From assembly GCF_003703975.1 (NCBI RefSeq), contig NZ_QTJY01000021.1, positions 1 to 64,000 on the forward strand: 64,000 nt of DNA, in the 5' to 3' direction. Below the pieces are notes generated by a model. The model saw only the letters and a list, made by a program, of their open reading frames with translations. It was not told the origin of the DNA and did no database searches. This document shows, piece after piece, positions 1-64,000 of this stretch. The translations under genes were made by a program, and so were the position numbers. The stretch's first letter is position 1, and each line of letters opens with the position of its first letter. This DNA is from Larkinella soli (GTDB lineage: Bacteria > Bacteroidota > Bacteroidia > Cytophagales > Spirosomataceae).

Positions 1-621
1 AGGTACGAGTATAGGGGCAATCTGGTAAGCTCCTAATCGCTTCTAATCTAGTGCAGTATCATATCTTTTGTACCTTACATAGTACTTACCCAAATAATAA
101 GAGTAAGAGCATATTCAGAGTTCTAAAGGGTTAGACAATGCGTGCAACGCAGGGGTGAACGTACACATCGGGCCGGAAGAGTTATTTTTAATATAAAAAT
201 TAAATGCATTACTAAATTAACCCCATCCCATCAACTCCAGCATCACAAGTGTATTTAGCTCTTCTGTGCGTGCGAGCTCTGGCTCAGCTTAGGTGAACCC
301 AGCATCTTTCCTGCGTATCAAATCATGATCGGTACGCAACCCCGAGGGAAGGAGTAAGTCACAGCGCACCTGGGTAGGATTCAGGTGTCCCCTAACACAT
401 TCTGCTCTACATTCCCCGGACTATCGGGGCAGCAGGGCAGAAAATAGACCTAGCGACACATTCTGGGGATCCCTCTGAATTGAGGTTGCCATACTGGCTT
501 TAACTGGCGCCACAAGAAGGGCGCATGGAAGAAGCACTGCTGTGGCCGGTAATAGGCAAGACTTGTGCCCACGTACCCCGCGTCTGGTGGAATGTAGTTT
601 CAATCCAATGCGTATTAGCAC
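1..621. other. No gene recognised
   Basis: This stretch lies downstream of the minus-strand SDR gene and runs to the window edge. Short open frames near 420-620 have no recognisable protein features and mostly mirror one another on opposite strands. An AT-rich patch lies around 185-230. I see no RNA gene, clear promoter or terminator hairpin. It could be decayed sequence or the regulatory region of a gene outside the window. Confidence 0.5.
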
Positions 622-1416
622 TCACCAGCAGGTCCAGCCGCCGTCGACCGACAGGTTTTGCCCGGTCAGGTAAGAAGCGGCATCGGAGAGAAGAAAGGCC
701 ACCGCACCGGCAATTTCTGGCGACTGGCCGACGCGCCCCAGCGGGGTTTTCTGCGCCAGTCGTTCCACAAAGGCCGGTTCGCTTTGCCGCACGGCCGGAT
801 TGGGAAACGGGCCGGGCGAAATGCAATTGCAGCGCACACCCTGCCGCCCCCAGTGAACGGCCAGATAGCGCGTCATCTGAATGATACCTGCCTTCCCGAC
901 ACCGTACTCAATCGGATTTTTATTCATAGGGGCCTGGTAGGCGGCCGGATCGGGTGATACTGATCCGTACATGCTGGAAAACAGCACGATGCTGCCCCGG
1001 CTCAGGCGTGCCATTTCCTGCCCCACCTGACGCGTCAGCAAAAAGGTTGCCGTCAACCCGCCGTGGTTTACCTCGTCGAAATCCTGCTCAGTCAGGTCTT
1101 CAAGTTTCTTACCGGTCGAAGCATAGGCCAGATTGACTAAGCCGTGCGGTACGCCCCGTAACGAAACCTGTTCTGTCACAAACTCCCGAATCGCCAGGCC
1201 CTGCCGAATGTCGAGGGTGGCTGGGGTGACCTGCGGACTCAGGCTGGAACGGTGGACGAAGCTAGCGGCCTGGTCTTCCAGATCGGCGCACAGAACGTTG
1301 GCACCGGCCGCCCGAAGCAGCCGAACCGTGGCCTGACCGAGGTAACCGGCCCCGCCGATGACCCAGATATCTTTTCCGGTCAGACCGAACGTGTCGGTAA
1401 ATAAGTCGGCCATCAT
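622..1416 (-). CDS. SDR-family NAD(P)-dependent oxidoreductase
   Basis: A 264-residue classical short-chain dehydrogenase, expected to oxidise or reduce a hydroxyl/keto group on a small molecule in the cytoplasm. The Rossmann nucleotide-binding motif VIGGAGYLGQ is at residues 19-28, the catalytic serine lies in LFSSMYG near 147, and the Y171-G-V-G-K175 active-site pair is intact. The C-terminal DGGWTCW matches the usual family ending. Its start overlaps the end of the Gfo/Idh gene by 4 nt, so it is the last gene of the minus-strand operon starting at 7801. The substrate is unknown. By context it acts on the sugar or ulosonic acid handled by the aldolase and Gfo/Idh enzyme upstream. Confidence 0.9.
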   Translation of the reverse strand: MMADLFTDTFGLTGKDIWVIGGAGYLGQATVRLLRAAGANVLCADLEDQAASFVHRSSLSPQVTPATLDIRQGLAIREFVTEQVSLRGVPHGLVNLAYASTGKKLEDLTEQDFDEVNHGGLTATFLLTRQVGQEMARLSRGSIVLFSSMYGSVSPDPAAYQAPMNKNPIEYGVGKAGIIQMTRYLAVHWGRQGVRCNCISPGPFPNPAVRQSEPAFVERLAQKTPLGRVGQSPEIAGAVAFLLSDAASYLTGQNLSVDGGWTCW

Positions 1417-2336
1417 GAATTCAGATAAACGGTTTTTCCGCCTTCCGCCAGGCTCTCGCGGGCGGCCAGTAGGGTACAGATGATGGCTTCGGTTTTGGTA
1501 AAATCCAGACGCGGCCGGTTTTCCTCTACCGACCGAATAAATTCGATCAGGTTGTCCCGGAACATACCGAACCAGTTTTTGACTTCCACCAGCCGCCAGC
1601 CGTCTTTCCCGAACAACGAAATCTGGAACGTCAGAGCAATATCCATGAACAGGTGCACCGTCGCCTGAAAACCGCCGGCAAACTCCAGATAGACAACATC
1701 GCCCCCTTCGCGTCCTACATGCCTCACTGAAACAGGCGTCGGATCGTCGAGCACCATGAACAGCCCCTCCAGCATGTGCACACCATACCGAATCCAGTCT
1801 TTTTTTCCGACCGCCGTAGCGAGTTGCAGGTGGCCCAGCGCCCCGAACTCATTTTTTACCGCCCGCAGTTCGGTCGCATAGCGCATTGACGAACACGACA
1901 TGATGAACCGGCCACCGGCGACCTGTTCGGCGAAATAAGCCAGATCCCCGGCGCTGTCAGCCAGCGGTTTGTCGATAAAAAGCGGTACGCCCGCGTCGAT
2001 GAACGGTCTCGCCATGTCGACATGGTGTTCGGGATCGTCCCGGGCCAGAATCACCGCGTCGACCTGCCCGATCAGGTCCGTGATCCGGTCGACCACATGG
2101 TCCACCCCAACGGCGCGGGAGATGCTCTCCGAAATGGCCCGGTCCTGAGCCCAGACGTGCGTGACCCGCGCGCCCGGGATGCCCAGAAGATCGCGGTTGG
2201 CCGTTAGGTAGGCCGAAACGCCGGGATAACCTACCCGGTTGATCTCGCCGTCATCAAACAAACCGTTGATGATGGCCGACCACGAGTACGGATGGGCATT
2301 GCCCGCACTCATGCCGATGATTCCAATGTTTACCAC
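1413..2336 (-). CDS. Gfo/Idh/MocA-family oxidoreductase
   Basis: A 307-residue NAD(P)-dependent sugar dehydrogenase of the glucose-fructose/inositol dehydrogenase family. The N-terminal Rossmann segment begins NIGIIGMSAGNAHPYSW; the second glycine pattern departs from GxGxxG, and a histidine-proline follows, as in a subset of this family. The family EKP motif appears as PLFIDKPLAD, with K expected to be catalytic. The C-terminal half has the usual beta-rich fold sequence (DVVYLEFAGGFQATVHLF). It sits 19 nt downstream of the HEAT-repeat gene and overlaps the SDR start by 4 nt, indicating co-transcription and coupling. Likely role: oxidation of a sugar or sugar acid in the same pathway. Substrate not determinable from sequence. 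Confidence 0.88.
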   Translation of the reverse strand: MVNIGIIGMSAGNAHPYSWSAIINGLFDDGEINRVGYPGVSAYLTANRDLLGIPGARVTHVWAQDRAISESISRAVGVDHVVDRITDLIGQVDAVILARDDPEHHVDMARPFIDAGVPLFIDKPLADSAGDLAYFAEQVAGGRFIMSCSSMRYATELRAVKNEFGALGHLQLATAVGKKDWIRYGVHMLEGLFMVLDDPTPVSVRHVGREGGDVVYLEFAGGFQATVHLFMDIALTFQISLFGKDGWRLVEVKNWFGMFRDNLIEFIRSVEENRPRLDFTKTEAIICTLLAARESLAEGGKTVYLNS

Positions 2337-2355
2337 AGTTTTTTCGGTTGTATTC

Positions 2356-3291
2356 CTAACCTTTTCCGGAATTGATTTTCAGGATTGCGTACGCGGCTCC
2401 CGCCCGAACGTCGGCATTCTCGTGCTGCAACAGCCGCACCAGAACCGGCACGTCGGCCGCGGTGCCGGTTTCGGCCAGCGCCGTCGCCAGTTCCAGCTGA
2501 TCTCCAACCGCGGCAGAGTGCCGGGCCTCCAGGAGTTTGGCGCGAAGCGATCGGTACGGTTCCGAACGAACGGCGTCGGCCGGAGCCGTAGTCAGCGCAG
2601 CATGCACCAGATTGAGCTGCACACCCGAGGATACCGGCTCCGATAAAGCGGATTCGGCCAGTTTCTGCCATTCGGCAGGCGTCAGACCGCCCAGTTTACG
2701 GAGAATAAAAGCACCGAGCCGCCGGGGAGGGGTTTCTTCATTTTTATTTAGCACCAGATTCAGAAAGGTTTGCCGGTTTCCGGCGCCGGCTTCTGGATCA
2801 GACAGGCCGGTTCCCCAGAGCGTGTAAAGCGACAGGGCCCGGTTCTCGCCCGCGATGGCTTTCCGGGCGGCTTCGGCCGCGAAGGTCATGGGCGAAATAC
2901 CGAGTTTAGCCAGCGTTTCGGCGGCATGAATGCGGTCGGGGCCATTGAAGTCGGCAAACGCTGCGGCAATTCGATCGGTCCATTGTTTCTTTTCTGCCGG
3001 GTTGGCGGCCGCCTGCGCCAGCACCCGCCAGATGCCGATGCGGTACGGCGGTTTTGTGCCGTACTGACGTAGTTCGTCCAGATACACCTCCCGAACGCCC
3101 GCCGGTTTGCCGAGCCAGAGCAGATACTCGGCCGCATGCACCTTCACCCACTCCTGCCCGGTTTGCAAAACCGTCCGCAGCTCCTGAAGGCACTGGTTTT
3201 GCAGGGCCGCGGAAACGGGCTGGGCGGAACCGGAAGGAGACACGTAGTGGGTCATAAACAGGTAGAAAAGCAGGACTCTAAACCGTTTCAT
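2356..3291 (-). CDS. Exported HEAT-repeat protein
   Basis: A 311-residue protein with an N-terminal hydrophobic segment (RVLLFYLFMTHYVSPSGSA) that looks like a signal peptide, followed by helical repeats. HEAT-like units are visible, e.g. WVKVHAAEYLLWLGKPAGVREV near the N-terminus and DVPVLVRLLQHENADVRAG at the C-terminus. Such repeats form an alpha-solenoid for protein binding; no catalytic motif is evident. Its start overlaps the end of the upstream aldolase gene by 14 nt, so it is part of the operon. It may scaffold periplasmic or surface proteins of the locus, but the function is unknown. Confidence 0.75.
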   Translation of the reverse strand: MKRFRVLLFYLFMTHYVSPSGSAQPVSAALQNQCLQELRTVLQTGQEWVKVHAAEYLLWLGKPAGVREVYLDELRQYGTKPPYRIGIWRVLAQAAANPAEKKQWTDRIAAAFADFNGPDRIHAAETLAKLGISPMTFAAEAARKAIAGENRALSLYTLWGTGLSDPEAGAGNRQTFLNLVLNKNEETPPRRLGAFILRKLGGLTPAEWQKLAESALSEPVSSGVQLNLVHAALTTAPADAVRSEPYRSLRAKLLEARHSAAVGDQLELATALAETGTAADVPVLVRLLQHENADVRAGAAYAILKINSGKG

Positions 3292-4252
3292 TCGGGCAAT
3301 GGGTTGAAAAATCCGGGATCAATTTCCGGGCCCCGGCCCGCGCAGCAGTCACTCCGGACGATGGAATGGAGCGATAGGGCCAGCGCATCCGGCAGCCTGC
3401 CGCCGACCACCCGCCCACGGCGGCTAAAAACTTGTCGCAGGCCGGGTCGGAATACTGATGATCACGGATATACGGAATAATATAATCATTCATGAATTGA
3501 AGGATGCCCCGTTCCTGTTGCTGGGCTTCCTCCAAATCGGTCTGCATCAGCCGATACCAGTCCTGTGCTACTTGCGGATGCAGGCAGGCTATGTTCGAAT
3601 ACGAACCATGGGCGCCTTCCCGGATGCCAGTCGCCAGCCGGTGGCCAGGCACGAATACCGAAAGCCCCTGCATGTGTTCGCGCATCTGTCGGTACCAGTC
3701 CGCATCACCGCCGGAGACTTTGACTCCAACCAGTTGCGGCACTGCGTCCTTCAACCGACCGAACTGGGCCGGGCTGAGCCGGACTTTAGCGTGCGGAGGA
3801 TTGTACAGCACCAGCCGCACCTCGGCCGAAACGGCGGCCATTTTTTTCAAAAAGGCGATGATCTCCGGTTCGACGGGCGGAAACCAGTCGGGCAGAATCA
3901 CCTGAACGGCCCCGGGTTCCTGCCGGATGGCCCATTTGAGTCGGTTGAGCGAAATCCAAGGACTCATGTGGCTGACGCCGATCTGGAACGGCAGTTCCTG
4001 CGTCCTGCAACGCCCGGCTAGCAGCCGGTGAACACGTCTGAACTCGCTTTCCGTCTGGTTGTAGAACTCGCCCGCCGTCCCGTTGGAATATAGCCCGTCG
4101 ACGCCGAACCCAATGAGACGTTCCAGGTCCATTTCCAACCGCCGGAAGTCGATGGATTCATCCGCGCCGATGGGAAGCATCAGCGTGGCCCAGGTGCCCC
4201 GAATGTCGGCGGCTTCGAGCGGGCGGGTTCCGGCGGACGTGCAGGCAGGCAT
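3278..4252 (-). CDS. Dihydrodipicolinate synthase/N-acetylneuraminate lyase-family aldolase
   Basis: A 324-residue class I (Schiff-base) aldolase of the DapA/NanA superfamily. The GxxGE motif appears as GTAGEF (58-63), the conserved tyrosine in LVLYNPP is Y150 and the Schiff-base lysine in VGVKVSGG is K178. Family members cleave or form 2-keto acids such as sialic acid, 2-keto-3-deoxy sugar acids or dihydrodipicolinate. Location in a sugar operon beside two sialidase-like proteins and an MFS transporter favours a catabolic lyase over lysine biosynthesis. The first 16 residues are poorly conserved and the true start could be slightly internal. Exact substrate unknown. Confidence 0.85.
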   Translation of the reverse strand: MPACTSAGTRPLEAADIRGTWATLMLPIGADESIDFRRLEMDLERLIGFGVDGLYSNGTAGEFYNQTESEFRRVHRLLAGRCRTQELPFQIGVSHMSPWISLNRLKWAIRQEPGAVQVILPDWFPPVEPEIIAFLKKMAAVSAEVRLVLYNPPHAKVRLSPAQFGRLKDAVPQLVGVKVSGGDADWYRQMREHMQGLSVFVPGHRLATGIREGAHGSYSNIACLHPQVAQDWYRLMQTDLEEAQQQERGILQFMNDYIIPYIRDHQYSDPACDKFLAAVGGWSAAGCRMRWPYRSIPSSGVTAARAGARKLIPDFSTHCPNETV

Positions 4253-4257
4253 CGGAG

Positions 4258-5292
4258 TCAGTAGAGCTTATCGAGCGGGACCTGAGCCAGGTAGATGGCC
4301 GATTTTCCGTCGTGCGTTGAATAATACGACACCCAGAGTTTGTTCTGGTGAATCACCATGCCCGGATAGCTGGCGTCGCCACTGCTGGGGAAGGGGATGG
4401 TTTTGGTGATATTCCCCTGCCGGTCCGTCAGGTACAGGGCCATTTTGTTCGGCGACGCGTAATTCCGGGAGCCGACCACCAGCTTCTGATCGTTGAGAAA
4501 CAGGAAATTGGGGCCGCCCAGCCGAATCGCCATTTTATGGTAGGTCCAGTTCGTATAGGGCACTTTGCTTTCGGCCAGAATGCCCATTTGATCTTCGGCT
4601 TCGCGCCGGATCAGGACAAGCATGTTCCCGTTCTGGTCAAACCGAATGGTCGATTCGTTCGGGCGGCCCGTCACATCGAGGTCTGAGACTTTATCGTAAT
4701 GAATACCGTCTTTGGTTTTCAGCAGGTAGATCATCCACTTGTCGTCAGTCAGCACCTGATAGTCAATGGCGTATCCCATGCCGTTGTGCCAGGTGGTGCG
4801 CCAGATCCAGTCTTTCGAAGGCGAGATGGCTGGGTCGAGCGTCGACTTCTGCGGCTCGGAAAAATTCGCTCCCCTTTTGTCGGAAAAGGATACCATCGGC
4901 GCAATCCGCTGCACCTTGTTTCGATTGTTGACCGGCGCAAAAACCGCCCCCGCCATCGTCACCATCAGCCTCTGATCCGGCGTAATGGTCAGTTTTGGGT
5001 CCCGTAGATCAATCTTCGGGATGGCCAGCAGCGCCACACTTTCCCACTGCTTTCCGTCGGTGGATTTCAGTACGCGCACTTTGCCGCTGTTAGTCGTATC
5101 GACGTGCGTGAGTCCTTCCCGGAACGTACAGTAAAACGCATTCTGGAACCGCACCAGATCGGTGAACGCACTGTGGGGCGGCTGATCCCAGATTTTGATG
5201 ACGCTCACGTAGTCGGGAAACGCGGTATCCTGCGCCAGTACCGGCCACGAGCAGCAAAAAAAGAGGATCAGGGATAGAAGTCGTGATTTCAT
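4258..5292 (-). CDS. Secreted sialidase-like (BNR/propeller) protein
   Basis: A 344-residue protein starting at the ATG that gives the signal peptide MKSRLLSLILFFCCSWPVLAQ; an in-frame ATG 69 nt upstream would bury this signal. The mature part resembles exo-alpha-sialidase-type beta-propellers: repeated YCTFREG/DLRDPKL segments and Asp-box-like elements (STDGKQWES, TKDGIHYDK). The full catalytic arginine triad and Asp/Tyr/Glu set of true sialidases were not confirmed, so it may be another propeller glycosidase. It is translated 5 nt upstream of the DapA-like gene and 11 nt downstream of the MFS transporter gene. Expected in periplasm or outer membrane, releasing the compound imported by the neighbouring transporter. 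Confidence 0.78.
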   Translation of the reverse strand: MKSRLLSLILFFCCSWPVLAQDTAFPDYVSVIKIWDQPPHSAFTDLVRFQNAFYCTFREGLTHVDTTNSGKVRVLKSTDGKQWESVALLAIPKIDLRDPKLTITPDQRLMVTMAGAVFAPVNNRNKVQRIAPMVSFSDKRGANFSEPQKSTLDPAISPSKDWIWRTTWHNGMGYAIDYQVLTDDKWMIYLLKTKDGIHYDKVSDLDVTGRPNESTIRFDQNGNMLVLIRREAEDQMGILAESKVPYTNWTYHKMAIRLGGPNFLFLNDQKLVVGSRNYASPNKMALYLTDRQGNITKTIPFPSSGDASYPGMVIHQNKLWVSYYSTHDGKSAIYLAQVPLDKLY

Positions 5293-5303
5293 TATCTGTC
5301 GAA

Positions 5304-6569
5304 TTACGTTTCGGATTTGAGATTTGTTCGGGCATGGAGCCAGAACAGCGTGGCCGCGCAAACCAGCAGCAAAGCCGTTGCCACCTGAAATAATTGACTG
5401 AAACTCACCTGGGCATCCCGCAGCGCCCCGCCCGCGTAAAGCCCGAAACCGCCCACGATGCAGCTGCCGAGGTTCAGAATGCCATAGCCCGTCGCCCGAT
5501 ACCGATCATCGGCAATCAGGCACAAAATCGGCATCATGTTCGTGTCACTGAACACCCGCGTAAAGGCATAGAAAACGAAGCCGACGATTGCTACCGTCAG
5601 GACGTTTGTCGTGCTGGCAATGAAGATGGCCGGGGCGGCAATGCACAGGGCCACGGCCGGCACCAGAATCCGGCCCCGCGGGTTGCTGCGGCTCACGCGG
5701 TCGGTGAGAGCCCCGCCGGTCAGCACCCCGACCAGTGCAGCGGTGTGAAAATAGCCGGTGGCGTAGAGCCCGGCCTGCGACTGGGGCAGGCCGAAATGTT
5801 CCTGATAAAACGTGGGCAGCCAGCCGACAATCAGCCAGCCCACCACGCCCAACAGCGCCCAGAACAACAGCAGAAGACTGAAGGCCGGCTTACTGAACAG
5901 ATTCCGAACGGCCTCCCCAAACCGTACCGACTCTTCGGTTTTGACGATCGGGGACTCTGCTGCCGCCGGGGAGGGGGCATCCCGCAGGAAGAAAACCAGC
6001 ACGACGGCGTACCCGATCCCCACCATGCCAAACACGCTGAAAGCCGAGCTCCAGTCGCGGTTCTCGGCAATCATCCCGCCCAGAAAACCCAGGCTCTGCC
6101 CCACCATCACACCGGCAATGTGAATGCCCGTGGCCAGGGATCGGGTGGCTCCGCGGTGGTAGTCGACAATCAGGGCCATAGCCGCCGGGATGTAACAGGC
6201 TTCACTGATGCCCATAAGTGCCCGGGTGGCCAGCAACTCTTCAAAGGTAGTGGCGTGGGCCGTCAGCCAGGTCACCAGCGACCAGACGAACAAACTACCG
6301 ATGATGACCCGGCTGCGGTTGAACCGGTCGGCCAGAAAACCGGCATATGGGCTCAGTAAACCGTAAATCCAGAGAAAAACCGCCGTCAGTAACCCAAATT
6401 GCGCGTCGGTCATCGGAATGGCGGCCTTGATCGAATCACGCATGGTCGTAATCATGATCCGGTCGAGGTAGTTCAGGCAGCCCACCACGCAGAGCAGCGC
6501 CACCACTAGCCAGGCCCGGGCCGGAACGGTGGAAACTTTGGGGGCCATCGCGAGCGTGTCGGTTTTCAT
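5304..6569 (-). CDS. MFS transporter (anion:cation symporter type)
   Basis: A 421-residue inner-membrane protein with about 12 hydrophobic segments. Segment 1 (VVALLCVVGCLNYLDRIMITTM) carries the NYLDR sequence typical of organic-anion/hexuronate/sialate MFS carriers, followed by the loop motif GFLADRFNRSRVI (motif A) between helices 2 and 3. A cytoplasmic loop near residue 210 separates the two six-helix halves. It lies between two sialidase-like genes in the operon starting at 7801, so it probably imports the released sugar acid. Substrate assignment is inference from context. Confidence 0.9.
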   Translation of the reverse strand: MKTDTLAMAPKVSTVPARAWLVVALLCVVGCLNYLDRIMITTMRDSIKAAIPMTDAQFGLLTAVFLWIYGLLSPYAGFLADRFNRSRVIIGSLFVWSLVTWLTAHATTFEELLATRALMGISEACYIPAAMALIVDYHRGATRSLATGIHIAGVMVGQSLGFLGGMIAENRDWSSAFSVFGMVGIGYAVVLVFFLRDAPSPAAAESPIVKTEESVRFGEAVRNLFSKPAFSLLLLFWALLGVVGWLIVGWLPTFYQEHFGLPQSQAGLYATGYFHTAALVGVLTGGALTDRVSRSNPRGRILVPAVALCIAAPAIFIASTTNVLTVAIVGFVFYAFTRVFSDTNMMPILCLIADDRYRATGYGILNLGSCIVGGFGLYAGGALRDAQVSFSQLFQVATALLLVCAATLFWLHARTNLKSET

Positions 6570-6595
6570 AGCGGGTCGGGTCAGCAGGGGTGACG

Positions 6596-7801
6596 TTATT
6601 GAATTTCCAGAATTGAGCCGGCAATATGGCGGGTGCTGTTGTCGCGGTTAAAGTAATACACCACCAGCACGCGTTTCCGGTCCAGCTGCACCGACCACGG
6701 ATAGCCGATGTCGCCGTTGCCGCCGTCTTCACGAAGCACGATTTCGGGGGCCGAGGCAAAGTCCGTACACTCGGCGTTGAGGATGCGCGCCCGGATGCCA
6801 AAGGGTTTATGACGGTATCCGTAGACCAGCAGCACCCGGTTGTCGGCCAGCCGCAGGGCCTGCATTGGATGGCCCTGAAAGCCCATTTTCTCCCATTTAA
6901 AGTGTTTGCCGCCGTCGGTCGAGCGGGCAATACAGGCCTGGTCGTCCAGGTTGGCCGTCCGCAGAAAAGCCACCAGATCGCCTTTGGGCGTTTCATAAAT
7001 GGACGTTTCGTTGAACGAGGCTTTGTCGTCCGTCGCAACGACGCTTTCGTATTTCCAGGTCAGGCCCCTGTCGTCGGAAACGATCAGGTGGTTGGAGGTT
7101 TTCTTGGGCGAATTCGAATCGCTGGAGGCCACGACCCAGTAGATGCGGCCATTTTTGCCTTCGTACAGCGCTCCCCGGTTGTAGGCCCGGATGGGTTCTC
7201 CGCCAAAGGCGCTGTGATTGATTTCGGGCGCAATGTGCGGGGGATAGACCGGCCCCTGCCAGGTTTTGGCCCCGTCGGTCGAGCGCACGAGGTAGCCGCC
7301 CAGAAAAATGGCTCCGCCCGATTCAAAGTACGGTTTTTTCAGGTTCGCCATGCCTTCCGGACGCAGAAAAGCCCAGCCGTAGCTGGCGCAGAGAATATCG
7401 CCGTTTTTCAGTTGCAGCAGACAGGGGTCCTGCGAGCCGCCAAACGCGTGGGAATAAATTAGTTCAGGCTCTTTTGTCCAGTTTTCACCGTCTTTGGAGC
7501 GGAGCGCCACCAGATAGCTGTTGGGGTCTACGTGGGTAGTTCTGGTTTCGCCGAAAACCTTTCGGTCCGGGGCGCGCCGAAAAGCCAGCAGGAGTTCTCC
7601 ATTCGGTTTTTTGATGATCGACGGGAACGACGAATAAAACTGCTCATCCTGGTAGATGACCAGGTCCTTTACTTTCCGAACCCCCGGCAGATCAGCGGTT
7701 TCCGGAGGGGAAGGCCGTTCCGGCATAAACGACAGGATGCCGGGAGAAACCGTGCCGGCAACCAGGAAAAAGGCGAGGGCGCTTTTTATTCGAAAATTCA
7801 T
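6596..7801 (-). CDS. Secreted sialidase-like (BNR repeat) protein
   Basis: A 401-residue protein, first gene of its operon and immediately downstream of a conserved promoter module (7878-7943). The N-terminus is a signal or anchor segment (ALAFFLVAGTVSPGILS). The rest is a six-bladed-propeller sialidase-like fold with Asp boxes STDGAKTWQ, SDDRGLTWK and STDGGKHFK. The opening blade (FPSIIKKPNGELLLAFRRA) and a second arginine-containing blade (FGGEPIRAYNRGALYE) resemble exo-sialidase active-site strands, but the full arginine triad was not verified. Family role: removal of terminal sialic acid or similar residues from glycans outside the cytoplasm. Confidence 0.82.
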   Translation of the reverse strand: MNFRIKSALAFFLVAGTVSPGILSFMPERPSPPETADLPGVRKVKDLVIYQDEQFYSSFPSIIKKPNGELLLAFRRAPDRKVFGETRTTHVDPNSYLVALRSKDGENWTKEPELIYSHAFGGSQDPCLLQLKNGDILCASYGWAFLRPEGMANLKKPYFESGGAIFLGGYLVRSTDGAKTWQGPVYPPHIAPEINHSAFGGEPIRAYNRGALYEGKNGRIYWVVASSDSNSPKKTSNHLIVSDDRGLTWKYESVVATDDKASFNETSIYETPKGDLVAFLRTANLDDQACIARSTDGGKHFKWEKMGFQGHPMQALRLADNRVLLVYGYRHKPFGIRARILNAECTDFASAPEIVLREDGGNGDIGYPWSVQLDRKRVLVVYYFNRDNSTRHIAGSILEIQ

Positions 7802-7877
7802 AAGTACGGGTTTAGGGCGTCAGGTAAAGATCGAACCGACGAAAATGAACAGGTTATTCCTCCGCCGGGGCGCTACG

Positions 7878-7943
7878 TAAAATTAAGTGCTTCATCCAGG
7901 TGGCGCTTCTACTTTCCTTTTGATTTGTAATACTATTTTTCAG
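7878..7943 (-). promoter_or_regulatory. Conserved AraC-type box plus -7 element, copy P1
   Basis: Read on the minus strand, a 34-bp box (7943 to 7910) begins CTGAAAAATAGTA and ends AGTA; the two AGTA half-sites are 21 bp apart. Exactly 24 nt later comes the -7 element TAATTTTA (7885 to 7878). No TTTG -33 element is present at the expected distance, which suggests activator dependence. The module lies 77 bp upstream of the sialidase-like gene starting at 7801. The same box, spacing and -7 element recur at 19061-19126, 20110-20175 and 33387-33452. It lies in the 238-bp gap between the GH32-like gene and this operon, which holds no gene. Confidence 0.85.
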
Positions 7944-8039
7944 ACTTCAGACAGCGCCGAACGTCGGGCCAAATGGTTTCTGAAGTATTGTACAGGTTTT
8001 TGGGGAAGAATGGCCCCGGCGCCGGCGGTTCAGGCACCC

Positions 8040-9680
8040 CTACTGCTTACTGAAAAGGTTTTCCATCTGCCAGACTTCCAGCGTTTTAAGGGTTGCAGTG
8101 CTGCCCCGGGCGAGGACCGACACGCCCTGACTGTCCGTACGGCCCGGATACACCCGCACGGCCACACACTGCCTGCCGTTGACGAAAACTTCCACAATGC
8201 TTTTATCGACAAAGATGCGCAGGTCGAGCGGCTCGCCCTCGCGGAGGAGAACCGAAGCCGTCTCCGGCACCCTCGACCGGACGCCCTCCAGCGTGGAGGC
8301 TGTAGAATTATCGATGGAGACGGCGCTGTACTGGACGGCTTTTCCCGGCATTGACCGGTCCTGAAAACCGCCGTTTCTGTAGAAAAGGATGCGGGTATAC
8401 TCCTCCCGGCCGGGTGACCGCAGCACGTTTAGTTCGATCGTCGGCGACTGTTTCGGATCGATGACCGCGTGGATCTCCAGCGCATTCCCGGAAACCGCCG
8501 GCAGGACAACTTCCTGATTGGGCGGCAGAACCTGTTCGGCAATGGTCACCTTCCGGGTTCGCAGGGACGCGATGTCTCCGGTGGGTTCCATTTGCAGCTT
8601 CCCGTTCTCGTCCAGCGTCAGGCGCCGGGGCAGTGTCATGATCCGCCCCCAGGTTTTATCGGCCTTGCCCTCATTAATGTTGAAAATAGCAATGATTCCT
8701 CCCTTGCCGTCGGGGTAAGCCGAAGGGGCATGAACCCCGTTGGGCAGCATGGGGCCGTGATTGAAATTGCCGCCATCGGTGACGATGAATTTATCATGGA
8801 CCTGATCATAGTCGCCCAGAAGGTATTTTCCGCCACTCATGTGGCTGAAATGCAGCAGAATATACTTACCCTTGTCGCCGATCGGCCAGAAGTAGGGACA
8901 GGCCCCGTCGTCGCCCACCATCCCGTAGCCATCGTTTTCGATAAAGGGATGCAGATACTGCCAGTTCATCAGATCGGTGGAGCGGAACAGGAACAAAGCC
9001 CGAACCATTTTGCCGGCCGGTCCCACCGGCCGCTGCCCGGCCAGCACGCTGTAGTAGGCATCGCCTTTCTTCCAAATGGCCGGATCGAAGACGTTGTAGG
9101 GCAGTTTCTCACCCGGTTTCGGGATCGGAATTACGGGCTTGTTACCCAGCTTTGTCCAGTTCAGCAGCAACGGGTCGGTGGCGGTGGCCACCATGCTTCC
9201 GGCGCCAACGCCGTGGTACATGGCAATGACGCGGCCCGGCTCCACGAATGTCGTTCCCGAATAAACCCGGTCTTCGGGGTCGGGGTAGATGGCATACGGC
9301 AGATCACGCCAGTGAATCAGATCCGTACTAACGGCATGGCCCCAGTGGACCCGCGGGTCTTCCGGCGGAAATCCCTGATAGAACAGATGCCACCGGCCCT
9401 GCCAGAAACACAAACCGTTCGGATCGTTCAGGATTCCTTCCGGGTTGACGTAATGGTAGGCGGGTCGGTGGCGGTCTTTGGCGAGTTCTTTGCGGGCGGC
9501 TTCAAACCGCTTCAGGAGCGGGTTCGTTTTTAGTTGTTCTTCCTGTTCGGAGAGGGTAGTCCCGAAGGTATAGAACGGCACTTTGGATGCCCGGCTCTCC
9601 TGGGCCATCGCCATGTCGGAAAGCAGCGTTCCGGCCGTTAGTACGGCAAGTATCTGTATTTGCGCCGGCCGCCACTTCAT
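8040..9680 (-). CDS. GH32-like glycosidase homologue with altered active site
   Basis: A 546-residue exported protein with signal peptide (LAVLTAGTLLSDMAMAQ). It has the glycoside hydrolase family 32 architecture: N-terminal five-bladed propeller with the nucleophile motif NDPNG (85-89, D86), and a C-terminal beta-sandwich with LRIFVDKSIVEVFVNG. The RDP motif reads FDP (198-200), keeping D199, but the acid/base motif ECP reads ACP (260-262), so the expected glutamate is alanine; aspartates 257 and 258 are adjacent. Canonical GH32 enzymes hydrolyse fructans or sucrose. This one is either inactive, uses another acid, or acts on a different substrate. Its start overlaps the preceding gene's end by 4 nt; last gene of the SusC operon. 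Confidence 0.85.
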   Translation of the reverse strand: MKWRPAQIQILAVLTAGTLLSDMAMAQESRASKVPFYTFGTTLSEQEEQLKTNPLLKRFEAARKELAKDRHRPAYHYVNPEGILNDPNGLCFWQGRWHLFYQGFPPEDPRVHWGHAVSTDLIHWRDLPYAIYPDPEDRVYSGTTFVEPGRVIAMYHGVGAGSMVATATDPLLLNWTKLGNKPVIPIPKPGEKLPYNVFDPAIWKKGDAYYSVLAGQRPVGPAGKMVRALFLFRSTDLMNWQYLHPFIENDGYGMVGDDGACPYFWPIGDKGKYILLHFSHMSGGKYLLGDYDQVHDKFIVTDGGNFNHGPMLPNGVHAPSAYPDGKGGIIAIFNINEGKADKTWGRIMTLPRRLTLDENGKLQMEPTGDIASLRTRKVTIAEQVLPPNQEVVLPAVSGNALEIHAVIDPKQSPTIELNVLRSPGREEYTRILFYRNGGFQDRSMPGKAVQYSAVSIDNSTASTLEGVRSRVPETASVLLREGEPLDLRIFVDKSIVEVFVNGRQCVAVRVYPGRTDSQGVSVLARGSTATLKTLEVWQMENLFSKQ

Positions 9681-11467
9681 TTCGCTTCCTTCAGGTTAAA
9701 GGTGGTGCTGTGCGCCATTGACACAATCATTTCCTGATCCCGGAGGGCGTTACTGCTGCCGACCGGTCTGGTCGTGTCCTGGATCCAGGCGACGATGCGC
9801 GTCTGCACCCGGCCTTTGACTACCACACCCGTTTCCCGATCCACCCACTGCTCACGCTTGTACATGATTTTGCCGCCGTGCTCGTTGAAAAACCGGTACT
9901 GGCTTCCGCCCACGCGCCGGGCTTCTTCGTCGGGGAGTAAATCGGTAACCTGAACACCGAGGTCGCTGAGCCAGACCTCGCCCGTCGCCCGGATCAGGCG
10001 GCAGGCCCGGCCCGCCAGTTCGGTATCGCCGATGTAGGTCAGACTCATCAGGGCCGGTTTGACGGGCGGCAGATCGGTGCCGTTCAGCATCGGAACCCGC
10101 ACGGTCTCCAGGCTTTCCCAGCGGTCGCCCGGCCGGATGCCGTCGACCGGCAGCAGCGGCACCAGAATCGAGACGTCCGGTAACAACCACCGGGACGCGT
10201 GCCCCGTGGCAGCGGTCCGACTCACTTTGCCCTGTCGGCTGGCGAAAAAGCTGATCTGCTGCTTCTCGTGCGGAGCTTCCTCAAACCACCGGAAGCCGTC
10301 GACTTCTGCGGTCATCGGAGCGGCTTCTTCCGGGCCGTGCTTTCCAACATTTAGCGTCAGCCGGGCGGTTGCTTCCAGATACGGCATACTGGTCGTTGGC
10401 CGGGGCGAAAACATTTTAAAATGAGGATGTTCGATTTTTGTGAGCGAATTGGTCACCGGAATGCCCTGCAACTCGGCCACCGTGACCTCGTAGTGGAACG
10501 TTTTGCCCGCCGGCAGTTGGGGCGGTTTCACGCCCTGGTCAGGTTTCAGGTAGCGGAACAACTGCTTCAGAATCCGCTCGTTCTCAGCCCACGGACGCGA
10601 CATGTTGCCGGTCCAGGAACCATTGTCGCCGACCAGAATGAATTTGCCCTTTCCCGGCCGCGTCATCACAATACCCGGCCCTTTCACCTTGCGGTCGGGA
10701 TAGCCCGCATCGGAGGCCACCTGCATCAGCACCGTCGGCTGCCTGGCTTCCGGCAGGATCCGGATCGTACAGCCCGAACCGTAGTGAAAAATGGGAACGT
10801 CGTAGAAATACGGGTGGTTTTCGCCGATGGCCACGTCGGAATAGTGGGTGTCGTCGCTGTTCCAGTCGAGGCCGAAACTGCGGACCAGCTTGCGCAGCTG
10901 GACGCCTTCAAAATCCTCGGCGGTCCGGTCGGCACCCCCGCTGTTGATCATGACCATCAGGCTGCCGCCCTTCTCGACGTAACGCTTGAGCATGGCGATC
11001 TCGGCGTCGGTCAGGACGTTGGCGGTGGAGTCGAGCTTCGGGTTATCGGGGTTGACGATCACCACGGCGTCCTTCTGCGCCAGCGTCGCTTCCGAGTAGG
11101 GCTCCTGTGCCATCGAAATGGCAAACTCTTTCTCGAGCGCCACGAACACCGGGTCGAAGGTATTGGTATGCACGAAATCGTCCCAGCCATAGCGCCCGTT
11201 GATGTTCACCCAGGCGCCCGTCACCATGAAGTTGCCGACTTTGGTGTTGGGGCCTTTATGGTGGTAATAATCAAACAGCAGCCGGGGCGACGGTGGCGCC
11301 GGCGGGCTGTACAGAAACGGGACGGCTTCCTTCACCAGTCGGGCCGGTCGGACTGCCCGGCCCGAATCGGCGGCCGGCGGTTTCTGCCCGGCCGGCCGGC
11401 CGGCGGCCCCGGCGGAAACCGTGTATCCTATTCCCAGTACCAGAAAAAGCCAGTGGCGGAACTTCAT
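9677..11467 (-). CDS. Large secreted protein of unknown function (GATase1-like N-terminal half)
   Basis: A 596-residue protein starting at the ATG of MKFRHWLFLVLGIGYTVSAGA, a good signal peptide; a start 42 nt upstream would mask it. The N-terminal half (about 60-310) reads like a DUF4350/ThuA-type glutamine-amidotransferase-like fold: DAVVIVNPDN, LKRYVEKGGSLMVMINSGG, GKGKFILVGDNGSW. The C-terminal half is beta-rich (TYIGDTELAGRACRLIRATGEV), resembling a lipoprotein- or adaptor-like domain. I recognise no catalytic triad. It lies 47 nt downstream of the first BNR gene and is coupled to the GH32-like gene. Possible role: binding or processing of glycan fragments at the cell surface. Confidence 0.7.
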   Translation of the reverse strand: MKFRHWLFLVLGIGYTVSAGAAGRPAGQKPPAADSGRAVRPARLVKEAVPFLYSPPAPPSPRLLFDYYHHKGPNTKVGNFMVTGAWVNINGRYGWDDFVHTNTFDPVFVALEKEFAISMAQEPYSEATLAQKDAVVIVNPDNPKLDSTANVLTDAEIAMLKRYVEKGGSLMVMINSGGADRTAEDFEGVQLRKLVRSFGLDWNSDDTHYSDVAIGENHPYFYDVPIFHYGSGCTIRILPEARQPTVLMQVASDAGYPDRKVKGPGIVMTRPGKGKFILVGDNGSWTGNMSRPWAENERILKQLFRYLKPDQGVKPPQLPAGKTFHYEVTVAELQGIPVTNSLTKIEHPHFKMFSPRPTTSMPYLEATARLTLNVGKHGPEEAAPMTAEVDGFRWFEEAPHEKQQISFFASRQGKVSRTAATGHASRWLLPDVSILVPLLPVDGIRPGDRWESLETVRVPMLNGTDLPPVKPALMSLTYIGDTELAGRACRLIRATGEVWLSDLGVQVTDLLPDEEARRVGGSQYRFFNEHGGKIMYKREQWVDRETGVVVKGRVQTRIVAWIQDTTRPVGSSNALRDQEMIVSMAHSTTFNLKEAK

Positions 11468-11514
11468 GGAGTAGAGATTGAGTGGGTTGATCATTGAAAA
11501 CCGGCACATGATCC

Positions 11515-12897
11515 TCAGAGCGGAGAAACCGTCACTTCCCGAACCTTGATCGCCTTGCGGGTTTGTCCCTGGGCGTTTTTGTACATAAAGTCGGAGTACA
11601 CGATCAGGAATCGGTCCGGCCCGGTGGCGAGCAGGCCCGTATAACCGCAGGACGCCGGTTCGGTTCTGCCCCGATCATTTTCGACGTAGGGCTGCGAATC
11701 GAACGGCCCATAGGCCAGCATCTCGAACGGATTGGTCCAGATTTCTCCTTTCCCATCGTTTGAAAACCGGAGCTGAACGCCCGGACGCCCCGACGCGGCC
11801 ACCACCACGCCGTTGGGCAATTGCAGCAGGCGCGGCAACACCCCGTTGGGCGCAATGACCTTTGGTCGGGTCCAGGTTCGGCCCTGGTCCGCCGACCGGC
11901 TCGCATACATCGGGCCGCTGTAGATGTCGTGGGAACGAATGACGCTGAGGTAGGTGCCGTCGGAGAGAATTTCAAAGGCCGGCTCCGTAAACCAGTGTTT
12001 GTTGACGCCGTTGGTATCGATCTTCGTGTCAGGCTGATAGGGGATGCGGCTCAGAATCTTCCAGGAACGACCCGAATCGGTGGAACGGTAAAAGAAAACG
12101 CCCCCCTTCAGGTCCAGGCTCCCGTCTTCCCGAAGGTGGAAGCCCGGATACACCCCGGCCACCACCGAGCCGTCGGCCGCCACTTTCATATCGCCCCACC
12201 AGACGACGGGCACCTGGCCGCGCAGGCTGTAACGCAGCGCCTGCGGATCGTCGAGGGCGGCCTGTTCGTTGGTCCAGTCTAGTTCACCTTTTTTCCGGCG
12301 CGCCAGAAAAACGCCCTGGCGGCTGGCGGGGAGTTCGGTCAGTCGGTAGAAGGTATGTTTGTAATTCCGGCGGGTCATCGAGCCAACGGGCTGGGGCATC
12401 GCCAGTTCCGACTCCTTAACCGGTTTTGGCGTTACGATTTTGATGCGGTCGCCGTTGGGCAGCAGAAGACCCTCCTGGAGTCGGGCGTGTTCCCAGTCGG
12501 TGGGGCCGGGCATCCAGGTTTTCCCGCCGTCGGTCGAGAGGGCCGTCGGGGAAGATGTGTTCCCGTAGGCTTCCATGGCATCATTGGCCATCTGCCATTT
12601 CACGGCAATGGCTCCGTCGACAGTGCGAGCGATGTCCGGAAACTGAAAATGGCCCCATTTCTCTTCTTTTTCGGCCACACTTACCACCACCGGTTCGCTC
12701 AGCGTGACCCGGTATCCGGCCTTTCCATTCCGTTTGTACAGAACGGTAGTCTGGTGATAGGCCTGAATACCGGGCGTAATCACCGAAAGCGGCTCATGGC
12801 TCCGTTCGGCCCATTCAGTGGCGGGGGGGGCCGTGTTCCGGGCGGTTTTACACCCGCCGATAAGGAGGACGAGAAGCGGGAGGCTGAATTTATTCAT
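11515..12897 (-). CDS. BNR/sialidase-like lipoprotein
   Basis: A 460-residue protein with a lipoprotein signal (LPLLVLLIGGC, lipobox cysteine at residue 16), so it is probably anchored in the outer membrane. Asp boxes STDGGKTWM, STDSGRSWK and SADQGRTWT show a sialidase-type propeller. It is a clear paralogue of the next gene (12953-14290): shared blocks include PVVWWGDMKV, SGRSWKILSRIPY versus QGKSWKIAGRIPY, and FTEPAFEILSDG. The similarity over the full length indicates tandem duplication. It sits in the SusC operon and probably helps bind or cleave the target glycan. True sialidase activity is not proven from sequence. Confidence 0.82.
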   Translation of the reverse strand: MNKFSLPLLVLLIGGCKTARNTAPPATEWAERSHEPLSVITPGIQAYHQTTVLYKRNGKAGYRVTLSEPVVVSVAEKEEKWGHFQFPDIARTVDGAIAVKWQMANDAMEAYGNTSSPTALSTDGGKTWMPGPTDWEHARLQEGLLLPNGDRIKIVTPKPVKESELAMPQPVGSMTRRNYKHTFYRLTELPASRQGVFLARRKKGELDWTNEQAALDDPQALRYSLRGQVPVVWWGDMKVAADGSVVAGVYPGFHLREDGSLDLKGGVFFYRSTDSGRSWKILSRIPYQPDTKIDTNGVNKHWFTEPAFEILSDGTYLSVIRSHDIYSGPMYASRSADQGRTWTRPKVIAPNGVLPRLLQLPNGVVVAASGRPGVQLRFSNDGKGEIWTNPFEMLAYGPFDSQPYVENDRGRTEPASCGYTGLLATGPDRFLIVYSDFMYKNAQGQTRKAIKVREVTVSPL

Positions 12898-12952
12898 ACG
12901 GGTGTCTGGAGGTTAAGCGCAGTGAAAAAGCCGGTTGGCTGGGTCGGGGCGG

Positions 12953-14290
12953 CTAAAGCGGGGTGACGGTAACTTCCCGGACTTTAATGGCCTTCCGGAT
13001 TTCGCCTTTCTCGTTTTTGTATCTAAAATCAGAAAAAATGAGCAGGAACCGGTCGGGGCCGATGGCCAGAAGGTCCGGATAGCCGCAGGAAACCACCTCT
13101 TTGGGGTCGTTGAACGGCAGCATTTCAAACGCATCGGTCCACTGCAACCCGCCCGAACCGGTGGAAAAGCGGAGCTGCATACCCGGCCGGCCCGCAGCCA
13201 GCACGGTGACGCCGTTCTTCAGCTGAAGCAACTGAGGCAGCACCCCCGAACTGGTAAAGGCCTGCGGCCGGCTCCAGGTGGCTCCCCGGTCGGTGGAGCG
13301 GCTGAGGTACATGGGGCTGTTGCCCAGCCCGTCGGCCGTGCGGAGGACGCACAGGTACGAGCCGTCGGACAGAATTTCGAAAGCGGGCTCCGTGAAGCCG
13401 AGCGCCAGGCGCCGGTTGCCGTTGGGGTCGTTGGTCAGATCAGGCGTATAGGGGATGCGCCCGGCGATTTTCCAGCTTTTTCCCTGATCGGACGAGCGGT
13501 AGAACAGCACGCCGGAGGGCGGAACCCTGCCGTTTTCGAGGTAAAAACCGGGGTAGATGCCGGTCATGATGTCGTTGGTAGCCTCCACCTTCATATCGCC
13601 CCACCAGACTACCGGAAAAAGCTTTTCATCCGTGTAGCGGACGGCCGTCGGGTCGATCAGCCGGTTGTGTTCCAGCGTCCATTCCTTTTCGCCTTTTTTC
13701 AGCCGGTTCAGATAAACGCCCTGCAGGTTCTCCGGCAGCTCGTCCAGTTTGTAAAACGAGAACGTTCTTCCGTAGTTTTCCGAGACCGTGCCTCGCTTTG
13801 GGGGAAGTTTCAGGGTCGCGGTGTCCAGTGCGGGCGGGGTATGGTTCTGGATCAGGTCCCCGTTCGGGAGCAGCAGCCCGTTGCCCGGCGGTTTGGGACC
13901 GCCGGGAAAGGTCCAGGTCCGGCCGCCGTCGTTAGAAACGGCAAAACCGTCGCTGTCCTTTCCGTAGCTTTCGGCGTGGTCGGTGTGCATCGCCCAGGTC
14001 GCCACCAGCGTCCCGTCGATGCTCCGGTAAATAGTCGGAAACTGATAAAATCCCCATTTTTCTTCCTGCTGGGCCACCGTAATCACCACCGGTTCGCCCA
14101 GCCGGACCCGCAGCGACTTCCGGCCCTCCCGCTGATACAGAAGCTCGGTTTTTCCAAAAGCCGGAATGCCGGGCGTTATGCGGGTCAGGCTGGTGTTCTT
14201 CCGTTCCTCCCAGGTTGCAGAGGAGGGCTGGGCCACAGTGGCCCAGCCTTGAAACAGCAGGCCGACCAGTAAAAGCGCGGGCTTTTTCAT
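12953..14290 (-). CDS. Secreted BNR/sialidase-like protein, paralogue of the neighbouring lipoprotein
   Basis: A 445-residue protein with a cleavable-type signal (MKKPALLLVGLLFQGWATVAQ) and no lipobox, unlike its paralogue. Asp boxes SNDGGRTWT, SSDQGKSWK and STDRGATWS mark the propeller blades. It shares EPVVITVAQQEEKWGFYQFP, PVVWWGDMKV and the terminal KAIKVREVTVTPL with the paralogue. It lies 13 nt from the SusD gene. The pair may differ mainly in location (soluble periplasmic versus lipid-anchored). Family role is hydrolysis of terminal glycosidic bonds, but substrate and catalysis are unverified. Confidence 0.82.
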   Translation of the reverse strand: MKKPALLLVGLLFQGWATVAQPSSATWEERKNTSLTRITPGIPAFGKTELLYQREGRKSLRVRLGEPVVITVAQQEEKWGFYQFPTIYRSIDGTLVATWAMHTDHAESYGKDSDGFAVSNDGGRTWTFPGGPKPPGNGLLLPNGDLIQNHTPPALDTATLKLPPKRGTVSENYGRTFSFYKLDELPENLQGVYLNRLKKGEKEWTLEHNRLIDPTAVRYTDEKLFPVVWWGDMKVEATNDIMTGIYPGFYLENGRVPPSGVLFYRSSDQGKSWKIAGRIPYTPDLTNDPNGNRRLALGFTEPAFEILSDGSYLCVLRTADGLGNSPMYLSRSTDRGATWSRPQAFTSSGVLPQLLQLKNGVTVLAAGRPGMQLRFSTGSGGLQWTDAFEMLPFNDPKEVVSCGYPDLLAIGPDRFLLIFSDFRYKNEKGEIRKAIKVREVTVTPL

Positions 14291-14303
14291 GGGCAGGGAA
14301 GGG

Positions 14304-15785
14304 TTAGTAGCCGGGGTTCTGCTTGATCTTGGGTTCCAGACTCAGCACGTTGCTGGAAATCGGGAACAGCAGCAGGTGATCCTTGCCTTTTTGCGACTGG
14401 AGCGACGGCACCATGTCGAACGCCTTGCCGAACCGCACCAGGTCCCACCAGCGCTTGCCTTCCAGCATCAGCTCCAGCAGCCGTTCCTTAAGAATGGCGG
14501 CATCGTTGGCTTCCTTCGTGCCGTTGACAAACTTGTAGGCGTCGAATTTGGCACCGTAGGCCCGCTGCCGCACCTGGTTGATTTCAGCACTGGGGTCCTG
14601 GCCCAACCCGTTTTTGGCCTCGGCCTTCATCAGCAGCACGTCGGCGTAGCGGTACAGAATGATGTCGTCGACAAAAAACCGGACGCCCCCTTCCACTGTC
14701 CCCTGGCCTTTCACCTGCACCGAGATGAAGTAGTTCCGGGCGCCGTTGGCTCCCGTGGTGTAGATCTCATGGAAGGTGCCGCTCCGGCGCTGGTCGTCGG
14801 TCGAAAACTGGTTGCGGACGAGCGCGCTCGGCTCCCACACGTTGTTACCGCCCGAAACACCCACGATGGTTTTCGACACGGCTTCGGCATTGGCGGGCAA
14901 GGCCCCGACAGCCATGTACATGTTGTTGAAGTAGTTGTCGCCGACCTCAAGGTACCGAAAACCCGACGCCATCAGAACTTCCTTGTTGCCTTTGTTGGTA
15001 TAGCGGAAGATGCTGCTGAAGTCCGGCAGCAGGGCCACATCGGCCTTGGCCACTTCGTCGCAGGCATTCAGGGCCGTGGTGAAATCGGCGGCACCGCCGT
15101 TGGCGCGTTTGGCCGTCCACAGATATACGTCGGCTTTCAGGGCGTTGACCGATGCCTTCGACCACTGGGCCCGGCCGGTGGTAAACGAATTGTCCGGAAA
15201 AAGCTGAAGGGCCTTGTCGATGTCTTCCTTGATCAGCGTGAAAACGGCCGAAGCGGGTGAGCGTTCCAGGAAGGTGGATTGCGGATCGAACCCCTCGGTG
15301 GGTTCGGTGCGCAGCGGCAGGTCGCCCCAGGTCCGGACCATGACGAAGTAGAGATAAGCCCGCATGGCGTGCGCCTGGGCCAGGGTACTGTTTTTCGTAC
15401 TTTCCAGATTGAACGGAATGGTCGGCACGTATTTCAGAATCAGGTTGGCCGCATTGACGGCCGCATACAGACCAATCCAGTCAGGGCCGGCGGCCGCCTG
15501 ATTGAGCGTGTTGAGGTAATACCGGTCGTAATCGAGCGTTCCGGCCAGCGACTTCTGCATGATCTCACTGCGGGCTTCGCCGTAGATATAGAGGTTGAGC
15601 AGGGCTTCGTTCCGCAGCCGGACGTACATCCCGGCCAGACCGCCCCTGGCGTCATCTTCCGTTTTCCAGAACGAAGCGTTGGTAATGACGCTCGTCGGTT
15701 CGAGTTCCAGCTGGTCCGTGCAGGACGAGGTGCTGAACAGCAGGCCCAGCAATACGCCCGAAACGATTTTATAGGTCAATTTCAT
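14304..15785 (-). CDS. RagB/SusD-family glycan-binding lipoprotein
   Basis: A 493-residue outer-membrane lipoprotein with signal and lipobox (LLFSTSSC, cysteine at about residue 23), followed by LELEPTSVITNASFWKTEDDA, the typical SusD N-terminal sequence. The C-terminal segment ERLLELMLEGKRWWDLVRFG is diagnostic of the family. SusD proteins form a lid on the partner SusC channel and capture ligand at the cell surface. The gene is 14 nt downstream of susC, as usual. The two define the import complex of the locus, but its ligand cannot be read from sequence. Confidence 0.96.
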   Translation of the reverse strand: MKLTYKIVSGVLLGLLFSTSSCTDQLELEPTSVITNASFWKTEDDARGGLAGMYVRLRNEALLNLYIYGEARSEIMQKSLAGTLDYDRYYLNTLNQAAAGPDWIGLYAAVNAANLILKYVPTIPFNLESTKNSTLAQAHAMRAYLYFVMVRTWGDLPLRTEPTEGFDPQSTFLERSPASAVFTLIKEDIDKALQLFPDNSFTTGRAQWSKASVNALKADVYLWTAKRANGGAADFTTALNACDEVAKADVALLPDFSSIFRYTNKGNKEVLMASGFRYLEVGDNYFNNMYMAVGALPANAEAVSKTIVGVSGGNNVWEPSALVRNQFSTDDQRRSGTFHEIYTTGANGARNYFISVQVKGQGTVEGGVRFFVDDIILYRYADVLLMKAEAKNGLGQDPSAEINQVRQRAYGAKFDAYKFVNGTKEANDAAILKERLLELMLEGKRWWDLVRFGKAFDMVPSLQSQKGKDHLLLFPISSNVLSLEPKIKQNPGY

Positions 15786-15799
15786 GATGGGACGGGGGC

Positions 15800-18700
15800 T
15801 TAGAAGGTTAAAGAAGCACCGAAGGCAATGTTTTTCGGAATCGGATACCGGCCGTTGTCGCGGTCGCCGTCTTCCGGGTTCAATCCCTTGTAGTTGGTGA
15901 AGTAGTGCAGGTTGTTTCCGGTCAGGTTGAAGCGCAGGTTGCTGATTTTGAGCTTTTGCAGCACCGACGACGGGATGTTGTAGCTCAGCGTAACTTCCCG
16001 GACGCAGAGATAATCGCCGGTTTCGTAGTAAATGGAATTCGTAGTGGTTAGGTGGTGGGCCGTCCCGCGCCAGTTGCTGTAGTTTCCGATACCGGGCTGG
16101 TACTGCACCATGCTGGCGTTGTCACCCTGCCGTTTCCAGGATTTCTCGGCCATTTCCTTCGTCAGGTTCACCCCGGCCCACTGGCCGTCCATAAACGCCC
16201 GGGCGTAGTTGTAGATGGTGTGGCCCGTTGCGTAATCGAACCGAAGCGTGAAGGTGAAATTCTTGTAGGACAGGGTGTTGGAAATACCGCCGGTCCAGAC
16301 CGGGAACGGATTTCCGACGTAAACGCGGTCACGTTCGTCGATGATGTTGTTGCCGTCCACATCCAGAAAATTGGCATCCCCACCGTACTTGGTTTTGTCT
16401 GCGTAGGTGATGAGCTGATCGACGGGTGCCGATTTGGCTTCTTCGTCCGTGGCATATACGCCAATCTGTTTCCAGGCATAATGGTCGCCGATGCGGCCGC
16501 CTTCCTGCAAACCGCCCCCCCAGACGTAGGTTTTGGAAACCGGGTCGTAGACGTTGTACCCGCCGATGCGGTTGTTGGGCGTTCCGTTGTAGGGCAGCGT
16601 CAGGATTTTATGGGTCGTTTTGGCGGCATTTAGGGCAATCTGCCATTGCAGCCTCGACGAGGGCGCCAGAATCTGGGCGCTCAGTTCCAGCTCCACCCCT
16701 CGGTTTTCCAAGCTGCCCAGGTTCGTAAAGATGCTGTTGAAACCGGTCGAGGGCGGCAGGGTGAGGCTGGTCAGCAGGTTGTCGGTCACCCGCCGGTAAA
16801 CGTCGGCGATGACGTTTACCCGGCTTTTAAACAGACCGAGATCGGCACCGACGTTGAAGGTTTTGGACTGTTCCCATTTCAGCGACGGGTTCGGAATGAC
16901 GGTGTTCTGGACCGCCGAAATGCCCAGGTAGCGGGCGCCGACGCCATATTCCCCCTGCGACTGGAAGTCGCTCAGACCCGAAATGTTCCCGTTGACGCCA
17001 TAGCTGCCCCGCAGCTTCAGCTGGATCAGCCCGGCCGGCAGCCCCTGCCAGAACTCTTCCTGGTGCAGGTTCCAGCCGACCGAAACGCCGGGGAAAAAGC
17101 CCCATTTATGATTGGCCCCCAGGTTGGACGCCCCGTCGTAGCGGGCATTCAGTGAGAACAGGTACTTCTGTTTGTAGTCGTAGTTGATCCGGCCGAAGTA
17201 GCCCAGAATGACCTGATCGCTGATGATGCCACCCACCGCCACCGGCGTGGCTGCGGCATTCAGCGTCGGAATCAGGTCGGTGGCCGCGCCCTGGCCGCTG
17301 GCCGTCAGGGTGTAGTTGTTCCGTCCGAAATAGGAGAAACCGGCTTTTACCGACAGATTGTGAAACGTGGCAAACGTTTTATCGTACGAGAAAACCGCAT
17401 CGGCCTGCCACTGCGTCAGCCGCGAATAATTCGACGATGCCGCCCGGGTGGTGACCGCCGTGGTTCCGTTGAAGTAGGAAGGCAGGAAAGAATAGCCGTC
17501 CGTGGTAACTTTATACAGTGACACCTGCGGATCGAAGGATAATCCCGGCAGAATGTCCCAGCGTCCGCCTACCGACAGGGTCATGTTTTCGATGGAGTTG
17601 CCCCGTTTGTCCTTGTTCAGAAAATATTTGGCGTTTCCGTTGCCCCGGTTCGCGCCCGGCGCCAGGGTGCCGTCTTCGTAGTAGAGTTTGGAGGTGGGAA
17701 CGTTGGCCGCCGACCGGTAAAAAATCTGGGCAATGTCATAGACCTCGTTGTTGGTCGAGCGGGTAAACATGGTCCGCCCGAAAAACGTCAGGTTATCGCG
17801 CACCTTCAGCTCGCCGTTTAGGTTAAAGGTCAGCCGGTCGTACCGGGTGGTGATGGCCGTTCCCTGATTCTGCAGGTAACCGACGCCCGCGTTGAAGGTG
17901 GCTTTCTCGGTTCCGCCGGTCAGGGCTACGTAGTGGTTGTGGGAATAGCCGTTCCGGTAGATGAGCCTCTGATAATCCGTATTCTGGAAGATGATGGTTT
18001 TGGAGGAGTCCAGCGGATCCGGCATGCTTTCCCAGCCTTCGTTAAGCTTGTGCTGATTGGCGGGAGAAAGGTATTGGGTAGTATAGATCGTATTGTTGGT
18101 CAGGTCGTTACCGGTTCCGGCTCCGGTCGCCAGCGTCAGCATGCGGGTGGCCGTTGGATCTTTCTTGGCAGACCGAACGGCGCCGAGCCGTTGCAGGTAA
18201 ATATATTCCCGGGCATTCGCCATTTCATAGAGCTTGCCGGGCTGGGAGAAGATGAAGTCGTAGGAATAAGTGACGCGGGTTTTGCCGCTTTTGCCGGTTT
18301 TGGTGGTGATGATCACGACCCCATTGGACCCCCGCGCTCCGTATATGGCCGTGGAAGCCGCGTCTTTCAGCACCTGCAGCGACTCGATATCATCGGGGTT
18401 GATGTCGTTCATGTTGGTGCGGATGATCCCGTCGATGATGTACAGGGGAGAGGCACCGTTGGGGTTGTTGATGGACGTTCCGCCCCGCACGATGATCCGG
18501 GGAGCAGCGCCCGGTTGTCCGCCGTTGGCCGGTGCCTGAACCCGAACGCCGGGGATGGTCCCCTGCAGGGCCGATGCCGCGTTGGCGTAGGGGACGTTTT
18601 CGAGCACCTTCGCGTCGAGTTTGGAGACGGAGGTGGTCAGCACCTCCCGCGACTGGGTTCCGTAGCCAACTACCACAACCTCGTTCAGCGTTTTGCTGTC

Positions 18701-19021
18701 ACCTTTCAGCGTGATATTCAGCAGCGTCTGGTTTCCGACGGTTATCTCCTGAGACTCGTAACCCAGAAAGCTGAATACCAAAACCGCCTGATCGCTGGGC
18801 ACGTTGAGGGTATACTGCCCCCCGGCGTCCGTGGTGGTGCCGGTGGTGGTCCCCTTCAGAACGATGCTCACCCCAGGCAGACCTTCGTTGCGCTCATCGG
18901 TGATTTTTCCTTTGACCGTGCGCGCCTGCTGGGCGATGACGGACAGGCAACAACAGAGGAGGGCAACCAGTAGAAAAAAGCGCTTTTCGGTGAAAAAAGC
19001 TGGTAAAGTTCTCTTTTTCAT
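15800..19021 (-). CDS. SusC/RagA-family TonB-linked outer-membrane transporter
   Basis: A 1073-residue protein of usual SusC length. After a signal segment (FFLLVALLCCCLSVIAQ) come the carboxypeptidase-regulatory-like domain (VKGKITDERNEGLPGVSIVLKG), the TonB-box region (LNEVVVVGYGTQ), the plug (PLYIIDGIIRTNMNDINPDDI, AIYGARGSNGVVIITTK) and a long beta-barrel ending AFGASLTF. I start it at the ATG at 19021: a longer frame begins at 19063, inside the predicted -7 element, so it could not be translated from this promoter. The partner SusD follows. Energised import of an oligosaccharide or glycoconjugate fragment is the expected role. Confidence 0.97.
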   Translation of the reverse strand: MKKRTLPAFFTEKRFFLLVALLCCCLSVIAQQARTVKGKITDERNEGLPGVSIVLKGTTTGTTTDAGGQYTLNVPSDQAVLVFSFLGYESQEITVGNQTLLNITLKGDSKTLNEVVVVGYGTQSREVLTTSVSKLDAKVLENVPYANAASALQGTIPGVRVQAPANGGQPGAAPRIIVRGGTSINNPNGASPLYIIDGIIRTNMNDINPDDIESLQVLKDAASTAIYGARGSNGVVIITTKTGKSGKTRVTYSYDFIFSQPGKLYEMANAREYIYLQRLGAVRSAKKDPTATRMLTLATGAGTGNDLTNNTIYTTQYLSPANQHKLNEGWESMPDPLDSSKTIIFQNTDYQRLIYRNGYSHNHYVALTGGTEKATFNAGVGYLQNQGTAITTRYDRLTFNLNGELKVRDNLTFFGRTMFTRSTNNEVYDIAQIFYRSAANVPTSKLYYEDGTLAPGANRGNGNAKYFLNKDKRGNSIENMTLSVGGRWDILPGLSFDPQVSLYKVTTDGYSFLPSYFNGTTAVTTRAASSNYSRLTQWQADAVFSYDKTFATFHNLSVKAGFSYFGRNNYTLTASGQGAATDLIPTLNAAATPVAVGGIISDQVILGYFGRINYDYKQKYLFSLNARYDGASNLGANHKWGFFPGVSVGWNLHQEEFWQGLPAGLIQLKLRGSYGVNGNISGLSDFQSQGEYGVGARYLGISAVQNTVIPNPSLKWEQSKTFNVGADLGLFKSRVNVIADVYRRVTDNLLTSLTLPPSTGFNSIFTNLGSLENRGVELELSAQILAPSSRLQWQIALNAAKTTHKILTLPYNGTPNNRIGGYNVYDPVSKTYVWGGGLQEGGRIGDHYAWKQIGVYATDEEAKSAPVDQLITYADKTKYGGDANFLDVDGNNIIDERDRVYVGNPFPVWTGGISNTLSYKNFTFTLRFDYATGHTIYNYARAFMDGQWAGVNLTKEMAEKSWKRQGDNASMVQYQPGIGNYSNWRGTAHHLTTTNSIYYETGDYLCVREVTLSYNIPSSVLQKLKISNLRFNLTGNNLHYFTNYKGLNPEDGDRDNGRYPIPKNIAFGASLTF

Positions 19022-19060
19022 AGTATCCCAAATAAAAGGTCGTGCCGAGATTGACAAAAG

Positions 19061-19126
19061 CAAAATTAAGTTTCGTCCTTATCGGAATCTGCTACTTTTA
19101 TTTGTATTTGTAATACTATTTTTCAG
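19061..19126 (-). promoter_or_regulatory. Conserved AraC-type box plus -7 element, copy P2 (susC promoter)
   Basis: On the minus strand, a 34-bp box (19126 to 19093) begins CTGAAAAATAGTA and ends AAAAGTA. Its two AGTA half-sites are 21 bp apart. The -7 element TAATTTTG (19068 to 19061) follows after exactly 24 nt and matches the Bacteroidota TAnnTTTG consensus. A -33 TTTG is missing. The predicted transcription start, about 19054, leaves a leader of roughly 33 nt before susC. This is the best copy of the module and decides the susC start codon. Confidence 0.88.
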
Positions 19127-19166
19127 AAAAGCGATACCAGTACTTTTTTTCGGAGGGAAACTGAAA

Positions 19167-20039
19167 TCAGACGGCGGCATTCAGCGTCCGGCGGTATTCG
19201 CTGGGCGTCATGCGTTTGATTTTTTTGAACTGGCGGTTGAAATTCGCCAGGTTGTTGAAGCCGCTTTCGGTGGCGGCTTCAACGATATTGAGGTCCTTTT
19301 CGGAGATCAGCTTGCAGGCGTGGCCGATCCGGACGGTATTCAGATACTCCACAAACGAGACGCGGTAGTGTTCCTTGAAAAAACAGCAGAACGTGGTCAG
19401 CGCCATGTTCGCCACGCCCGCAATCTCCGACAGCGAAATCTCCTCCTGAAAATTCTGCATGATGTACTGGTTGATCCGGCGCAGGTGATCGGAGGATTTG
19501 AGATCGTGGTTCTGGACGTAGCCGGGGCTGGCAAGCATCTCATATTCAGTCGTATGGGCCAGAATGTCGAAGATCGCCAGCAGGGAGGAAAGCCGCTGCA
19601 GACCGTTCATGGCGAGCATTCCCTTCATTAGCTCCGTGATCCTTTCGCGGGTCGCACCGGACAGCGCCATACCGCGGTTCGAGCGTTTCAGGAAATGGCG
19701 GAAGGCTTCCATCTCCGGAATCTCCATGAACGGTTTTCCCAGAAAATTGTCTACGAACTGCACCACGATGGCGTTGGCCTGGTACCCGGCTTCGCCTTTG
19801 AAAAACTCCGGATCATTGACCCACACGTGGGGCAGCGACGGCCCCATAAACACCAGGTCGCCTGCGTCGAAATAGCCGATGTGGTCGCCCACCATCCGGC
19901 GGCCGGTGCTTTTCAGAACCAGGACGAGTTCGTACTCCGGGTGATAATGCCACGGGCAGGGGAAGAATTGGCCTATCTCCTGGAAGACAATAAAAGATTT
20001 GTCATATTCCTGCGGTAGCCGAACTTCAACGGTTTTCAT
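19167..20039 (-). CDS. AraC-family transcriptional regulator
   Basis: A 290-residue activator: N-terminal cupin sensor (HYHPEYELVLVLKSTGRRMVGD, then FDAGDLVFMGPSLPHVW) and C-terminal double helix-turn-helix (ISLSEIAGVANMALTTFCCFF; VEAATESGFNNLANFNRQFKK). The start at 20039 gives MKTVEVRLPQEYD directly before the cupin; a start 249 nt upstream adds a hydrophobic stretch with no family match and would run through the P4 box. The gene lies between promoters P2 and P4 and is the only regulator in the catabolic locus. It is therefore the best candidate to bind the shared 34-bp box, whose two half-sites two helical turns apart suit an AraC protein. Ligand unknown. Confidence 0.92.
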   Translation of the reverse strand: MKTVEVRLPQEYDKSFIVFQEIGQFFPCPWHYHPEYELVLVLKSTGRRMVGDHIGYFDAGDLVFMGPSLPHVWVNDPEFFKGEAGYQANAIVVQFVDNFLGKPFMEIPEMEAFRHFLKRSNRGMALSGATRERITELMKGMLAMNGLQRLSSLLAIFDILAHTTEYEMLASPGYVQNHDLKSSDHLRRINQYIMQNFQEEISLSEIAGVANMALTTFCCFFKEHYRVSFVEYLNTVRIGHACKLISEKDLNIVEAATESGFNNLANFNRQFKKIKRMTPSEYRRTLNAAV

Positions 20040-20109
20040 AAGGGTAAAGGCTAATTTTCTGAAAGAGGTGAGTAAGTATATCAAAAAATAGGAAATTCCC
20101 CGGAAGTCT

Positions 20110-20175
20110 TCGAAAAATAGTATCAGAAATATGGATAAAAGTAACAGAATTAGCAAAGTTCGGAAGCTACTTTTG
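20110..20175 (+). promoter_or_regulatory. Conserved AraC-type box plus -7 element, copy P4
   Basis: On the plus strand, the 34-bp box (20110-20143) contains GAAAAATAGTAT and ends ATAAAAGTA, with AGTA half-sites 21 bp apart. After exactly 24 nt comes TACTTTTG (20168-20175), a full TAnnTTTG -7 element. No -33 TTTG is seen. It drives the eleven-gene plus-strand operon beginning with ridA at 20239 and lies only 71 bp from the divergent AraC gene start, so it could also affect the regulator's own expression. It excludes the longer ridA frame that begins at 20131. Confidence 0.88.
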
Positions 20176-20238
20176 CTGAGCGTTCCAGGTCCGGTAATTC
20201 CCGGTCCCATCAAGCGACATTCTACCTGCTTTTCACGC

Positions 20239-20628
20239 ATGCGTAAAACCAAACTAATCCACCCCGATCGTGATCCTGCTTTTGCCACCGGCGCTTATTC
20301 AGACGGTGTAATTGCCGGAGGTTTCCTGTTCGTCAGCGGACAGGCTGCCGTCGACTTCCGGACCTCTCGGTTCGTGCCCGGCACCGTTGAAGAAGAAACC
20401 CACCGTACCTTACAGAATATCAAAACCATCGTCGAATCGGCGGGAGCGACGATGGACGATGTCGTCAAATGCACGGTTCACCTGGCCGACATCGCTGAGT
20501 TCGACCGCTATAATGCGGTCTATGCCGGCTATTTTCCGGAGATCAAACCCGCCCGCACCACCGTGCAGTCAGTGCTGGCGGAGGGGTTGAAAGTGGAAAT
20601 CGATTGCATTGTTAAACTCCCGGACTGA
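20239..20628 (+). CDS. RidA-family enamine/imine deaminase
   Basis: A 129-residue YjgF/YER057c/UK114 protein. RidA members hydrolyse reactive enamine/imine intermediates released by PLP enzymes to the 2-keto acid and ammonia. Family signatures include ATGAYSDGVIAGGFLFVSGQ near the start and the arginine in IKPARTTVQSVLAEGLKVEID near the end. The chosen ATG at 20239 gives normal family length and lies 64 nt after the -7 element; the longer frame starts inside the regulatory box. As first gene of an operon with a class III aminotransferase, it may protect that pathway from imines or act as a dedicated deaminase. Confidence 0.9.
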   Translation: MRKTKLIHPDRDPAFATGAYSDGVIAGGFLFVSGQAAVDFRTSRFVPGTVEEETHRTLQNIKTIVESAGATMDDVVKCTVHLADIAEFDRYNAVYAGYFPEIKPARTTVQSVLAEGLKVEIDCIVKLPD

Positions 20629-20642
20629 AAACCGTTCGCCGA

Positions 20643-21620
20643 ATGGATGAGATAATGGAACCAGAGGAGATCAGCGTCGGTGTGGTCGGACTGGGATTGA
20701 TGGGCAGCAGTATCGTGGCCGCCTTGCTGCTGTCGGGGCATCCGGTGAAAGCCGTTGCCCCGCTGCCGGATGAATTGGCCGGCGCGTCGGACCGGATTCT
20801 GAACCAGATCAGACACGCCGAAGAAGCGGATTTATTGTCCCGGCCGCTGGAAGCCTGCCTGGCCCGCCTGACGGTTTCGGGGGATTACGGCGTCCTGCAC
20901 GATTGCCGGCTCGTGCTGGAGTGTGTGACGGAGAAGATCGCCGTCAAGCAAACCGTCTACCGGAAAATCGCCGATGCGGTTGCCGGAGATGCCGTGATTG
21001 CCAGCAACACCTCGGCTATACCGATCAGTATGCTCCAGCGGTTTGTGCCGAACCCCGAGCGGTTCATGGGCATTCACTGGGCCGAACCGGCCTATATGAC
21101 CCGGTTTATGGAGATTACGTGCGGCATGCAGACTTCACTGGAACGGGCCAACTGGGCGTTTGAGCTGGCGCATCAATGGCAAAAGGAACCCACGCTGCTG
21201 CGAAAAGACATTCGCGGTTTCGTCACTAACCGGCTCATGTACGCCATCTATCGGGAAGCTTTTCACCTTGTGGAAACGGGCGCTGCCAGCATGGACAACA
21301 TCGACAAAGCCTTTCGCTACGACTCAGGGTCCTGGATGACAATGATGGGGATTTTCCGGCGTATGGACTATACCGGTTTGCAGGATTACCCGGAAATATT
21401 CCGGCGTATATTTCCCCTGCTGTCCAACTCGGAAGCCGTTCCGGAACTGATGAAGCCGTTGATGGAGAAGCAGTTGCGGGGGACGCAGAGTGTACAGGGC
21501 CTCTACGAATACACTGAAGAGGAAGCAAGGGAATGGGACAAGGCCTTTGCAGTTTTTAACAAGGATATTTTTCAACTGGCCGCCCGGTATCCGTTCCGGA
21601 CCGACCCGCGAATCGGCTGA
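20643..21620 (+). CDS. 3-hydroxyacyl-CoA dehydrogenase-like NAD-dependent enzyme
   Basis: A 325-residue member of the 3-hydroxyacyl-CoA dehydrogenase superfamily, which also contains L-gulonate and L-carnitine dehydrogenases. The Rossmann motif GLGLMG is at 16-21, the conserved SNTSAIPIS at 121-129, the catalytic histidine in GIHWAEP is H145, and the GFVTNR asparagine region follows. The signature GxHFFNP is altered to GIHWAEP, suggesting a non-CoA substrate. It starts 14 nt after ridA. A related but degenerate copy lies at 22986-23954 on the other side of the aminotransferase gene. Probably oxidises a hydroxy acid of the pathway. Confidence 0.85.
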   Translation: MDEIMEPEEISVGVVGLGLMGSSIVAALLLSGHPVKAVAPLPDELAGASDRILNQIRHAEEADLLSRPLEACLARLTVSGDYGVLHDCRLVLECVTEKIAVKQTVYRKIADAVAGDAVIASNTSAIPISMLQRFVPNPERFMGIHWAEPAYMTRFMEITCGMQTSLERANWAFELAHQWQKEPTLLRKDIRGFVTNRLMYAIYREAFHLVETGAASMDNIDKAFRYDSGSWMTMMGIFRRMDYTGLQDYPEIFRRIFPLLSNSEAVPELMKPLMEKQLRGTQSVQGLYEYTEEEAREWDKAFAVFNKDIFQLAARYPFRTDPRIG

Positions 21621-21628
21621 ATTCTGCT

Positions 21629-22948
21629 ATGACACACTACACCGAATCAGCGGCCCTGCTCGAACGGGCCAGAAAAGTACTGGCCGGGGGCGTTTCGTCC
21701 GAGTTCCGCAGGTACAATCACCCGCACGCACTCTTTTACACCCACGGCCAGGGCAGCCGGATTTACGACGTGGATGGCAATGAATATCTGGACTTTACGC
21801 TAAGCCAGGGACCGCTGCTGCTGGGACATTCGCACCCGGAAGTCCTGCGGGCCATCAACGAATACTCTGAACTGGGGCAACTCTTTGCCGGACAGCACAT
21901 CCGGGAAATCAAACTGGCCGAGAAGCTGGCCGACCTGATTCCTTCCGCCGAACTAATGCGGTTCTGCCTCGACGGTTCGGAAGCCGTGCAGACGGCATTT
22001 CGCGTGGCCCGCGCCAAAACCGGCAAGGCCAAGTTCCTGCGTTTTGAAGGGCACTACCACGGCTGGCTCGACAACGTGGCCTGGGGCCTTTCGACGCCCT
22101 CGCCCGACGCCCTCGGCGAGCGGGAAAACCCCACTGTATTTCCCTGGAGCGCCGGGCTGGCCGATCACGCCCGAGACGAATTCATCATCCTGCCCTGGAA
22201 CGATCTGGAGCTCGTGCGGAAGACCGTAGCCGAACACCATCACGAGCTGGCCGCTGTCATCACCGAACCGATCATGTGCAACAACGGCTGTATTCTGCCG
22301 CAGGACGGCTTTCTGCAGGGCCTTCGCGACCTGTGCGATGAGTTCGGGATGGCGCTCATTTTTGACGAGGTAATCACCGGCTTTCGGGTGTCGCTCGGCG
22401 GGGCACAGCAGCATTTCGGAATCACGCCCGACCTGTCCATTTTCGCCAAAGCCATCGCCAGCGGGTACCCGATCAGCGCCATTGTGGGCAAACGGGAGTG
22501 GATGCAGCTGATCGAGGAAGCCCGGGTCATTCATGCGGGAACGATGAACGCCGGCAATGCGAGTGTCGCGGCCGCCCTGGCCACCATCGGGGTGCTGGAA
22601 CGGGAGCAGCCCTACGAGCGGCTATACCGGCTCGGCCGGAAGCTGATGGCAGGGTTGCAGGCTGCGGCTGCCGAAATGGACCAGAATCTGCTGGTGCAGG
22701 GGCTCGGGCCGATGTTCCACACCGGTTTTACCGATCTGGAAATTGTCACCGATTACCGTGGGACGCTAGCCTACGACAAGGTAAAAATGACCCGGTTCAT
22801 CGCCGGACTGCACGACCGGGGCATCCGGGTGATCGGCCGGGGGTTGTGGTATATCAGCGCGGCTCATACCGAAGCCGACATCGACCAGGCTGTCGATACG
22901 GTCCGGGAAGTGCTGGAAAGCATGGCATTGGAAGCGATCAAGAACTGA
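21629..22948 (+). CDS. Class III aminotransferase, glutamate-1-semialdehyde aminomutase-like
   Basis: A 439-residue PLP enzyme of aminotransferase class III. The PLP-pyridine aspartate lies in IFDEV (D246), and the Schiff-base lysine in FAKAIASGYP is K274. Other family blocks are CLDGSEAVQTAFRVARAKTG and FEGHYHGWLD. It resembles HemL but sits in a catabolic operon, so transfer of an amino group to or from a sugar- or keto-acid-derived substrate is more likely than tetrapyrrole synthesis. It starts 8 nt after the preceding stop. The neighbouring RidA fits with a PLP enzyme releasing imine intermediates. Confidence 0.9.
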   Translation: MTHYTESAALLERARKVLAGGVSSEFRRYNHPHALFYTHGQGSRIYDVDGNEYLDFTLSQGPLLLGHSHPEVLRAINEYSELGQLFAGQHIREIKLAEKLADLIPSAELMRFCLDGSEAVQTAFRVARAKTGKAKFLRFEGHYHGWLDNVAWGLSTPSPDALGERENPTVFPWSAGLADHARDEFIILPWNDLELVRKTVAEHHHELAAVITEPIMCNNGCILPQDGFLQGLRDLCDEFGMALIFDEVITGFRVSLGGAQQHFGITPDLSIFAKAIASGYPISAIVGKREWMQLIEEARVIHAGTMNAGNASVAAALATIGVLEREQPYERLYRLGRKLMAGLQAAAAEMDQNLLVQGLGPMFHTGFTDLEIVTDYRGTLAYDKVKMTRFIAGLHDRGIRVIGRGLWYISAAHTEADIDQAVDTVREVLESMALEAIKN

Positions 22949-22985
22949 AGGCGATTCGCGCGATCCGCCTGTTAATGCTATTATC

Positions 22986-23954
22986 ATGGGGAATACAATT
23001 ACTCAGAGAGACGCCATTTTAGTGACGGGCTGGGGCCGATCAACCCGGGGAATTATCGCGTGTTTACGGCAGGCAGGCCATCCGGTGACGGTATATGCCG
23101 GCAACGGGTTTGAGACGGCCGAGTGCGCGCCGGTTTCCCCCCAGACGCTGAACATAAAGGAGCTGGACCGCTCCGTCAAAGTGGCCGACCGGCTGGAGGA
23201 TGTGGGAGATTTTAATCTGGTAATCGCCTGTACGGACGAAAACGAGTTTCAGAAACGGGCGCTGATCCGGCAACTGGAAGTGGTGCTGGCCCCGGATGCC
23301 CTGATTGGCATCAATACGGAGAGCATTCCCCTGAGCAGTCTTCAGCGGGACGCCCTGCACCCCGGGCGCATCGTCGGCGTCAACTGGACCGAACCCGCCG
23401 ACATGACCTTCTTTCTGGAAATTATCGCCAACGACACCACCGACCGCCGGCTAGTCAACGATTTGAACACGAAGGCCGGATTACGCTGGCAGAAAGACCC
23501 GTACGTCGTCTACAGCGACCTCGGCATCCGTACCCGGATGCTGTGCGCCATGATTCGGGAAGCGTTTTTTCTGCTTGAAAACGGGTATGTCTCCGTCGAG
23601 GACATCGACCGCGCCTGCCGCAACGATCCCGGCTATTACCTGCCGTTCAGCGGTCATTTCCGGTATATGGACCTGATGGGCGCTTTTATCTACGGCGTGG
23701 TCATGCAGGATTTGTTTCCCGAACTTGCGAAATCACGGCATATTCCCCGGTTTTTTGAGGAACTTGTGCAGCAGGGCGGGTTGGGCATGGTGACCCGGAA
23801 AGGCTTTTATGATTACGACCAGAGTGAAACCGGGCGCTGGGAGGAGTCGTTTCGGGAGTTCAGTCAGCAGATCAGGCTGCTGATCAGCAAATACCCGTTC
23901 AATTACGAAGAAACCCCGGAACCGGCGGCCAAGCAACCGGTCGTTTATGAATAG
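22986..23954 (+). CDS. Degenerate 3-hydroxyacyl-CoA dehydrogenase-like protein
   Basis: A 322-residue paralogue of the protein at 20643-21620, recognisable from GVNWTEPADMTFFLEI versus GIHWAEPAYMTRFMEI and MIREAFFLLENGYVSVEDIDRA versus IYREAFHLVETGAASMDNIDKA. The nucleotide-binding motif is altered to GWGRSTRG (15-22), the catalytic histidine position is N133, SNTS reads NTES (110-113), and the TNR asparagine is lost (IRTRM). It therefore looks like a non-catalytic partner or an enzyme with new chemistry. The frame is intact and the gene overlaps the dipeptidase start by 8 nt, so it is not an obvious pseudogene. Confidence 0.8.
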   Translation: MGNTITQRDAILVTGWGRSTRGIIACLRQAGHPVTVYAGNGFETAECAPVSPQTLNIKELDRSVKVADRLEDVGDFNLVIACTDENEFQKRALIRQLEVVLAPDALIGINTESIPLSSLQRDALHPGRIVGVNWTEPADMTFFLEIIANDTTDRRLVNDLNTKAGLRWQKDPYVVYSDLGIRTRMLCAMIREAFFLLENGYVSVEDIDRACRNDPGYYLPFSGHFRYMDLMGAFIYGVVMQDLFPELAKSRHIPRFFEELVQQGGLGMVTRKGFYDYDQSETGRWEESFREFSQQIRLLISKYPFNYEETPEPAAKQPVVYE

Positions 23955-25029
23955 GCGTCTGATCGTCGATGCCCACCTCGATCTGGCGATGAATGCGCTG
24001 GAATGGAACCGCGACCTGACCCGCCCGCTCGCCGAAATCCGGCAGCGCGAGATGGGCATGCGCGACAAGCCCGATCGGGGCCGGGGCACGGTTTGCCTGC
24101 CGGAACTGCGGAAAGGCGGTATCGGCCTCGTCGTGGCCACCCAACTGTCGCGGGTGACGCCCTTAGGCAGCTCGCTGCCCGGCTGGCACTCCCCCCAGCA
24201 GGCCTGGGCCATGACGCAGGCGCAACTCGTCTGGTACCGGGAGATGGAAGCCCTCGGCGAGATGGTCCAGATCACCGACCTGGCCGAACTGGACCGGCAC
24301 CTGGCGCTCTGGAACGACGACGGACTGCCCGACGAACGGAAGCCGGTCGGGTATATCCTCAGCCTGGAAGGGGCCGACTCGCTGGTGGATATTTCGTATC
24401 TGCACCGGGCCTACGATTACGGGCTGCGGGCGCTCGGCCTTTCGCATTTCGGGCCGGGCCGCTACGCGCCGGGGACCCGTATGGAAGGCCCCCTTACCCC
24501 CCTGGGGCTGGAGCTGCTGAAGGAAATGGACCGGCTGAACCTGATTCTGGACGTGACCCATCTGACCGACGAAGGGTTCGCTCAGGCCCTGGAGCGGTAT
24601 CAGGGGCCGGTCTGGGCAAGTCATCACAACGTCCGGACCCTTGTTCCGACGCAGCGGCAGTTGACCGACGACCAGATCAGACGGCTCATCGAACGGGACG
24701 CGGTCATTGGCGGGATGCTGGATTGCTGGGCCATGGACATCCGGTTTATCGACACCGTCTCTGACCCCTGGCAACTGAACATCCGGCTGGAAAACCTCGT
24801 CGATCACTGGGATCACATCTGCCAGATCGCCGGGAACAGCCGGCACGTAGCCATCGGCAGCGATCTGGACGGTATTTTCGGAACCGAACAATCACCCTGG
24901 GACCTGAACTCGATTGCCGATTTGCGGAAATACGAAGCCATTCTGGCAAAACGGGGTTACCGGCCCGACGATATCGACAATATTTTTCACGGAAACTGGC
25001 TGCGGTTTTTACGCCGGGCCTGGAGCTAA
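23947..25029 (+). CDS. Membrane dipeptidase (peptidase M19) family protein
   Basis: A 360-residue zinc metallohydrolase of the renal dipeptidase family. Metal-ligand motifs are VDAHLDL (H10, D12), LEGADS (E141), DVTHLTDEGF (H205), ASHHNVR (H226/H227) and IGSDLDG (D306). No signal peptide is evident, so it acts in the cytoplasm. M19 enzymes cleave dipeptides or other amide bonds, including D-amino acid linkages. In this operon it more likely removes an amino-acyl or amide substituent from the imported compound than digests peptides. The start overlaps the preceding gene by 8 nt. Confidence 0.9.
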   Translation: MNRRLIVDAHLDLAMNALEWNRDLTRPLAEIRQREMGMRDKPDRGRGTVCLPELRKGGIGLVVATQLSRVTPLGSSLPGWHSPQQAWAMTQAQLVWYREMEALGEMVQITDLAELDRHLALWNDDGLPDERKPVGYILSLEGADSLVDISYLHRAYDYGLRALGLSHFGPGRYAPGTRMEGPLTPLGLELLKEMDRLNLILDVTHLTDEGFAQALERYQGPVWASHHNVRTLVPTQRQLTDDQIRRLIERDAVIGGMLDCWAMDIRFIDTVSDPWQLNIRLENLVDHWDHICQIAGNSRHVAIGSDLDGIFGTEQSPWDLNSIADLRKYEAILAKRGYRPDDIDNIFHGNWLRFLRRAWS

Positions 25030-25044
25030 ACGACAGTAGCAGTC

Positions 25045-26430
25045 ATGGAAGCGCATGATTTTCGGGCCGGCGCGGCACAGATAGACATCACACCCCCGCC
25101 GGGAACCCTGATCAACGGGGACTTCATTACCCATTACGCCCGATTCATTCACGACAGCCTTTACGCCAGGGCGCTGGTGCTGCAACGGGGTGACACGACG
25201 GTTGCCATCGTGATCGTCGATATCTGTGCCATGCCGAAAGACCTGCTGGATGAGGTGAAGGTTCGTATTCAATCGCAGACGGGTTTGCTGCCGCAAAATG
25301 TCCTGATCGCGGCCACGCATACTCACGCAGCCGGCTCCGTAGCCAGCCTGCTGCTGGGGGCGGCCGATTTGCCGTACCGGCAGAAACTGCCGGGTCTGCT
25401 AGTCGAATCGGTCCGGGCGGCTTTGCAGACGCTGCGTCCGGCCCGGATCGGTTTCGGGGCCGTGGACGTGCCCGAACATGTGGTCTGCCGCCGGTTTTTC
25501 ATGAAGGAAGGCTACCAGGCGCAAAACCCCGTGACCGGCGGTCTGGACGGCGTGAAAACCAACCCGTTCGGCGATGAGCAGCAGATTGACCGCCGGGTGG
25601 CCCCGGTCGATCCGCAGGTAAGTTTCCTGGCCGTCAAAGGGCTGGACGACCGGTGGATCAGCCTATTGGCGAACTACTCCCTGCACTACGTTGGCGACTG
25701 GGAGAACGGCACCATCACGGCCGACTACTTTGGCGTATTTTCCGCCGAGATCGGTCGGCTGCTGGGCGCGGATTCGGGCTTCGTCGGCATGATGAGCAAC
25801 GGCACCAGCGGAGAGGCCAACATCTGGGATTTTCTGGATCCCGACCGCTATCCGAAAGAGCACTTCGCCAAAAGCGAGCTGATTGGAAAAGATATTGCCG
25901 CAAAGGTGTTTGATGCCCTGAAGACCGTTGCCTGGCAGGCCGACCCGGCTCTGTCCGCGGAGTATGCCGAAGTGGCCGCAGGGGTTCGTAAACCGACGGG
26001 TGAGGAACTGGAAGCCGCCAGACGACTGGTGGCGGATACGCAGTATAAAGCGATTCAGCAGGTCGACATGGACGTGTTGCGCCGGATTTACGCCCGCGAG
26101 CAGGTACTCCTCAACGAATATCCCGACACAAACCTCTTTCCCGTGCAGGCCCTTCAGATCGGCGAGGGCCGGATCGGTGCCCTGGGTGGAGAGTTCTTTG
26201 CCGAAACCGGCCTCAGGCTGAAGCAGAACCGTTCCGCTTATTTCACCATTACGATGGCCAACGGGTATATCGGCTACGTGCCGCCCGCGCACGAAATCGA
26301 GCGCGGAGGGTATGAAACCTGGCGCTGCCGGACGAGCTTTCTCGAACCGGGGGCCGAAGAAACAATCCGCGAGAAACTGACGGAGCTGCTGAAAACCGGC
26401 GTAGAGAGCCCGGTTCATCAACCCGGATAA
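25045..26430 (+). CDS. Neutral/alkaline ceramidase-like protein
   Basis: A 461-residue protein related to the N-terminal domain of neutral/alkaline non-lysosomal ceramidases. Its opening reads AGAAQIDITPPPGTLINGDF, then ARALVLQRGDTTVAIVIVDICAM and AATHTHAAGS, a histidine motif typical of the zinc site. FVGMMSNGTSGEAN resembles the family active-site serine segment. It lacks an obvious signal peptide. Known members hydrolyse N-acyl amides, but many bacterial relatives have no known function. It starts 15 nt after the M19 gene. Two amide-type hydrolases in a row suggest an N-acylated or amide-containing substrate. Confidence 0.82.
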   Translation: MEAHDFRAGAAQIDITPPPGTLINGDFITHYARFIHDSLYARALVLQRGDTTVAIVIVDICAMPKDLLDEVKVRIQSQTGLLPQNVLIAATHTHAAGSVASLLLGAADLPYRQKLPGLLVESVRAALQTLRPARIGFGAVDVPEHVVCRRFFMKEGYQAQNPVTGGLDGVKTNPFGDEQQIDRRVAPVDPQVSFLAVKGLDDRWISLLANYSLHYVGDWENGTITADYFGVFSAEIGRLLGADSGFVGMMSNGTSGEANIWDFLDPDRYPKEHFAKSELIGKDIAAKVFDALKTVAWQADPALSAEYAEVAAGVRKPTGEELEAARRLVADTQYKAIQQVDMDVLRRIYAREQVLLNEYPDTNLFPVQALQIGEGRIGALGGEFFAETGLRLKQNRSAYFTITMANGYIGYVPPAHEIERGGYETWRCRTSFLEPGAEETIREKLTELLKTGVESPVHQPG

Positions 26431-26454
26431 ACGACTCAACCCTTTTCTATCCCT

Positions 26455-27207
26455 ATGGAAACCTTTGACAACCAAGCTCTAAAAGCGTCGTTCCGGACCG
26501 ATGGGTATGTTTTCCTGCCCGGGTTTTTATCGGCCGGCGAAGTCCGTGAACTCAACGAAAAGGTGAACCACTTCATCGATACCGAAGTGGACCGTATGCC
26601 CCGGGAGCAGGTTTTTTACGAAGATAAGACCGACCCGACGACCCTCAAGCAGCTGATCGATATGCAGAAGTACGACGCCTATTTCGATACGCTGCTGAAC
26701 CAGAGTAAATTCAAGGAGATTGCCGAAATGCTGCTGGAGGATGAGGTGCTTCCCAAAACGCTGGAGTATTTCAATAAACCCCCCCAAATCGGCAAACCGA
26801 CTCCTCCGCATCAGGATAACTATTATTTCATGCTGAAGCCGGCCGAAGCCGTGACGATGTGGCTGGCTCTGGAAGACGTAGATGCCGAAAATGGCTGCGT
26901 CCGATACATAACCGGTTCGCACCTGCACGGCGTTCGCCCGCACGGCCGGACCCGGACGCTCGGCTTTTCGCAGGGCATTACGGATTTCTGGACTGAAGAT
27001 GATCAGGCCAAGGCGGTGGCGTTCCCGGCCGGCCCGGGCGACCTGCTCGTTCATCATTCTCTAACGATTCACTGGGCGGAGGCCAATCGCAGCGCCAACC
27101 GCACCCGGAAGGCCATCGGCCTGATTTACTGGGCAAAATCCGCGCAGGAGGATACTGAGGCCAAGGCGGCCTACCAGCAGAAACTGAAAACCGAACTGAG
27201 TTTGTAG
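26455..27207 (+). CDS. Phytanoyl-CoA dioxygenase (PhyH)-family protein
   Basis: A 250-residue Fe(II)/2-oxoglutarate-dependent dioxygenase-like protein. The iron triad HxD...H is visible as PHQDNYYF (H119, D121) and HHSLTIHWAEAN (H206), with R218 in NRTRKAIG positioned to bind 2-oxoglutarate. The family hydroxylates many small molecules and lipids. It lies 24 nt after the ceramidase-like gene and one nucleotide before the next gene's ATG. Likely hydroxylates an intermediate of the same pathway or removes a substituent oxidatively. Substrate unknown. Confidence 0.9.
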   Translation: METFDNQALKASFRTDGYVFLPGFLSAGEVRELNEKVNHFIDTEVDRMPREQVFYEDKTDPTTLKQLIDMQKYDAYFDTLLNQSKFKEIAEMLLEDEVLPKTLEYFNKPPQIGKPTPPHQDNYYFMLKPAEAVTMWLALEDVDAENGCVRYITGSHLHGVRPHGRTRTLGFSQGITDFWTEDDQAKAVAFPAGPGDLLVHHSLTIHWAEANRSANRTRKAIGLIYWAKSAQEDTEAKAAYQQKLKTELSL

Positions 27208-27208
27208 C

Positions 27209-28165
27209 ATGATTTCAGAAACGCTCGTTATCGGCCACGGCAGCTACCGGTACAGGGTCTTCCCGGACTGGGGAACACTCGATCCGGCAATCCGGCCGGT
27301 CAACGACTGCCACGAAATGGTCATCGACGCCCGCGGGCGAATTTTTCTGCTGACCAACGAAACCCGCAACAATATCCTGATCTACGACCGGTCGGGCAGG
27401 CTGCTGGATTGCTGGGGCACGGATTACCCCGGCGGCCACGGATTGACCCTGTCGAACGAAAACGGCGAGGAGTTTCTGTTTATTACCGACATCGAGCGCC
27501 ATCAGGTCATCAAAACCACCCTACAGGGGAGGGTGGTGATGGTGCTGGACTATCCGAAAGAAGTGCCCCAGTATACCTCCGCCGACCAATTTCTGCCCAC
27601 CCAGACCGCCCTTGCCCCGAACGGCGATTTTTACGTGACTGACGGCTACGGCCTGCAATACGTCATACAGTATACCGGCCGGGGGGAATACATCCGGCAC
27701 TGGGGCGGTCGGGGCGATACCGACGGGCAGTTCGACTGTGTCCACGGCATTGCGCTCGACACCCGGAAGCCGGGTCAGCCAACGCTGCTGATTACGTCCC
27801 GGAACCACAACGCCCTCAAGCGGTTTACGCTGGAGGGAGAATATCTCGGCACCATTCCGCTGCCCGGTTCCTTTGTCTGTCGGCCGGTTATTCACGGCCC
27901 GTACGTGTTTGCCGCCGTCTTCCGCTCAACCACCAACCGGAATTTCGGGTCGGGGTATATCACTATTCTGGACGAAAACGATACTGTTATCTCGACGCCG
28001 GGCGGAACCGCGCCGGTTTATTCCGACGGTTCGTTACAGCCGCAGACCCAGGCTGAGCCGGTGTTCGTTCACCCGCACGACGTGTGCGTCGACTCCGATG
28101 AAAACGTGTACGTTTGCCAGTGGAATGCGAATAAAGTGTATCCGATGCGTTTGCAGCGGGTCTGA
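27209..28165 (+). CDS. NHL-repeat/six-bladed propeller protein
   Basis: A 318-residue predicted beta-propeller. NHL-type repeats include GHGLTLSNENGEEFLFITDIERHQVIK, ALAPNGDFYVTDGYGLQYVIQY, FDCVHGIALDTRKPGQPTLLIT and VHPHDVCVDSDENVYVCQWN. No signal peptide is evident, so it seems cytoplasmic. Related propellers include lactonases and the amidating lyase; histidine residues in the repeat loops (HGLT, HGIA, HPHDV) could ligate metal as in peptidyl-alpha-hydroxyglycine lyase. It follows PhyH with a 1-nt gap. A hydroxylase plus a propeller lyase splitting a carbinolamide is an attractive but unproven idea. Confidence 0.8.
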   Translation: MISETLVIGHGSYRYRVFPDWGTLDPAIRPVNDCHEMVIDARGRIFLLTNETRNNILIYDRSGRLLDCWGTDYPGGHGLTLSNENGEEFLFITDIERHQVIKTTLQGRVVMVLDYPKEVPQYTSADQFLPTQTALAPNGDFYVTDGYGLQYVIQYTGRGEYIRHWGGRGDTDGQFDCVHGIALDTRKPGQPTLLITSRNHNALKRFTLEGEYLGTIPLPGSFVCRPVIHGPYVFAAVFRSTTNRNFGSGYITILDENDTVISTPGGTAPVYSDGSLQPQTQAEPVFVHPHDVCVDSDENVYVCQWNANKVYPMRLQRV

Positions 28166-28227
28166 GCAAAACCAGGAAACGCGTTCGTTAAATACGGTTT
28201 GATAAACATTATAAACCGCTAATTGCC

Positions 28228-29034
28228 ATGAAGATGCGCGAAAGCCGGGTCCTGCGAAAGCTGCGGGCCGGTGAAGTAGTCAGTTGTTTCAAGGTCAACT
28301 TCGGCGACGGTCAGGCGTCTGAACTGGCCGCCCTGTCGGGTTTTGACTGCGTCTGGATCGACCGGGAGCATCTGGCCCAGGACTGGTCGGTGGTGAGCGC
28401 GCACGTCTGGGCCACCAAAGCACACGATACCGACCTCATGGTTCGGGTGCCGCGCGGCAGCTACAGCGATTACGTCAAACCGCTGGAACTTGATGCCACC
28501 GGAATCCTGGTGCCGCATTGCATGGGCGTGGAAGACGCCCGAAACGTGGTCAGAATGACCCGGTTTCACCCGATCGGCCTCCGCGCCATCGACGGCGGCA
28601 GCGCCGACGGGCTGTATACCAACCTGAATTTCAGCGAATACCTCCGGCAGGCCAATCAGCAGCGGTTTGTCGTACTCCAGATCGAAGATCCTGAGCCCCT
28701 CGATGAGCTGGACGCAATTGCCGCTCTCGAAGGCGTGGATATGCTGTTTTTCGGTCCCGGCGATTTCAGCCAGGCCATCGGCGCCCCCGGCGAATGGAAC
28801 CACCCCCGACTCGAAGATGCCCGCAGGCGCGTGGCCGAAGCCTGCGTCCGGCACGGCAAGTTTGCGGCCACAACCGGCAGCATCGACCGGCTGGAGGAGT
28901 TTGTCGGCATGGGTTACAAATTTGTCAGTGTTGGGGCCGATGTCGTGGGCGTAAGCACCTACTGCCAGGGTCTAGTTAGTCGGTTCCATAAAGAAACGGC
29001 GACCGTTCAGCCGGCATCGGGCGGCTACAGATGA
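28228..29034 (+). CDS. HpcH/HpaI-family class II aldolase
   Basis: A 268-residue divalent-metal-dependent pyruvate aldolase-type protein. Signatures include CVWIDREHLAQD (general base H48), MVRVPRG, the metal-binding glutamate in LQIEDPEP (E153) and FFGPGDFSQAIG (D179). Family members cleave 2-keto-3-deoxy acids or 4-hydroxy-2-oxo acids to pyruvate and an aldehyde. It is preceded by a 62-bp gap without a clear terminator or promoter and overlaps the aldo/keto reductase gene by 4 nt. With the DapA-like aldolase of the divergent operon, the regulon encodes two aldolases of different mechanism. Confidence 0.9.
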   Translation: MKMRESRVLRKLRAGEVVSCFKVNFGDGQASELAALSGFDCVWIDREHLAQDWSVVSAHVWATKAHDTDLMVRVPRGSYSDYVKPLELDATGILVPHCMGVEDARNVVRMTRFHPIGLRAIDGGSADGLYTNLNFSEYLRQANQQRFVVLQIEDPEPLDELDAIAALEGVDMLFFGPGDFSQAIGAPGEWNHPRLEDARRRVAEACVRHGKFAATTGSIDRLEEFVGMGYKFVSVGADVVGVSTYCQGLVSRFHKETATVQPASGGYR

Positions 29035-29987
29035 AAAAAAGAGACCTGGGAACCACCGGCATTGCGGTTTCGGAACTGGCCTTCGGCGGGGTTGAAATCG
29101 GAATGCCGTACGGCATCGGCGTTAACAGCGAAGCCGACATGCCGACGGAACCGGAAGCGATCCGGCTGCTTCACGCGGCCACGGAAGCCGGTGTCAATTT
29201 TTTCGATACGGCCCGGCTGTACGGCGCCAGCGAAACCATCATGGGCAAAGCATTCCGGGACCGGCGCGGGCAGGTGGTGATCGAGACCAAATGCCGCCAC
29301 CTGCGGGACCCGGACGGCCGGTTGCCGGACGGCGCCACCCTGAAAAAACGCATCAGTACCTCGCTGCTGGAGAGTCTGACGGCCCTTGAGACGTATTACG
29401 TGGATATTTTCATGCTCCATCAGGCCGACCTCGGTATTTTGGAGAACGAAGAGATTCCGGCCGTCTTTGCAGACTTGAAAGCACAGGGTGTGATCCGGAG
29501 CACGGGCGTTTCTACCTATTCGGTGGAGGAAACCCGAAAAGCCATCGAAACCGGCGTGTGGGATGTGGTTCAGCTGCCCTTCAATCTGATGGACCAGCGG
29601 CAGGCGGCCCTGTTTGCGCTGGCCAGGGAAAACGGCGTCGGCATCGTCATTCGGTCGGTGTTGATGAAGGGTCTGTTAACCAGCAGGGGCCGCCGGCTGC
29701 ACCCGGCGCTGGCGGAGGTCGAAACCCATATCCGGCAGTTCGATGAACTGGTTCTGGAACCCGTTCCCGACCTTTCGACGCTGGCGGTCCGGTTTGCGCT
29801 GGCCTTTCCGGAAGTATCGTCCATCCTAGTCGGCATCGATAAGCCGGCGTATCTCCATCAGGCGCTGGCGGCCGTAAACGGCCCCGGGCTGGCGCCCGAA
29901 ATTATGTCCCGGGCCCGGAATCTGGCCTATCCCGACCCGCAGTTTCTGAACCTCCCCCACTGGGACCGAATGGGCTGGCTGACGTAG
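29031..29987 (+). CDS. Aldo/keto reductase
   Basis: A 318-residue (alpha/beta)8-barrel NADPH-dependent reductase. The catalytic tetrad is visible: aspartate in FFDTARLYGASE (with the tyrosine in the same block), lysine in VVIETKCRH, and histidine in IFMLHQAD. N-terminal LGTTGIAVSELAFGG is typical. Cofactor-binding sequence near the C-terminus (VSSILVGIDKPAYLHQAL) is present. Probably reduces the aldehyde released by the adjacent HpcH/HpaI aldolase, with which it is coupled by a 4-nt overlap. Substrate not defined. Confidence 0.92.
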   Translation: MKKRDLGTTGIAVSELAFGGVEIGMPYGIGVNSEADMPTEPEAIRLLHAATEAGVNFFDTARLYGASETIMGKAFRDRRGQVVIETKCRHLRDPDGRLPDGATLKKRISTSLLESLTALETYYVDIFMLHQADLGILENEEIPAVFADLKAQGVIRSTGVSTYSVEETRKAIETGVWDVVQLPFNLMDQRQAALFALARENGVGIVIRSVLMKGLLTSRGRRLHPALAEVETHIRQFDELVLEPVPDLSTLAVRFALAFPEVSSILVGIDKPAYLHQALAAVNGPGLAPEIMSRARNLAYPDPQFLNLPHWDRMGWLT

Positions 29988-30011
29988 GTCCATCCAAAAC
30001 CGTCTATTCGT

Positions 30012-30788
30012 ATGCATGTCAAAGAGTTACTAAGTTTAAAAAATACCATCAGCCTGGTAACGGGCGGGGCCGGCAATTATGGAAGGTGCATCGTGGAAGG
30101 GCTGGCCGAAGCGGATTCGACGGTGTTGATTGCATCCCGGAATGTAGCGGCCGGCGAAGAGGTGGCCGCCCGGTTTCGGGCGCAGGGGCTGACTGTGTAC
30201 GCCCTGCAGGTCGATCAGGGCGATCCGGCTTCGGTTCGGACGCTGAAGGAGCAGATCCGCTCGCAGTTCGGGCGGCTGGACGTGTTCGTCAACAATGCGG
30301 TTTCCCGACCCATGAAAGGCTACGATGCACCGATTGAGGATTTTGCCGAATCGATGCGGGTCAATGCGACGGGTTCGATGGACATTCTGCGCGAAATGGC
30401 CGACCTGATCGTGGAGAGCGGAGGGGGTAGCATCATCAACATCGGTTCGATGATGGGCATGTTCGGGCCGGACCTTTCCAACTACGATGGCACTGCGATG
30501 GGCACCCCGCCCCCAGACTATTTCTTTCACAATGCCGGATTGCTCAACCTGACGAAATACATGGCCCAGGTGCTGGCCGGCAAAAACGTGCGCGTCAACT
30601 GCATCAGCCCCGGCGGGCTGTTCAACCACCAGCCGGAACGGTTTCTGGAAAATTACACCAGAAAAGTACCCCTGCGACGCATGGCCAATCCCGACGACAT
30701 CAAAGGGCTGATCGTGCTACTGGCCTCGCGGGCGGGTGCCTACATCAACGGTGAGAACATTCTGATGGACGGGGGCCTGAATGCCTGA
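30012..30788 (+). CDS. SDR-family protein with altered active-site lysine
   Basis: A 258-residue short-chain dehydrogenase-like protein. It has the TGGAGNYG nucleotide-binding motif (18-24), VNNAVSRP, the catalytic asparagine in RVNATG (N118), and serine in INIGSMMG (S146). The expected YxxxK pair reads Y170-F-F-H-N174, with asparagine replacing lysine ahead of the usual AGLLNLTKYMA helix. It may be inactive, use a different base or act in a complex. It closes the plus-strand operon, ends 5 bp from the convergent SGNH gene, and no terminator hairpin is seen between them. Confidence 0.85.
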   Translation: MHVKELLSLKNTISLVTGGAGNYGRCIVEGLAEADSTVLIASRNVAAGEEVAARFRAQGLTVYALQVDQGDPASVRTLKEQIRSQFGRLDVFVNNAVSRPMKGYDAPIEDFAESMRVNATGSMDILREMADLIVESGGGSIINIGSMMGMFGPDLSNYDGTAMGTPPPDYFFHNAGLLNLTKYMAQVLAGKNVRVNCISPGGLFNHQPERFLENYTRKVPLRRMANPDDIKGLIVLLASRAGAYINGENILMDGGLNA

Positions 30789-30793
30789 CTCCG

Positions 30794-31495
30794 TCATCGG
30801 ATGTACCGGCCGGCCCTGAGCACCTCCGCCCATTTCAGGTAGCCCGCCAGCGTCAGGTGAACGCCGTCCCAGGTATACTCTCTCCTGAGCTTTCCGGCTT
30901 CGTCGGCAAAGTGCGGGTGAAGGTCGATCACGGCAAAACCCTCCGCCGGGGCCATTGCCTTCAGAGCATTGTTTAGAAACCGGATGTGGTCTTCGCGGTT
31001 GTAATGGCTTTTGAGTTTCTCAAAGCCCTCATTGGTGGGCAGTAGCGTCTGAAAAAAAATCTGCGTCCGGGGCGAAGCCGCTTTGAGCCGGCGAACCATC
31101 CGGCGGTAATTCGCCAGAATAACCGAATCGGGAATCTGCCGGGCCAGGTCGTTGATACCGATCAGAATAAACACACTGGCAGGGCGCCCCTGAATTACTT
31201 CATCCAGCCGTTCCAGAACCCCGAACGTGATGTCGCCCGGTATGCCCCGGTTTTTGTACCGGGAGTTGCCCAGCAAATCACTCCAGTCGGCCCAGAAGGT
31301 CAGGCTGTTGCCCAGAAACACCACATCTTTGCGTGAATGCGGCAGCGACCGGAACAAATCCACGCGCGCTTTGTAAATATCCGGCCGCACCGTGCTGTCC
31401 CATTTCACCGCCTGTGCGTCGGCCCGAAAGAGGCCGAAGAACAGACAAAGCAGCAGATAAAGCTCTTTTCTTACTTGCCGTTGACCGTGCATCAT
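30794..31495 (-). CDS. Secreted SGNH/GDSL-family hydrolase
   Basis: A 233-residue protein with signal peptide (ELYLLLCLFFGLFRADAQA). SGNH blocks are present: VVFLGNSLTFWAD (nucleophile serine in the GNSLT variant of GDSL), ILIGINDLAR (GxND), and TWDGVHLTLAGY (Asp/His of the triad). Such enzymes remove acetyl or other acyl esters from sugars. It lies 25 nt downstream of the Tat-exported TIM-barrel gene and belongs to the P3 operon. A role in de-O-acylating the target glycan in the periplasm fits the locus. A second ATG one codon later is equally possible as start. Confidence 0.88.
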   Translation of the reverse strand: MMHGQRQVRKELYLLLCLFFGLFRADAQAVKWDSTVRPDIYKARVDLFRSLPHSRKDVVFLGNSLTFWADWSDLLGNSRYKNRGIPGDITFGVLERLDEVIQGRPASVFILIGINDLARQIPDSVILANYRRMVRRLKAASPRTQIFFQTLLPTNEGFEKLKSHYNREDHIRFLNNALKAMAPAEGFAVIDLHPHFADEAGKLRREYTWDGVHLTLAGYLKWAEVLRAGRYIR

Positions 31496-31520
31496 TGTCG
31501 GGAACTGGTCCGGTGGGGCC

Positions 31521-33344
31521 TTACACGGTTTTAGGCCGAACGGCCAGTTCGATGGCGGCTACCGTGATGAGTTCTTTGCTCTGGTTTTCAACCACAATCC
31601 GGTTCCAGCCGTCGGTGAGCAGCGAAACCGGAAACCGGTAATTATATCCCAGGTGGTCGGGGATATGGTGGGTCAGGGGGCCGCAGGGAAAAAGCAGTTT
31701 CTGACTGGACTCGCTCGTGAGGTTCGGCCAGCAGCCGTTGACCGAAACCGCCAGGTAGGCGGGAGGGTTGCCGGCTTTCAGCACCACCTGTACCACCAGT
31801 TCCAGATTTCGGTCGGCGGGCTCGGCGCACATGGCTAGCCGGAACGGCCGCTGCGAAAAAGGGTCGATGCTGGCGGGCAGCAGGGCGGGTAGTTCGAAGG
31901 GCGTCGGATTCGAAAAGTTTCCGGCGGTGCTCATACAGTACTGCTTGGGTTTACCCCGTAAAAAATCGAGCTTGTCAATGTCGCGCAGGGCGGTATAGTC
32001 GGCCCGGAAGCCCGGTGTTGCATTCTGGTCCGAAGAGAAAAAGTTGAACCACTCGATCCCCTGCGCACCCATCGCCAGTTTTCCGGCCGCGTTGGCCCGT
32101 TCAATCTCCGGGCAGGCTCCGATATACCGCATTCGCTCTCTGATCGTTCCCGACTCGTTCTGCGTCGGCAATGTGTTGGCACCGTCGTCCACAGAACCGT
32201 AGATGGTCACGCGATTGCCCAGACGCTGTCGCAGTTCGTCGTGCGGCATGTCCCAGGTCGTAGCCCAGAAACCCGCCGGAATGACAAAATCGAGGGTGCC
32301 TTCGCGGCAGAGTGTGACCACATCCAGGCCAATGGCCTTCAACAGGTCGAGGTCACCCGGGATGCGCATTCCCAGCGGATACGGTTTGCCGGTTTTCTTC
32401 GCCTGCCGTTGCGTGAGTTTCCGAATCTGCCGGAACCAGTCGTTCATCATAGCAATCGTCGCGGAGGAAGCGCCGGGTTCGCAGCAGAGCGGCTGGCGCC
32501 ACCAGTCCAGCTCCAACCCCTCGAAGTCATAATCCTCCACCACCTCCCGAATCTGCTGAAACATCATTTCCCGGACCTCCGATTTTTCGTAATTGAAGCC
32601 CTCCCGGTCATGCCGGTTTTGCAGGCCGTAATAAGCCGACTGCAGCCGCATTTCCTTCTGTTTGAACAGCGGATGATTGAAAAAGCTGCCTTCCGGATTC
32701 CGACTGCCGTGCATGTCGTTCATCCGGATGCTGACCCAGGGTGAGATTTTCCGTCGACGGCAGGCTCTAGAGGTTTCCGCCAGCCAGTCCACGCCCGCGT
32801 CGATCAGGTCCTGATAGCGGTCCATAAAACGGGAGAAATTATCCAGGAATTCTTCCACGGCTTCGGGCTCCGAGATGCCCTGGCAGATGGCGTGGCCTCT
32901 GAAAAACTCCCGGTCACCGCGTCGGTAACCGTCGAGAATGCTGGGGAATTTTTTGGTGGGATACCAGGCCCGGTTGGCGTTGGCGTTGATCACAAAGGTG
33001 TCGATTCCGTTGTCGGCCAGTTCGTCCACATAACGATGTATGGCTTTAGCTTGGAAAGGGCCGCCTACCGCCGTTGGCCGGGTGCTCATCTTGCCGGTGC
33101 GGGGGTTGACCAACGTTTTCAGCGTGTAATCTTCGGGTTGCCAGCGTTCAGGATTATAAAAATAAACACAGGTATCCCCGTTGAACAGGTTCCGGTGTTT
33201 GTCAAGCGCCGGTTTTTCTGAAAATTGTTTTGGCTGCCCCTCCACCGAAGCCGTCAACAAACTTGGAAACACTGAGGCCGTAGCAACGCTTCCCAAGCCG
33301 CCACGTAGAAAATTCCGACGGTTTCTTAGCGATTCAAATCCCAT
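31521..33344 (-). CDS. Tat-exported TIM-barrel protein, glycoside hydrolase-like
   Basis: A 607-residue protein. I start it at 33344 (MGFESLRNRRNFLRGG), which yields a twin-arginine signal (RRNFLRGGLGSVATASVFP) and lies about 36 nt after the predicted transcription start; the longer frame at 33404 begins upstream of the -7 element. The middle part resembles glycosyl-hydrolase-like TIM barrels: DNGIDTFVINANANRAWYP, MMFQQIREVVEDYDFEGLELDWWR (an E-L-D-W strand end with candidate acids) and DFVIPAGFW. A beta-sandwich follows at the C-terminus. Probably a periplasmic glycosidase of the regulon, substrate unknown. Confidence 0.8.
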   Translation of the reverse strand: MGFESLRNRRNFLRGGLGSVATASVFPSLLTASVEGQPKQFSEKPALDKHRNLFNGDTCVYFYNPERWQPEDYTLKTLVNPRTGKMSTRPTAVGGPFQAKAIHRYVDELADNGIDTFVINANANRAWYPTKKFPSILDGYRRGDREFFRGHAICQGISEPEAVEEFLDNFSRFMDRYQDLIDAGVDWLAETSRACRRRKISPWVSIRMNDMHGSRNPEGSFFNHPLFKQKEMRLQSAYYGLQNRHDREGFNYEKSEVREMMFQQIREVVEDYDFEGLELDWWRQPLCCEPGASSATIAMMNDWFRQIRKLTQRQAKKTGKPYPLGMRIPGDLDLLKAIGLDVVTLCREGTLDFVIPAGFWATTWDMPHDELRQRLGNRVTIYGSVDDGANTLPTQNESGTIRERMRYIGACPEIERANAAGKLAMGAQGIEWFNFFSSDQNATPGFRADYTALRDIDKLDFLRGKPKQYCMSTAGNFSNPTPFELPALLPASIDPFSQRPFRLAMCAEPADRNLELVVQVVLKAGNPPAYLAVSVNGCWPNLTSESSQKLLFPCGPLTHHIPDHLGYNYRFPVSLLTDGWNRIVVENQSKELITVAAIELAVRPKTV

Positions 33345-33386
33345 AACAAACGGTTTTATTAGACCAGGACTTCGCTGGATTCCTAG

Positions 33387-33452
33387 TAAAAATACCTCCG
33401 TCACAGGACTTTTACTTTTACTAATTTATGGATTTGTAGTACTATTTTTCAG
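33387..33452 (-). promoter_or_regulatory. Conserved AraC-type box plus -7 element, copy P3
   Basis: On the minus strand, the 34-bp box (33452 to 33419) begins CTGAAAAATAGTA and ends TTAGTA, with AGTA half-sites 21 bp apart. A further pair of AGTA-like repeats (AAAGTAAAAGT) follows directly. Exactly 24 nt after the box is TATTTTTA (33394 to 33387), the -7 element. The module ends only 3 nt from the left end of the IS3-family element, so sequences that once lay upstream may have been displaced. It sets the downstream gene start at 33344. Confidence 0.85.
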
Positions 33453-33535
33453 TGTTGACCTGCTCCCAGAAAACTGGACAATGAAAAGTAAAGGATTCGG
33501 GCGATTGTCGTACCTTAAACTTAAAGACAATTGCC

Positions 33536-33802
33536 ATGAAAACGACCAAGTTCACCGAGGCTCAGATCGTGTTTGCTCTTAAGCAGGCAGAGACAGGGGT
33601 AGCCGTCGCGGAAGTATGCCGCAAAATGGGAGTTAGTGAGGCTACCTACTACAATTGGAAGAAGAAATATGCCGGTTTAGGAGTGCCCGAATTAAGGCGA
33701 CTTCGGCAATTAGAAGAGGAAAACCGTCATCTCAAGCAATTAGTAGCAGATCTGAGCCTTGATAAACAAATGCTGCAAGATGTGCTCAAAAAAAAGCTTT
33801 AA
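33536..33802 (+). CDS. IS3-family transposase OrfA
   Basis: An 88-residue OrfA with the N-terminal helix-turn-helix (FTEAQIVFALKQAETGVAVAEVCRKMGVSEATYYNWKKKY) that binds the element ends, followed by a leucine-zipper-like stretch (LRRLRQLEEENRHLKQLVADLSLDKQML). It is complete. Near its 3' end a run of eight A followed by G (about 33788-33796) is the expected -1 frameshift site for making the OrfAB transposase, and orfB is indeed in the -1 frame. Confidence 0.93.
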   Translation: MKTTKFTEAQIVFALKQAETGVAVAEVCRKMGVSEATYYNWKKKYAGLGVPELRRLRQLEEENRHLKQLVADLSLDKQMLQDVLKKKL

Positions 33803-34032
33803 AGCCGGTTCAGAAGCGTGAACTGGCGAAAAGCATAATGAAGGATTATCAGGTAGCGACTCAACGAGCCTGCGCAGTAGTCTTGCTCCAGCGATCAGTG
33901 TGGTACTACAAAGGTCAAGATCGGGATGATACGATTGTCCGTCATCGAATTAAGGAAATCGCCCAGGTGCGAGTTCGTTATGGCCATCGCAGGATCTATA
34001 TTCTGCTTAGGCGGGAAGGCTGGCGTGATAAC

Positions 34033-34049
34033 CGCAACGGCGGACCGTC
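34033..34049 (-). repeat. 17-nt GC-rich insertion in orfB, related to the one at 34485
   Basis: Extra bases between the AAC and CAT codons of orfB. Read on the minus strand with flanks, the core is GGTCCGCCGTTGCGGT (34046 to 34031), which contains the small hairpin CCGC-CGTT-GCGG. It matches the other orfB insertion at 13 of 16 positions in opposite orientation. Confidence 0.7.
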
Positions 34050-34484
34050 CATAAGCGGATTTACCGAATTTATTGTGAAGAAGGGTTAAACCTGCGCAGC
34101 AAACGTCCTAAGCGGAATCGAGCTGCCGCCCACCGTCATCAACGCCCAAAAGCCTCCACGGCACACGAATGCTGGAGCATGGATTTTGTGGCCGATCAGC
34201 TTTTTGATGGCCGAAGATTTCGGGCTTTAACTATAGTCGATAATTTTAGTCGCAAGTGCTTAGCCATCCATGTGGGCCAAGCGTTAAAGGGAGTGGATGT
34301 CGTCGCCGTTATGGAGCAGATAAAGGCTAATCAAGGGGTTGTGCCTCGATGGATTAAAGTAGACAATGGCAGCGAGTTCATCTCTAAAGCCTTGGATCGA
34401 TGGGCGAGTGAAAACAAGGTAACCCTTGACTTCTCAAGACCAGGCAAACCAACTGATAACGCGTTTATCGAATCTTTTAATGCA

Positions 34485-34500
34485 GGGCCGCCTGTGCGGT
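34485..34500 (+). repeat. 16-nt GC-rich insertion in orfB, related to the one at 34033
   Basis: Extra bases GGGCCGCCTGTGCGGT between the GCA and AGC codons of orfB, introducing an in-frame stop. The core hairpin is CCGC-CTGT-GCGG. Together with the first insertion this defines a motif GG(T/G)CCGCCnnTGCGGT. Confidence 0.7.
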
Positions 34501-34666
34501 AGCTTTCGTGATGAGTGCTTATCGACGAATTGGTTTTTATCCTTAGATGATGCTCAGGAAAAGGTTGAGAGCTGGCGGCAAGAATACAACGCCTTCCGCC
34601 CGCATAGTTCCCTAAATGGGCTAACGCCAGAAGAAGCAATTACAAGAGTAGAAATGATGAAATGAA

Positions 34667-34764
34667 CGTCCGATCCTCAAAATGGCCACTGTCCGGAATT
34701 TGGGTGCGGTTCAAAAGCGTCCAATCCTCAAAATATCGATCGTCCAGAATTCGGGTGCAGCTCA
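34667..34764 (+). repeat. Tandem duplication of the IS right end
   Basis: Two 47-bp copies (34667-34713 and 34718-34764, period 51 bp) both start CGTCC-ATCCTCAAAAT and end GGGTGC-G-TCA. About 37 of 47 positions agree. Each resembles the inverse of the IS left end. The outer copy may be the remnant of another element or a one-ended event. Confidence 0.75.
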
Positions 34765-34779
34765 AAACCTATATATATT

Positions 34780-34854
34780 GGACCCTATGTAAAATTTTTA
34801 CATAGGCTTTATAAAATTTTTACAGAGCCTATATAAATTTTTTACATAGGGTCC
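34780..34854. repeat. AT-rich triple palindrome with 15-bp terminal inverted repeats
   Basis: A 75-bp segment bounded by GGACCCTATGTAAAA (34780-34794) and its exact inverse ending TTTTACATAGGGTCC (34840-34854). Inside are three successive, near-palindromic units built on TAAAATTTTTACA and flanked by CC/GG. The whole could fold into one long hairpin or three small ones. No poly-T tail or adjacent gene makes it a normal terminator. It may be a MITE-like remnant, a protein-binding array or a resolution site. Confidence 0.7.
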
Positions 34855-35221
34855 GAATTGTTTTCAGCAAGGGGTACATCCGTTATTTGAATCCCCGCTG
34901 CTTACCATCCTCGAAAACTACGTAGCCCGCATTCTCCATCTGCTATAGGATATGACTGGCCGTAGTCGTTGTCACGCCGCTCGGCTCGGTAGGGGTTGGT
35001 GGTTGTACATTCTTCGTCCCGGGATAAAAACGTTACCTAGGCTAGCAGTACCCGCGCGATAAGATTTAGACCCGGTATGGTTAGAATGCTAGCCGGTAGA
35101 CAAATTTTAGGAAACTCTATCTTACGCTCCGTAAAAAATACTCCCCCTGCTTGGGTCCTGCTGGTCGGAGAGCCAAACTTGATTTTAATTTATTTAATAA
35201 AGGCATTTGTATTGCAATGCA
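34855..35221. other. Gap with degenerate coding remnant
   Basis: No intact gene. On the minus strand around 34990-34860 a frame with internal stops reads VTTTTASHIL, stop, QMENAGYVVFEDGKQRGFK, resembling a helix-turn-helix/recognition-helix ending such as ASHILQQMENAGYVV. This is suggestive of a decayed small DNA-binding or replication protein but too short to identify. The rest shows nothing recognisable. Confidence 0.35.
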
Positions 35222-35256
35222 AACAAAAAAGCCGCTTACAATTTTTTGTAAGCGGC
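35222..35256 (-). terminator. Intrinsic terminator downstream of tRNA-Asn
   Basis: Perfect 10-bp stem GCCGCTTACA (35231-35240) with its inverse at 35247-35256 and a 6-nt loop. Read on the minus strand it is followed by TTTTTTGTTT. It lies 11 nt beyond the 3' end of the tRNA gene. Confidence 0.92.
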
Positions 35257-35267
35257 TCATTATCAGG

Positions 35268-35341
35268 CTCCCGAAGCTGGGCTCGAACCAGCGACCCTCT
35301 GATTAACAGTCAGATGCTCTAACCGACTGAGCTATTCGGGA
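35268..35341 (-). tRNA. tRNA-Asn (anticodon GTT)
   Basis: A 74-nt cloverleaf on the minus strand. The acceptor stem is TCCCGAA/TTCGGGA with discriminator G, the D arm contains AGCTCAGTCGGTTAGAGC, the anticodon stem-loop is CTGACTGTTAATCAG with anticodon GTT, and the T arm is GCTGGTTCGAGCCCAGC. CCA is not encoded. A strong terminator follows. The junk-like sequence and IS on its 3' side are in keeping with tRNA-proximal insertion of foreign DNA. Confidence 0.97.
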
Positions 35342-35441
35342 GTGTGTTCCGGCGTTTTCGTCGGAATGTGGGTGCAAAAGTAAGGTCCCCGGACTAATCT
35401 TGCAAGTATTTTCTGGAAAATTCCCCGGCGATCCGGCCGGT

Positions 35442-35741
35442 TTACATGGCACTCGGACCACGTCCCGGCACCCGCTCCAGAATTAACTCCTTGATTCTTC
35501 GGGCATCACCCCGCGTAAAGTTCCTGATCATAATTTCCGGCCGCGCTCTCGGAATGATCCGGATCGTGGAAAAAAACATGCCGTTATCGATTTCGACACC
35601 CGATATGTCGGAGTAAAAGACGAAGTTGTCCGTCCCGCCGACCAGCTTCCTGACCCGAAAAGTAACGCCCTTGTCGTTGAATTCGACAATGTCCCGGTTA
35701 ATGGGGTCCTTGAAACTACTCGATTTGAAGATCTCTGCCAT
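35442..35741 (-). CDS. Small hypothetical protein, PH-like
   Basis: A 99-residue protein I cannot assign to a named family. The sequence (MAEIFKSSSFKDPINRDIVEFNDKGVTF, then KLVGGTDNFVFYSDISGVEID and MFFSTIRIIPRARPEIMIRNF) has alternating beta strands ending in a helix (GDARRIKELILERV), the pattern of a small PH-like domain. No signal peptide or membrane segment. It lies 92 bp downstream of rsmG on the same strand. Codon usage is like that of its neighbours, so it is likely a real gene. Function unknown. Confidence 0.7.
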   Translation of the reverse strand: MAEIFKSSSFKDPINRDIVEFNDKGVTFRVRKLVGGTDNFVFYSDISGVEIDNGMFFSTIRIIPRARPEIMIRNFTRGDARRIKELILERVPGRGPSAM

Positions 35742-35833
35742 AGAATTGAAAAGTTGGGGAGTAGCGGAGATCTGGCGTTTAGGAGTCGGCTATTCGTCAA
35801 CACCTAAATGCCCCAACCCTTACACTCCTACAC

Positions 35834-36454
35834 TCATTTCGGTACGTAGATGACTTTCTTGGTTTCGAAAAATGATTCGTGAAAGTAATCAGATAAATCA
35901 AAAATCCGGTATTTATCCTTGATTTCAGCCAGTTCCTCTTCCAGATCACCCCCTTTGAGGTACAAAACTCCGTTGCGGAGCCGGTTGTTACCGTTCTTAT
36001 GAATTTTATACCGCACCCAGCCCAGAAACGGCTTCAAACGTGTCACGGCGCGGCTCACCACAAAATCATAGGTCGTGTCCAGATGCTCTACGCGGGCCTG
36101 CTCCGCCCGGACGTTCGTCAGCCCCAGGGCACCGGCGACTTCATTTACCACCTTGATTTTTTTGCCGATACTGTCGACCAGGTGAAAATCGACCAGCGGG
36201 AACAACACGGCCAGCGGGACGCCCGGAAAGCCTCCCCCGGTGCCGACATCCAGCACCTCGGTCCCCGGCACGAACTGAATCACTTTGGCGATCCCGAGCG
36301 AATGAAGAATGTGCTTTTCGTATAAGGAATCGATGTCCTGCCGCGAGATGACGTTGATCTTTGCATTCCAATGGCGATACAGCTCGCCCATGGTCGTAAA
36401 CTGCTCCAGTTGGAGAGCCGTCAGATCCGGAAAATATTTTTTGATCAGTTCCAA
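35834..36454 (-). CDS. rsmG: 16S rRNA (guanine527-N7)-methyltransferase
   Basis: A 206-residue SAM-dependent methyltransferase of normal RsmG (GidB) length. RsmG methylates N7 of G527 in 16S rRNA, within the 530 loop. SAM-binding motif I is VLDVGTGGGFPGVPLAVLFP (about 70-89), preceded by EKHILHSLGIAKV; VVSRAVTRLKPFL is the conserved substrate-side block. The chosen ATG gives the typical N-terminal IKKYFPDLTALQLEQF. It follows the glycosyltransferase gene by 51 bp on the same strand. Confidence 0.96.
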   Translation of the reverse strand: MELIKKYFPDLTALQLEQFTTMGELYRHWNAKINVISRQDIDSLYEKHILHSLGIAKVIQFVPGTEVLDVGTGGGFPGVPLAVLFPLVDFHLVDSIGKKIKVVNEVAGALGLTNVRAEQARVEHLDTTYDFVVSRAVTRLKPFLGWVRYKIHKNGNNRLRNGVLYLKGGDLEEELAEIKDKYRIFDLSDYFHESFFETKKVIYVPK

Positions 36455-36505
36455 AATGGTCGGTATTGAAAAGCGAATAAATATAGCTGGGTTTGCTGCC
36501 TGTGC

Positions 36506-37699
36506 CTACCTCCAGGTCATCCGGTGCCGGTTCCGGCGGGGACGGAGGGTGACGAAGCCCATGACGGCATAATATATACTTAAAACCAAATCCATTACCG
36601 GTATTCCTGCCCAGTGAACGGTACGCCCGAGCCGGTAACTGATCCGGCCTACCACTCCCCAGAACGCCAGCAGTCGAAATAGAAACAGCCCGGACACGGC
36701 CAGCAGAAGTTGCCCTTGCGGGTGGGTCACAAGGGCCGGAAACCCTTCGGTTAGAACCCGTGCCGACGTTAGGGCAACCACAACCGGGCCGGTCATCCAG
36801 CTCAGGATATGGGTAACCGACAGCACCCCCAGCCAGAGTTTATTCCGGGTCCGGTAGTGTTTTCCGACCGACAGATGCCGGCGCTTCTGGTGTCGCCAGG
36901 CCGCAAAGGTCTCTTTCGGACTTGACCAGGTGAAGGTCTCCGGATGCAGGCTGACGGTTGTGTTTCGGGAGGTGGCCACTTCGTTGATGAACAGATCGTC
37001 GTCGCCCCCCATAACCCGGATATGGGTGTAAAAACCTTTATTGTTCAGAAACAGCTGCCGGCGGTACAGCAGATTCCGGCCCACCCCCATGTAAGGGATA
37101 CCGGCCAGCGCCAGAGAAAAATACTGAACGGCCGTGTAGAGCGTTTCATACCGGATCAGCCGGTTCAGCCAGCGGTTGTCCGGGTGTCGCAGATACGGTC
37201 CGAAGCCCAGCACGATCTGCACACGCGGGTTGGCGAGCCGGCCGGCCATTCCGGCCAGCCAGGAATCTCCGGCCGGCCGGCAATCGGCGTCGGTAAGCAG
37301 AACGATGTCGTGGGTCGCCTGCCGGATTCCGATCGTCAGGGCGTATTTCTTGGGGGTGACGTGCTCGTGTTCGCGGTCGATCCGGATGAAGCGGACGTGC
37401 CGGAACGCTCCGGCCGACCGTTCGAGGAACTCTTTCGTACCGTCGCTCGAACGGTCGTCCATGACCAGCACCTCGAAATTCGGATAAATCTGCTGATCGA
37501 GCAGCGGCAGGAGCGCGCGCAGATTGTCCAGTTCATTCCAGGCGCAGACAATGATGGTTACTCCGGGAAGATCCGGGTTGTCGGCGGGTTTGACAGCCGG
37601 CGGCACAGCCCGGAAGGCGGTTCGGGAGAAAATGGCCAGAATATAAAAAAGCTGTATGCCTACAGACAACAGGCACACAATCAGCAAGATATAAGTCAC
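36506..37699 (-). CDS. Membrane-bound family 2 glycosyltransferase
   Basis: A 397-residue GT-A fold transferase. An N-terminal membrane segment (ILLIVCLLSVGIQLFYILAI) precedes the catalytic domain: VTIIVCAWNELDNL, VLVMDDRSSDGTKEFL, the DxD motif in LLTDADCRP, GGDDDLFINEV (acceptor-side acid) and QKRRHLSVGKHYR (Q/RxxRW-like). Two to three membrane helices follow at the C-terminus. Such enzymes transfer sugars to lipids or polymers at the inner membrane. A TATATTTG -7 element lies about 45 bp upstream, divergent from tgt. Acceptor and donor are not identifiable. Confidence 0.9.
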   Translation of the reverse strand: MTYILLIVCLLSVGIQLFYILAIFSRTAFRAVPPAVKPADNPDLPGVTIIVCAWNELDNLRALLPLLDQQIYPNFEVLVMDDRSSDGTKEFLERSAGAFRHVRFIRIDREHEHVTPKKYALTIGIRQATHDIVLLTDADCRPAGDSWLAGMAGRLANPRVQIVLGFGPYLRHPDNRWLNRLIRYETLYTAVQYFSLALAGIPYMGVGRNLLYRRQLFLNNKGFYTHIRVMGGDDDLFINEVATSRNTTVSLHPETFTWSSPKETFAAWRHQKRRHLSVGKHYRTRNKLWLGVLSVTHILSWMTGPVVVALTSARVLTEGFPALVTHPQGQLLLAVSGLFLFRLLAFWGVVGRISYRLGRTVHWAGIPVMDLVLSIYYAVMGFVTLRPRRNRHRMTWR

Positions 37700-37744
37700 G
37701 GAGTAGTAAAAAAATTGGCAATAGACGGCCGTTCAATGAATCGG

Positions 37745-37752
37745 CAAATATA
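37745..37752 (-). promoter_or_regulatory. Putative -7 element of the glycosyltransferase gene
   Basis: TATATTTG on the minus strand fits TAnnTTTG, 45 bp upstream of the ATG at 37699. No clear -33 TTTG. Confidence 0.5.
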
Positions 37753-37855
37753 CTGATTTTGATTTTCGCCTTCCGCCTTTCGACCTTTGCGGATCAAAAG
37801 TTGTATCCTGGGCTTCCCGGCCTGACGTCGGGCGTCCGGGAATCCTGAGAAAGCA

Positions 37856-38986
37856 ATGCAGTTTACCATTCATAAAACCGATCCCAACTCTCAGGCCCGG
37901 ACCGGGGTCCTGACAACAGACCACGGGCCAGTGCAGACACCTATATTTATGCCCGTCGGGACGGCCGGTACCGTCAAGGCCGTTCACCAGCGGGAGTTGA
38001 AAGAGGACGTCGGAGCAGAAATTATTCTTGGAAATACGTATCACCTGTATCTTCGGCCGGGTCTTGACGTCTTAAGGAAAGCGGGCGGGTTGCACCGGTT
38101 CAACGGCTGGGACCGCCCCATCCTGACCGACAGCGGTGGCTACCAGGTGTATTCGCTGTCCAACACCCGGAAGATTAAGGAGGAAGGGGTGACCTTCAAA
38201 TCGCACATCGACGGCTCGAAGCATGTCTTTACGCCGGAAGGCGTCATGGATATTCAGCGGACGATCGGGGCCGACATCGTCATGGCGTTCGACGAGTGTA
38301 CGCCCTATCCCTGCGAGTACGGCTACGCGCGGGAGTCGATGGAGATGACCCACCGCTGGCTGCGCCGGTGCATCGGGCGTTTCGACGCCACCGAAGGCCA
38401 TTACGGGTATCGGCAGACGCTGTTTCCGATCGTCCAGGGCAGTACGTACAGGGACCTGCGGCAGCAGTCGGCCGAGTTCGTAGCGGCTCAGGAAAGGGAG
38501 GGGAATGCCATCGGGGGGCTGGCCGTCGGCGAACCGGCGGAGGAGATGTATGAGACGATCGCACTGGTCAATCGGATCCTTCCGTCCGACAAACCGCGGT
38601 ATCTGATGGGCGTTGGTACTCCCGAAAATATTCTGGAGGCTATCGCGCTTGGCGTCGATATGTTCGATTGCGTCATGCCCACCCGAAACGCCCGGCACGG
38701 GATTCTGTTTACGTCGCAGGGCGTGATCAATATAAAGAATGAAAAATGGAAAGATGATTTTAGTCCAATTGACGAGGAAGTGGGCGGTTATGCCAGTACC
38801 TTTTATACAAAGGCCTATTTACGGCACCTGATACGTTCGGAAGAAATTTTAGCGGCCCAGATTGCGAGTCTTCATAACCTTACTTTCTATTTATGGTTAA
38901 TAAGGCAGGCAAGGCGGCATATCGAGGATGGAACTTTCATTTATTGGAAAAGTAATATGGTAAAAAAACTGATGCAACGTCTTTGA
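37856..38986 (+). CDS. tgt: tRNA-guanine transglycosylase (queuine tRNA-ribosyltransferase)
   Basis: A 376-residue TIM-barrel enzyme that exchanges G34 for preQ1 in tRNAs Asp, Asn, His and Tyr. Signatures: TPIFMPVGTAGTVKAV, ILGNTYHLYLRPG, LTDSGGYQVYSL (catalytic base region), VMAFDECTPYP, GGLAVGEP and FDCVMPTRNARHG (nucleophile aspartate). The C-terminal zinc-binding region usually has CxCxxC before the AYLRHL helix; here it reads EEVGGYASTFYTKAYLRHL, with no cysteine. The barrel and active site are otherwise complete, so activity is expected. The gene is transcribed alone and divergently from the glycosyltransferase. tRNA-Asn (GTT), a Tgt substrate, is encoded nearby. Confidence 0.96.
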   Translation: MQFTIHKTDPNSQARTGVLTTDHGPVQTPIFMPVGTAGTVKAVHQRELKEDVGAEIILGNTYHLYLRPGLDVLRKAGGLHRFNGWDRPILTDSGGYQVYSLSNTRKIKEEGVTFKSHIDGSKHVFTPEGVMDIQRTIGADIVMAFDECTPYPCEYGYARESMEMTHRWLRRCIGRFDATEGHYGYRQTLFPIVQGSTYRDLRQQSAEFVAAQEREGNAIGGLAVGEPAEEMYETIALVNRILPSDKPRYLMGVGTPENILEAIALGVDMFDCVMPTRNARHGILFTSQGVINIKNEKWKDDFSPIDEEVGGYASTFYTKAYLRHLIRSEEILAAQIASLHNLTFYLWLIRQARRHIEDGTFIYWKSNMVKKLMQRL

Positions 38987-39060
38987 TGGATGAAAAATCC
39001 TGATTTTCTTGTGCCGGCAAATTCTGATAGAACGGTACAAACAAAGCCGTCCGTATCTTG

Positions 39061-39091
39061 TTTGTAAACTAAGCGAAAATCCATAGTTTTG
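39061..39091 (+). promoter_or_regulatory. Promoter of the ompA-like gene
   Basis: TTTG (39061-39064), 19-nt spacer and TAGTTTTG (39084-39091) give a consensus Bacteroidota -33/-7 promoter. The leader to the ATG at 39197 is about 100 nt. Its intact -33 contrasts with the four activator-type promoters of the catabolic locus. Confidence 0.85.
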
Positions 39092-39196
39092 CGCCGAAGC
39101 GAGAAAATCGCGTTTAAAACGCATTCCGCCGGCCAATTCCTGTTGTTTCACCACACTCAATGGTTTATTAAACTGTCAAACAATAACCTGATAAGT

Positions 39197-40657
39197 ATGA
39201 AAAAAGTATCCCTGTTCGTAAAGGCAATGGGATTGGGTCTGCTGGCAGCGACAGGTGCCAGTGCTCAGTATAACCCGAAAGCCTCCTATGAGGGTCCGGC
39301 TAAGTTGAACACCTGGTCTGTTTCGCTCATGGGGGGACCCACTCAATTCTTTGGAGATCTTAGGGAATATGATTTCTATCCGGTCGGGAAGACAAGTTCT
39401 GACAGCTACAACGAACGTAATTCTGGTTTTTTCGGAGTAGCCGTCGGTAAGCAACTGTCTCACCTGTTCGGTCTCCAGCTGGACGCCCAGTTTGGCAACC
39501 TGGTCGGCATGAAGCGTCGTCAATATTTCTCCTATTTCCGCTCCAACTTCATTCAAACCGATCTGACCGGCAGCGTCAACCTGAAAAGCCTCCTGTTCGG
39601 GCCGAACAAAATGAAGCGGTGGAAAATCGATGCCTATACGGGGATTGGGGTGGTCTTCTTCAAGTCGACGGCCTATGAAATCGGAACGGGCCGCGTGCGC
39701 CGGTGGACCAAAACCAACAACGGGGACGGCATCCTGCGCGAAGCCAAATACGAAAAAGACTGGGCCATCCCCCTGGGTGCCGCCATTCATTATGAGGTGA
39801 GCCCCCGTTTCGACGTCGGCCTGGACTTCCGGATCACCCATGTTAACACCGACCGCATCGACGCGACCGTGGGCGGTAATTCCTCCAGCTATTTCGATGG
39901 TTACGGAACGCGCGGTGCTTTCGACAGAGCGCCCGAGCGGAGAGGAGAGTCCAACCTTGATAAACTCGGCTATGGAGCCGTCATGGTTACCTATAAATTA
40001 GGCAAGAACGCCATCCGCGTTCAGAAAGTGAACGGCAAGTATGAGTACGATACTACGAAGGGTACCTACCACCTGCGCTGGACCGATCCGAAACTCCTGA
40101 TCAAACCGCCGGTTATCCTTACGCTGGAACAGATCGACTCCGTAGCTAAAGCCAACCGTCCCAAAGACATCGACCCGCGCCTGCTGACCGACTCGGATAA
40201 CGACGGTGTTTCCGACTACTTCGACCGTCAGCCCAACACGCCTGCCGGCAGTATCGTGTCGGGTGCCGGGGAAGCCATCGACTTCGAAAAATACGTGAGC
40301 GCAGCCCTGCCGGGTGTTGCCTGTGCCGAAATCTTCGCCAACGTGACGTTCGATACGGATAAAAACATCATCAAACCGCAGTTCTTCGACATGCTGAACA
40401 AAGTGGTTGAACTGATGAACAAAACCCAGTGCCGTCTGCAGCTTTCCGGTCATGCCGACCGCCGGGCTTCCGACCGCTACAACATCGCTCTCTCACGTCG
40501 CCGGGTAGAAGCCGTCAAGAATTACCTCGTGAAACAGGGTCTGAACGATCCGAACCGGATTGTGATCGATTACTTCGGCTCCTTCAAACCGATCGGTGAC
40601 AACTCCCGGAACGGCCTGACCAAGAACCGCCGGGTTGAACTCCGACTGGTTCCGTAA
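39197..40657 (+). CDS. OmpA-family outer-membrane protein
   Basis: A 486-residue protein starting at the ATG that gives signal peptide MKKVSLFVKAMGLGLLAATG; a frame opening at 39089 begins at the -7 element and is excluded. An N-terminal beta-barrel-like region (about 30-290) is followed by a calcium-binding TSP3-type repeat (DSDNDGVSDYFDRQP) and a C-terminal OmpA peptidoglycan-binding domain (VTFDTDKNIIKP, LQLSGHADRRASDRYNIALS, NRRVELRLVP). Expected role: anchoring the outer membrane to peptidoglycan. A strong promoter and terminator make it a single-gene unit, consistent with an abundant protein. Confidence 0.94.
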   Translation: MKKVSLFVKAMGLGLLAATGASAQYNPKASYEGPAKLNTWSVSLMGGPTQFFGDLREYDFYPVGKTSSDSYNERNSGFFGVAVGKQLSHLFGLQLDAQFGNLVGMKRRQYFSYFRSNFIQTDLTGSVNLKSLLFGPNKMKRWKIDAYTGIGVVFFKSTAYEIGTGRVRRWTKTNNGDGILREAKYEKDWAIPLGAAIHYEVSPRFDVGLDFRITHVNTDRIDATVGGNSSSYFDGYGTRGAFDRAPERRGESNLDKLGYGAVMVTYKLGKNAIRVQKVNGKYEYDTTKGTYHLRWTDPKLLIKPPVILTLEQIDSVAKANRPKDIDPRLLTDSDNDGVSDYFDRQPNTPAGSIVSGAGEAIDFEKYVSAALPGVACAEIFANVTFDTDKNIIKPQFFDMLNKVVELMNKTQCRLQLSGHADRRASDRYNIALSRRRVEAVKNYLVKQGLNDPNRIVIDYFGSFKPIGDNSRNGLTKNRRVELRLVP

Positions 40658-40682
40658 AACAGACTTTCAATTTATCCGAATA

Positions 40683-40718
40683 AAAAAGCCCCGGAGGTGT
40701 AACCTGCCGGGGCTTTTT
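40683..40718 (+). terminator. Intrinsic terminator after the ompA-like gene
   Basis: Stem AAAAAGCCCCGG (40683-40694) pairs perfectly with CCGGGGCTTTTT (40707-40718) around a 12-nt loop. It lies 26 nt after the stop codon. Confidence 0.95.
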
Positions 40719-40771
40719 GCGTCTCAATAGGGACGTCTCGGCCTGAGGCAAAAAGTTGGAATTTAACCGGT

Positions 40772-43111
40772 TTGCCAGTGTTGCTTTCGGATTTGAAATT
40801 TTTCCTGTTGCTTCTGTTTTGTTTTTTCTGTACTACCCTTCCGGCTGTTTCGCAACAAGTCGGTGACCTGACCGATGAACAGGTTCGCCAGTTCGTCCGG
40901 CAGGCGGCCGGCAGTGGGTTGAGTGAAAGTCAGATCGAACAGCTTGCTCTCGCACGCGGCTTTACGGCCGCCGATATAACCAGGATGCGGGAGCGGATCG
41001 CCGAACTCAACAGCCCCGCCCGGCCCCCATCCGGCCCGCCGGTTCAGACCGGCAGGGAACAAGGGAATCAAGCTGAATTGAGCGTAAGGCCGGCTCCGGA
41101 AAAGTCAGAGGCCGTTGAATCGGAATTGCCCATCTTCGGAGCTTCTCTGTTTTCCAACCCGAGTCTCACTTTTGAACCCAACCTGCGAATTCCGACCCCC
41201 CGCAATTACCAGATTGGGCCGGAGGACGAACTCATCGTCGACGTATATGGGAATGCGCAACAGAACTATCGGGTGAAAGTCAGCCCCGAGGGCGCCATCC
41301 GGCTGGAAAATCTGAGCCCCATTTATGTGAACGGGCTGACCGTCGAGCAGGCCGAACAGCGCATCATCAGCCGGTTGCAGCAGTTGTACGCCGGTTTGAA
41401 TACCCGGTCCGGCGGAGTTTATGCCACCGTCACTCTGGGCAGCATCCGAAGCATCAAAGTCACGCTGATCGGTCAGGTCCTGCGTCCGGGAACCTACACG
41501 CTTTCTTCGCTGGCGACCGTTTTTAACGCGCTTTACGCGGCCGGCGGGCCCCACCCGGGCCGGGGATCGTTCCGGGATATCCGGGTATACCGAAATAACC
41601 AACTGATCCGCACGCTGGATATGTACGATTTCCTGCTGCGGGCCGACCAGAAGGACAACATTCGCCTTCAGGATCAGGACGTGCTGTTTGTCAATCACTA
41701 CCAGACCCGCATCGAGCTGGCAGGGGAAGTGAAGCAACCCGCCGTTTATGAAGTGCAGAAAGGAGAGCCGCTGAAGCAGGTGCTGGCTTTCGCGGGCGGC
41801 TTCACCGACAAGGCCTACACTTCCTCCATCACGCTGCGCCGTCAAACGCCCCGCGAACTGGAGGTCCTGACCGTAGCGGCCGCCGAAATCGCCGGGTTTA
41901 TGCCCCAAAAGGGAGACCGATACACGGTTGGTGCCATTCTCGACCGGTACGAGAACCGGGTAACGATTCAGGGAGCGGTATTCCGACCTGGAATCTTTGC
42001 CCTGGAAAAAAACCGTACCCTCAGCCAGCTGATCAAATCCGCCGAAGGGCTGAGAGAGGACGCTTTTCTGAACCGGGCCACCCTGCGCCGGCTTCGCGAT
42101 AACCTGGATCCCGAACTGGTGGCCGTCGATCTTGGCCGTCTCATGCGTGGGCAGGCGCCCGATATTTCGCTGCAACGGGAGGACGTTCTCACTATTGCTT
42201 CGTATGGGGATCTGCGCGGGCAACGGAAGGTACATATCGAGGGCGCCGTCAACCGGCCCGGAACCTACGATTTCGTCGACAGCCTCAGCATCGCCAACCT
42301 GATTGTTCTGGCCGGCGGCTTTACCGACGGGGCCCTGGCCTCCCGGATCGAAATTGCGCGTCGTGTCCGGAGCGATACGGCCGACCTGCCCCGCAGCCAG
42401 AACGTCCGCCTGTTCCAGTTTGAATTGAATGATCAGTTAAGACTGACCGAAGCGGAGGCCCGCTTTTCGCTTCAGCCGTTTGACCAGGTCTATGTCCGAA
42501 CTTCGCCCCGCTACGAACCACAAAAAAGAGTGATCATCTCGGGCGAAGTGCGTTACCCGGGCAGCTATCCCATCCGGGATAAACTCGAACGCATCACCGA
42601 TCTGATTGCCCGTGCCGGAGGCCTTCGTCCGGAAGCTTACCTGAAAGCCACCCGGTTTATGCGCCGGGGCGAACTGATTTCGGTCGATATTAAAGAAATC
42701 CTCGCCCGGCCTTCCGACACCGGGAATCTGCTTCTCCTTCCCAACGATTCGATTCATATTCCGCGCCAGGTAGAGCTGGTTCGGGTGAAAGGAGAGGTGC
42801 TCAACGCGTCGGTCGTCGACTATAATCCGGTCAAAACCGTGAAATCCTATCTGAATGAAGCGGGCGGATTTACGACCAAAGCGATGCGACGAAAGCTTTA
42901 TGTGGTTTACGCGAACGGCAAAGTTCAGCGGACAAAAAGCTTCCTGGGCCTCCGGTTCTATCCCGATGCCGAGCCGGGGATGGAAGTCATCGCGCCGGCC
43001 AGGGTTCCCCGGGGAGACAGCAAACTGACGCCGGCCGAACGGGTAGCCGTTGCAACGGGCCTTACCTCTCTGGCGGCCGTCGTCCTTACCGTGGTCCGAT
43101 TGTTCCAATGA
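40772..43111 (+). CDS. Polysaccharide export protein, Wza-like with multiple SLBB domains
   Basis: A 779-residue outer-membrane export protein. After a signal segment (FFLLLLFCFFCTTLPAVSQ) and a helical region come the Poly_export domain (NYQIGPEDELIVDVYGNAQQNYRVKVSPEG) and a series of SLBB beta-grasp units, recognisable from repeated phrases: KVTLIGQVLRPGTYTL, RIELAGEVKQPAVYEV, VTIQGAVFRPGIFAL, VHIEGAVNRPGTYDF, VIISGEVRYPGSYPI. A C-terminal membrane helix (VATGLTSLAAVVLTVVRLF) is present. No ATG fits the start: I use TTG at 40772, but TTG at 40793, giving MKFFLLLLFCFF, is equally plausible. First gene of the polysaccharide cluster. Confidence 0.92.
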   Translation: MPVLLSDLKFFLLLLFCFFCTTLPAVSQQVGDLTDEQVRQFVRQAAGSGLSESQIEQLALARGFTAADITRMRERIAELNSPARPPSGPPVQTGREQGNQAELSVRPAPEKSEAVESELPIFGASLFSNPSLTFEPNLRIPTPRNYQIGPEDELIVDVYGNAQQNYRVKVSPEGAIRLENLSPIYVNGLTVEQAEQRIISRLQQLYAGLNTRSGGVYATVTLGSIRSIKVTLIGQVLRPGTYTLSSLATVFNALYAAGGPHPGRGSFRDIRVYRNNQLIRTLDMYDFLLRADQKDNIRLQDQDVLFVNHYQTRIELAGEVKQPAVYEVQKGEPLKQVLAFAGGFTDKAYTSSITLRRQTPRELEVLTVAAAEIAGFMPQKGDRYTVGAILDRYENRVTIQGAVFRPGIFALEKNRTLSQLIKSAEGLREDAFLNRATLRRLRDNLDPELVAVDLGRLMRGQAPDISLQREDVLTIASYGDLRGQRKVHIEGAVNRPGTYDFVDSLSIANLIVLAGGFTDGALASRIEIARRVRSDTADLPRSQNVRLFQFELNDQLRLTEAEARFSLQPFDQVYVRTSPRYEPQKRVIISGEVRYPGSYPIRDKLERITDLIARAGGLRPEAYLKATRFMRRGELISVDIKEILARPSDTGNLLLLPNDSIHIPRQVELVRVKGEVLNASVVDYNPVKTVKSYLNEAGGFTTKAMRRKLYVVYANGKVQRTKSFLGLRFYPDAEPGMEVIAPARVPRGDSKLTPAERVAVATGLTSLAAVVLTVVRLFQ

Positions 43112-44229
43112 AAGCCGCTCCGATGACGACAGAAGCAAAAGTGGCCGAGCCCGCACCCGGCAGAGACGGCTGGGTTAGCCTGACTCCGGAAAAGGCCGTC
43201 CGGCTCTTATGGCATTGCCGGAGAACGCTGGCGGTATTTACGCTGTTTTTTTCGGGAGTGGGAGTTGTGCTGGCGGTGCTGACCGCCCCCGAGTATGTTT
43301 CCGAAGCGCGAATCATGCCGGAGATGCATCCGGGAGCCGGTGATACCTTTCGCAAGTTAGCCTCGGCGGCCGGTTTCGCCGGGCTCAATCTAAGCGATAT
43401 CGAGGAAGTTGAAGCCGTTCGTCCGGACCTGTACCCCAACATTCTTCAGAGTTCTCCTTTTATTCTTTATTTACTGGAGCGACCGGTATTGACCGGTGCC
43501 GGAACCCGGAAAACCGTTTCCGAAATGCTGAGAGCGGTATCCTGGAAGGCTCGTTTTTTTCCGGAAGCTCAACTGCCTCTTCCGCCGGCTGCCGACGGGG
43601 CCGGTCCGATCAAATTAACCGAAGACCAGCAGGATCTTCTTGAAGAAGCTCAGAAACGGATCTCGGCCCGCATGGATACACGGTCGGGCGTTATTACCAT
43701 TGCCGCCAGGGTGCCCGACGCGGTGGCCGTCGCTTCCGTCGCCCAACTGGCCATGGACTATCTGACCCGGTATGTTACCGGCTACCGGACCGAAAAGGCC
43801 CGCAAAGATCTGGCGTTTTATGGTTCCCGGCTCAATGAAGCCAGACGACGCTTTCAGGCGGCCCAGTATCGGGTGTTTCAATACAATGATCAGCATAAAA
43901 ACATGATCGTTCAGGCGGCCACTCTGGAGAAGAAGCGGCTCGATGCCGAACTGGTGATCGCCGAGTCGGTGTATTCGGAACTGGCCCGGCAGCATGAACA
44001 GGCCCGGATCAAGGTGCAGGAACGGACCCCCGTTTTCAAGGTACTCGAACCGCCGAAGATTCCTCTGAAACGGGAATCTCCCAAAAGGATGTTGATGGTA
44101 TTGACTTATTCTTTCGTCGGTTTCGTTATTGGCAGTATATATTTGCTCATAACCGGGCCGGATGTGCTCGGCCATCTCCGGCGACGCATTCGTTTCATTA
44201 CTCAGGAAGGGCCGGAGCGGAAGGATTGA
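43108..44229 (+). CDS. Wzz/chain-length determinant-like inner-membrane protein
   Basis: A 373-residue polysaccharide co-polymerase. Two membrane helices (LAVFTLFFSGVGVVLAVLTA near 45-65 and LMVLTYSFVGFVIGSIYLLI near 335-355) flank a periplasmic domain with coiled-coil potential (RKDLAFYGSRLNEARRRFQAAQYRVFQYND). The proline-rich motif PPKIPLKRESPKR precedes the second helix, as in the family. No tyrosine-kinase domain is fused. It overlaps the Wza-like gene by 4 nt. It sets polymer length together with Wzy and couples to the exporter. Confidence 0.92.
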   Translation: MKAAPMTTEAKVAEPAPGRDGWVSLTPEKAVRLLWHCRRTLAVFTLFFSGVGVVLAVLTAPEYVSEARIMPEMHPGAGDTFRKLASAAGFAGLNLSDIEEVEAVRPDLYPNILQSSPFILYLLERPVLTGAGTRKTVSEMLRAVSWKARFFPEAQLPLPPAADGAGPIKLTEDQQDLLEEAQKRISARMDTRSGVITIAARVPDAVAVASVAQLAMDYLTRYVTGYRTEKARKDLAFYGSRLNEARRRFQAAQYRVFQYNDQHKNMIVQAATLEKKRLDAELVIAESVYSELARQHEQARIKVQERTPVFKVLEPPKIPLKRESPKRMLMVLTYSFVGFVIGSIYLLITGPDVLGHLRRRIRFITQEGPERKD

Positions 44230-44256
44230 TACGGTTTGTTGTAAAGATAATTAATT

Positions 44257-45549
44257 GTGTACCAGGAATTAAAGCAGAAACGAAAACAGATCGCCGTGAT
44301 CGGCCTCGGTTACGTGGGGCTTCCGATTGCGCTGGAGTTTGCCCGGCAGTTCAAAGTGATCGGCTTCGACATCAACCCGGACCGGGTGGCCATGATGCAG
44401 CGCGGGGAAGACCCCTCACGCGAGATCGGACCGGCGGATTTTGAAGGTAAAGACATCCGTTTTACGGCCGATCCCGAGGTGCTGCGGCAGGCGCATTTCT
44501 TCGTGGTGGCGGTTCCGACGCCGGTCGATGATTATAAGGTGCCGGATCTGAAGCCGCTCCAGCGAGCCTCTGAAGCGGTCGGAAAAGTGCTCAAGCGGGG
44601 CGACTATGTGATTTACGAATCGACGGTGTATCCCGGTTGTACGGAGGAAGACTGCCTGCCCATCCTGGAGCAGTTCTCCGGCCTGAAGCTGGGTGCCGAT
44701 TTCCGGATCGGCTATTCACCGGAGCGGATCAATCCGGGCGACAGGGAACGGACCCTGCCCAATATCCTTAAGATCGTTTCAGGAAGTGACGCCGAGGCCC
44801 TGGAGGAGATTGCGGCCGTATACGGAAGCATCATCCGGGCGGGAATTTACAAGGCTCCGACCATCAAGGTGGCCGAGGCCGCCAAAGTGATCGAGAATAC
44901 CCAGCGAGATCTGAACATCTCCCTGATGAATGAATTATCTATCATCTTCGATAAGATGAGTATCGACACGCAGGAGGTGATCAAGGCCGCCGGGACGAAG
45001 TGGAACTTCCTGAAGTTCACGCCCGGGCTGGTCGGCGGACACTGCATTGGGGTCGATCCCTACTACCTGCTTTACAAATCCCGTCAGCTGGGGTATGACC
45101 CCCAGGTGATTCACAGCGGCCGCCGGATCAACGACGGTATGCCGGCCTACATCGCCACGAAGCTGGTGCAGATGCTGATCAAGCGGGGCAAAGCCCCGCA
45201 GCAGACGAAAGTGCTGATCATGGGAATCACCTTTAAGGAAAACGTCGCCGACATCCGGAATTCCAAGGTCGCCGACCTGGTGCGGGAGCTGATGAAATAT
45301 TCCGTCAACGTCCATATCGTCGATGCCCAGGCGTCACCGAACGAGGTGGCGCATGAGTATAACCTGACTCTGATGGACTCACCCTCGAACCAATATGATG
45401 CGGTAGTGGTGGCCGTCGGACACGACGAATACCGGCAACTGGATATTGCGTATTTCCGCTCCATCATGAACAGTCAGCCAATCCTTCTGGACCTGAAAGG
45501 CCTCTATGCAACCGGAGATCTGGACGGGATGGAATACTGGCGGATGTAA
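44257..45549 (+). CDS. UDP-N-acetylhexosamine 6-dehydrogenase (TviB/WbpO type)
   Basis: A 430-residue nucleotide-sugar dehydrogenase that oxidises C6 of a UDP-N-acetylhexosamine to the uronic acid. The NAD-binding motif is VIGLGYVGLP, the conserved ESTVYPGCTE lies near 121-130, and the catalytic cysteine is C263 in GLVGGHCIGVDPYY. The N-terminal EIGPADFEGKDIRFT segment is typical of the TviB/WbpO subgroup. The start is GTG at 44257, 27 nt after the Wzz gene. It supplies an acidic amino sugar for the polymer. Confidence 0.94.
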   Translation: MYQELKQKRKQIAVIGLGYVGLPIALEFARQFKVIGFDINPDRVAMMQRGEDPSREIGPADFEGKDIRFTADPEVLRQAHFFVVAVPTPVDDYKVPDLKPLQRASEAVGKVLKRGDYVIYESTVYPGCTEEDCLPILEQFSGLKLGADFRIGYSPERINPGDRERTLPNILKIVSGSDAEALEEIAAVYGSIIRAGIYKAPTIKVAEAAKVIENTQRDLNISLMNELSIIFDKMSIDTQEVIKAAGTKWNFLKFTPGLVGGHCIGVDPYYLLYKSRQLGYDPQVIHSGRRINDGMPAYIATKLVQMLIKRGKAPQQTKVLIMGITFKENVADIRNSKVADLVRELMKYSVNVHIVDAQASPNEVAHEYNLTLMDSPSNQYDAVVVAVGHDEYRQLDIAYFRSIMNSQPILLDLKGLYATGDLDGMEYWRM

Positions 45550-45732
45550 TTTATTCCTCCTTAGGATGAAAGAAGTGACCGGTAGGGTGACTTTTTGACA
45601 CCACTGTCGTCTATGTAAAGGGAAAGACTACAGTAGGCAGTTTCTTCAGGCTCATGACTTTTGTATCGCCATCATTCCATGAAATCAGGCCTAGAGAGAT
45701 AGTGGCTCCAGATTTTCATTCGCTTAGTTATC

Positions 45733-47091
45733 TTGAAAAAAAGAATCGTCAAAATAATGTCCGTCAATCTGTTTCAGGTGACAGGAACGGCTCTTATTCA
45801 GTTTATTTCCGTGCCCATATTTATCACTTACTGGGGTAAATCTGATTATGGAGAATGGTTGATTCTGTTTAGCTGCAGCACGCTCTTTCAAATGAGCGAT
45901 TTCGGCATCAACTCGGCTGTTGATAACCAGATGGCTCTTTATGGAGTGCGGCAGGATTACCAGCAGGCACTAAAAGTGTATTTCCAGGGCAGGCTATTGG
46001 TTCTGCTGATGGGAGCGATGCTGCTGGCGTTGCTCTTGGCATCGTTGTTTCTGATTGATTACCGATCACAACTCCATATCACGGAGATGGATAAGAAGAC
46101 GGTCGCTCTCATTTCGATTTTGCTGTCTTTTCATGCACTGCTGGTTGTGCAGCAGGAACTACTTAGCAGTATTTACAGGGCGGCTCAAGAATACACGATT
46201 GGTCGGGTGTGGATTATCCGGACCAGACTGGTAGAATTTTTTGTAGTGGTCCTGGCGGTAATGTTCGGAGCGTCTTGCTTTGTTGTGGCTTTCCTGTATC
46301 CCGTTGTTCGGCTCGTATTCTGGGTTGCTATGCTCCGGGCGTGTTACCAAAAGTATCCCTGGTTTCGGCAGAAAGGCATGTACAGCGTCGATTATCTGCT
46401 GATTAAACGGTTGTTAAAGCCGTCGTTCAGCTTTCTTATTATGTCGTTGGGACATGCCGTGATGTTGCAGGGCACCCTATTGTTGGCAGGCCACTTTTTT
46501 TCGCCCGCAACGGTAGTCGTTTTTTCGACGGTTCGCCTGTTCAGTAGCCTGATCCGGCAGGGCATCTCCGTCGTCAGTCGTACGGTTTGGATCGAGTTGT
46601 CACCGGCCCTTGAACAGCACAACTATTTGCTGGCCCGCCGACTTCACCAACGAGCCAGCCAGATTAATCTGTGTCTTGCCTTTGGAGCAGCCTTTATCTT
46701 CCAACTGGTTGGAGAACATGCGATTGCATGGTGGACTCTGGGCGAGGTGTCGATAGACCAGCCTTTCTTCGGCTTCATGCTGCTGGCTACTGTTACCTAC
46801 ACGGTCTGGGCGACCAGCCTCACAGTTCCCATGTCGGTCAACCGACACCGGAAGGAATCTTTGTGGTTTGTCGGTTCGAGTATTTTAGGCCTTTTCTGTG
46901 CTGTCTTGCTCATCCCTGCCATCGGTTTACCGGCTTTACCTCTTGGGTTGTTGCTAACTGACGGCTGTATGATCGGGGTAGTGTTCGGCTCATGTGTCAC
47001 CATTCTTCAGCATAAAGATAGAAAGGAGCTGTTCTCCGGTTTGATTGATTTTGAGTGGTTGAAAGACAAAATGATAGTTGCCCGATCATGA
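45733..47091 (+). CDS. Polysaccharide flippase (Wzx-like)
   Basis: A 452-residue inner-membrane protein with about 12 to 14 hydrophobic segments (e.g. GTALIQFISVPIFITYWG, LLVLLMGAMLLALLLASLFLI, ILGLFCAVLLIPAIGLPALP), of the MATE/MVF-like Wzx type. It moves undecaprenyl-linked repeat units across the inner membrane. The reading frame can start at TTG 45733 or at ATG 45757 (MSVNLFQVTG); I give the longer. The 183-bp gap upstream has no gene. From here to about 51900 the DNA is more AT-rich than the flanks, a common sign of horizontally exchanged polymer genes. Confidence 0.9.
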   Translation: MKKRIVKIMSVNLFQVTGTALIQFISVPIFITYWGKSDYGEWLILFSCSTLFQMSDFGINSAVDNQMALYGVRQDYQQALKVYFQGRLLVLLMGAMLLALLLASLFLIDYRSQLHITEMDKKTVALISILLSFHALLVVQQELLSSIYRAAQEYTIGRVWIIRTRLVEFFVVVLAVMFGASCFVVAFLYPVVRLVFWVAMLRACYQKYPWFRQKGMYSVDYLLIKRLLKPSFSFLIMSLGHAVMLQGTLLLAGHFFSPATVVVFSTVRLFSSLIRQGISVVSRTVWIELSPALEQHNYLLARRLHQRASQINLCLAFGAAFIFQLVGEHAIAWWTLGEVSIDQPFFGFMLLATVTYTVWATSLTVPMSVNRHRKESLWFVGSSILGLFCAVLLIPAIGLPALPLGLLLTDGCMIGVVFGSCVTILQHKDRKELFSGLIDFEWLKDKMIVARS

Positions 47092-48313
47092 CGGATAGGA
47101 AAATAGCCGTTGCTCAGTTAGGTGCCCGAATGCATTATGCGGTTCCGCGGATTCTTCACGAAAATGGGCTGTTACAGACCTTGTACACCGATTTCTACAG
47201 CCGAAAATATCCATTTGCTCTATTACAAAAAGCGCCTTTTTTTTCTACCGTCAAACGTTTAAATACCCGACATCATCCTGGTTTACCGGCTGGCAGAGTG
47301 TGTCATTTTCCGCCTTTCGGTCTGAGGTATTCCCTCGGGCGAAGTCGTTGCCTGACCTCAGAAGATCGCATCCGCCGGCACCTTGAGGGGGGACTCGAAT
47401 TTTCGAGGCTGGTACTGAAACAAATCCGGAAAAATTTACCAGATGTGGTTTATACTTTCAACTCCGCAGCGCTTGAAATCATGGAGTTTGCCAAAGCCAA
47501 TGGCATTTTTATTGTGCATGAGCAAACAATATGCTTGCACTATATTGAGAAGCAATTGCTAAAAATTGAAAAGGAAAAGTTTCCTGAATGGGCTATAAAT
47601 CAAGAATTTACGTTGAATTCAAATAGGTATGCAGATCGGGAACGCAACGAATTTCTGCTCGCCGACAGGGTGGTTTGTGGATCGGAATTTGTGAAAGGAG
47701 GACTTATCGCGCAATCGGTCGGTGAGGAAAAGGTACAGGTAATCCCGTATGGCGTCGCGCAGGGTCCGTTGGGCTCGCATCCTGTTCAAAAAAAAGCAGA
47801 GGGCAACTGAACGTGCTGACGGTTGGCGAAGTTGGGCTTCGGAAAGGGAGTCCCTACGTCATGAAGGCCTCCGCGCAACTCAAAGGATTCGCCAATTTCC
47901 GAATGGTCGGTGATTACAGTCGGGTACCACGAACGGTGTTGGGCGGATTAGCCAAAAATATAGAACTAATCGGGAGCGTCAGGCGCGACCGGATGCACGA
48001 ACATTACCGCTGGGCGGACGTATTTCTGCTGCCCTCAGTGTGCGAAGGCTCAGCCACGGTTACGTACGAAGCCATGCAGCACGGACTTCCGCTGATCGTT
48101 ACGCCAAATACAGGATCAGTGATCGAGCACGGGCAGGAGGGATTGATCGTGCCGGTGGGAGAACAGGAATCAGTGGTGCAGGCCATCGAACAGTTGGGAA
48201 AGGAGGCCGACACAAGAGATGGAATGGCAGAAGCGGCCCTGTTAAAAGCTAAATATGCCAGTTATGAAGCTTATTCCCAACGCCTTATTAATTTCTTTAA
48301 CAGCCTGCCATGA
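47088..48313 (+). pseudogene. Family 4 glycosyltransferase split by a frameshift at a poly-A run
   Basis: The N-terminal part (47088-47810) reads KIAVAQLGARMHYAVPRILHENGLL... to VIPYGVAQGPLG and ends HPVQKKAEGN at a stop. The C-terminal GT-B domain continues in another frame: QLNVLTVGEVGLRKGSPYV, FLLPSVCEGSATVTYEAMQHGLPLIV (the EX7E-type region) and VPVGEQESVVQAIEQL. The switch falls at a run of seven or eight A just before 47800; a one-base change restores a full-length enzyme of about 410 residues. It could be a true mutation, an assembly error or slippage-based expression. It overlaps the flippase stop by ATGA and the next gene likewise. Confidence 0.85.
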
Positions 48314-49449
48314 AGCCGAGGTTAAGCTTTTACACTAACATCCCGACACCCTACCAGCTGGATTTCTGCCAGGCGTTAGCCGAACGGTTCGAACTGAATG
48401 TTGTCTTTTATGCTCAAACCGAAAAAGGACGGCAATGGAAATTCAAAACCAATCTCGACTTATATAATGTGATCGTACTCAGGAATTCATGGATAGCTGA
48501 CTGGTTCCAGATGCGGGTGAAAGACTTTCATTTCAGCTGGCAGCTATTCAGCATCGTGCGTAATGATCGGAGTGATTACATCATCGTGGGAGGTGCGTAT
48601 TGGATTCCGAATTCCTTAATTGTTATGATTTATGCCTGGCTACTGGGAAAGCCTGTTGCATTTTTCGGGGAGCGGATTTCATCGCGAGCCACTGGTTGGC
48701 GCAAAATAATGAAATTATTGGCTTTACAACCCCTTCATATTTGTTGCCGAAGGATATTTGCTATCGGGCAGGAGGCTGCCCAAACCTATCAGGCTTTTGG
48801 CGTTCAGCTTCCAATTACAAATATACCTTACAACCTCGACGGCAAAAAGTTTCGGGCAGTAACCAGCCGGTTGCTTCGCATTCTGCAATCCCAATATCGA
48901 TGTGACGATACGCTGATCTTTCTCAGTTCTGGAGCGCTGATTCATCGCAAAGGCATGGATACGCTCGTTCGGGCTTTTCGGCTTCTGGATACGGAGCAAT
49001 ATCCCAACGTCCGTTTACTGATCCTTGGCGAAGGCCCACAACGTTCAGAACTGGAAAGATACACGGAAAAAGATTCCAGAATTGAACTATTGGGGTTCCG
49101 CCAGGCCGAGGAACTTCCGGCTTACTTCAATCTGGCCGACGTCTTCATTTTTGCGTCTCGTTACGACGGATGGGGAGTCGTTATCAACGAAGCAATCGCG
49201 GCCAGTTTACCCATTATCTGCACTGAAACGGTAGGAGCCGCGCAGGAATGGATCATCAATGGCGTCAATGGCATCCTTTGTCCTCCCAATCATGAACTGG
49301 CCTTATATGATGCGATGAAGAGGCTTATTCATTCAGCTGAAATCCGCCGGAAAATGGGTTCGTACAATGCCGCTCTGGCTTTGAAAACCGACTCCCGGTC
49401 GTACGCCAACCTCCTATTTGATGTAGTTAGTGAAGATCTTACGATATGA
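48310..49449 (+). CDS. Family 4 glycosyltransferase
   Basis: A 379-residue GT-B transferase. The N-terminal acceptor domain starts RLSFYTNIPTPYQLDFCQAL. The donor domain shows LIFLSSGALIHRKGMDTLVRAF, VRLLILGEGPQRSELERY and DVFIFASRYDGWGVVINEAIAASLPII, the EX7E-like catalytic region. It is cytoplasmic, adding one sugar to the lipid-linked repeat unit. ATGA overlaps on both sides show translational coupling with the frameshifted transferase and the polymerase. Sugar specificity unknown. Confidence 0.92.
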   Translation: MKPRLSFYTNIPTPYQLDFCQALAERFELNVVFYAQTEKGRQWKFKTNLDLYNVIVLRNSWIADWFQMRVKDFHFSWQLFSIVRNDRSDYIIVGGAYWIPNSLIVMIYAWLLGKPVAFFGERISSRATGWRKIMKLLALQPLHICCRRIFAIGQEAAQTYQAFGVQLPITNIPYNLDGKKFRAVTSRLLRILQSQYRCDDTLIFLSSGALIHRKGMDTLVRAFRLLDTEQYPNVRLLILGEGPQRSELERYTEKDSRIELLGFRQAEELPAYFNLADVFIFASRYDGWGVVINEAIAASLPIICTETVGAAQEWIINGVNGILCPPNHELALYDAMKRLIHSAEIRRKMGSYNAALALKTDSRSYANLLFDVVSEDLTI

Positions 49450-50780
49450 TTTGGGCGTGCATCCTGTTGAATTTCCTTGTATTGGTGGCCGGGCTTTACT
49501 ATGCCCGAAAGCAGGGGTTTCAATCAGTGATGCCATTCACGGTTTCATTGATTCTATTGTTGGTTTATAGCCTGTTGAGCCCAGTTTTTTTTTACATGAC
49601 CGGCCGGGAGACGCCATTGGGAGATGATGGAGTATTCCGATTTGTAGGGAAGTCGATTTCGGATTATTACGAATTGGGAATGTTTCTGAACCTAATCGCA
49701 AACACCCATTTCATTTATGGTTTTGTGGCTATGCGAAGAAGTGTGGCCACGAAGGGCCATGAATTGAGGCCCACCTCGCTCCCCTCACTCCGCTTGCAGA
49801 CTATCGGATTATACCTTCTGTTTACAGGAATTGTTCTGGCCGACTTATTCATCAGTGGACTCAATCCCCTGGATATTCTTTTCGGCAGTGCCGACGAAGA
49901 CTTGTTTGGCGCAGAGAGTGCCACCAATTCGCATTATTTCCGAAACTGCGCCGATTGTCTCATCACAACGATCATTCTCTTTGCGTACATGCAGGGTCGG
50001 CGTAGTCAACTGCTTCTGCTCATGATACCGGCATTTGTGCTGTTTGCTCTCATGGGGTTTCGATATCGGATCATACTGACCTTACTTGGCCTCCTCATCG
50101 TCTACGGTTCCAGGTCCACTTTTGTCGGAAACATCCGACATTGGGCAGCGATCGGATTCGGCCTGGCTTACTTCATTCTTTTTATTACCTATAACCGCTG
50201 GAATTTCATAGCAGGACATTTACAGGATTTGACCTTCAATCCGGCCGAATTTGAATACACTGTATTCTTCGAACAGACGCATGGTGCACTGGTGGATATG
50301 AACCTGCTGCGGTATTTTAAAGAGAATACTGACGCAAAGCATGATTGGGGCTTGTCCATGTTTGGATACATCCTAATTAAAGCGCTACCGCGAGCCTTTT
50401 TCCCAAATGGAGAAAAACCGTATCCATCTCCGTTTGTCCGCACCCTCGACGATTCTCTCGAATTGCCTAATAGCTGGACCCGAACGGGAGAAGCAAGCCT
50501 TCATTACGGCGCGTTTTATGCCGCCTTCGGGTTAGCCGGTTATGTAATTCTTCCCTTACTAATGGGCCGTTGGATTCGGTTTGTCACTGACCGGAATCCA
50601 GTAGAAAAGCCGCTGGGCTTCCTGAAACAACTTGCTTTTACTCTGGCTCTGTTTCAGTTCATTACCCGGGGATACTTTCCACAATTTGTTGATCATTTCG
50701 TCTATTTATCCCTGCCCATTTGGCTGGTCGCCGGTAGCATTGGCCGGGCTACTCAACCGTTTTATGATAGTTCTCGTTAA
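49446..50780 (+). CDS. O-antigen/capsule polymerase-like membrane protein (Wzy-type)
   Basis: A 444-residue inner-membrane protein with about 10 or more hydrophobic helices (MIWACILLNFLVLVAGLYYA, FTVSLILLLVYSLLSPVFF, LLLLMIPAFVLFALMGF). A long hydrophilic loop after HLQDLTFNPAEFEYTVFFEQ resembles the periplasmic loop of Wzy polymerases. Position between glycosyltransferases in a cluster with Wzx and Wzz supports this role. Wzy proteins share little sequence, so the call rests on topology and context. Confidence 0.78.
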   Translation: MIWACILLNFLVLVAGLYYARKQGFQSVMPFTVSLILLLVYSLLSPVFFYMTGRETPLGDDGVFRFVGKSISDYYELGMFLNLIANTHFIYGFVAMRRSVATKGHELRPTSLPSLRLQTIGLYLLFTGIVLADLFISGLNPLDILFGSADEDLFGAESATNSHYFRNCADCLITTIILFAYMQGRRSQLLLLMIPAFVLFALMGFRYRIILTLLGLLIVYGSRSTFVGNIRHWAAIGFGLAYFILFITYNRWNFIAGHLQDLTFNPAEFEYTVFFEQTHGALVDMNLLRYFKENTDAKHDWGLSMFGYILIKALPRAFFPNGEKPYPSPFVRTLDDSLELPNSWTRTGEASLHYGAFYAAFGLAGYVILPLLMGRWIRFVTDRNPVEKPLGFLKQLAFTLALFQFITRGYFPQFVDHFVYLSLPIWLVAGSIGRATQPFYDSSR

Positions 50781-51885
50781 CGCCATCAACCTGTCCACGG
50801 CGGGCGGGCTGACGGTAGCTCTGAATTTCCTGAGGGAACTGCGCCAACTAAAACCGCCCGAGTGTAAGGTTCATGTAGTTGGGCCGGCAGGATGCGGATA
50901 TGAGGATTTGGCAGGAGAAAACTTTCACATTCACTGTCTGTCCTCTTGGCAAACGGTCTGGTGGTTGAGGCCTTATGCTGAATTCCGCGTAGGTGAGTTG
51001 TTAAAGAAAATAAAGCCGGATGTCGTCTTTACTATGGGCAACTTCGCGCTTCCCATCCGGCTCAGGCAGGTCGTGCTCCTGCACTTGCCACATCTTGTCT
51101 ATGCCGATTTGCCGGAAATCCGGAGTCGGCTGGGCTTTAGAGGGTCATGTAAAAATCGGCTGCGGACCCGTCTGTTTCGTCGCCGGCTGAAATATGTAAG
51201 CACCCTGTTGGTGCAAACTCAAACGATGCGAGACCGGATCAGCCGCCGTTTCTCGCCAATGCCGCCTATCGAACTGCTGCCCAATGCATATACTCAACTG
51301 GACAACGGAAAACAGAACGAAATTTTATTGCCAAAGGCAGCCGGACTGAAATACCTAATCTGTCTTTCCCGCTATTATCCACATAAGAACTTGGAGGGGT
51401 TGCTGGATTTGGCAAACCTAATCAAAAAGGCCCATAAGCCCTTTCGGATCATTACGACCATTGATGCCAGGCATCATCCCGGCGCAAAAAAATGGCTCAA
51501 TCGGCGGCAGCAGGAATCCCTGGAAGAGATCGTTATCAACCTCGGTACGGTTCCGGCAGCCTCGGTACCTGGATTATACGGTCAGGTCGACGGTCTCATT
51601 CTGCCGACGCTAATGGAGTCGTTCACGGCTACCTATGTTGATGCTCTGCATTTTCAGATACCCATTTTCACGTCAGAAAGGGATTTTGCGGTTGAAATCT
51701 GCGGTGATTGCGCCTATTATTTTGACCCATTGTCGGCGCAATCAATGCTGGCCGTTTTGGAAAACGCTTACCAAAATCCCACTGAGATGGCGGAAAAGGT
51801 AGCAATTGGCAAACACCTTTCTTCGCGGCTACCCGGGTGGGACATAGTTACAAAATCCTGTTTGAATTTACTGAGCGTGGGTTAG
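50764..51885 (+). CDS. Family 4 glycosyltransferase
   Basis: A 373-residue GT-B transferase starting at ATG 50764 (MIVLVNAINLSTAGGLTVAL); the frame is open further upstream but only inside the polymerase gene. It overlaps that gene by 17 nt. Donor-domain blocks: YLICLSRYYPHKNLEGLLDLANL, LGTVPAASVPGLYGQVDGLILPTLMESFTATYVDAL (the EX7E region). It is the last gene of the AT-rich section. It adds a sugar to the repeat unit in the cytoplasm. Confidence 0.9.
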   Translation: MIVLVNAINLSTAGGLTVALNFLRELRQLKPPECKVHVVGPAGCGYEDLAGENFHIHCLSSWQTVWWLRPYAEFRVGELLKKIKPDVVFTMGNFALPIRLRQVVLLHLPHLVYADLPEIRSRLGFRGSCKNRLRTRLFRRRLKYVSTLLVQTQTMRDRISRRFSPMPPIELLPNAYTQLDNGKQNEILLPKAAGLKYLICLSRYYPHKNLEGLLDLANLIKKAHKPFRIITTIDARHHPGAKKWLNRRQQESLEEIVINLGTVPAASVPGLYGQVDGLILPTLMESFTATYVDALHFQIPIFTSERDFAVEICGDCAYYFDPLSAQSMLAVLENAYQNPTEMAEKVAIGKHLSSRLPGWDIVTKSCLNLLSVG

Positions 51886-51918
51886 CCATTGGTCTTTCGG
51901 GCACACAAATGATACTTT

Positions 51919-54081
51919 ATGAAACAGCTCATTCAGAATCTTAGGACCGGTGAAACCCTGCTGGAGGAAGTACCGGCTCCCCAGGTAAGCCGGGGTCAGG
52001 TGCTGATTCGAACGCGCCGGAGCCTGGTGTCGCCCGGAACCGAACGGATGCTGGTAGAATTTGGGAGGGCGGGTCTGATTGCCAAGGCGCGGCAGCAGCC
52101 GGAAAAGGTCCGGCAGGTGCTGGATAAAATCCGGTCCGATGGCTTGATCCCGACGCTGGAAGCGGTATTTCATAAACTGGATCAGCCGCTACCGCTGGGG
52201 TACTGTAACGCCGGCGAGGTGCTGGCCGTGGGTGAGGGCGTGTCGGATCTGACCGTTGGCGACCGGGTGGCTTCCAACGGACCGCATGCGGAGGTGGTCT
52301 GCGTTCCCCGCCATCTGGTGGCCCGTATCCCGGACGAAGTGTCCGACGAACAGGCGGCCTTTACGGTCATTGGAGCGGTTGGTTTGCAGGGCCTCCGGCT
52401 GCTCAATCCGACGCTGGGAGAAACCGTCGTGGTGATGGGGCTGGGCCTGATCGGCCTCCTGACGGCCCAACTGCTCCAACTGAATGGTTGCCGGGTCATC
52501 GGCCTCGACCCGGAGGAAAAAAAACTGGAAATAGCCCGGCAGAAAGGCATTTACACGATCAACCCGACGGCAGGTGATCCGGTCGGGGCGGTGCTTGGTC
52601 ATACCGGCGGGGTGGGCGCGGACGGGGTGATCGTCACCGCTTCCGCCCAGGGCGACGAGCTGATCTCGCAGGCCGCCCGTATGTCCCGCAAACGAGGCCG
52701 GATTGTGCTGGTCGGGGTGGTCGGTCTGAACCTGAACCGGACCGAGTTTTACGAAAAAGAACTGACGTTCCAGGTTTCCTGCTCGTACGGCCCGGGCCGG
52801 TACGATGAAACGTATGAGCGCCTGGGGCAGGACTATCCTCTCCCGTATGTTCGCTGGACCGAGAACCGCAACTTCGAGACGGTGCTCGGTTTGCTGGCGT
52901 CCGGCCGGCTGGAGGTGCAGCCCCTGATCTCCGAAGTGGTTCCGTTCGAAGAATACCGGACTATTTATGACCGGATCGGGAGCTCCCGATCCATCGCTTC
53001 CCTGCTGACCTACCCGGAACAGCCGTCGTTGAATCCCCGGATTCAACTGCGGGAAATCCGGTATAAGGGCACTGCGGGCGTCGTCGGGCTGATCGGGGCC
53101 GGAAATTTTACCGGTGCCGTAATCCTGCCGGCGCTGCAAGGGCAGGCGCGTTTGAAAGCGATCGCCAGCGCCGGCGGACTCAATGGAACGCTCCTGGCGA
53201 AGAAACACGGATTTTCCGTCAGCACGACCGACTACCGGGAGGTACTGAACGATCCGGAGATCGATCTGGTGGTCATCACTACCCGCCATCACCAGCACGC
53301 CCGGATGACGGTGGAAGCGCTTCAGGCCGGTAAACACGTGTTCGTTGAGAAGCCGCTGGCTATTTTCGAAGAAGAACTGGAGCAGGTGATCGCGGCTCAG
53401 CAGAAAACCGGCAAAACGGTCATGGTCGGTTTTAACCGGCGCTTTTCTCCCCACTCCCTTAAAATGAAATCCCTGCTGGGAGGGCCGGACTCCGCTGGGG
53501 TGCCGATGCACCTCGTCGCTACCATGAACGCCGGGTTTATTCCCGGAAATCTATGGTTTCATAACCGGTACCTCGGGGGCGGGCGAATCCTGGGAGAAGC
53601 CTGTCACTTCGTCGATTTGCTCGTTTACCTGACAGGCAGCCCCGTATCGGCGGTGTGCATGACCGCCCTGGGCCGGCAGCCGAAGGAAACCACCGATTCG
53701 GCCTCGCTGCTGCTGCGGTTCGAAAACGGCTCGACCGGTGTGGTTAATTACTTCTCAAATGGCCATAAAGCCTATTCCAAGGAGCGTATCGAGGTTTTCT
53801 CCCAGGAACGGACACTAATTCTGGATAACTTCCGGACGCTGAAGGGCTACGGTTTCAAGGGGTTTTCGAGCCTGAGGACGCGGCAGGACAAAGGACATCG
53901 GACCCAGTTTCAATGCTTGGTGGACCGAATCCGATCCGGTGGGGAGCCGCTCATCCCGTTTGCCGAACTGATCAATACGTCCCGGGCTACGCTGGCCGCC
54001 CTGCAGAGCCTGCGGGAGAACCGCTGGGTCGAGGTGCCGGTAGTGGTCACCGAACCGGTCGATCCCGAACCGACCGCATGA
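51919..54081 (+). CDS. Bi-domain oxidoreductase (zinc-type dehydrogenase fused to Gfo/Idh/MocA)
   Basis: A 720-residue fusion. The N-terminal half (about 1-360) is a medium-chain dehydrogenase-like domain with VVVMGLGLIGLLTAQLLQLNG and GVIVTASAQGDELISQAARM. The C-terminal half (about 380-710) is Gfo/Idh/MocA-like, with VGLIGAGNFTGAVI, the HVFVEKPLAIFEEEL motif and GGGRILGEACHFVDLLVYL. Such fusions occur in polysaccharide clusters next to heparinase-like proteins. Probably modifies a nucleotide-sugar or polymer precursor. It overlaps the next gene by 4 nt (ATGA). Confidence 0.9.
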   Translation: MKQLIQNLRTGETLLEEVPAPQVSRGQVLIRTRRSLVSPGTERMLVEFGRAGLIAKARQQPEKVRQVLDKIRSDGLIPTLEAVFHKLDQPLPLGYCNAGEVLAVGEGVSDLTVGDRVASNGPHAEVVCVPRHLVARIPDEVSDEQAAFTVIGAVGLQGLRLLNPTLGETVVVMGLGLIGLLTAQLLQLNGCRVIGLDPEEKKLEIARQKGIYTINPTAGDPVGAVLGHTGGVGADGVIVTASAQGDELISQAARMSRKRGRIVLVGVVGLNLNRTEFYEKELTFQVSCSYGPGRYDETYERLGQDYPLPYVRWTENRNFETVLGLLASGRLEVQPLISEVVPFEEYRTIYDRIGSSRSIASLLTYPEQPSLNPRIQLREIRYKGTAGVVGLIGAGNFTGAVILPALQGQARLKAIASAGGLNGTLLAKKHGFSVSTTDYREVLNDPEIDLVVITTRHHQHARMTVEALQAGKHVFVEKPLAIFEEELEQVIAAQQKTGKTVMVGFNRRFSPHSLKMKSLLGGPDSAGVPMHLVATMNAGFIPGNLWFHNRYLGGGRILGEACHFVDLLVYLTGSPVSAVCMTALGRQPKETTDSASLLLRFENGSTGVVNYFSNGHKAYSKERIEVFSQERTLILDNFRTLKGYGFKGFSSLRTRQDKGHRTQFQCLVDRIRSGGEPLIPFAELINTSRATLAALQSLRENRWVEVPVVVTEPVDPEPTA

Positions 54082-55649
54082 GACGCATCCGGCTGTACTG
54101 GAATACGATCCGGTTTCTGCGGTTTCAGCAGATCGTTTATCAGATCATGCACCGGCTTCGGTCGAAGCCGGTTTTATCGATTCCTGCCCGGATACCGCCG
54201 GTTTATTTTCTGGCCGTTCCTGCACCGGATAAGCCGCAAAGCGTTCGTGGTCAGTATTTTATCTTCCTGAATCGGACTGTCCATTTTCCGGATGTGGTCG
54301 ATTGGGAGTATGACGGTTTCGGGAAACTCTGGCAGTACAATCTCAATTATTTCGACTTCCTGAACCAGCCCGCGATGAGCCGGGAATCGGGAATGGATCT
54401 GATTCATCAGTTTATCCGCCGTACCGATCGGATTACCGCAGGTCTTGACCCGTACCCGACCTCCCTCCGCCTTATCAACTGGGTGCGGTTCCTCTCCCGG
54501 CACCGGGTAAACGATCCGTCCGTCCATGCCCATCTGCGGGGGCAGATCGATTTGTTGAAAAACCGGTTGGAATACCATCTGCTTGGTAATCATCTCCTTG
54601 AAAATGCACTGGCGCTTTTTGTCGGGGCGTTGTATTTCCGTGACCGGCGAATCTACAAGCCGGCGGTCCGGCTGTTGAAAAAACAACTCGACGAACAGAT
54701 TCTGGCCGATGGAGGGCATGAAGAACGCAGCCCGATGTATCACGGAATCCTACTGGACCGGCTGCTGGACGTGTGCCTGATGGTGCCGGAAGGCGGGCCT
54801 TTCACGGAGGCTTCCGTCCGGGACTTTCTGTACCGGAAGGCCGGCCGGATGCTGGCCTGGATGGAAGCGGTTACCTTCCGGAACGGCGAATGGCCGCCGG
54901 TGAACGATGCCGCCGGCGGCATCGCTCCAACCACCGGGCAGATCCGCGTAAAAGCCGTTTCAGCCGGAATAGCAACCGTTGAACATCCGCTTTCCGACAG
55001 CGGCTACCGGATGTTCCGAACGCCGTTTCTGGAAGTCTTCATGGACGTCGGGCCGGTGGGTCCGGCGCACCAGCCCGGCCATGCCCACGCCGATACCTTC
55101 AGTTTTATTCTGTATGCCGGTAATCAGCCTCTGATCGTAGACGCCGGAACCTCCACGTATGACCCCGGCGACCGGCGGCAGTGGGAGCGGAGTACGGCCG
55201 CGCATAATACCGTACAGGTAGCCGGGGCCGATTCGTCGGAAGTCTGGGGAAGTTTTCGGGTAGCCGGCCGCGCGAAGGTGACCCTCCTGGAGGATACGTC
55301 CTGCCGCCTGGCCGCCCGACACGACGGCTACCGGCGGTATGGCATCGATCATGAACGGTCCTGGCACCTGCCCGACAGCCGCACGCTGGTCATCTCCGAC
55401 CGGCTGGTGGGTCGCCCGGGCGTCCCGGGCGTTGCGCGGCTTCATTTTCACCCGGCCGTGAAGGTGACAAAAAATGATCGGGGACTAACGGCCGGACCGT
55501 TACAAATCACGGGAATGAACGTCTCAATGGAGCAGGTGTCGGTCGGGAGCTACGATTACGCCGAATCCTTTCACCGCCTGCGGCCGGCTTTCCGCGTCGA
55601 AATTTCCTTTACCGATTTGCTGATCATGACGATAACCGTCCCGGAATGA
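54078..55649 (+). CDS. Heparinase II/III-family protein
   Basis: A 523-residue alginate-lyase/heparinase-type protein starting at ATG 54078 (MRRIRLYWNTIRFLRFQQIV). The alpha/alpha-toroid part shows WQYNLNYFDFLNQP, PTSLRLINWVRFLSRH and GNHLLENALALFVGALYFRD. The C-terminal beta part contains GHAHADTFSFILYAGNQPLIVDAGTSTYDPGDRRQWERSTAAHNTVQV, with the His/Tyr catalytic region of the Heparinase II/III-like domain. No signal peptide is evident. In such clusters it is thought to act on uronic-acid-containing polymer, consistent with the dehydrogenase encoded upstream. Confidence 0.9.
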   Translation: MRRIRLYWNTIRFLRFQQIVYQIMHRLRSKPVLSIPARIPPVYFLAVPAPDKPQSVRGQYFIFLNRTVHFPDVVDWEYDGFGKLWQYNLNYFDFLNQPAMSRESGMDLIHQFIRRTDRITAGLDPYPTSLRLINWVRFLSRHRVNDPSVHAHLRGQIDLLKNRLEYHLLGNHLLENALALFVGALYFRDRRIYKPAVRLLKKQLDEQILADGGHEERSPMYHGILLDRLLDVCLMVPEGGPFTEASVRDFLYRKAGRMLAWMEAVTFRNGEWPPVNDAAGGIAPTTGQIRVKAVSAGIATVEHPLSDSGYRMFRTPFLEVFMDVGPVGPAHQPGHAHADTFSFILYAGNQPLIVDAGTSTYDPGDRRQWERSTAAHNTVQVAGADSSEVWGSFRVAGRAKVTLLEDTSCRLAARHDGYRRYGIDHERSWHLPDSRTLVISDRLVGRPGVPGVARLHFHPAVKVTKNDRGLTAGPLQITGMNVSMEQVSVGSYDYAESFHRLRPAFRVEISFTDLLIMTITVPE

Positions 55650-56866
55650 ATATTTTATATCTTACTTTCTACTTCGAGCCGGATTTATGTGCCGGATCGT
55701 TTCGGAACACGCCCCTGGTAAAAGAGCTTTCCGGGCTGCTGGGCCGGGGCGACCGACTGCACGTCCTGACCACCCAGCCCAATCGTTACCGGAGTTTCCA
55801 GGTTCCGGCCGCAGCTCACGAACTCCACCAGAGCAGCAACGGGTCGAGCCTGATCATCGAACGGATCGCTGTTCCGGCACACGCCAGCGGCCTCAGGGAC
55901 CAGGTCCGTTCGTTCAGCCGGTATTTTCGTCAGGTTCTGAAACTGACTTCCCGGCACCAGTATGATCTGGTCGTGGCTTCCTCCTCGCGGCTGTTTACCG
56001 CTTTTCTGGGTGCCCGGATTGCCCGGAAGCAGCGCATCCCCCTGTTTCTGGACGTCCGCGACATTTTCCGTGAATCGGTGCTGGATGTTCTGACCAATCC
56101 GGTCGTAAAGTGGGGCCTGAATCCGGTTCTGCGGGCCGTCGAGCGGTATACGTTCGGTTACGCCGGTCACATCAATCTGGTTTCCGAAGGCTTCCGGCCT
56201 TACTTTCAGGATTACCCGCAGGCCACTTATACCTTTTTTACCAACGGGATCGATGAGGCTTTTCTGTCGGCCGGGGAGGACCGGCCCCGACAGCCGGGTG
56301 CGCCTTATACCATCGTCTATGCCGGCAATATCGGGGAAGGGCAGGGGCTGCATAAAATCATTCCCCGGGCCGCCCGGGAACTGGGAAAAGATTTCCGATT
56401 CGTCCTTGTCGGCGATGGGGGTGCCCGGCAGAAACTTCAGGCCGCGCTGGAAGCCGTCGGGGCAGATAATGTCGAATTCCGGAAACCGGTTGGGCGCGAA
56501 GCCCTGATCGACCTGTATCGAAAGGCCGATTATCTTTTTCTGCACCTCAATGACCTGAACGCTTTCGAGCGGGTTTTGCCTTCCAAGATTTTTGAATACG
56601 CATCCACCGATAAACCGATTCTGGCCGGTGTCGCCGGGTATGCGCGTCATTTTATCCGTCGGCACGTCGACCATTGTCTGCTCTTCGATCCGGGTGATGC
56701 CGACACGCTGGTCCGGAGGCTGAAAGAGTTTCCGCCGACCCGCTGCTCCCGCGAAGCGTTCCGGCAGCGATTTCAGCGGAAAAGCATCGTGCGCCGGATG
56801 GCCCTGGAAATTCTGCGTCAGACCGGCCATCCCGCGCCGGAAGCGGAAACCACCCATAGCTTTTGA
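55646..56866 (+). CDS. Family 4 glycosyltransferase
   Basis: A 406-residue GT-B transferase. N-terminal NILYLTFYFEPDLCAGSFRNT and KLTSRHQYDLVVASSSRLFTAFLGA are of the WbuB/FnlC-like type; donor-domain blocks are IVYAGNIGEGQGLHKII, FRFVLVGDGGARQKLQAAL, and VLPSKIFEYASTDKPILAGVAG. It overlaps the heparinase-like gene by 4 nt and lies 4 nt before the epimerase gene. By similarity to WbuB-like enzymes it may add an N-acetyl amino sugar early in repeat-unit assembly. Specificity is inferred. Confidence 0.9.
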   Translation: MNILYLTFYFEPDLCAGSFRNTPLVKELSGLLGRGDRLHVLTTQPNRYRSFQVPAAAHELHQSSNGSSLIIERIAVPAHASGLRDQVRSFSRYFRQVLKLTSRHQYDLVVASSSRLFTAFLGARIARKQRIPLFLDVRDIFRESVLDVLTNPVVKWGLNPVLRAVERYTFGYAGHINLVSEGFRPYFQDYPQATYTFFTNGIDEAFLSAGEDRPRQPGAPYTIVYAGNIGEGQGLHKIIPRAARELGKDFRFVLVGDGGARQKLQAALEAVGADNVEFRKPVGREALIDLYRKADYLFLHLNDLNAFERVLPSKIFEYASTDKPILAGVAGYARHFIRRHVDHCLLFDPGDADTLVRRLKEFPPTRCSREAFRQRFQRKSIVRRMALEILRQTGHPAPEAETTHSF

Positions 56867-56870
56867 CCCC

Positions 56871-57785
56871 ATGAACGTCCTGCTTACGGGAGCTTCGGGA
56901 TTTCTCGGCAGCTGCCTGTACCGTTCCCTGCGGCATTCCGACCATGTCACCACGCTCGGGCGAAAGATCGTCAGTCCGGACGCTGTCGTCTGTGATCTTG
57001 CCGCCCAGACCCCGGACCTGGGGGGCTATCGCTTCGATTATGTGGTTCATGCCGCCGGGAAGGCTCATTCGGTTCCCGGAAATCCGGCCGAGGAAGCCGA
57101 ATATGAGGAAGTAAATGTTCAGGGCCTTCGCCGGTTGCTGGCGGCCCTGGAGAAATCGGGTGCTTTACCCGAAGCGTTCGTTCATCTCAGCACGGTGCTG
57201 GTCTACGGATGCCCGGAGGGGGTCGGGCTGGACGAAGCGACGCCCCTGAGAGCCGCCGACCCCTATGGCCGAAGTAAAGTCCGGGCCGAGGAAGTCCTCT
57301 GCGCCTGGGGCGATCGAACCGGGGTGCGGATTACCGTACTCCGCCTGCCGCTGGTCGTCGGCCGGCAGCCGCAGGGAAATCTGGCTGCCCTGATCCGGGC
57401 CATCCAAGGCCGTCGTTACGTTCGAATCGGCAGCGGCTCGGCCCGGCGCAGCATGGTTCTGGCCGACGACGTCGCCGGAATTATCCCGGCGGCCGCCCGG
57501 GCCGGAGGCATATACAATCTGACCGACGGGGTGCATCCATCCGTCCGGGAACTGGAGGAAGCCATTGCCCGACAGGCCGGAGGCCGGTTTATCCCGTCCC
57601 TTTCGCCGGTGCTGGCCAAAGGCATTGCCCTTACCGGGGACGGCATCAACCGGCTGATCGGCCGCCGGTTTCCGCTGGATTCGGCCGTCCTGACCCGATT
57701 GACGCATACGCTAACATTTTCCGACGACCGGGCGAGGAACCAGCTGGGATGGCAGCCCCGCCCGGTCACCACCTTTTTCACATGA
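56871..57785 (+). CDS. NAD-dependent epimerase/dehydratase-family protein
   Basis: A 304-residue extended SDR. The nucleotide-binding motif is LLTGASGFLGSCL and the active-site YxxxK is YGRSK within DPYGRSKVRAEEVL; the conserved serine lies in FVHLSTVLVYG. These enzymes interconvert or dehydrate nucleotide sugars. The gene order GT-epimerase-WecA-like is common in clusters making 6-deoxy amino sugars, where a WbpV-like epimerase or reductase precedes a WbpL-like transferase. It overlaps the next gene by ATGA. Confidence 0.9.
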   Translation: MNVLLTGASGFLGSCLYRSLRHSDHVTTLGRKIVSPDAVVCDLAAQTPDLGGYRFDYVVHAAGKAHSVPGNPAEEAEYEEVNVQGLRRLLAALEKSGALPEAFVHLSTVLVYGCPEGVGLDEATPLRAADPYGRSKVRAEEVLCAWGDRTGVRITVLRLPLVVGRQPQGNLAALIRAIQGRRYVRIGSGSARRSMVLADDVAGIIPAAARAGGIYNLTDGVHPSVRELEEAIARQAGGRFIPSLSPVLAKGIALTGDGINRLIGRRFPLDSAVLTRLTHTLTFSDDRARNQLGWQPRPVTTFFT

Positions 57786-58768
57786 ACTGGTTTGTTTATT
57801 CGCTGGCGGGGGTCCTTTTGTTCACGACCGAACTGCTTTATATTTCACTGGCGGTGCAGTTCCGCATCATCGACCGGCCCAATGAACGGAGTTCCCACAC
57901 CCGGCCGACCGTCCGGGGTGGAGGAATCGTATTCTGGGTGGCCGCTCTGGCGGCTTTTTTCGTAGACGGTCTTCCGCATCCGTGTTTCTTCGCCGGGCTG
58001 ACGCTGATTGCGTCGATCAGTTTTTTGGATGACCTTTTTTCACTTCCGGGCCGGTACCGGTTCCTGGTGCAGCTGGTCAGCGTCGGACTGCTTTGGCTGG
58101 ATCTGCCGGACCCGCTGCTGTACGTCGGGTGGGTCCCGGCAGGACTGCTGGTGGGATGCGGGGTGGTTAATGCCTGTAATTTTATGGACGGGATTAACGG
58201 CATGACGGCTTTTTACGGCCTGGTGAACGTTCTTACCCTTTTATGGCTCAATGGAGTTATGGATTTCACCGACCCGGCGCTGCTCGGGTTTTCGGCGGCC
58301 GGACTGCTGGTGTTTGCCTTTTTCAATGCGCGTCGGAAAGCCGTCTGTTTTGCGGGAGACGTGGGCAGTGTTTCCCTGGCGTTCATTCTGCTGTTTCTTC
58401 TTGTACAGCTTGTGATGAAAAGCGGCAACCCCATATATCTCCTGTTTCTGGCGGTTTACGGCGCCGACAGCGGGCTAACGATCGTCCATCGGCTCCTCAA
58501 CCGGGAGAACATTTTTCGCCCTCACAAACTCCACCTGTTTCAGCTGCTGGTCCACCGCCTGCACTGGCCTCACCTGCGGGTAGCGGGGCTTTATGCTCTG
58601 GTTCAGGCGGTCATCAATGCGCTGATTCTCTGGCTGGAACCGCAAGGCCGAACTATTCAGATCCTTGCCGGGGTCGCCATACCGGCGGGGCTTATCGTTA
58701 TTTATGAATGGTCCCGGAGCCGGCTCATCAAACAAAAACCGCAACGGGAGGCCGTTGCGGTCGGGTAA
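57782..58768 (+). CDS. Undecaprenyl-phosphate sugar-1-phosphate transferase (WecA/WbpL-like)
   Basis: A 328-residue polytopic protein of the MraY/WecA family starting at ATG 57782 (MNWFVYSLAGVLLFTTELLY). Family motifs: NERSSHTRPTVRGGGI, the acidic pair in SFLDDLFSLPGRYRF, ACNFMDGINGM, and the HxH-like HKLHLFQLLVH late loop. It transfers a sugar-1-phosphate to undecaprenyl phosphate and so starts repeat-unit synthesis. Last gene of the cluster. A perfect 9-bp hairpin (58739-58760) lies in the last codons but lacks a poly-T tail. Confidence 0.93.
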   Translation: MNWFVYSLAGVLLFTTELLYISLAVQFRIIDRPNERSSHTRPTVRGGGIVFWVAALAAFFVDGLPHPCFFAGLTLIASISFLDDLFSLPGRYRFLVQLVSVGLLWLDLPDPLLYVGWVPAGLLVGCGVVNACNFMDGINGMTAFYGLVNVLTLLWLNGVMDFTDPALLGFSAAGLLVFAFFNARRKAVCFAGDVGSVSLAFILLFLLVQLVMKSGNPIYLLFLAVYGADSGLTIVHRLLNRENIFRPHKLHLFQLLVHRLHWPHLRVAGLYALVQAVINALILWLEPQGRTIQILAGVAIPAGLIVIYEWSRSRLIKQKPQREAVAVG

Positions 58769-58816
58769 TCAATAACTTGGCAGAAGGGTTTGCCTGCGGC
58801 CGTTTCTTCCCTGTGA

Positions 58817-59278
58817 TTACAGATTCGGAGTGCTTTTTTTAATGGCTTTCCCGATGGTCAGCAGCTCTTCCGGCCGCTGGTATCCGATCACCTTCTTCAG
58901 CACTTTTCCATTACCGTCAATGAAAAACAGGGTTGGATAGGCTTCGAGAGGGTATTGCCGCGAGAGGGCAGGACCTTCTCCTTTTTCCATATCGATCTTG
59001 ACGTTGATGAACTCCTTATTGAAATAATCACCAACTTCTTTCTGGGTGAACACGTTCTTCTGCAGCAGCTTGCAGGGGCCGCACCAGCTGGCATAGGCAT
59101 CCAGAAAAATCACCTTATTTTCCGCCTTGGCTTTTTTCAGAACCGCTCTCCAGGAAGACTCCGTAAACTGAATACCTGGCTCTCCCCCCGTTTTCGGGTC
59201 ATTTCCTCCCGCTCCGGCATTCCAGACCAGCCCCAGAAGGAGCATGACTAAGAGAGACATCCGCTGTGTGCTCTTCAT
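58817..59278 (-). CDS. Exported thioredoxin-family protein
   Basis: A 153-residue protein with signal segment (LLVMLLLGLVWNAGAGG) and a thioredoxin fold. The redox motif is WCGPC (C66, C69) in YASWCGPCKLLQ, followed by FNKEFINVKIDMEKGEG, and the cis-proline region YPTLFFIDGNGKVLKKVIG. It resembles periplasmic DUF255/thioredoxin-like reductants of Bacteroidota. It converges with the end of the polysaccharide cluster and is divergent from the TetR gene. Likely reduces disulfides or supports cytochrome or envelope protein maturation. Confidence 0.9.
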   Translation of the reverse strand: MKSTQRMSLLVMLLLGLVWNAGAGGNDPKTGGEPGIQFTESSWRAVLKKAKAENKVIFLDAYASWCGPCKLLQKNVFTQKEVGDYFNKEFINVKIDMEKGEGPALSRQYPLEAYPTLFFIDGNGKVLKKVIGYQRPEELLTIGKAIKKSTPNL

Positions 59279-59444
59279 AACAGATTGTTAAGTTCGTTTT
59301 GGTAAGTCAATAACGCTATTCCAGCCCGGTTTCGTTTCCCTTTGCCGTTCAAATTCAGCCCGAAACAATCCCTTCAAAACCGGTTAAGCAAAAATAGAAA
59401 AAAAACATCTATATGTACTACAAGAAGAGTAGTCTGGTTTATTT

Positions 59445-59488
59445 TTCAAACAATTTGTTAAATTGTTTGAAGATTTGATTTACCTTTG
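59445..59488 (+). promoter_or_regulatory. Palindromic operator and promoter of the TetR gene
   Basis: A perfect inverted repeat: TTCAAACAATTT (59445-59456), GTT spacer, AAATTGTTTGAA (59460-59471). Ten nt later comes TACCTTTG (59481-59488), a TAnnTTTG -7 element, 17 nt before the ATG at 59506. The operator covers the -33 region, the classic layout for TetR self-repression. The remaining 226-bp gap to the thioredoxin gene is AT-rich and holds no gene. Confidence 0.85.
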
Positions 59489-59505
59489 TTCATCAACGTT
59501 GGAAG

Positions 59506-60099
59506 ATGGCAAAACGAGAGGACAAGCGGGAGCTCATTATTCAGGCGGCTTCAGAGTGCTTTGCGCGGTTCGGGTATGACAAAACCACGCTGGATGACAT
59601 TGGGAAGGCCGTCCGGCTGAATAAGGCGTCGCTTTACTACTATTACAAAAGCAAGGATGATCTGTTTATCGAGGTCATTCTTCGTGAAAGCACCGAATAC
59701 ATGACCACTCTGATCGGGAAAGTCCGGTTGCTGAATGACCCGGAAGCACAGATTCTGCATTTTCTGATCGAACGGCTGCGGTATTACAAGCACGTGCTGA
59801 ACCTGCATCAGCTATCGGTAGAAAGCCTTCAGACGCTGGAGCCGGTCTTTGATCAGTTGTATGAGGGCGTCCGGCAGCAGGAGATCGAGTTTCTGCAAAC
59901 ACTCGTTCAGCGGATGGCACCGGTCGGCGAATCCCGGAAAATAGCGGAGATGCTGCTGCTCGTCGCCGATGCCCTCAAGAACAAAGCCGTTCGGGATACG
60001 GGCGCCTGGACTAACCAGAATGTAGATTATAGCCGGATCGAGGTCGATACCGGGTATATCATTCAGCTCATTATGAAGGGATTGAAAGAAGGCAGGTAG
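59506..60099 (+). CDS. TetR/AcrR-family transcriptional regulator
   Basis: A 197-residue repressor. The N-terminal helix-turn-helix (LIIQAASECFARFGYDKTTLDDIGKAVRLNKASLYYYYKSKDDLF) is typical; the C-terminal ligand/dimer domain is variable. The perfect palindrome 35 nt upstream of its start suggests autoregulation. The SDR gene 84 bp downstream on the same strand is the probable co-regulated target. Ligand unknown. Confidence 0.95.
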   Translation: MAKREDKRELIIQAASECFARFGYDKTTLDDIGKAVRLNKASLYYYYKSKDDLFIEVILRESTEYMTTLIGKVRLLNDPEAQILHFLIERLRYYKHVLNLHQLSVESLQTLEPVFDQLYEGVRQQEIEFLQTLVQRMAPVGESRKIAEMLLLVADALKNKAVRDTGAWTNQNVDYSRIEVDTGYIIQLIMKGLKEGR

Positions 60100-60183
60100 G
60101 CTTTTTGCCAATCCCGCACTGCAGAACGGCATTCGATGGCTCCGGAGGTCGGAGATTTCTCATATCCAAAACAAAAACGAATC

Positions 60184-60996
60184 ATGAAAACCGTATTGAT
60201 TACCGGGGCGTCGTCGGGAATCGGAAAGGCGGCCGCCCAACTGTTTGCCGAACAGGGCTGGAATGTGGCGGCAACCATGCGCACACCCGCTAAAGAGCAG
60301 GAACTGGCCGGCCTGCCGAACGTCCGGCTGTATGCCCTCGACGTCACGCGTACCGATACGATCCAGTCGGCGCTGGAAGCCGCCGGGAGGGATTTCGGCC
60401 GGATCGACGTGGTGGTCAACAACGCCGGATTCGGGGTTGACGGCGTTTTCGAGGCTATGACCGACGAGGTGATCGAAGGCCAGTTCGACACCAACGTGTT
60501 CGGGCTGATGCGCGTTACCCGGGAGGCCGTTAAGCTCATGCGCGAACAGGGCGGAGGTACCATCATTCAGATTGCTTCCATGGGCGGTCGCCTGGCTTTT
60601 CCGCTCTACAGCATCTATCACGGCACCAAGTGGGCGGTCGAAGGGTTCAGCGAGTCGCTGCATTATGAATTGAAACCGCTTGGTATCCATCTGAAAATCA
60701 TTGAGCCGGGCGCCACCCGAACCGAGTTTGCGGGCCGCAGCCGCCAGTTTATTCGTCCCGACTACACACAGGCCTACGATGCGTTTATCCGAAAGGTGGA
60801 TAAAGTCAACGCGGAGACGATGGAAAAGGGGGAGTCGCCCCGCAAAATTGCCGAGACCATCGTAAAAGCCGCCGGCGATACCAGCGGAAAACTGCGGTAT
60901 CCGGTCGGCAATCCGGCACCGGTTCTGCTCCGTCTCCGGAAACTGCTGCCCGAAACTCTCTTCTTCGGTATCATCCGAAACAGCTACAAACTGTAG
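60184..60996 (+). CDS. SDR-family oxidoreductase
   Basis: A 270-residue classical SDR starting at ATG 60184 (MKTVLITGASSGIGKAAA), which places the TGASSGIG motif at the usual distance; the upstream extension has no family match. The NNAGFG block, catalytic serine in QIASMGG, and active-site YHGTK are intact. C-terminal PGATRTEFAGRS is typical of the acyl/keto reductase-like subgroup. Probably controlled by the upstream TetR regulator. Substrate unknown. Confidence 0.92.
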   Translation: MKTVLITGASSGIGKAAAQLFAEQGWNVAATMRTPAKEQELAGLPNVRLYALDVTRTDTIQSALEAAGRDFGRIDVVVNNAGFGVDGVFEAMTDEVIEGQFDTNVFGLMRVTREAVKLMREQGGGTIIQIASMGGRLAFPLYSIYHGTKWAVEGFSESLHYELKPLGIHLKIIEPGATRTEFAGRSRQFIRPDYTQAYDAFIRKVDKVNAETMEKGESPRKIAETIVKAAGDTSGKLRYPVGNPAPVLLRLRKLLPETLFFGIIRNSYKL

Positions 60997-61107
60997 CGGC
61001 CCCGCCCGGAGCCGGTTTAATCCGATCTCTTTTTCAATTCCGTAGCGCACTTCCCGATTCTTTGCGAACTTTGCAGCCTGAAATGGCCTGCCTGGGCTAC
61101 CTATGCT

Positions 61108-61728
61108 ATGAATGTAAAGCAAGCGGAGTTTGTGATGAGCAACAGCGATCCGGCCAAATGCCCGAAACCGGATCGGCCCGAATACGCCTTCATCGGTCGT
61201 TCGAACGTCGGGAAGTCGTCACTGATCAATATGCTGACCAATCGGCATCACCTGGCCAAAACGTCGCAGACACCGGGGAAAACGCAACTGATCAATCATT
61301 TTCTGATCAATGGGGAGTGGTATCTGGTCGATTTGCCGGGCTACGGTTTTGCCAAAGCTCCGCAGCGGGAACGCGAGAAGTGGGAGCGCATGATCGACGG
61401 CTACCTGAGCGGCCGGCAGAATCTGGTCTGCACCTTTGTTCTGGTCGACTCCCGGATCGAGCCGCAGCGCATCGACCTCGAATTCATGGAACGGATGGGT
61501 GAGCGGGGAATGCCGTTCGTGATCGTCTTCACCAAGTCCGAAAAGATCGGCGTCAATGCCATTCAGCAGACCGTGAAGCGGTATCGCAGCGTGCTGCTGA
61601 AGACATGGGCGGAGGTGCCGCCCATGTTCATCACCTCCGCCGTTTCCAACCGAGGGAAGGAGGAAATCCTGAATTATATCGACGAACTCAACCGGGAATT
61701 TTCTGCCGAGATCGCCGGAAAGCGATAG
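61108..61728 (+). CDS. engB: Ribosome biogenesis GTP-binding protein EngB (YihA/YsxC)
   Basis: A 206-residue GTPase needed for large-subunit assembly. GTP motifs: G1 GRSNVGKSS (30-38), the switch region TSQTPGKTQ, G3 DLPGYG, G4 TKSE (a variant of TKxD), and G5 TSAVSN. N-terminal NVKQAEFVMSNSDPAKCP is typical of Bacteroidota EngB. Normal length. It stands alone, 112 bp after the SDR, and precedes the DUF5606 gene by 95 bp. Confidence 0.95.
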   Translation: MNVKQAEFVMSNSDPAKCPKPDRPEYAFIGRSNVGKSSLINMLTNRHHLAKTSQTPGKTQLINHFLINGEWYLVDLPGYGFAKAPQREREKWERMIDGYLSGRQNLVCTFVLVDSRIEPQRIDLEFMERMGERGMPFVIVFTKSEKIGVNAIQQTVKRYRSVLLKTWAEVPPMFITSAVSNRGKEEILNYIDELNREFSAEIAGKR

Positions 61729-61749
61729 GAAACCGCCCGCCGATCCTTT

Positions 61750-61757
61750 TATCTTTG
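61750..61757 (+). promoter_or_regulatory. Putative -7 element of the DUF5606 gene
   Basis: TATCTTTG fits TAnnTTTG and lies 66 nt upstream of the ATG at 61824. The -33 region is weak. Confidence 0.5.
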
Positions 61758-61823
61758 CTGTCCGAATTTTCAAAATTTGGCAATAACCAAACCAAAACGA
61801 CCGTTACCAATTAAAGTACCAGC

Positions 61824-62339
61824 ATGGAAGCGCTGAAAGAAATCGCAAATATTGCCGGAAAAAGCGGCCTTTACCGGATTATGAAGCCCAGCCGGGCGGG
61901 CGTGATTGTCGAGTCGCTCGATGAGAAGAAAGAGAAGTCGATGATCGGGCCGACGGCTCGGGTGTCGGTGCTGAAAGACATCTCCATCTATACCGATGAC
62001 GAGGATCAGTCGAAGCCGCTCGCCGAGGTATTTCTGGCCATTTACGAAAAATTTGGGGATGACCTGCCGGTCAATCCGAGAACCGCATCCAACAGCGAAC
62101 TCGCCGATTTCATCGGGGAAGTCGTGCCGGCCTATGACCGCGACCGCGTGCATATGTCGGACGTCAAGAAGCTGATCAGCTGGTATCTTATTCTTCGGAA
62201 TAATACCCCGGAGATTTTCGAAGTCGCTGCGACCGAATCCGCTGAAGCAGGTGAAGAACCCGCTCCGCAGGAAACCCAGGTCGAGGCCGCCGAAGAACCT
62301 GCCAAAGAAGCTAAACGCCCGAAGGCGAAAAAAGAATAA
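61824..62339 (+). CDS. DUF5606-family protein
   Basis: A 171-residue protein of a Bacteroidota-specific family. N-terminal LKEIANIAGKSGLYRIMKPSRAGVIVESLD and the helical block MSDVKKLISWYLILRNNTPEIF are characteristic. The last 35 residues are a low-complexity Ala/Glu/Lys/Pro tail (charged and flexible). No signal peptide or membrane segment. Function unknown. It has its own -7 element and a strong terminator, so it is transcribed alone or with read-through from engB. Confidence 0.9.
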   Translation: MEALKEIANIAGKSGLYRIMKPSRAGVIVESLDEKKEKSMIGPTARVSVLKDISIYTDDEDQSKPLAEVFLAIYEKFGDDLPVNPRTASNSELADFIGEVVPAYDRDRVHMSDVKKLISWYLILRNNTPEIFEVAATESAEAGEEPAPQETQVEAAEEPAKEAKRPKAKKE

Positions 62340-62360
62340 AAGATCCATTTTCAGTAATCT

Positions 62361-62397
62361 AAAAAGCAGAGAATTGCCCCTGGCTCTCTGCTTTTTT
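62361..62397 (+). terminator. Intrinsic terminator after the DUF5606 gene
   Basis: AAAAAGCAGAGA (62361-62372) pairs perfectly with TCTCTGCTTTTT (62385-62396) across a 12-nt loop, followed by more T. It lies 22 nt after the stop. Confidence 0.95.
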
Positions 62398-62530
62398 TAG
62401 TGCCTCTTCGGAGAATAGACTCATTCTCAGATAAAATATGGTTTTCTGCCGGAGTTAGCTGATCCTCAGCCGCGAAAGGTTATCAATCCGAAAATATTGC
62501 TAACTTTTACTGGTAATTGTCAGCGATTTC

Positions 62531-63910
62531 ATGCCTTTCCATCATCGAGTCCGCAATTTCACTTACCGCTTCGACGATCTTCGGACGCTGCTGGCGAAAG
62601 CTACTCCACTACGGTCGGGAGACGAACTGGCCGGCCTGAGCGCCCAGACCGCCGAGGAGCGTGTGGCCGCCCGGATGGCGCTGGCCGACCTGCCCCTGAA
62701 GACCTTCCTGAATGAAGCCGTCGTTCCCTACGAATCGGACGAGGTGACCCGTCTTATCCTGGACACGCACGATCCCGAAGCCTTTGCGCCCGTCGCGCAC
62801 CTGACCGTCGGCGACCTGCGTAACTACCTGCTGTCGGACCTGGCCGATGCCGAAACCCTGAAAAGCCTGCGGATGGGCCTGACGCCCGAGATGGTTTCGG
62901 CCGTGACGAAGCTGATGCGCCACCAGGACCTGATCACGGTGGCGGCCAGGTGTGAGGTTGTAACCCGGTTTCGGAATACCATCGGTTTGAAAGGCCGCCT
63001 GTCGACCCGCCTGCAGCCCAACCACCCGACGGATGATCCGCAGGGCGTGGCCGCCGGCATCGTCGATGGTTTGTTTTACGGCAGCGGGGACGCCGTCATC
63101 GGCATCAACCCGGCGACCGATCACGTCCGGACGGTGATCCGGCTGGTGGAAATGATCGACCAGATTCGCCGGCGCTTCGACATCCCGACGCAATCCTGCG
63201 TACTGAGTCATATCACCACCACCCTTCAGGCCATCGAACTGGGCGCGCCGGTCGATCTGGTGTTTCAGTCGATCGGGGGCACCGAAGCCGTCAATGCTTC
63301 GTTCGGCGTCAATCTGGCGCTGCTGCAGGAAGGATGGGAAGCCGGACGGTCGCTGAACCGCGGCACGGTGGGTTCGAACGTAATGTATTTCGAAACCGGG
63401 CAGGGGAGTGCGCTCTCCGCCAACGCCCACCACGGGGTTGATCAGCAAACCTGCGAGGTACGGGCCTACGCCGTGGCCCGGGCCTTCGACCCGCTGCTGG
63501 TGAACTCGGTCGTCGGTTTTATCGGTCCGGAATACCTCTACGACGGTAAACAGATCATCCGGGCGGGCCTGGAAGATCACTGCTGCGGCAAGCTGCTCGG
63601 CCTGCCGATGGGAGTAGACATCTGTTACACGAACCACGCGGAGGCTGATCAGGACGATATGGATACCCTGCTGAGCGTTCTCGGTCTGGCCGGCGTCACG
63701 TTCATCATGGGCATTCCCGGCGCCGACGATGTCATGCTGCATTACCAGAGCACCTCCTTTCACGATGCGCTTTACCTTCGGAATCAGTGTAACCTTCGGC
63801 CGGCCCCGGAATTTGAATCCTGGCTGCGGCAGATGGACCTGATGACACCGGAGGGGCGGCTTTTACCGGTTCGGAACCATCACCGTCTACTTCAGGCTGC
63901 CGGTTTATGA
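62531..63910 (+). CDS. eutB: Ethanolamine ammonia-lyase large subunit
   Basis: A 459-residue EutB of normal length. With EutC and coenzyme B12 it converts ethanolamine to acetaldehyde and ammonia. Family blocks: FLNEAVVPYESDEVTRLILDTHD, RLQPNHPTDDPQGVAAGI, VLSHITTTLQAIELGAPVDLVFQSIGGTEAVN, GLPMGVDICYTNHAEADQDDMD and IPGADDVMLHYQSTSFHD. No microcompartment genes are nearby upstream. It overlaps eutC by 4 nt. The gap before it (62398-62530) is AT-rich with a possible TAACTTTT -7 element near 62501. Confidence 0.96.
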   Translation: MPFHHRVRNFTYRFDDLRTLLAKATPLRSGDELAGLSAQTAEERVAARMALADLPLKTFLNEAVVPYESDEVTRLILDTHDPEAFAPVAHLTVGDLRNYLLSDLADAETLKSLRMGLTPEMVSAVTKLMRHQDLITVAARCEVVTRFRNTIGLKGRLSTRLQPNHPTDDPQGVAAGIVDGLFYGSGDAVIGINPATDHVRTVIRLVEMIDQIRRRFDIPTQSCVLSHITTTLQAIELGAPVDLVFQSIGGTEAVNASFGVNLALLQEGWEAGRSLNRGTVGSNVMYFETGQGSALSANAHHGVDQQTCEVRAYAVARAFDPLLVNSVVGFIGPEYLYDGKQIIRAGLEDHCCGKLLGLPMGVDICYTNHAEADQDDMDTLLSVLGLAGVTFIMGIPGADDVMLHYQSTSFHDALYLRNQCNLRPAPEFESWLRQMDLMTPEGRLLPVRNHHRLLQAAGL

Positions 63911-64000
63911 ACGCGTTCACACCCGCCGATACGGACCCCTGGCTTTTTCTGCAGGCCCACACCCCGGCCCGGATCGCCCGCGGCCGCACCGGCCACAGCC
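63907..64000 (+). CDS. eutC: Ethanolamine ammonia-lyase small subunit, 5' part only
   Basis: The ATG at 63907 overlaps the eutB stop (ATGA). The 31 visible residues, ending FLQAHTPARIARGRTGHS, match the EutC N-terminal signature TPARIxxGRxGxS. The gene runs off the window, so its completeness cannot be judged. Confidence 0.88.
   Translation, partial: MNAFTPADTDPWLFLQAHTPARIARGRTGHS

Follow-up and report, generated by a model that had tools for sequence, protein, structure and literature searches.

At the PBAD promoter of E. coli, the AraC half-sites are described as direct repeats centred at -52.5 that partly overlap the -35 element (PMC7408454). The carnitine regulator CdhR of P. aeruginosa, an AraC-family protein divergent from its catabolic operon, is reported to protect a 34-bp region with two direct half-sites, in which 6-bp half-sites and a 15-bp spacer give a 21-bp period (PMC5806209). 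For AraC-family rhamnose regulators of Bacteroides, direct repeats with a 21-bp period have been predicted, and the available part of that report describes no spacing to a -7 element (PMC3870299). The sigma-A -7 consensus of Bacteroidota is given as TAnnTTTG (PMC9723704, PMC12632263), and a -33 site in these promoters is named in one of the two sources (PMC12632263).

Here we describe a Larkinella locus in which four promoters carry a two-half-site box at a fixed distance from a -7 element. Within the window (the whole 64-kb stretch of DNA analysed), the pattern GAAAAATAGTA-N17-AGTA is matched without mismatch at four places only, which belong to the sites S1 to S4 (Table 1). An earlier note on this DNA had claimed four sites with a shared box, AGTA half-sites spaced by 21 bp and a gap of 24 nt between box and -7 element, each facing one of four transcription units. 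The AGTA-to-AGTA distance is indeed 21 bp and the gap from the box to TAnnTTT 24 nt at all four sites, and behind each of them lies a gene with a confirmed ATG start codon.

Table 1. Promoter modules, regulator gene and genes behind each module in the window
Feature	Position	Strand	Details
S1	7878..7941	-	half-site 1 7931-7941; half-site 2 AGTA 7910-7913; -7 TAATTTTA 7878-7885; pattern match 7910-7941
Genes after S1	7801 to 622	-	ATG 7801; BNR, MFS, 367-aa protein without family, DHDPS-like, HEAT, Gfo-like, SDR
S2	19061..19124	-	half-site 1 19114-19124; AGTA 19093-19096; -7 TAATTTTG 19061-19068; pattern match 19093-19124
Genes after S2	from 19021	-	susC (ATG 19021), susD, BNR, BNR, GIFT-domain, GH32
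Half-site-like GAAAAAAAGTAC	19140..19151	-	27 bp upstream of S2 half-site 1
AraC-family regulator	19170..20039	-	290 aa; between S2 and S3; proposed binder of the box
S3	20112..20175	+	half-site 1 20112-20122; AGTA 20140-20143; -7 TACTTTTG 20168-20175; pattern match 20112-20143
Genes after S3	20239-30788	+	ATG 20239; run from RidA to SDR
S4	33387..33450	-	half-site 1 33440-33450; AGTA 33419-33422; -7 TATTTTTA 33387-33394; pattern match 33419-33450
Genes after S4	from 33344	-	607-aa protein without family (ATG 33344), then GDSL lipase

Half-site 1 is identical in the four sites (mean pairwise identity 1.00); the corresponding means are 0.83 for half-site 2 including its AG extension, 0.81 for the -7 element and 0.61 for the stretch that joins the half-sites, compared with 0.31 over the final 20 nt of the filler and 0.25-0.26 in the flanks outside the module. 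The claim that the 24-nt gap is filled with unrelated sequence thus holds for its last 20 nt and fails at its start, into which the conserved core reaches as AGTAnnAG, leaving a truly variable filler of closer to 20 than 24 nt. In S4 the proximal half-site reads AATTAGTA, not AAAAGTA, and the -7 elements of S2 and S3 match TAnnTTTG perfectly, those of S1 and S4 ending in A. The -33 element of Bacteroidota sigma-A promoters takes the form TTTG or TTG. The earlier note had seen no -33 TTTG, and no TTG stands in the -33 register at any of the four sites, which fits activator dependence.

The module is rare in its own genome. Allowing up to three mismatches, GAAAAATAGTA-N17-AGTA has seven matches in the window, whereas 100 shuffles gave 0.49 on average and never more than 3. 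At the same tolerance, a 63-bp pattern finds only S1 to S4, with no mismatch in any of them, across the 6.92-Mb genome (82 contigs), and its backwards reading, used as a control, finds nothing; there is accordingly no crowd of random matches, and the absence of a fifth copy, claimed for the window, extends to the genome. Exact GAAAAATAGTA occurs six times in the genome, four of these in the window.

The AraC-type regulator whose gene lies midway in the cluster very probably binds the shared box. Between the S3 box and the start codon of the divergent araC gene there are 72 nt. This protein has an N-terminal cupin of the sensor/dimerisation type, a helical linker and two C-terminal helix-turn-helix motifs (HTHs), a layout with both features expected of the AraC/XylS family, and its fold is AraC-like across both domains. 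No other regulator was recognised by Pfam among the 27 locus genes, some of which have no family. No regulator was given in the earlier note, and this protein is the candidate that the evidence favours.

In its likeness to E. coli AraC at PBAD (I1-I2), the locus combines two direct-repeat half-sites, a centre near -50 and overlap with the upstream promoter element (PMC7408454) with a cupin sensor and a two-HTH DNA-binding domain, as judged by fold comparison. The structural alignment of the sensor domains shows 13% identity, and unlike PBAD the window has Bacteroidota -7 promoters without -33, another half-site sequence and another locus. CdhR differs in its GGTCGC half-sites and in its site upstream of the promoter, classed as class I activation by its authors (PMC5806209). 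The Bacteroides regulators control rhamnose catabolism, whereas among the locus genes (27 put to Pfam, 20 of these also to NCBIfam) no rhamnose pathway assignment exceeded the cut-off. By analogy, the window operator would be a new instance of a known AraC-family design, the 21-bp direct repeat. The regulon had been called undescribed, and among the openly accessible papers listed by the literature searches there was indeed no description of this operator, with passages of PMC12125979 and PMC4666351 having no bearing on the question; the 21-bp direct repeat for AraC-family regulators is itself already published (PMC3870299).

The geometry and the targets are conserved in eight other Larkinella genomes. 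Boxes searched there without requiring a -7 element have TAnnTTT at exactly 24 nt in 26 of 29 cases (30 of 33 with the window sites added). When box and 24-nt -7 element lie within 20 kb of the regulator, 25 of 26 stand in front of genes homologous to those that open the four window units, with SusC in 8 cases, RidA in 8, BNR in 6 and the 607-aa protein in 3. All eight genomes have the module before a SusC homologue (65-90% identical), directly beside the regulator in seven, and likewise before a RidA orthologue (84-89%); a BNR orthologue (79-86%) follows it no more than 20 kb from the regulator in six. Orthologues of the 607-aa protein (79-81%) follow a module in G002, G007 and G008, and also in G001, G003 and G004. 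In the genome of origin all matches lie in this locus; the regulon of the sister species extends beyond it, 10 of the 42 matches to a strict form of the module sitting on other contigs.

For other genera of Bacteroidota, we used a box matrix trained on Larkinella and divided the loci by regulator identity (at least 55% versus below 50%), a split chosen after viewing the regulator list, in which no regulator falls between 49 and 55%. The upper group comprised 42 of 45 loci (three from Larkinella were left out; one locus, L114, belongs to the same genome as G031) and gave 43 box matches in 25 loci, against none in the reversed control; the remaining 17, including Niabella and most Sphingobacterium loci, had no box at the threshold. 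None of the 35 loci in the lower group had one, a result that concerns the Larkinella-type motif and no other kind of box. The predicted regulator-operator pair is thus also present in distantly related Bacteroidota. TAnnTTTG follows the 43 boxes at an offset of 24 in 24 cases, at 25 in one and at no other offset, and a -7 element lies at 24 nt in 26. Of these 26 module promoters, 22 precede orthologues (at least 40% identical) of window genes and 24 have an ORF start downstream, compared with 218 of 2000 random places. Half-sites in the 42 loci are most often 21 bp apart, with 28 counts where the reversed control has 2; another peak at 18 bp (18 counts, control 1, with AATA allowed) probably comes in part from AATAATA overlaps in Cyclobacterium-type boxes. 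The 24-nt geometry is not universal: the -7 element is absent at that distance from 17 of the 43 boxes. Fourteen of these 17 boxes are found upstream of the regulator gene, at a distance of no more than about 250 nt, a position that hints at autoregulation. The genome scan, the spacings in Larkinella, the conserved targets and these other genera together support the regulon of fixed geometry proposed in the earlier note.

The loose 63-bp pattern at up to three mismatches, clean in its own genome, matched 83 of 99 genomes in numbers like those of its backwards control, and was dropped for the co-occurrence test because it is not clean in relatives. An extended 64-bp pattern was built from window and genus sites, so that nine genus genomes are not independent of it and the other 90 are. 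At up to three mismatches it matches 11 of the 99 genomes (G000-G008, G030 and G031), and precisely these 11 have a regulator with 59% identity or more; G030 and G031 are the only ones among the 90 independent genomes. The other 88 have no match, and the backwards control has none in all 99 (Fisher p 8e-15, with related genomes treated as independent). The pathway aminotransferase (E <= 1e-120) occurs in 13 genomes, 11 of which have the close regulator; in the other two, G016 and G035, the regulators are 45% identical and weaker box-like sites are still present. Such co-occurrence also fits any other protein travelling with the pathway. In the regulators themselves (window, 23 of 45 high-identity and 7 of 35 low-identity proteins), members of the box group share a conserved first recognition helix, in which 8 of 14 positions are different in the seven more distant regulators; in the second helix the two groups are nearly alike, with a difference at 1 of 15 positions.

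We consider it very likely that the four modules form one AraC-family regulon of sigma-A promoters that depend on an activator, with the box as the two-half-site operator of the regulator encoded in the locus. From the sites, their spacings and rarity, the co-occurrence, the conserved targets and the regulator fold, we infer binding, activation rather than repression, start points and operon extents, and likewise a ligand. A dimer would bind two tandem half-sites with the core A-A-x-A-G-T-A-n-n-A-G, which at 21 bp, or two helical turns, would lie on the same DNA face. If the -7 element is set as -12 to -5, the proximal AGTA falls at -40 to -37 and the AG extension reaches about -33, the position of the missing element. 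The bound regulator may contact the polymerase at -33 or stand in for that element (class II activation), which would explain why the 24-nt gap is rigid and its sequence free. The sequence has two features expected of class II sites, tandem half-sites about 21 bp apart and a proximal half-site that adjoins or overlaps the place of the upstream promoter element, its distance being fixed. The cupin would sense a ligand derived from the catabolised compound and switch on four operons together, namely SusCD uptake with hydrolases; RidA/3HCDH/aminotransferase/M19/PhyH/HpcH/AKR/SDR; BNR/MFS/DHDPS-like/SDR; and the 607-aa protein with the GDSL lipase. Judged by its position alone, some 70 nt from the start codon of the regulator itself, one box may have an additional role in autoregulation, and no -7 element at a consistent offset from the box was found for the araC gene itself.

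The same protein could instead bind the box mainly to repress, its site overlapping -33 and blocking polymerase. The overlap of the proximal half-site with the -33 region and the box-only sites near araC without a correctly spaced -7 element would suit this reading, yet a repressor operator needs no fixed distance to -7, and 24 of the 25 boxes followed by TAnnTTTG outside Larkinella keep 24 nt; the promoters, with no TTG in the -33 register, also look weak unaided. We regard repression as improbable. That the box belongs to another regulator or to a dedicated sigma factor travelling with the pathway is a possibility that co-occurrence alone cannot separate, the pathway genes and the regulator occurring together. 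It is made highly improbable by a box that several genera have some 70 nt from the start codon of araC, by a 21-bp tandem repeat that is a published design of the AraC family (PMC3870299), by a -7 element of the ordinary sigma-A type and by the Pfam result for the locus genes.

Recent duplication of one promoter, spread with the locus and without shared regulation, would account for the identical half-site 1, yet filler and flanks are near chance identity, and both spacings are kept before orthologous genes in sister species and other genera; this reading is hardly credible. Beyond the preferred reading of class II-like activation, we note a bolder and rather doubtful extension, a composite promoter that has the AraC-type protein as a full substitute for the -33 element at a locked 24-nt distance and is conserved across what we take, from genus names, to be several orders of Bacteroidota; the boxes without -7 beside the regulator gene would then serve as looping or autoregulatory operators, in effect an AraC-like light switch working with the Bacteroidota polymerase.

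To our knowledge, the operators and geometry of Bacteroidota activators have seldom been established. The operator proposed here is specific and testable and, by way of regulation, draws attention to a set of catabolic genes that is uncharacterised; operator, likely regulator and target list are now available in about a dozen genera (MAGs included), and the locus is well suited to studying how an activator of the AraC type functions together with the unusual -7/-33 polymerase. Pfam and NCBIfam name the locus genes at family level only: among the matches listed for two proteins (best 25 of 171 and best 25 of 68), no NCBIfam equivalog lay above its cut-off and a Rid subfamily model was the only one to pass, and among the papers listed by a literature search on this gene combination none was relevant. 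Upstream of S2, GAAAAAAAGTAC is a possible extra half-site of that module, and in the sister genome G008 a perfect GAAAAATAGTAT stands in its place.

The pattern GAAAAATAGTA-N17-AGTA, which describes a box of two AGTA half-sites 21 bp apart (AGTA to AGTA), finds four exact matches in the window, at the positions that the earlier note gave for its four sites, and all four are followed 24 nt past the box by a -7 element, TAnnTTT(G/A), as had been claimed (modules S1 to S4). The absence of a fifth copy, judged by eye in the earlier note, extends to the whole 6.92-Mb genome: searching with both spacings and up to three mismatches returned four matches, S1 to S4, each of them perfect, and the pattern read backwards as a control returned none at the same tolerance. 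The gap filler is indeed unrelated among the modules (mean identity 0.31 over the last 20 nt; 0.25-0.26 in the flanks), and identity in the half-sites and the -7 element reaches 0.81-1.00.

Positions in the window of the promoter modules and the features around them
Feature	Position	Strand	ATG after module	Description
S1	7878..7941	-	7801	Minus gene run downstream: BNR, MFS, DHDPS-like, HEAT, Gfo-like and SDR genes
S2	19061..19124	-	19021	Downstream: susC-susD, two BNR proteins, GIFT-domain protein, GH32
Third half-site-like copy	19140-19151	-		27 bp upstream of half-site 1 in S2; a degenerate copy, with a perfect counterpart in the Larkinella genome G008
Regulator	19170..20039	-		290 aa
S3	20112..20175	+	20239	Downstream: RidA, two 3HCDH-type dehydrogenases, class III aminotransferase, M19 peptidase, ceramidase-like, PhyH, NHL, HpcH/HpaI aldolase, AKR, SDR
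S4	33387..33450	-	33344	Downstream: 607-aa protein without Pfam family, GDSL lipase
607-aa protein	31521-33344	-		Twin-arginine-like start
Catabolic gene set	622-33404			RidA, two 3HCDH-type dehydrogenases, class III aminotransferase, M19, ceramidase-like, PhyH, HpcH, AKR, SDRs, BNR proteins; other genera carry parts of it next to the regulator

The start codons fit the modules, lying 35-72 nt from the start points predicted by taking the -7 element as -12 to -5, the placement in PMC9723704. The AGTA cores then fall at -61/-58 and -40/-37, with a midpoint at about -49, and the proximal half-site extends into the position of the missing -33. This arrangement matches the half-sites of Escherichia coli PBAD, which PMC7408454 describes as centred at -52.5 and in part overlapping the -35, and the half-site spacing matches the 21-bp periodicity predicted for AraC-family rhamnose regulators of Bacteroides in PMC3870299. 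The interval between S2 and S3 holds one AraC-family regulator, modelled (pLDDT 80.7) as an AraC-type protein with a predicted cupin sensor, a linker and two HTHs. The regulator would bind the box and, upon ligand, would activate the promoters; from the box placement at the absent -33 and the match with PBAD and the 21-bp periodicity, we conclude that the modules are probably subject to class II activation by this regulator. The overall design is already known. No description of this regulator, its operator, its target set or the rigid 24-nt coupling to the Bacteroidota -7 was found in the open-licence literature searched.

The regulator is encoded in all eight sister Larkinella genomes searched (78-92% identical; Larkinella humicola 89%, L. 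terrae 92%, L. rosea 90%), each with at least one box adjoining it. Using the half-sites only, with no -7 required, we searched the window and these genomes over 20 kb to the left and right of the regulator start, and found TAnnTTT at exactly 24 nt in 30 of 33 boxes, which bears out the conservation of spacing that the earlier note had proposed to check in relatives. Three boxes depart from this: in G008, an upstream half-site overlapping the S2 equivalent and a match within the GIFT gene; in G006, a box followed by CAACTTT and then by a PhyH orthologue. Among the 26 correctly spaced sister-genome modules, 25 precede homologues of the four genes directly behind S1 to S4 (BNR 6, SusC 8, RidA 8, 607-aa protein 3), and the remaining one, in G006, has none of the window genes behind it. 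The 607-aa protein, which matched neither a Pfam nor an NCBIfam family, has orthologues (79-81%) behind the same module in six sister genomes.

Across 99 genomes, the strict 64-bp module (up to three mismatches) gave 42 matches in 11 genomes. These are precisely the genomes in which the closest regulator reaches 59% identity or more, and the remaining 88 have no match. Thirty-two matches share a contig with the regulator, at most about 26 kb away from it, and ten are on other contigs. Modules outside the main locus in sister Larkinella (L231-L234, L236, L238-L242) precede, by Pfam, a DUF7133/HEAT/cytochrome c protein (L231), a BNR protein (L232), a SusC-type receptor (L236) and two proteins of 785-792 aa without family (L233, L242); for the other off-locus genes the assessment used N-terminal similarity alone.

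A matrix for the box, derived from Larkinella, was applied to 80 named loci, grouped by regulator identity of at least 55% versus below 50%. It matched in 25 of 42 non-Larkinella loci of the high group, the other 17 having no box at the matrix threshold used, whereas none of 35 low-group loci matched, nor did reversed sequences. Genera named in the record titles of the high-group loci include Cyclobacterium, Lunatimonas, Lunatibacter, Rhabdobacter, Agriterribacter, Segetibacter, Chitinophaga, Mucilaginibacter, Sphingobacterium, Parapedobacter and Pedobacter. Of the 43 non-Larkinella boxes, 24 are followed by TAnnTTTG after 24 nt and one after 25; without the final G, 26 have TAnnTTT at 24 nt, and 22 of these modules precede window-locus orthologues (HCDH1, one of the two 3HCDH-type dehydrogenases; SusC, RidA, HpcH, PhyH, MFS). 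Taken as a set, the pathway genes are neighbours of the regulator in the high group (45 loci: aminotransferase 23, HCDH1 21, HpcH 18), which is scarcely the case in the low group (35 loci: 2, 1 and 0). The first recognition helix (residues 212-225) is conserved among 24 box-group sequences, with a single residue present in at least 83% of them at 12 of its 14 positions. Against the commonest residue of seven distant regulators it differs at 8 of 14 positions, compared with 1 of 15 in the second helix; residue 219 is C in the Larkinella proteins and mostly N in the box group. Two genomes, G016 and G035, encode the pathway aminotransferase (71% and 69%) and regulators only 45% identical, with weaker boxes beginning GTAAAA(T/C)AGTA, followed by a -7 at 24 nt in G035 and by TACCTTT at 25 nt in G016, which suggests, from these two genomes, that the operator may have drifted along with its regulator.

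Seventeen non-Larkinella boxes have no -7 at 24 nt, and 14 of these are found upstream of the regulator gene at distances of up to about 250 nt, including nine that are 68-75 nt from the gene's start codon; S3, which also faces the divergent operon, lies 72 nt from that codon. The natural interpretation of these araC-side boxes is a putative role in autoregulation or looping, for which they are candidates. In eight Cyclobacterium/Lunatimonas loci (L105, L108-L112, L140, L143), the two box jobs look split: a strong box without a -7 lies by araC, and a weaker one 83-319 bp off carries a -7 for the HCDH1 operon.
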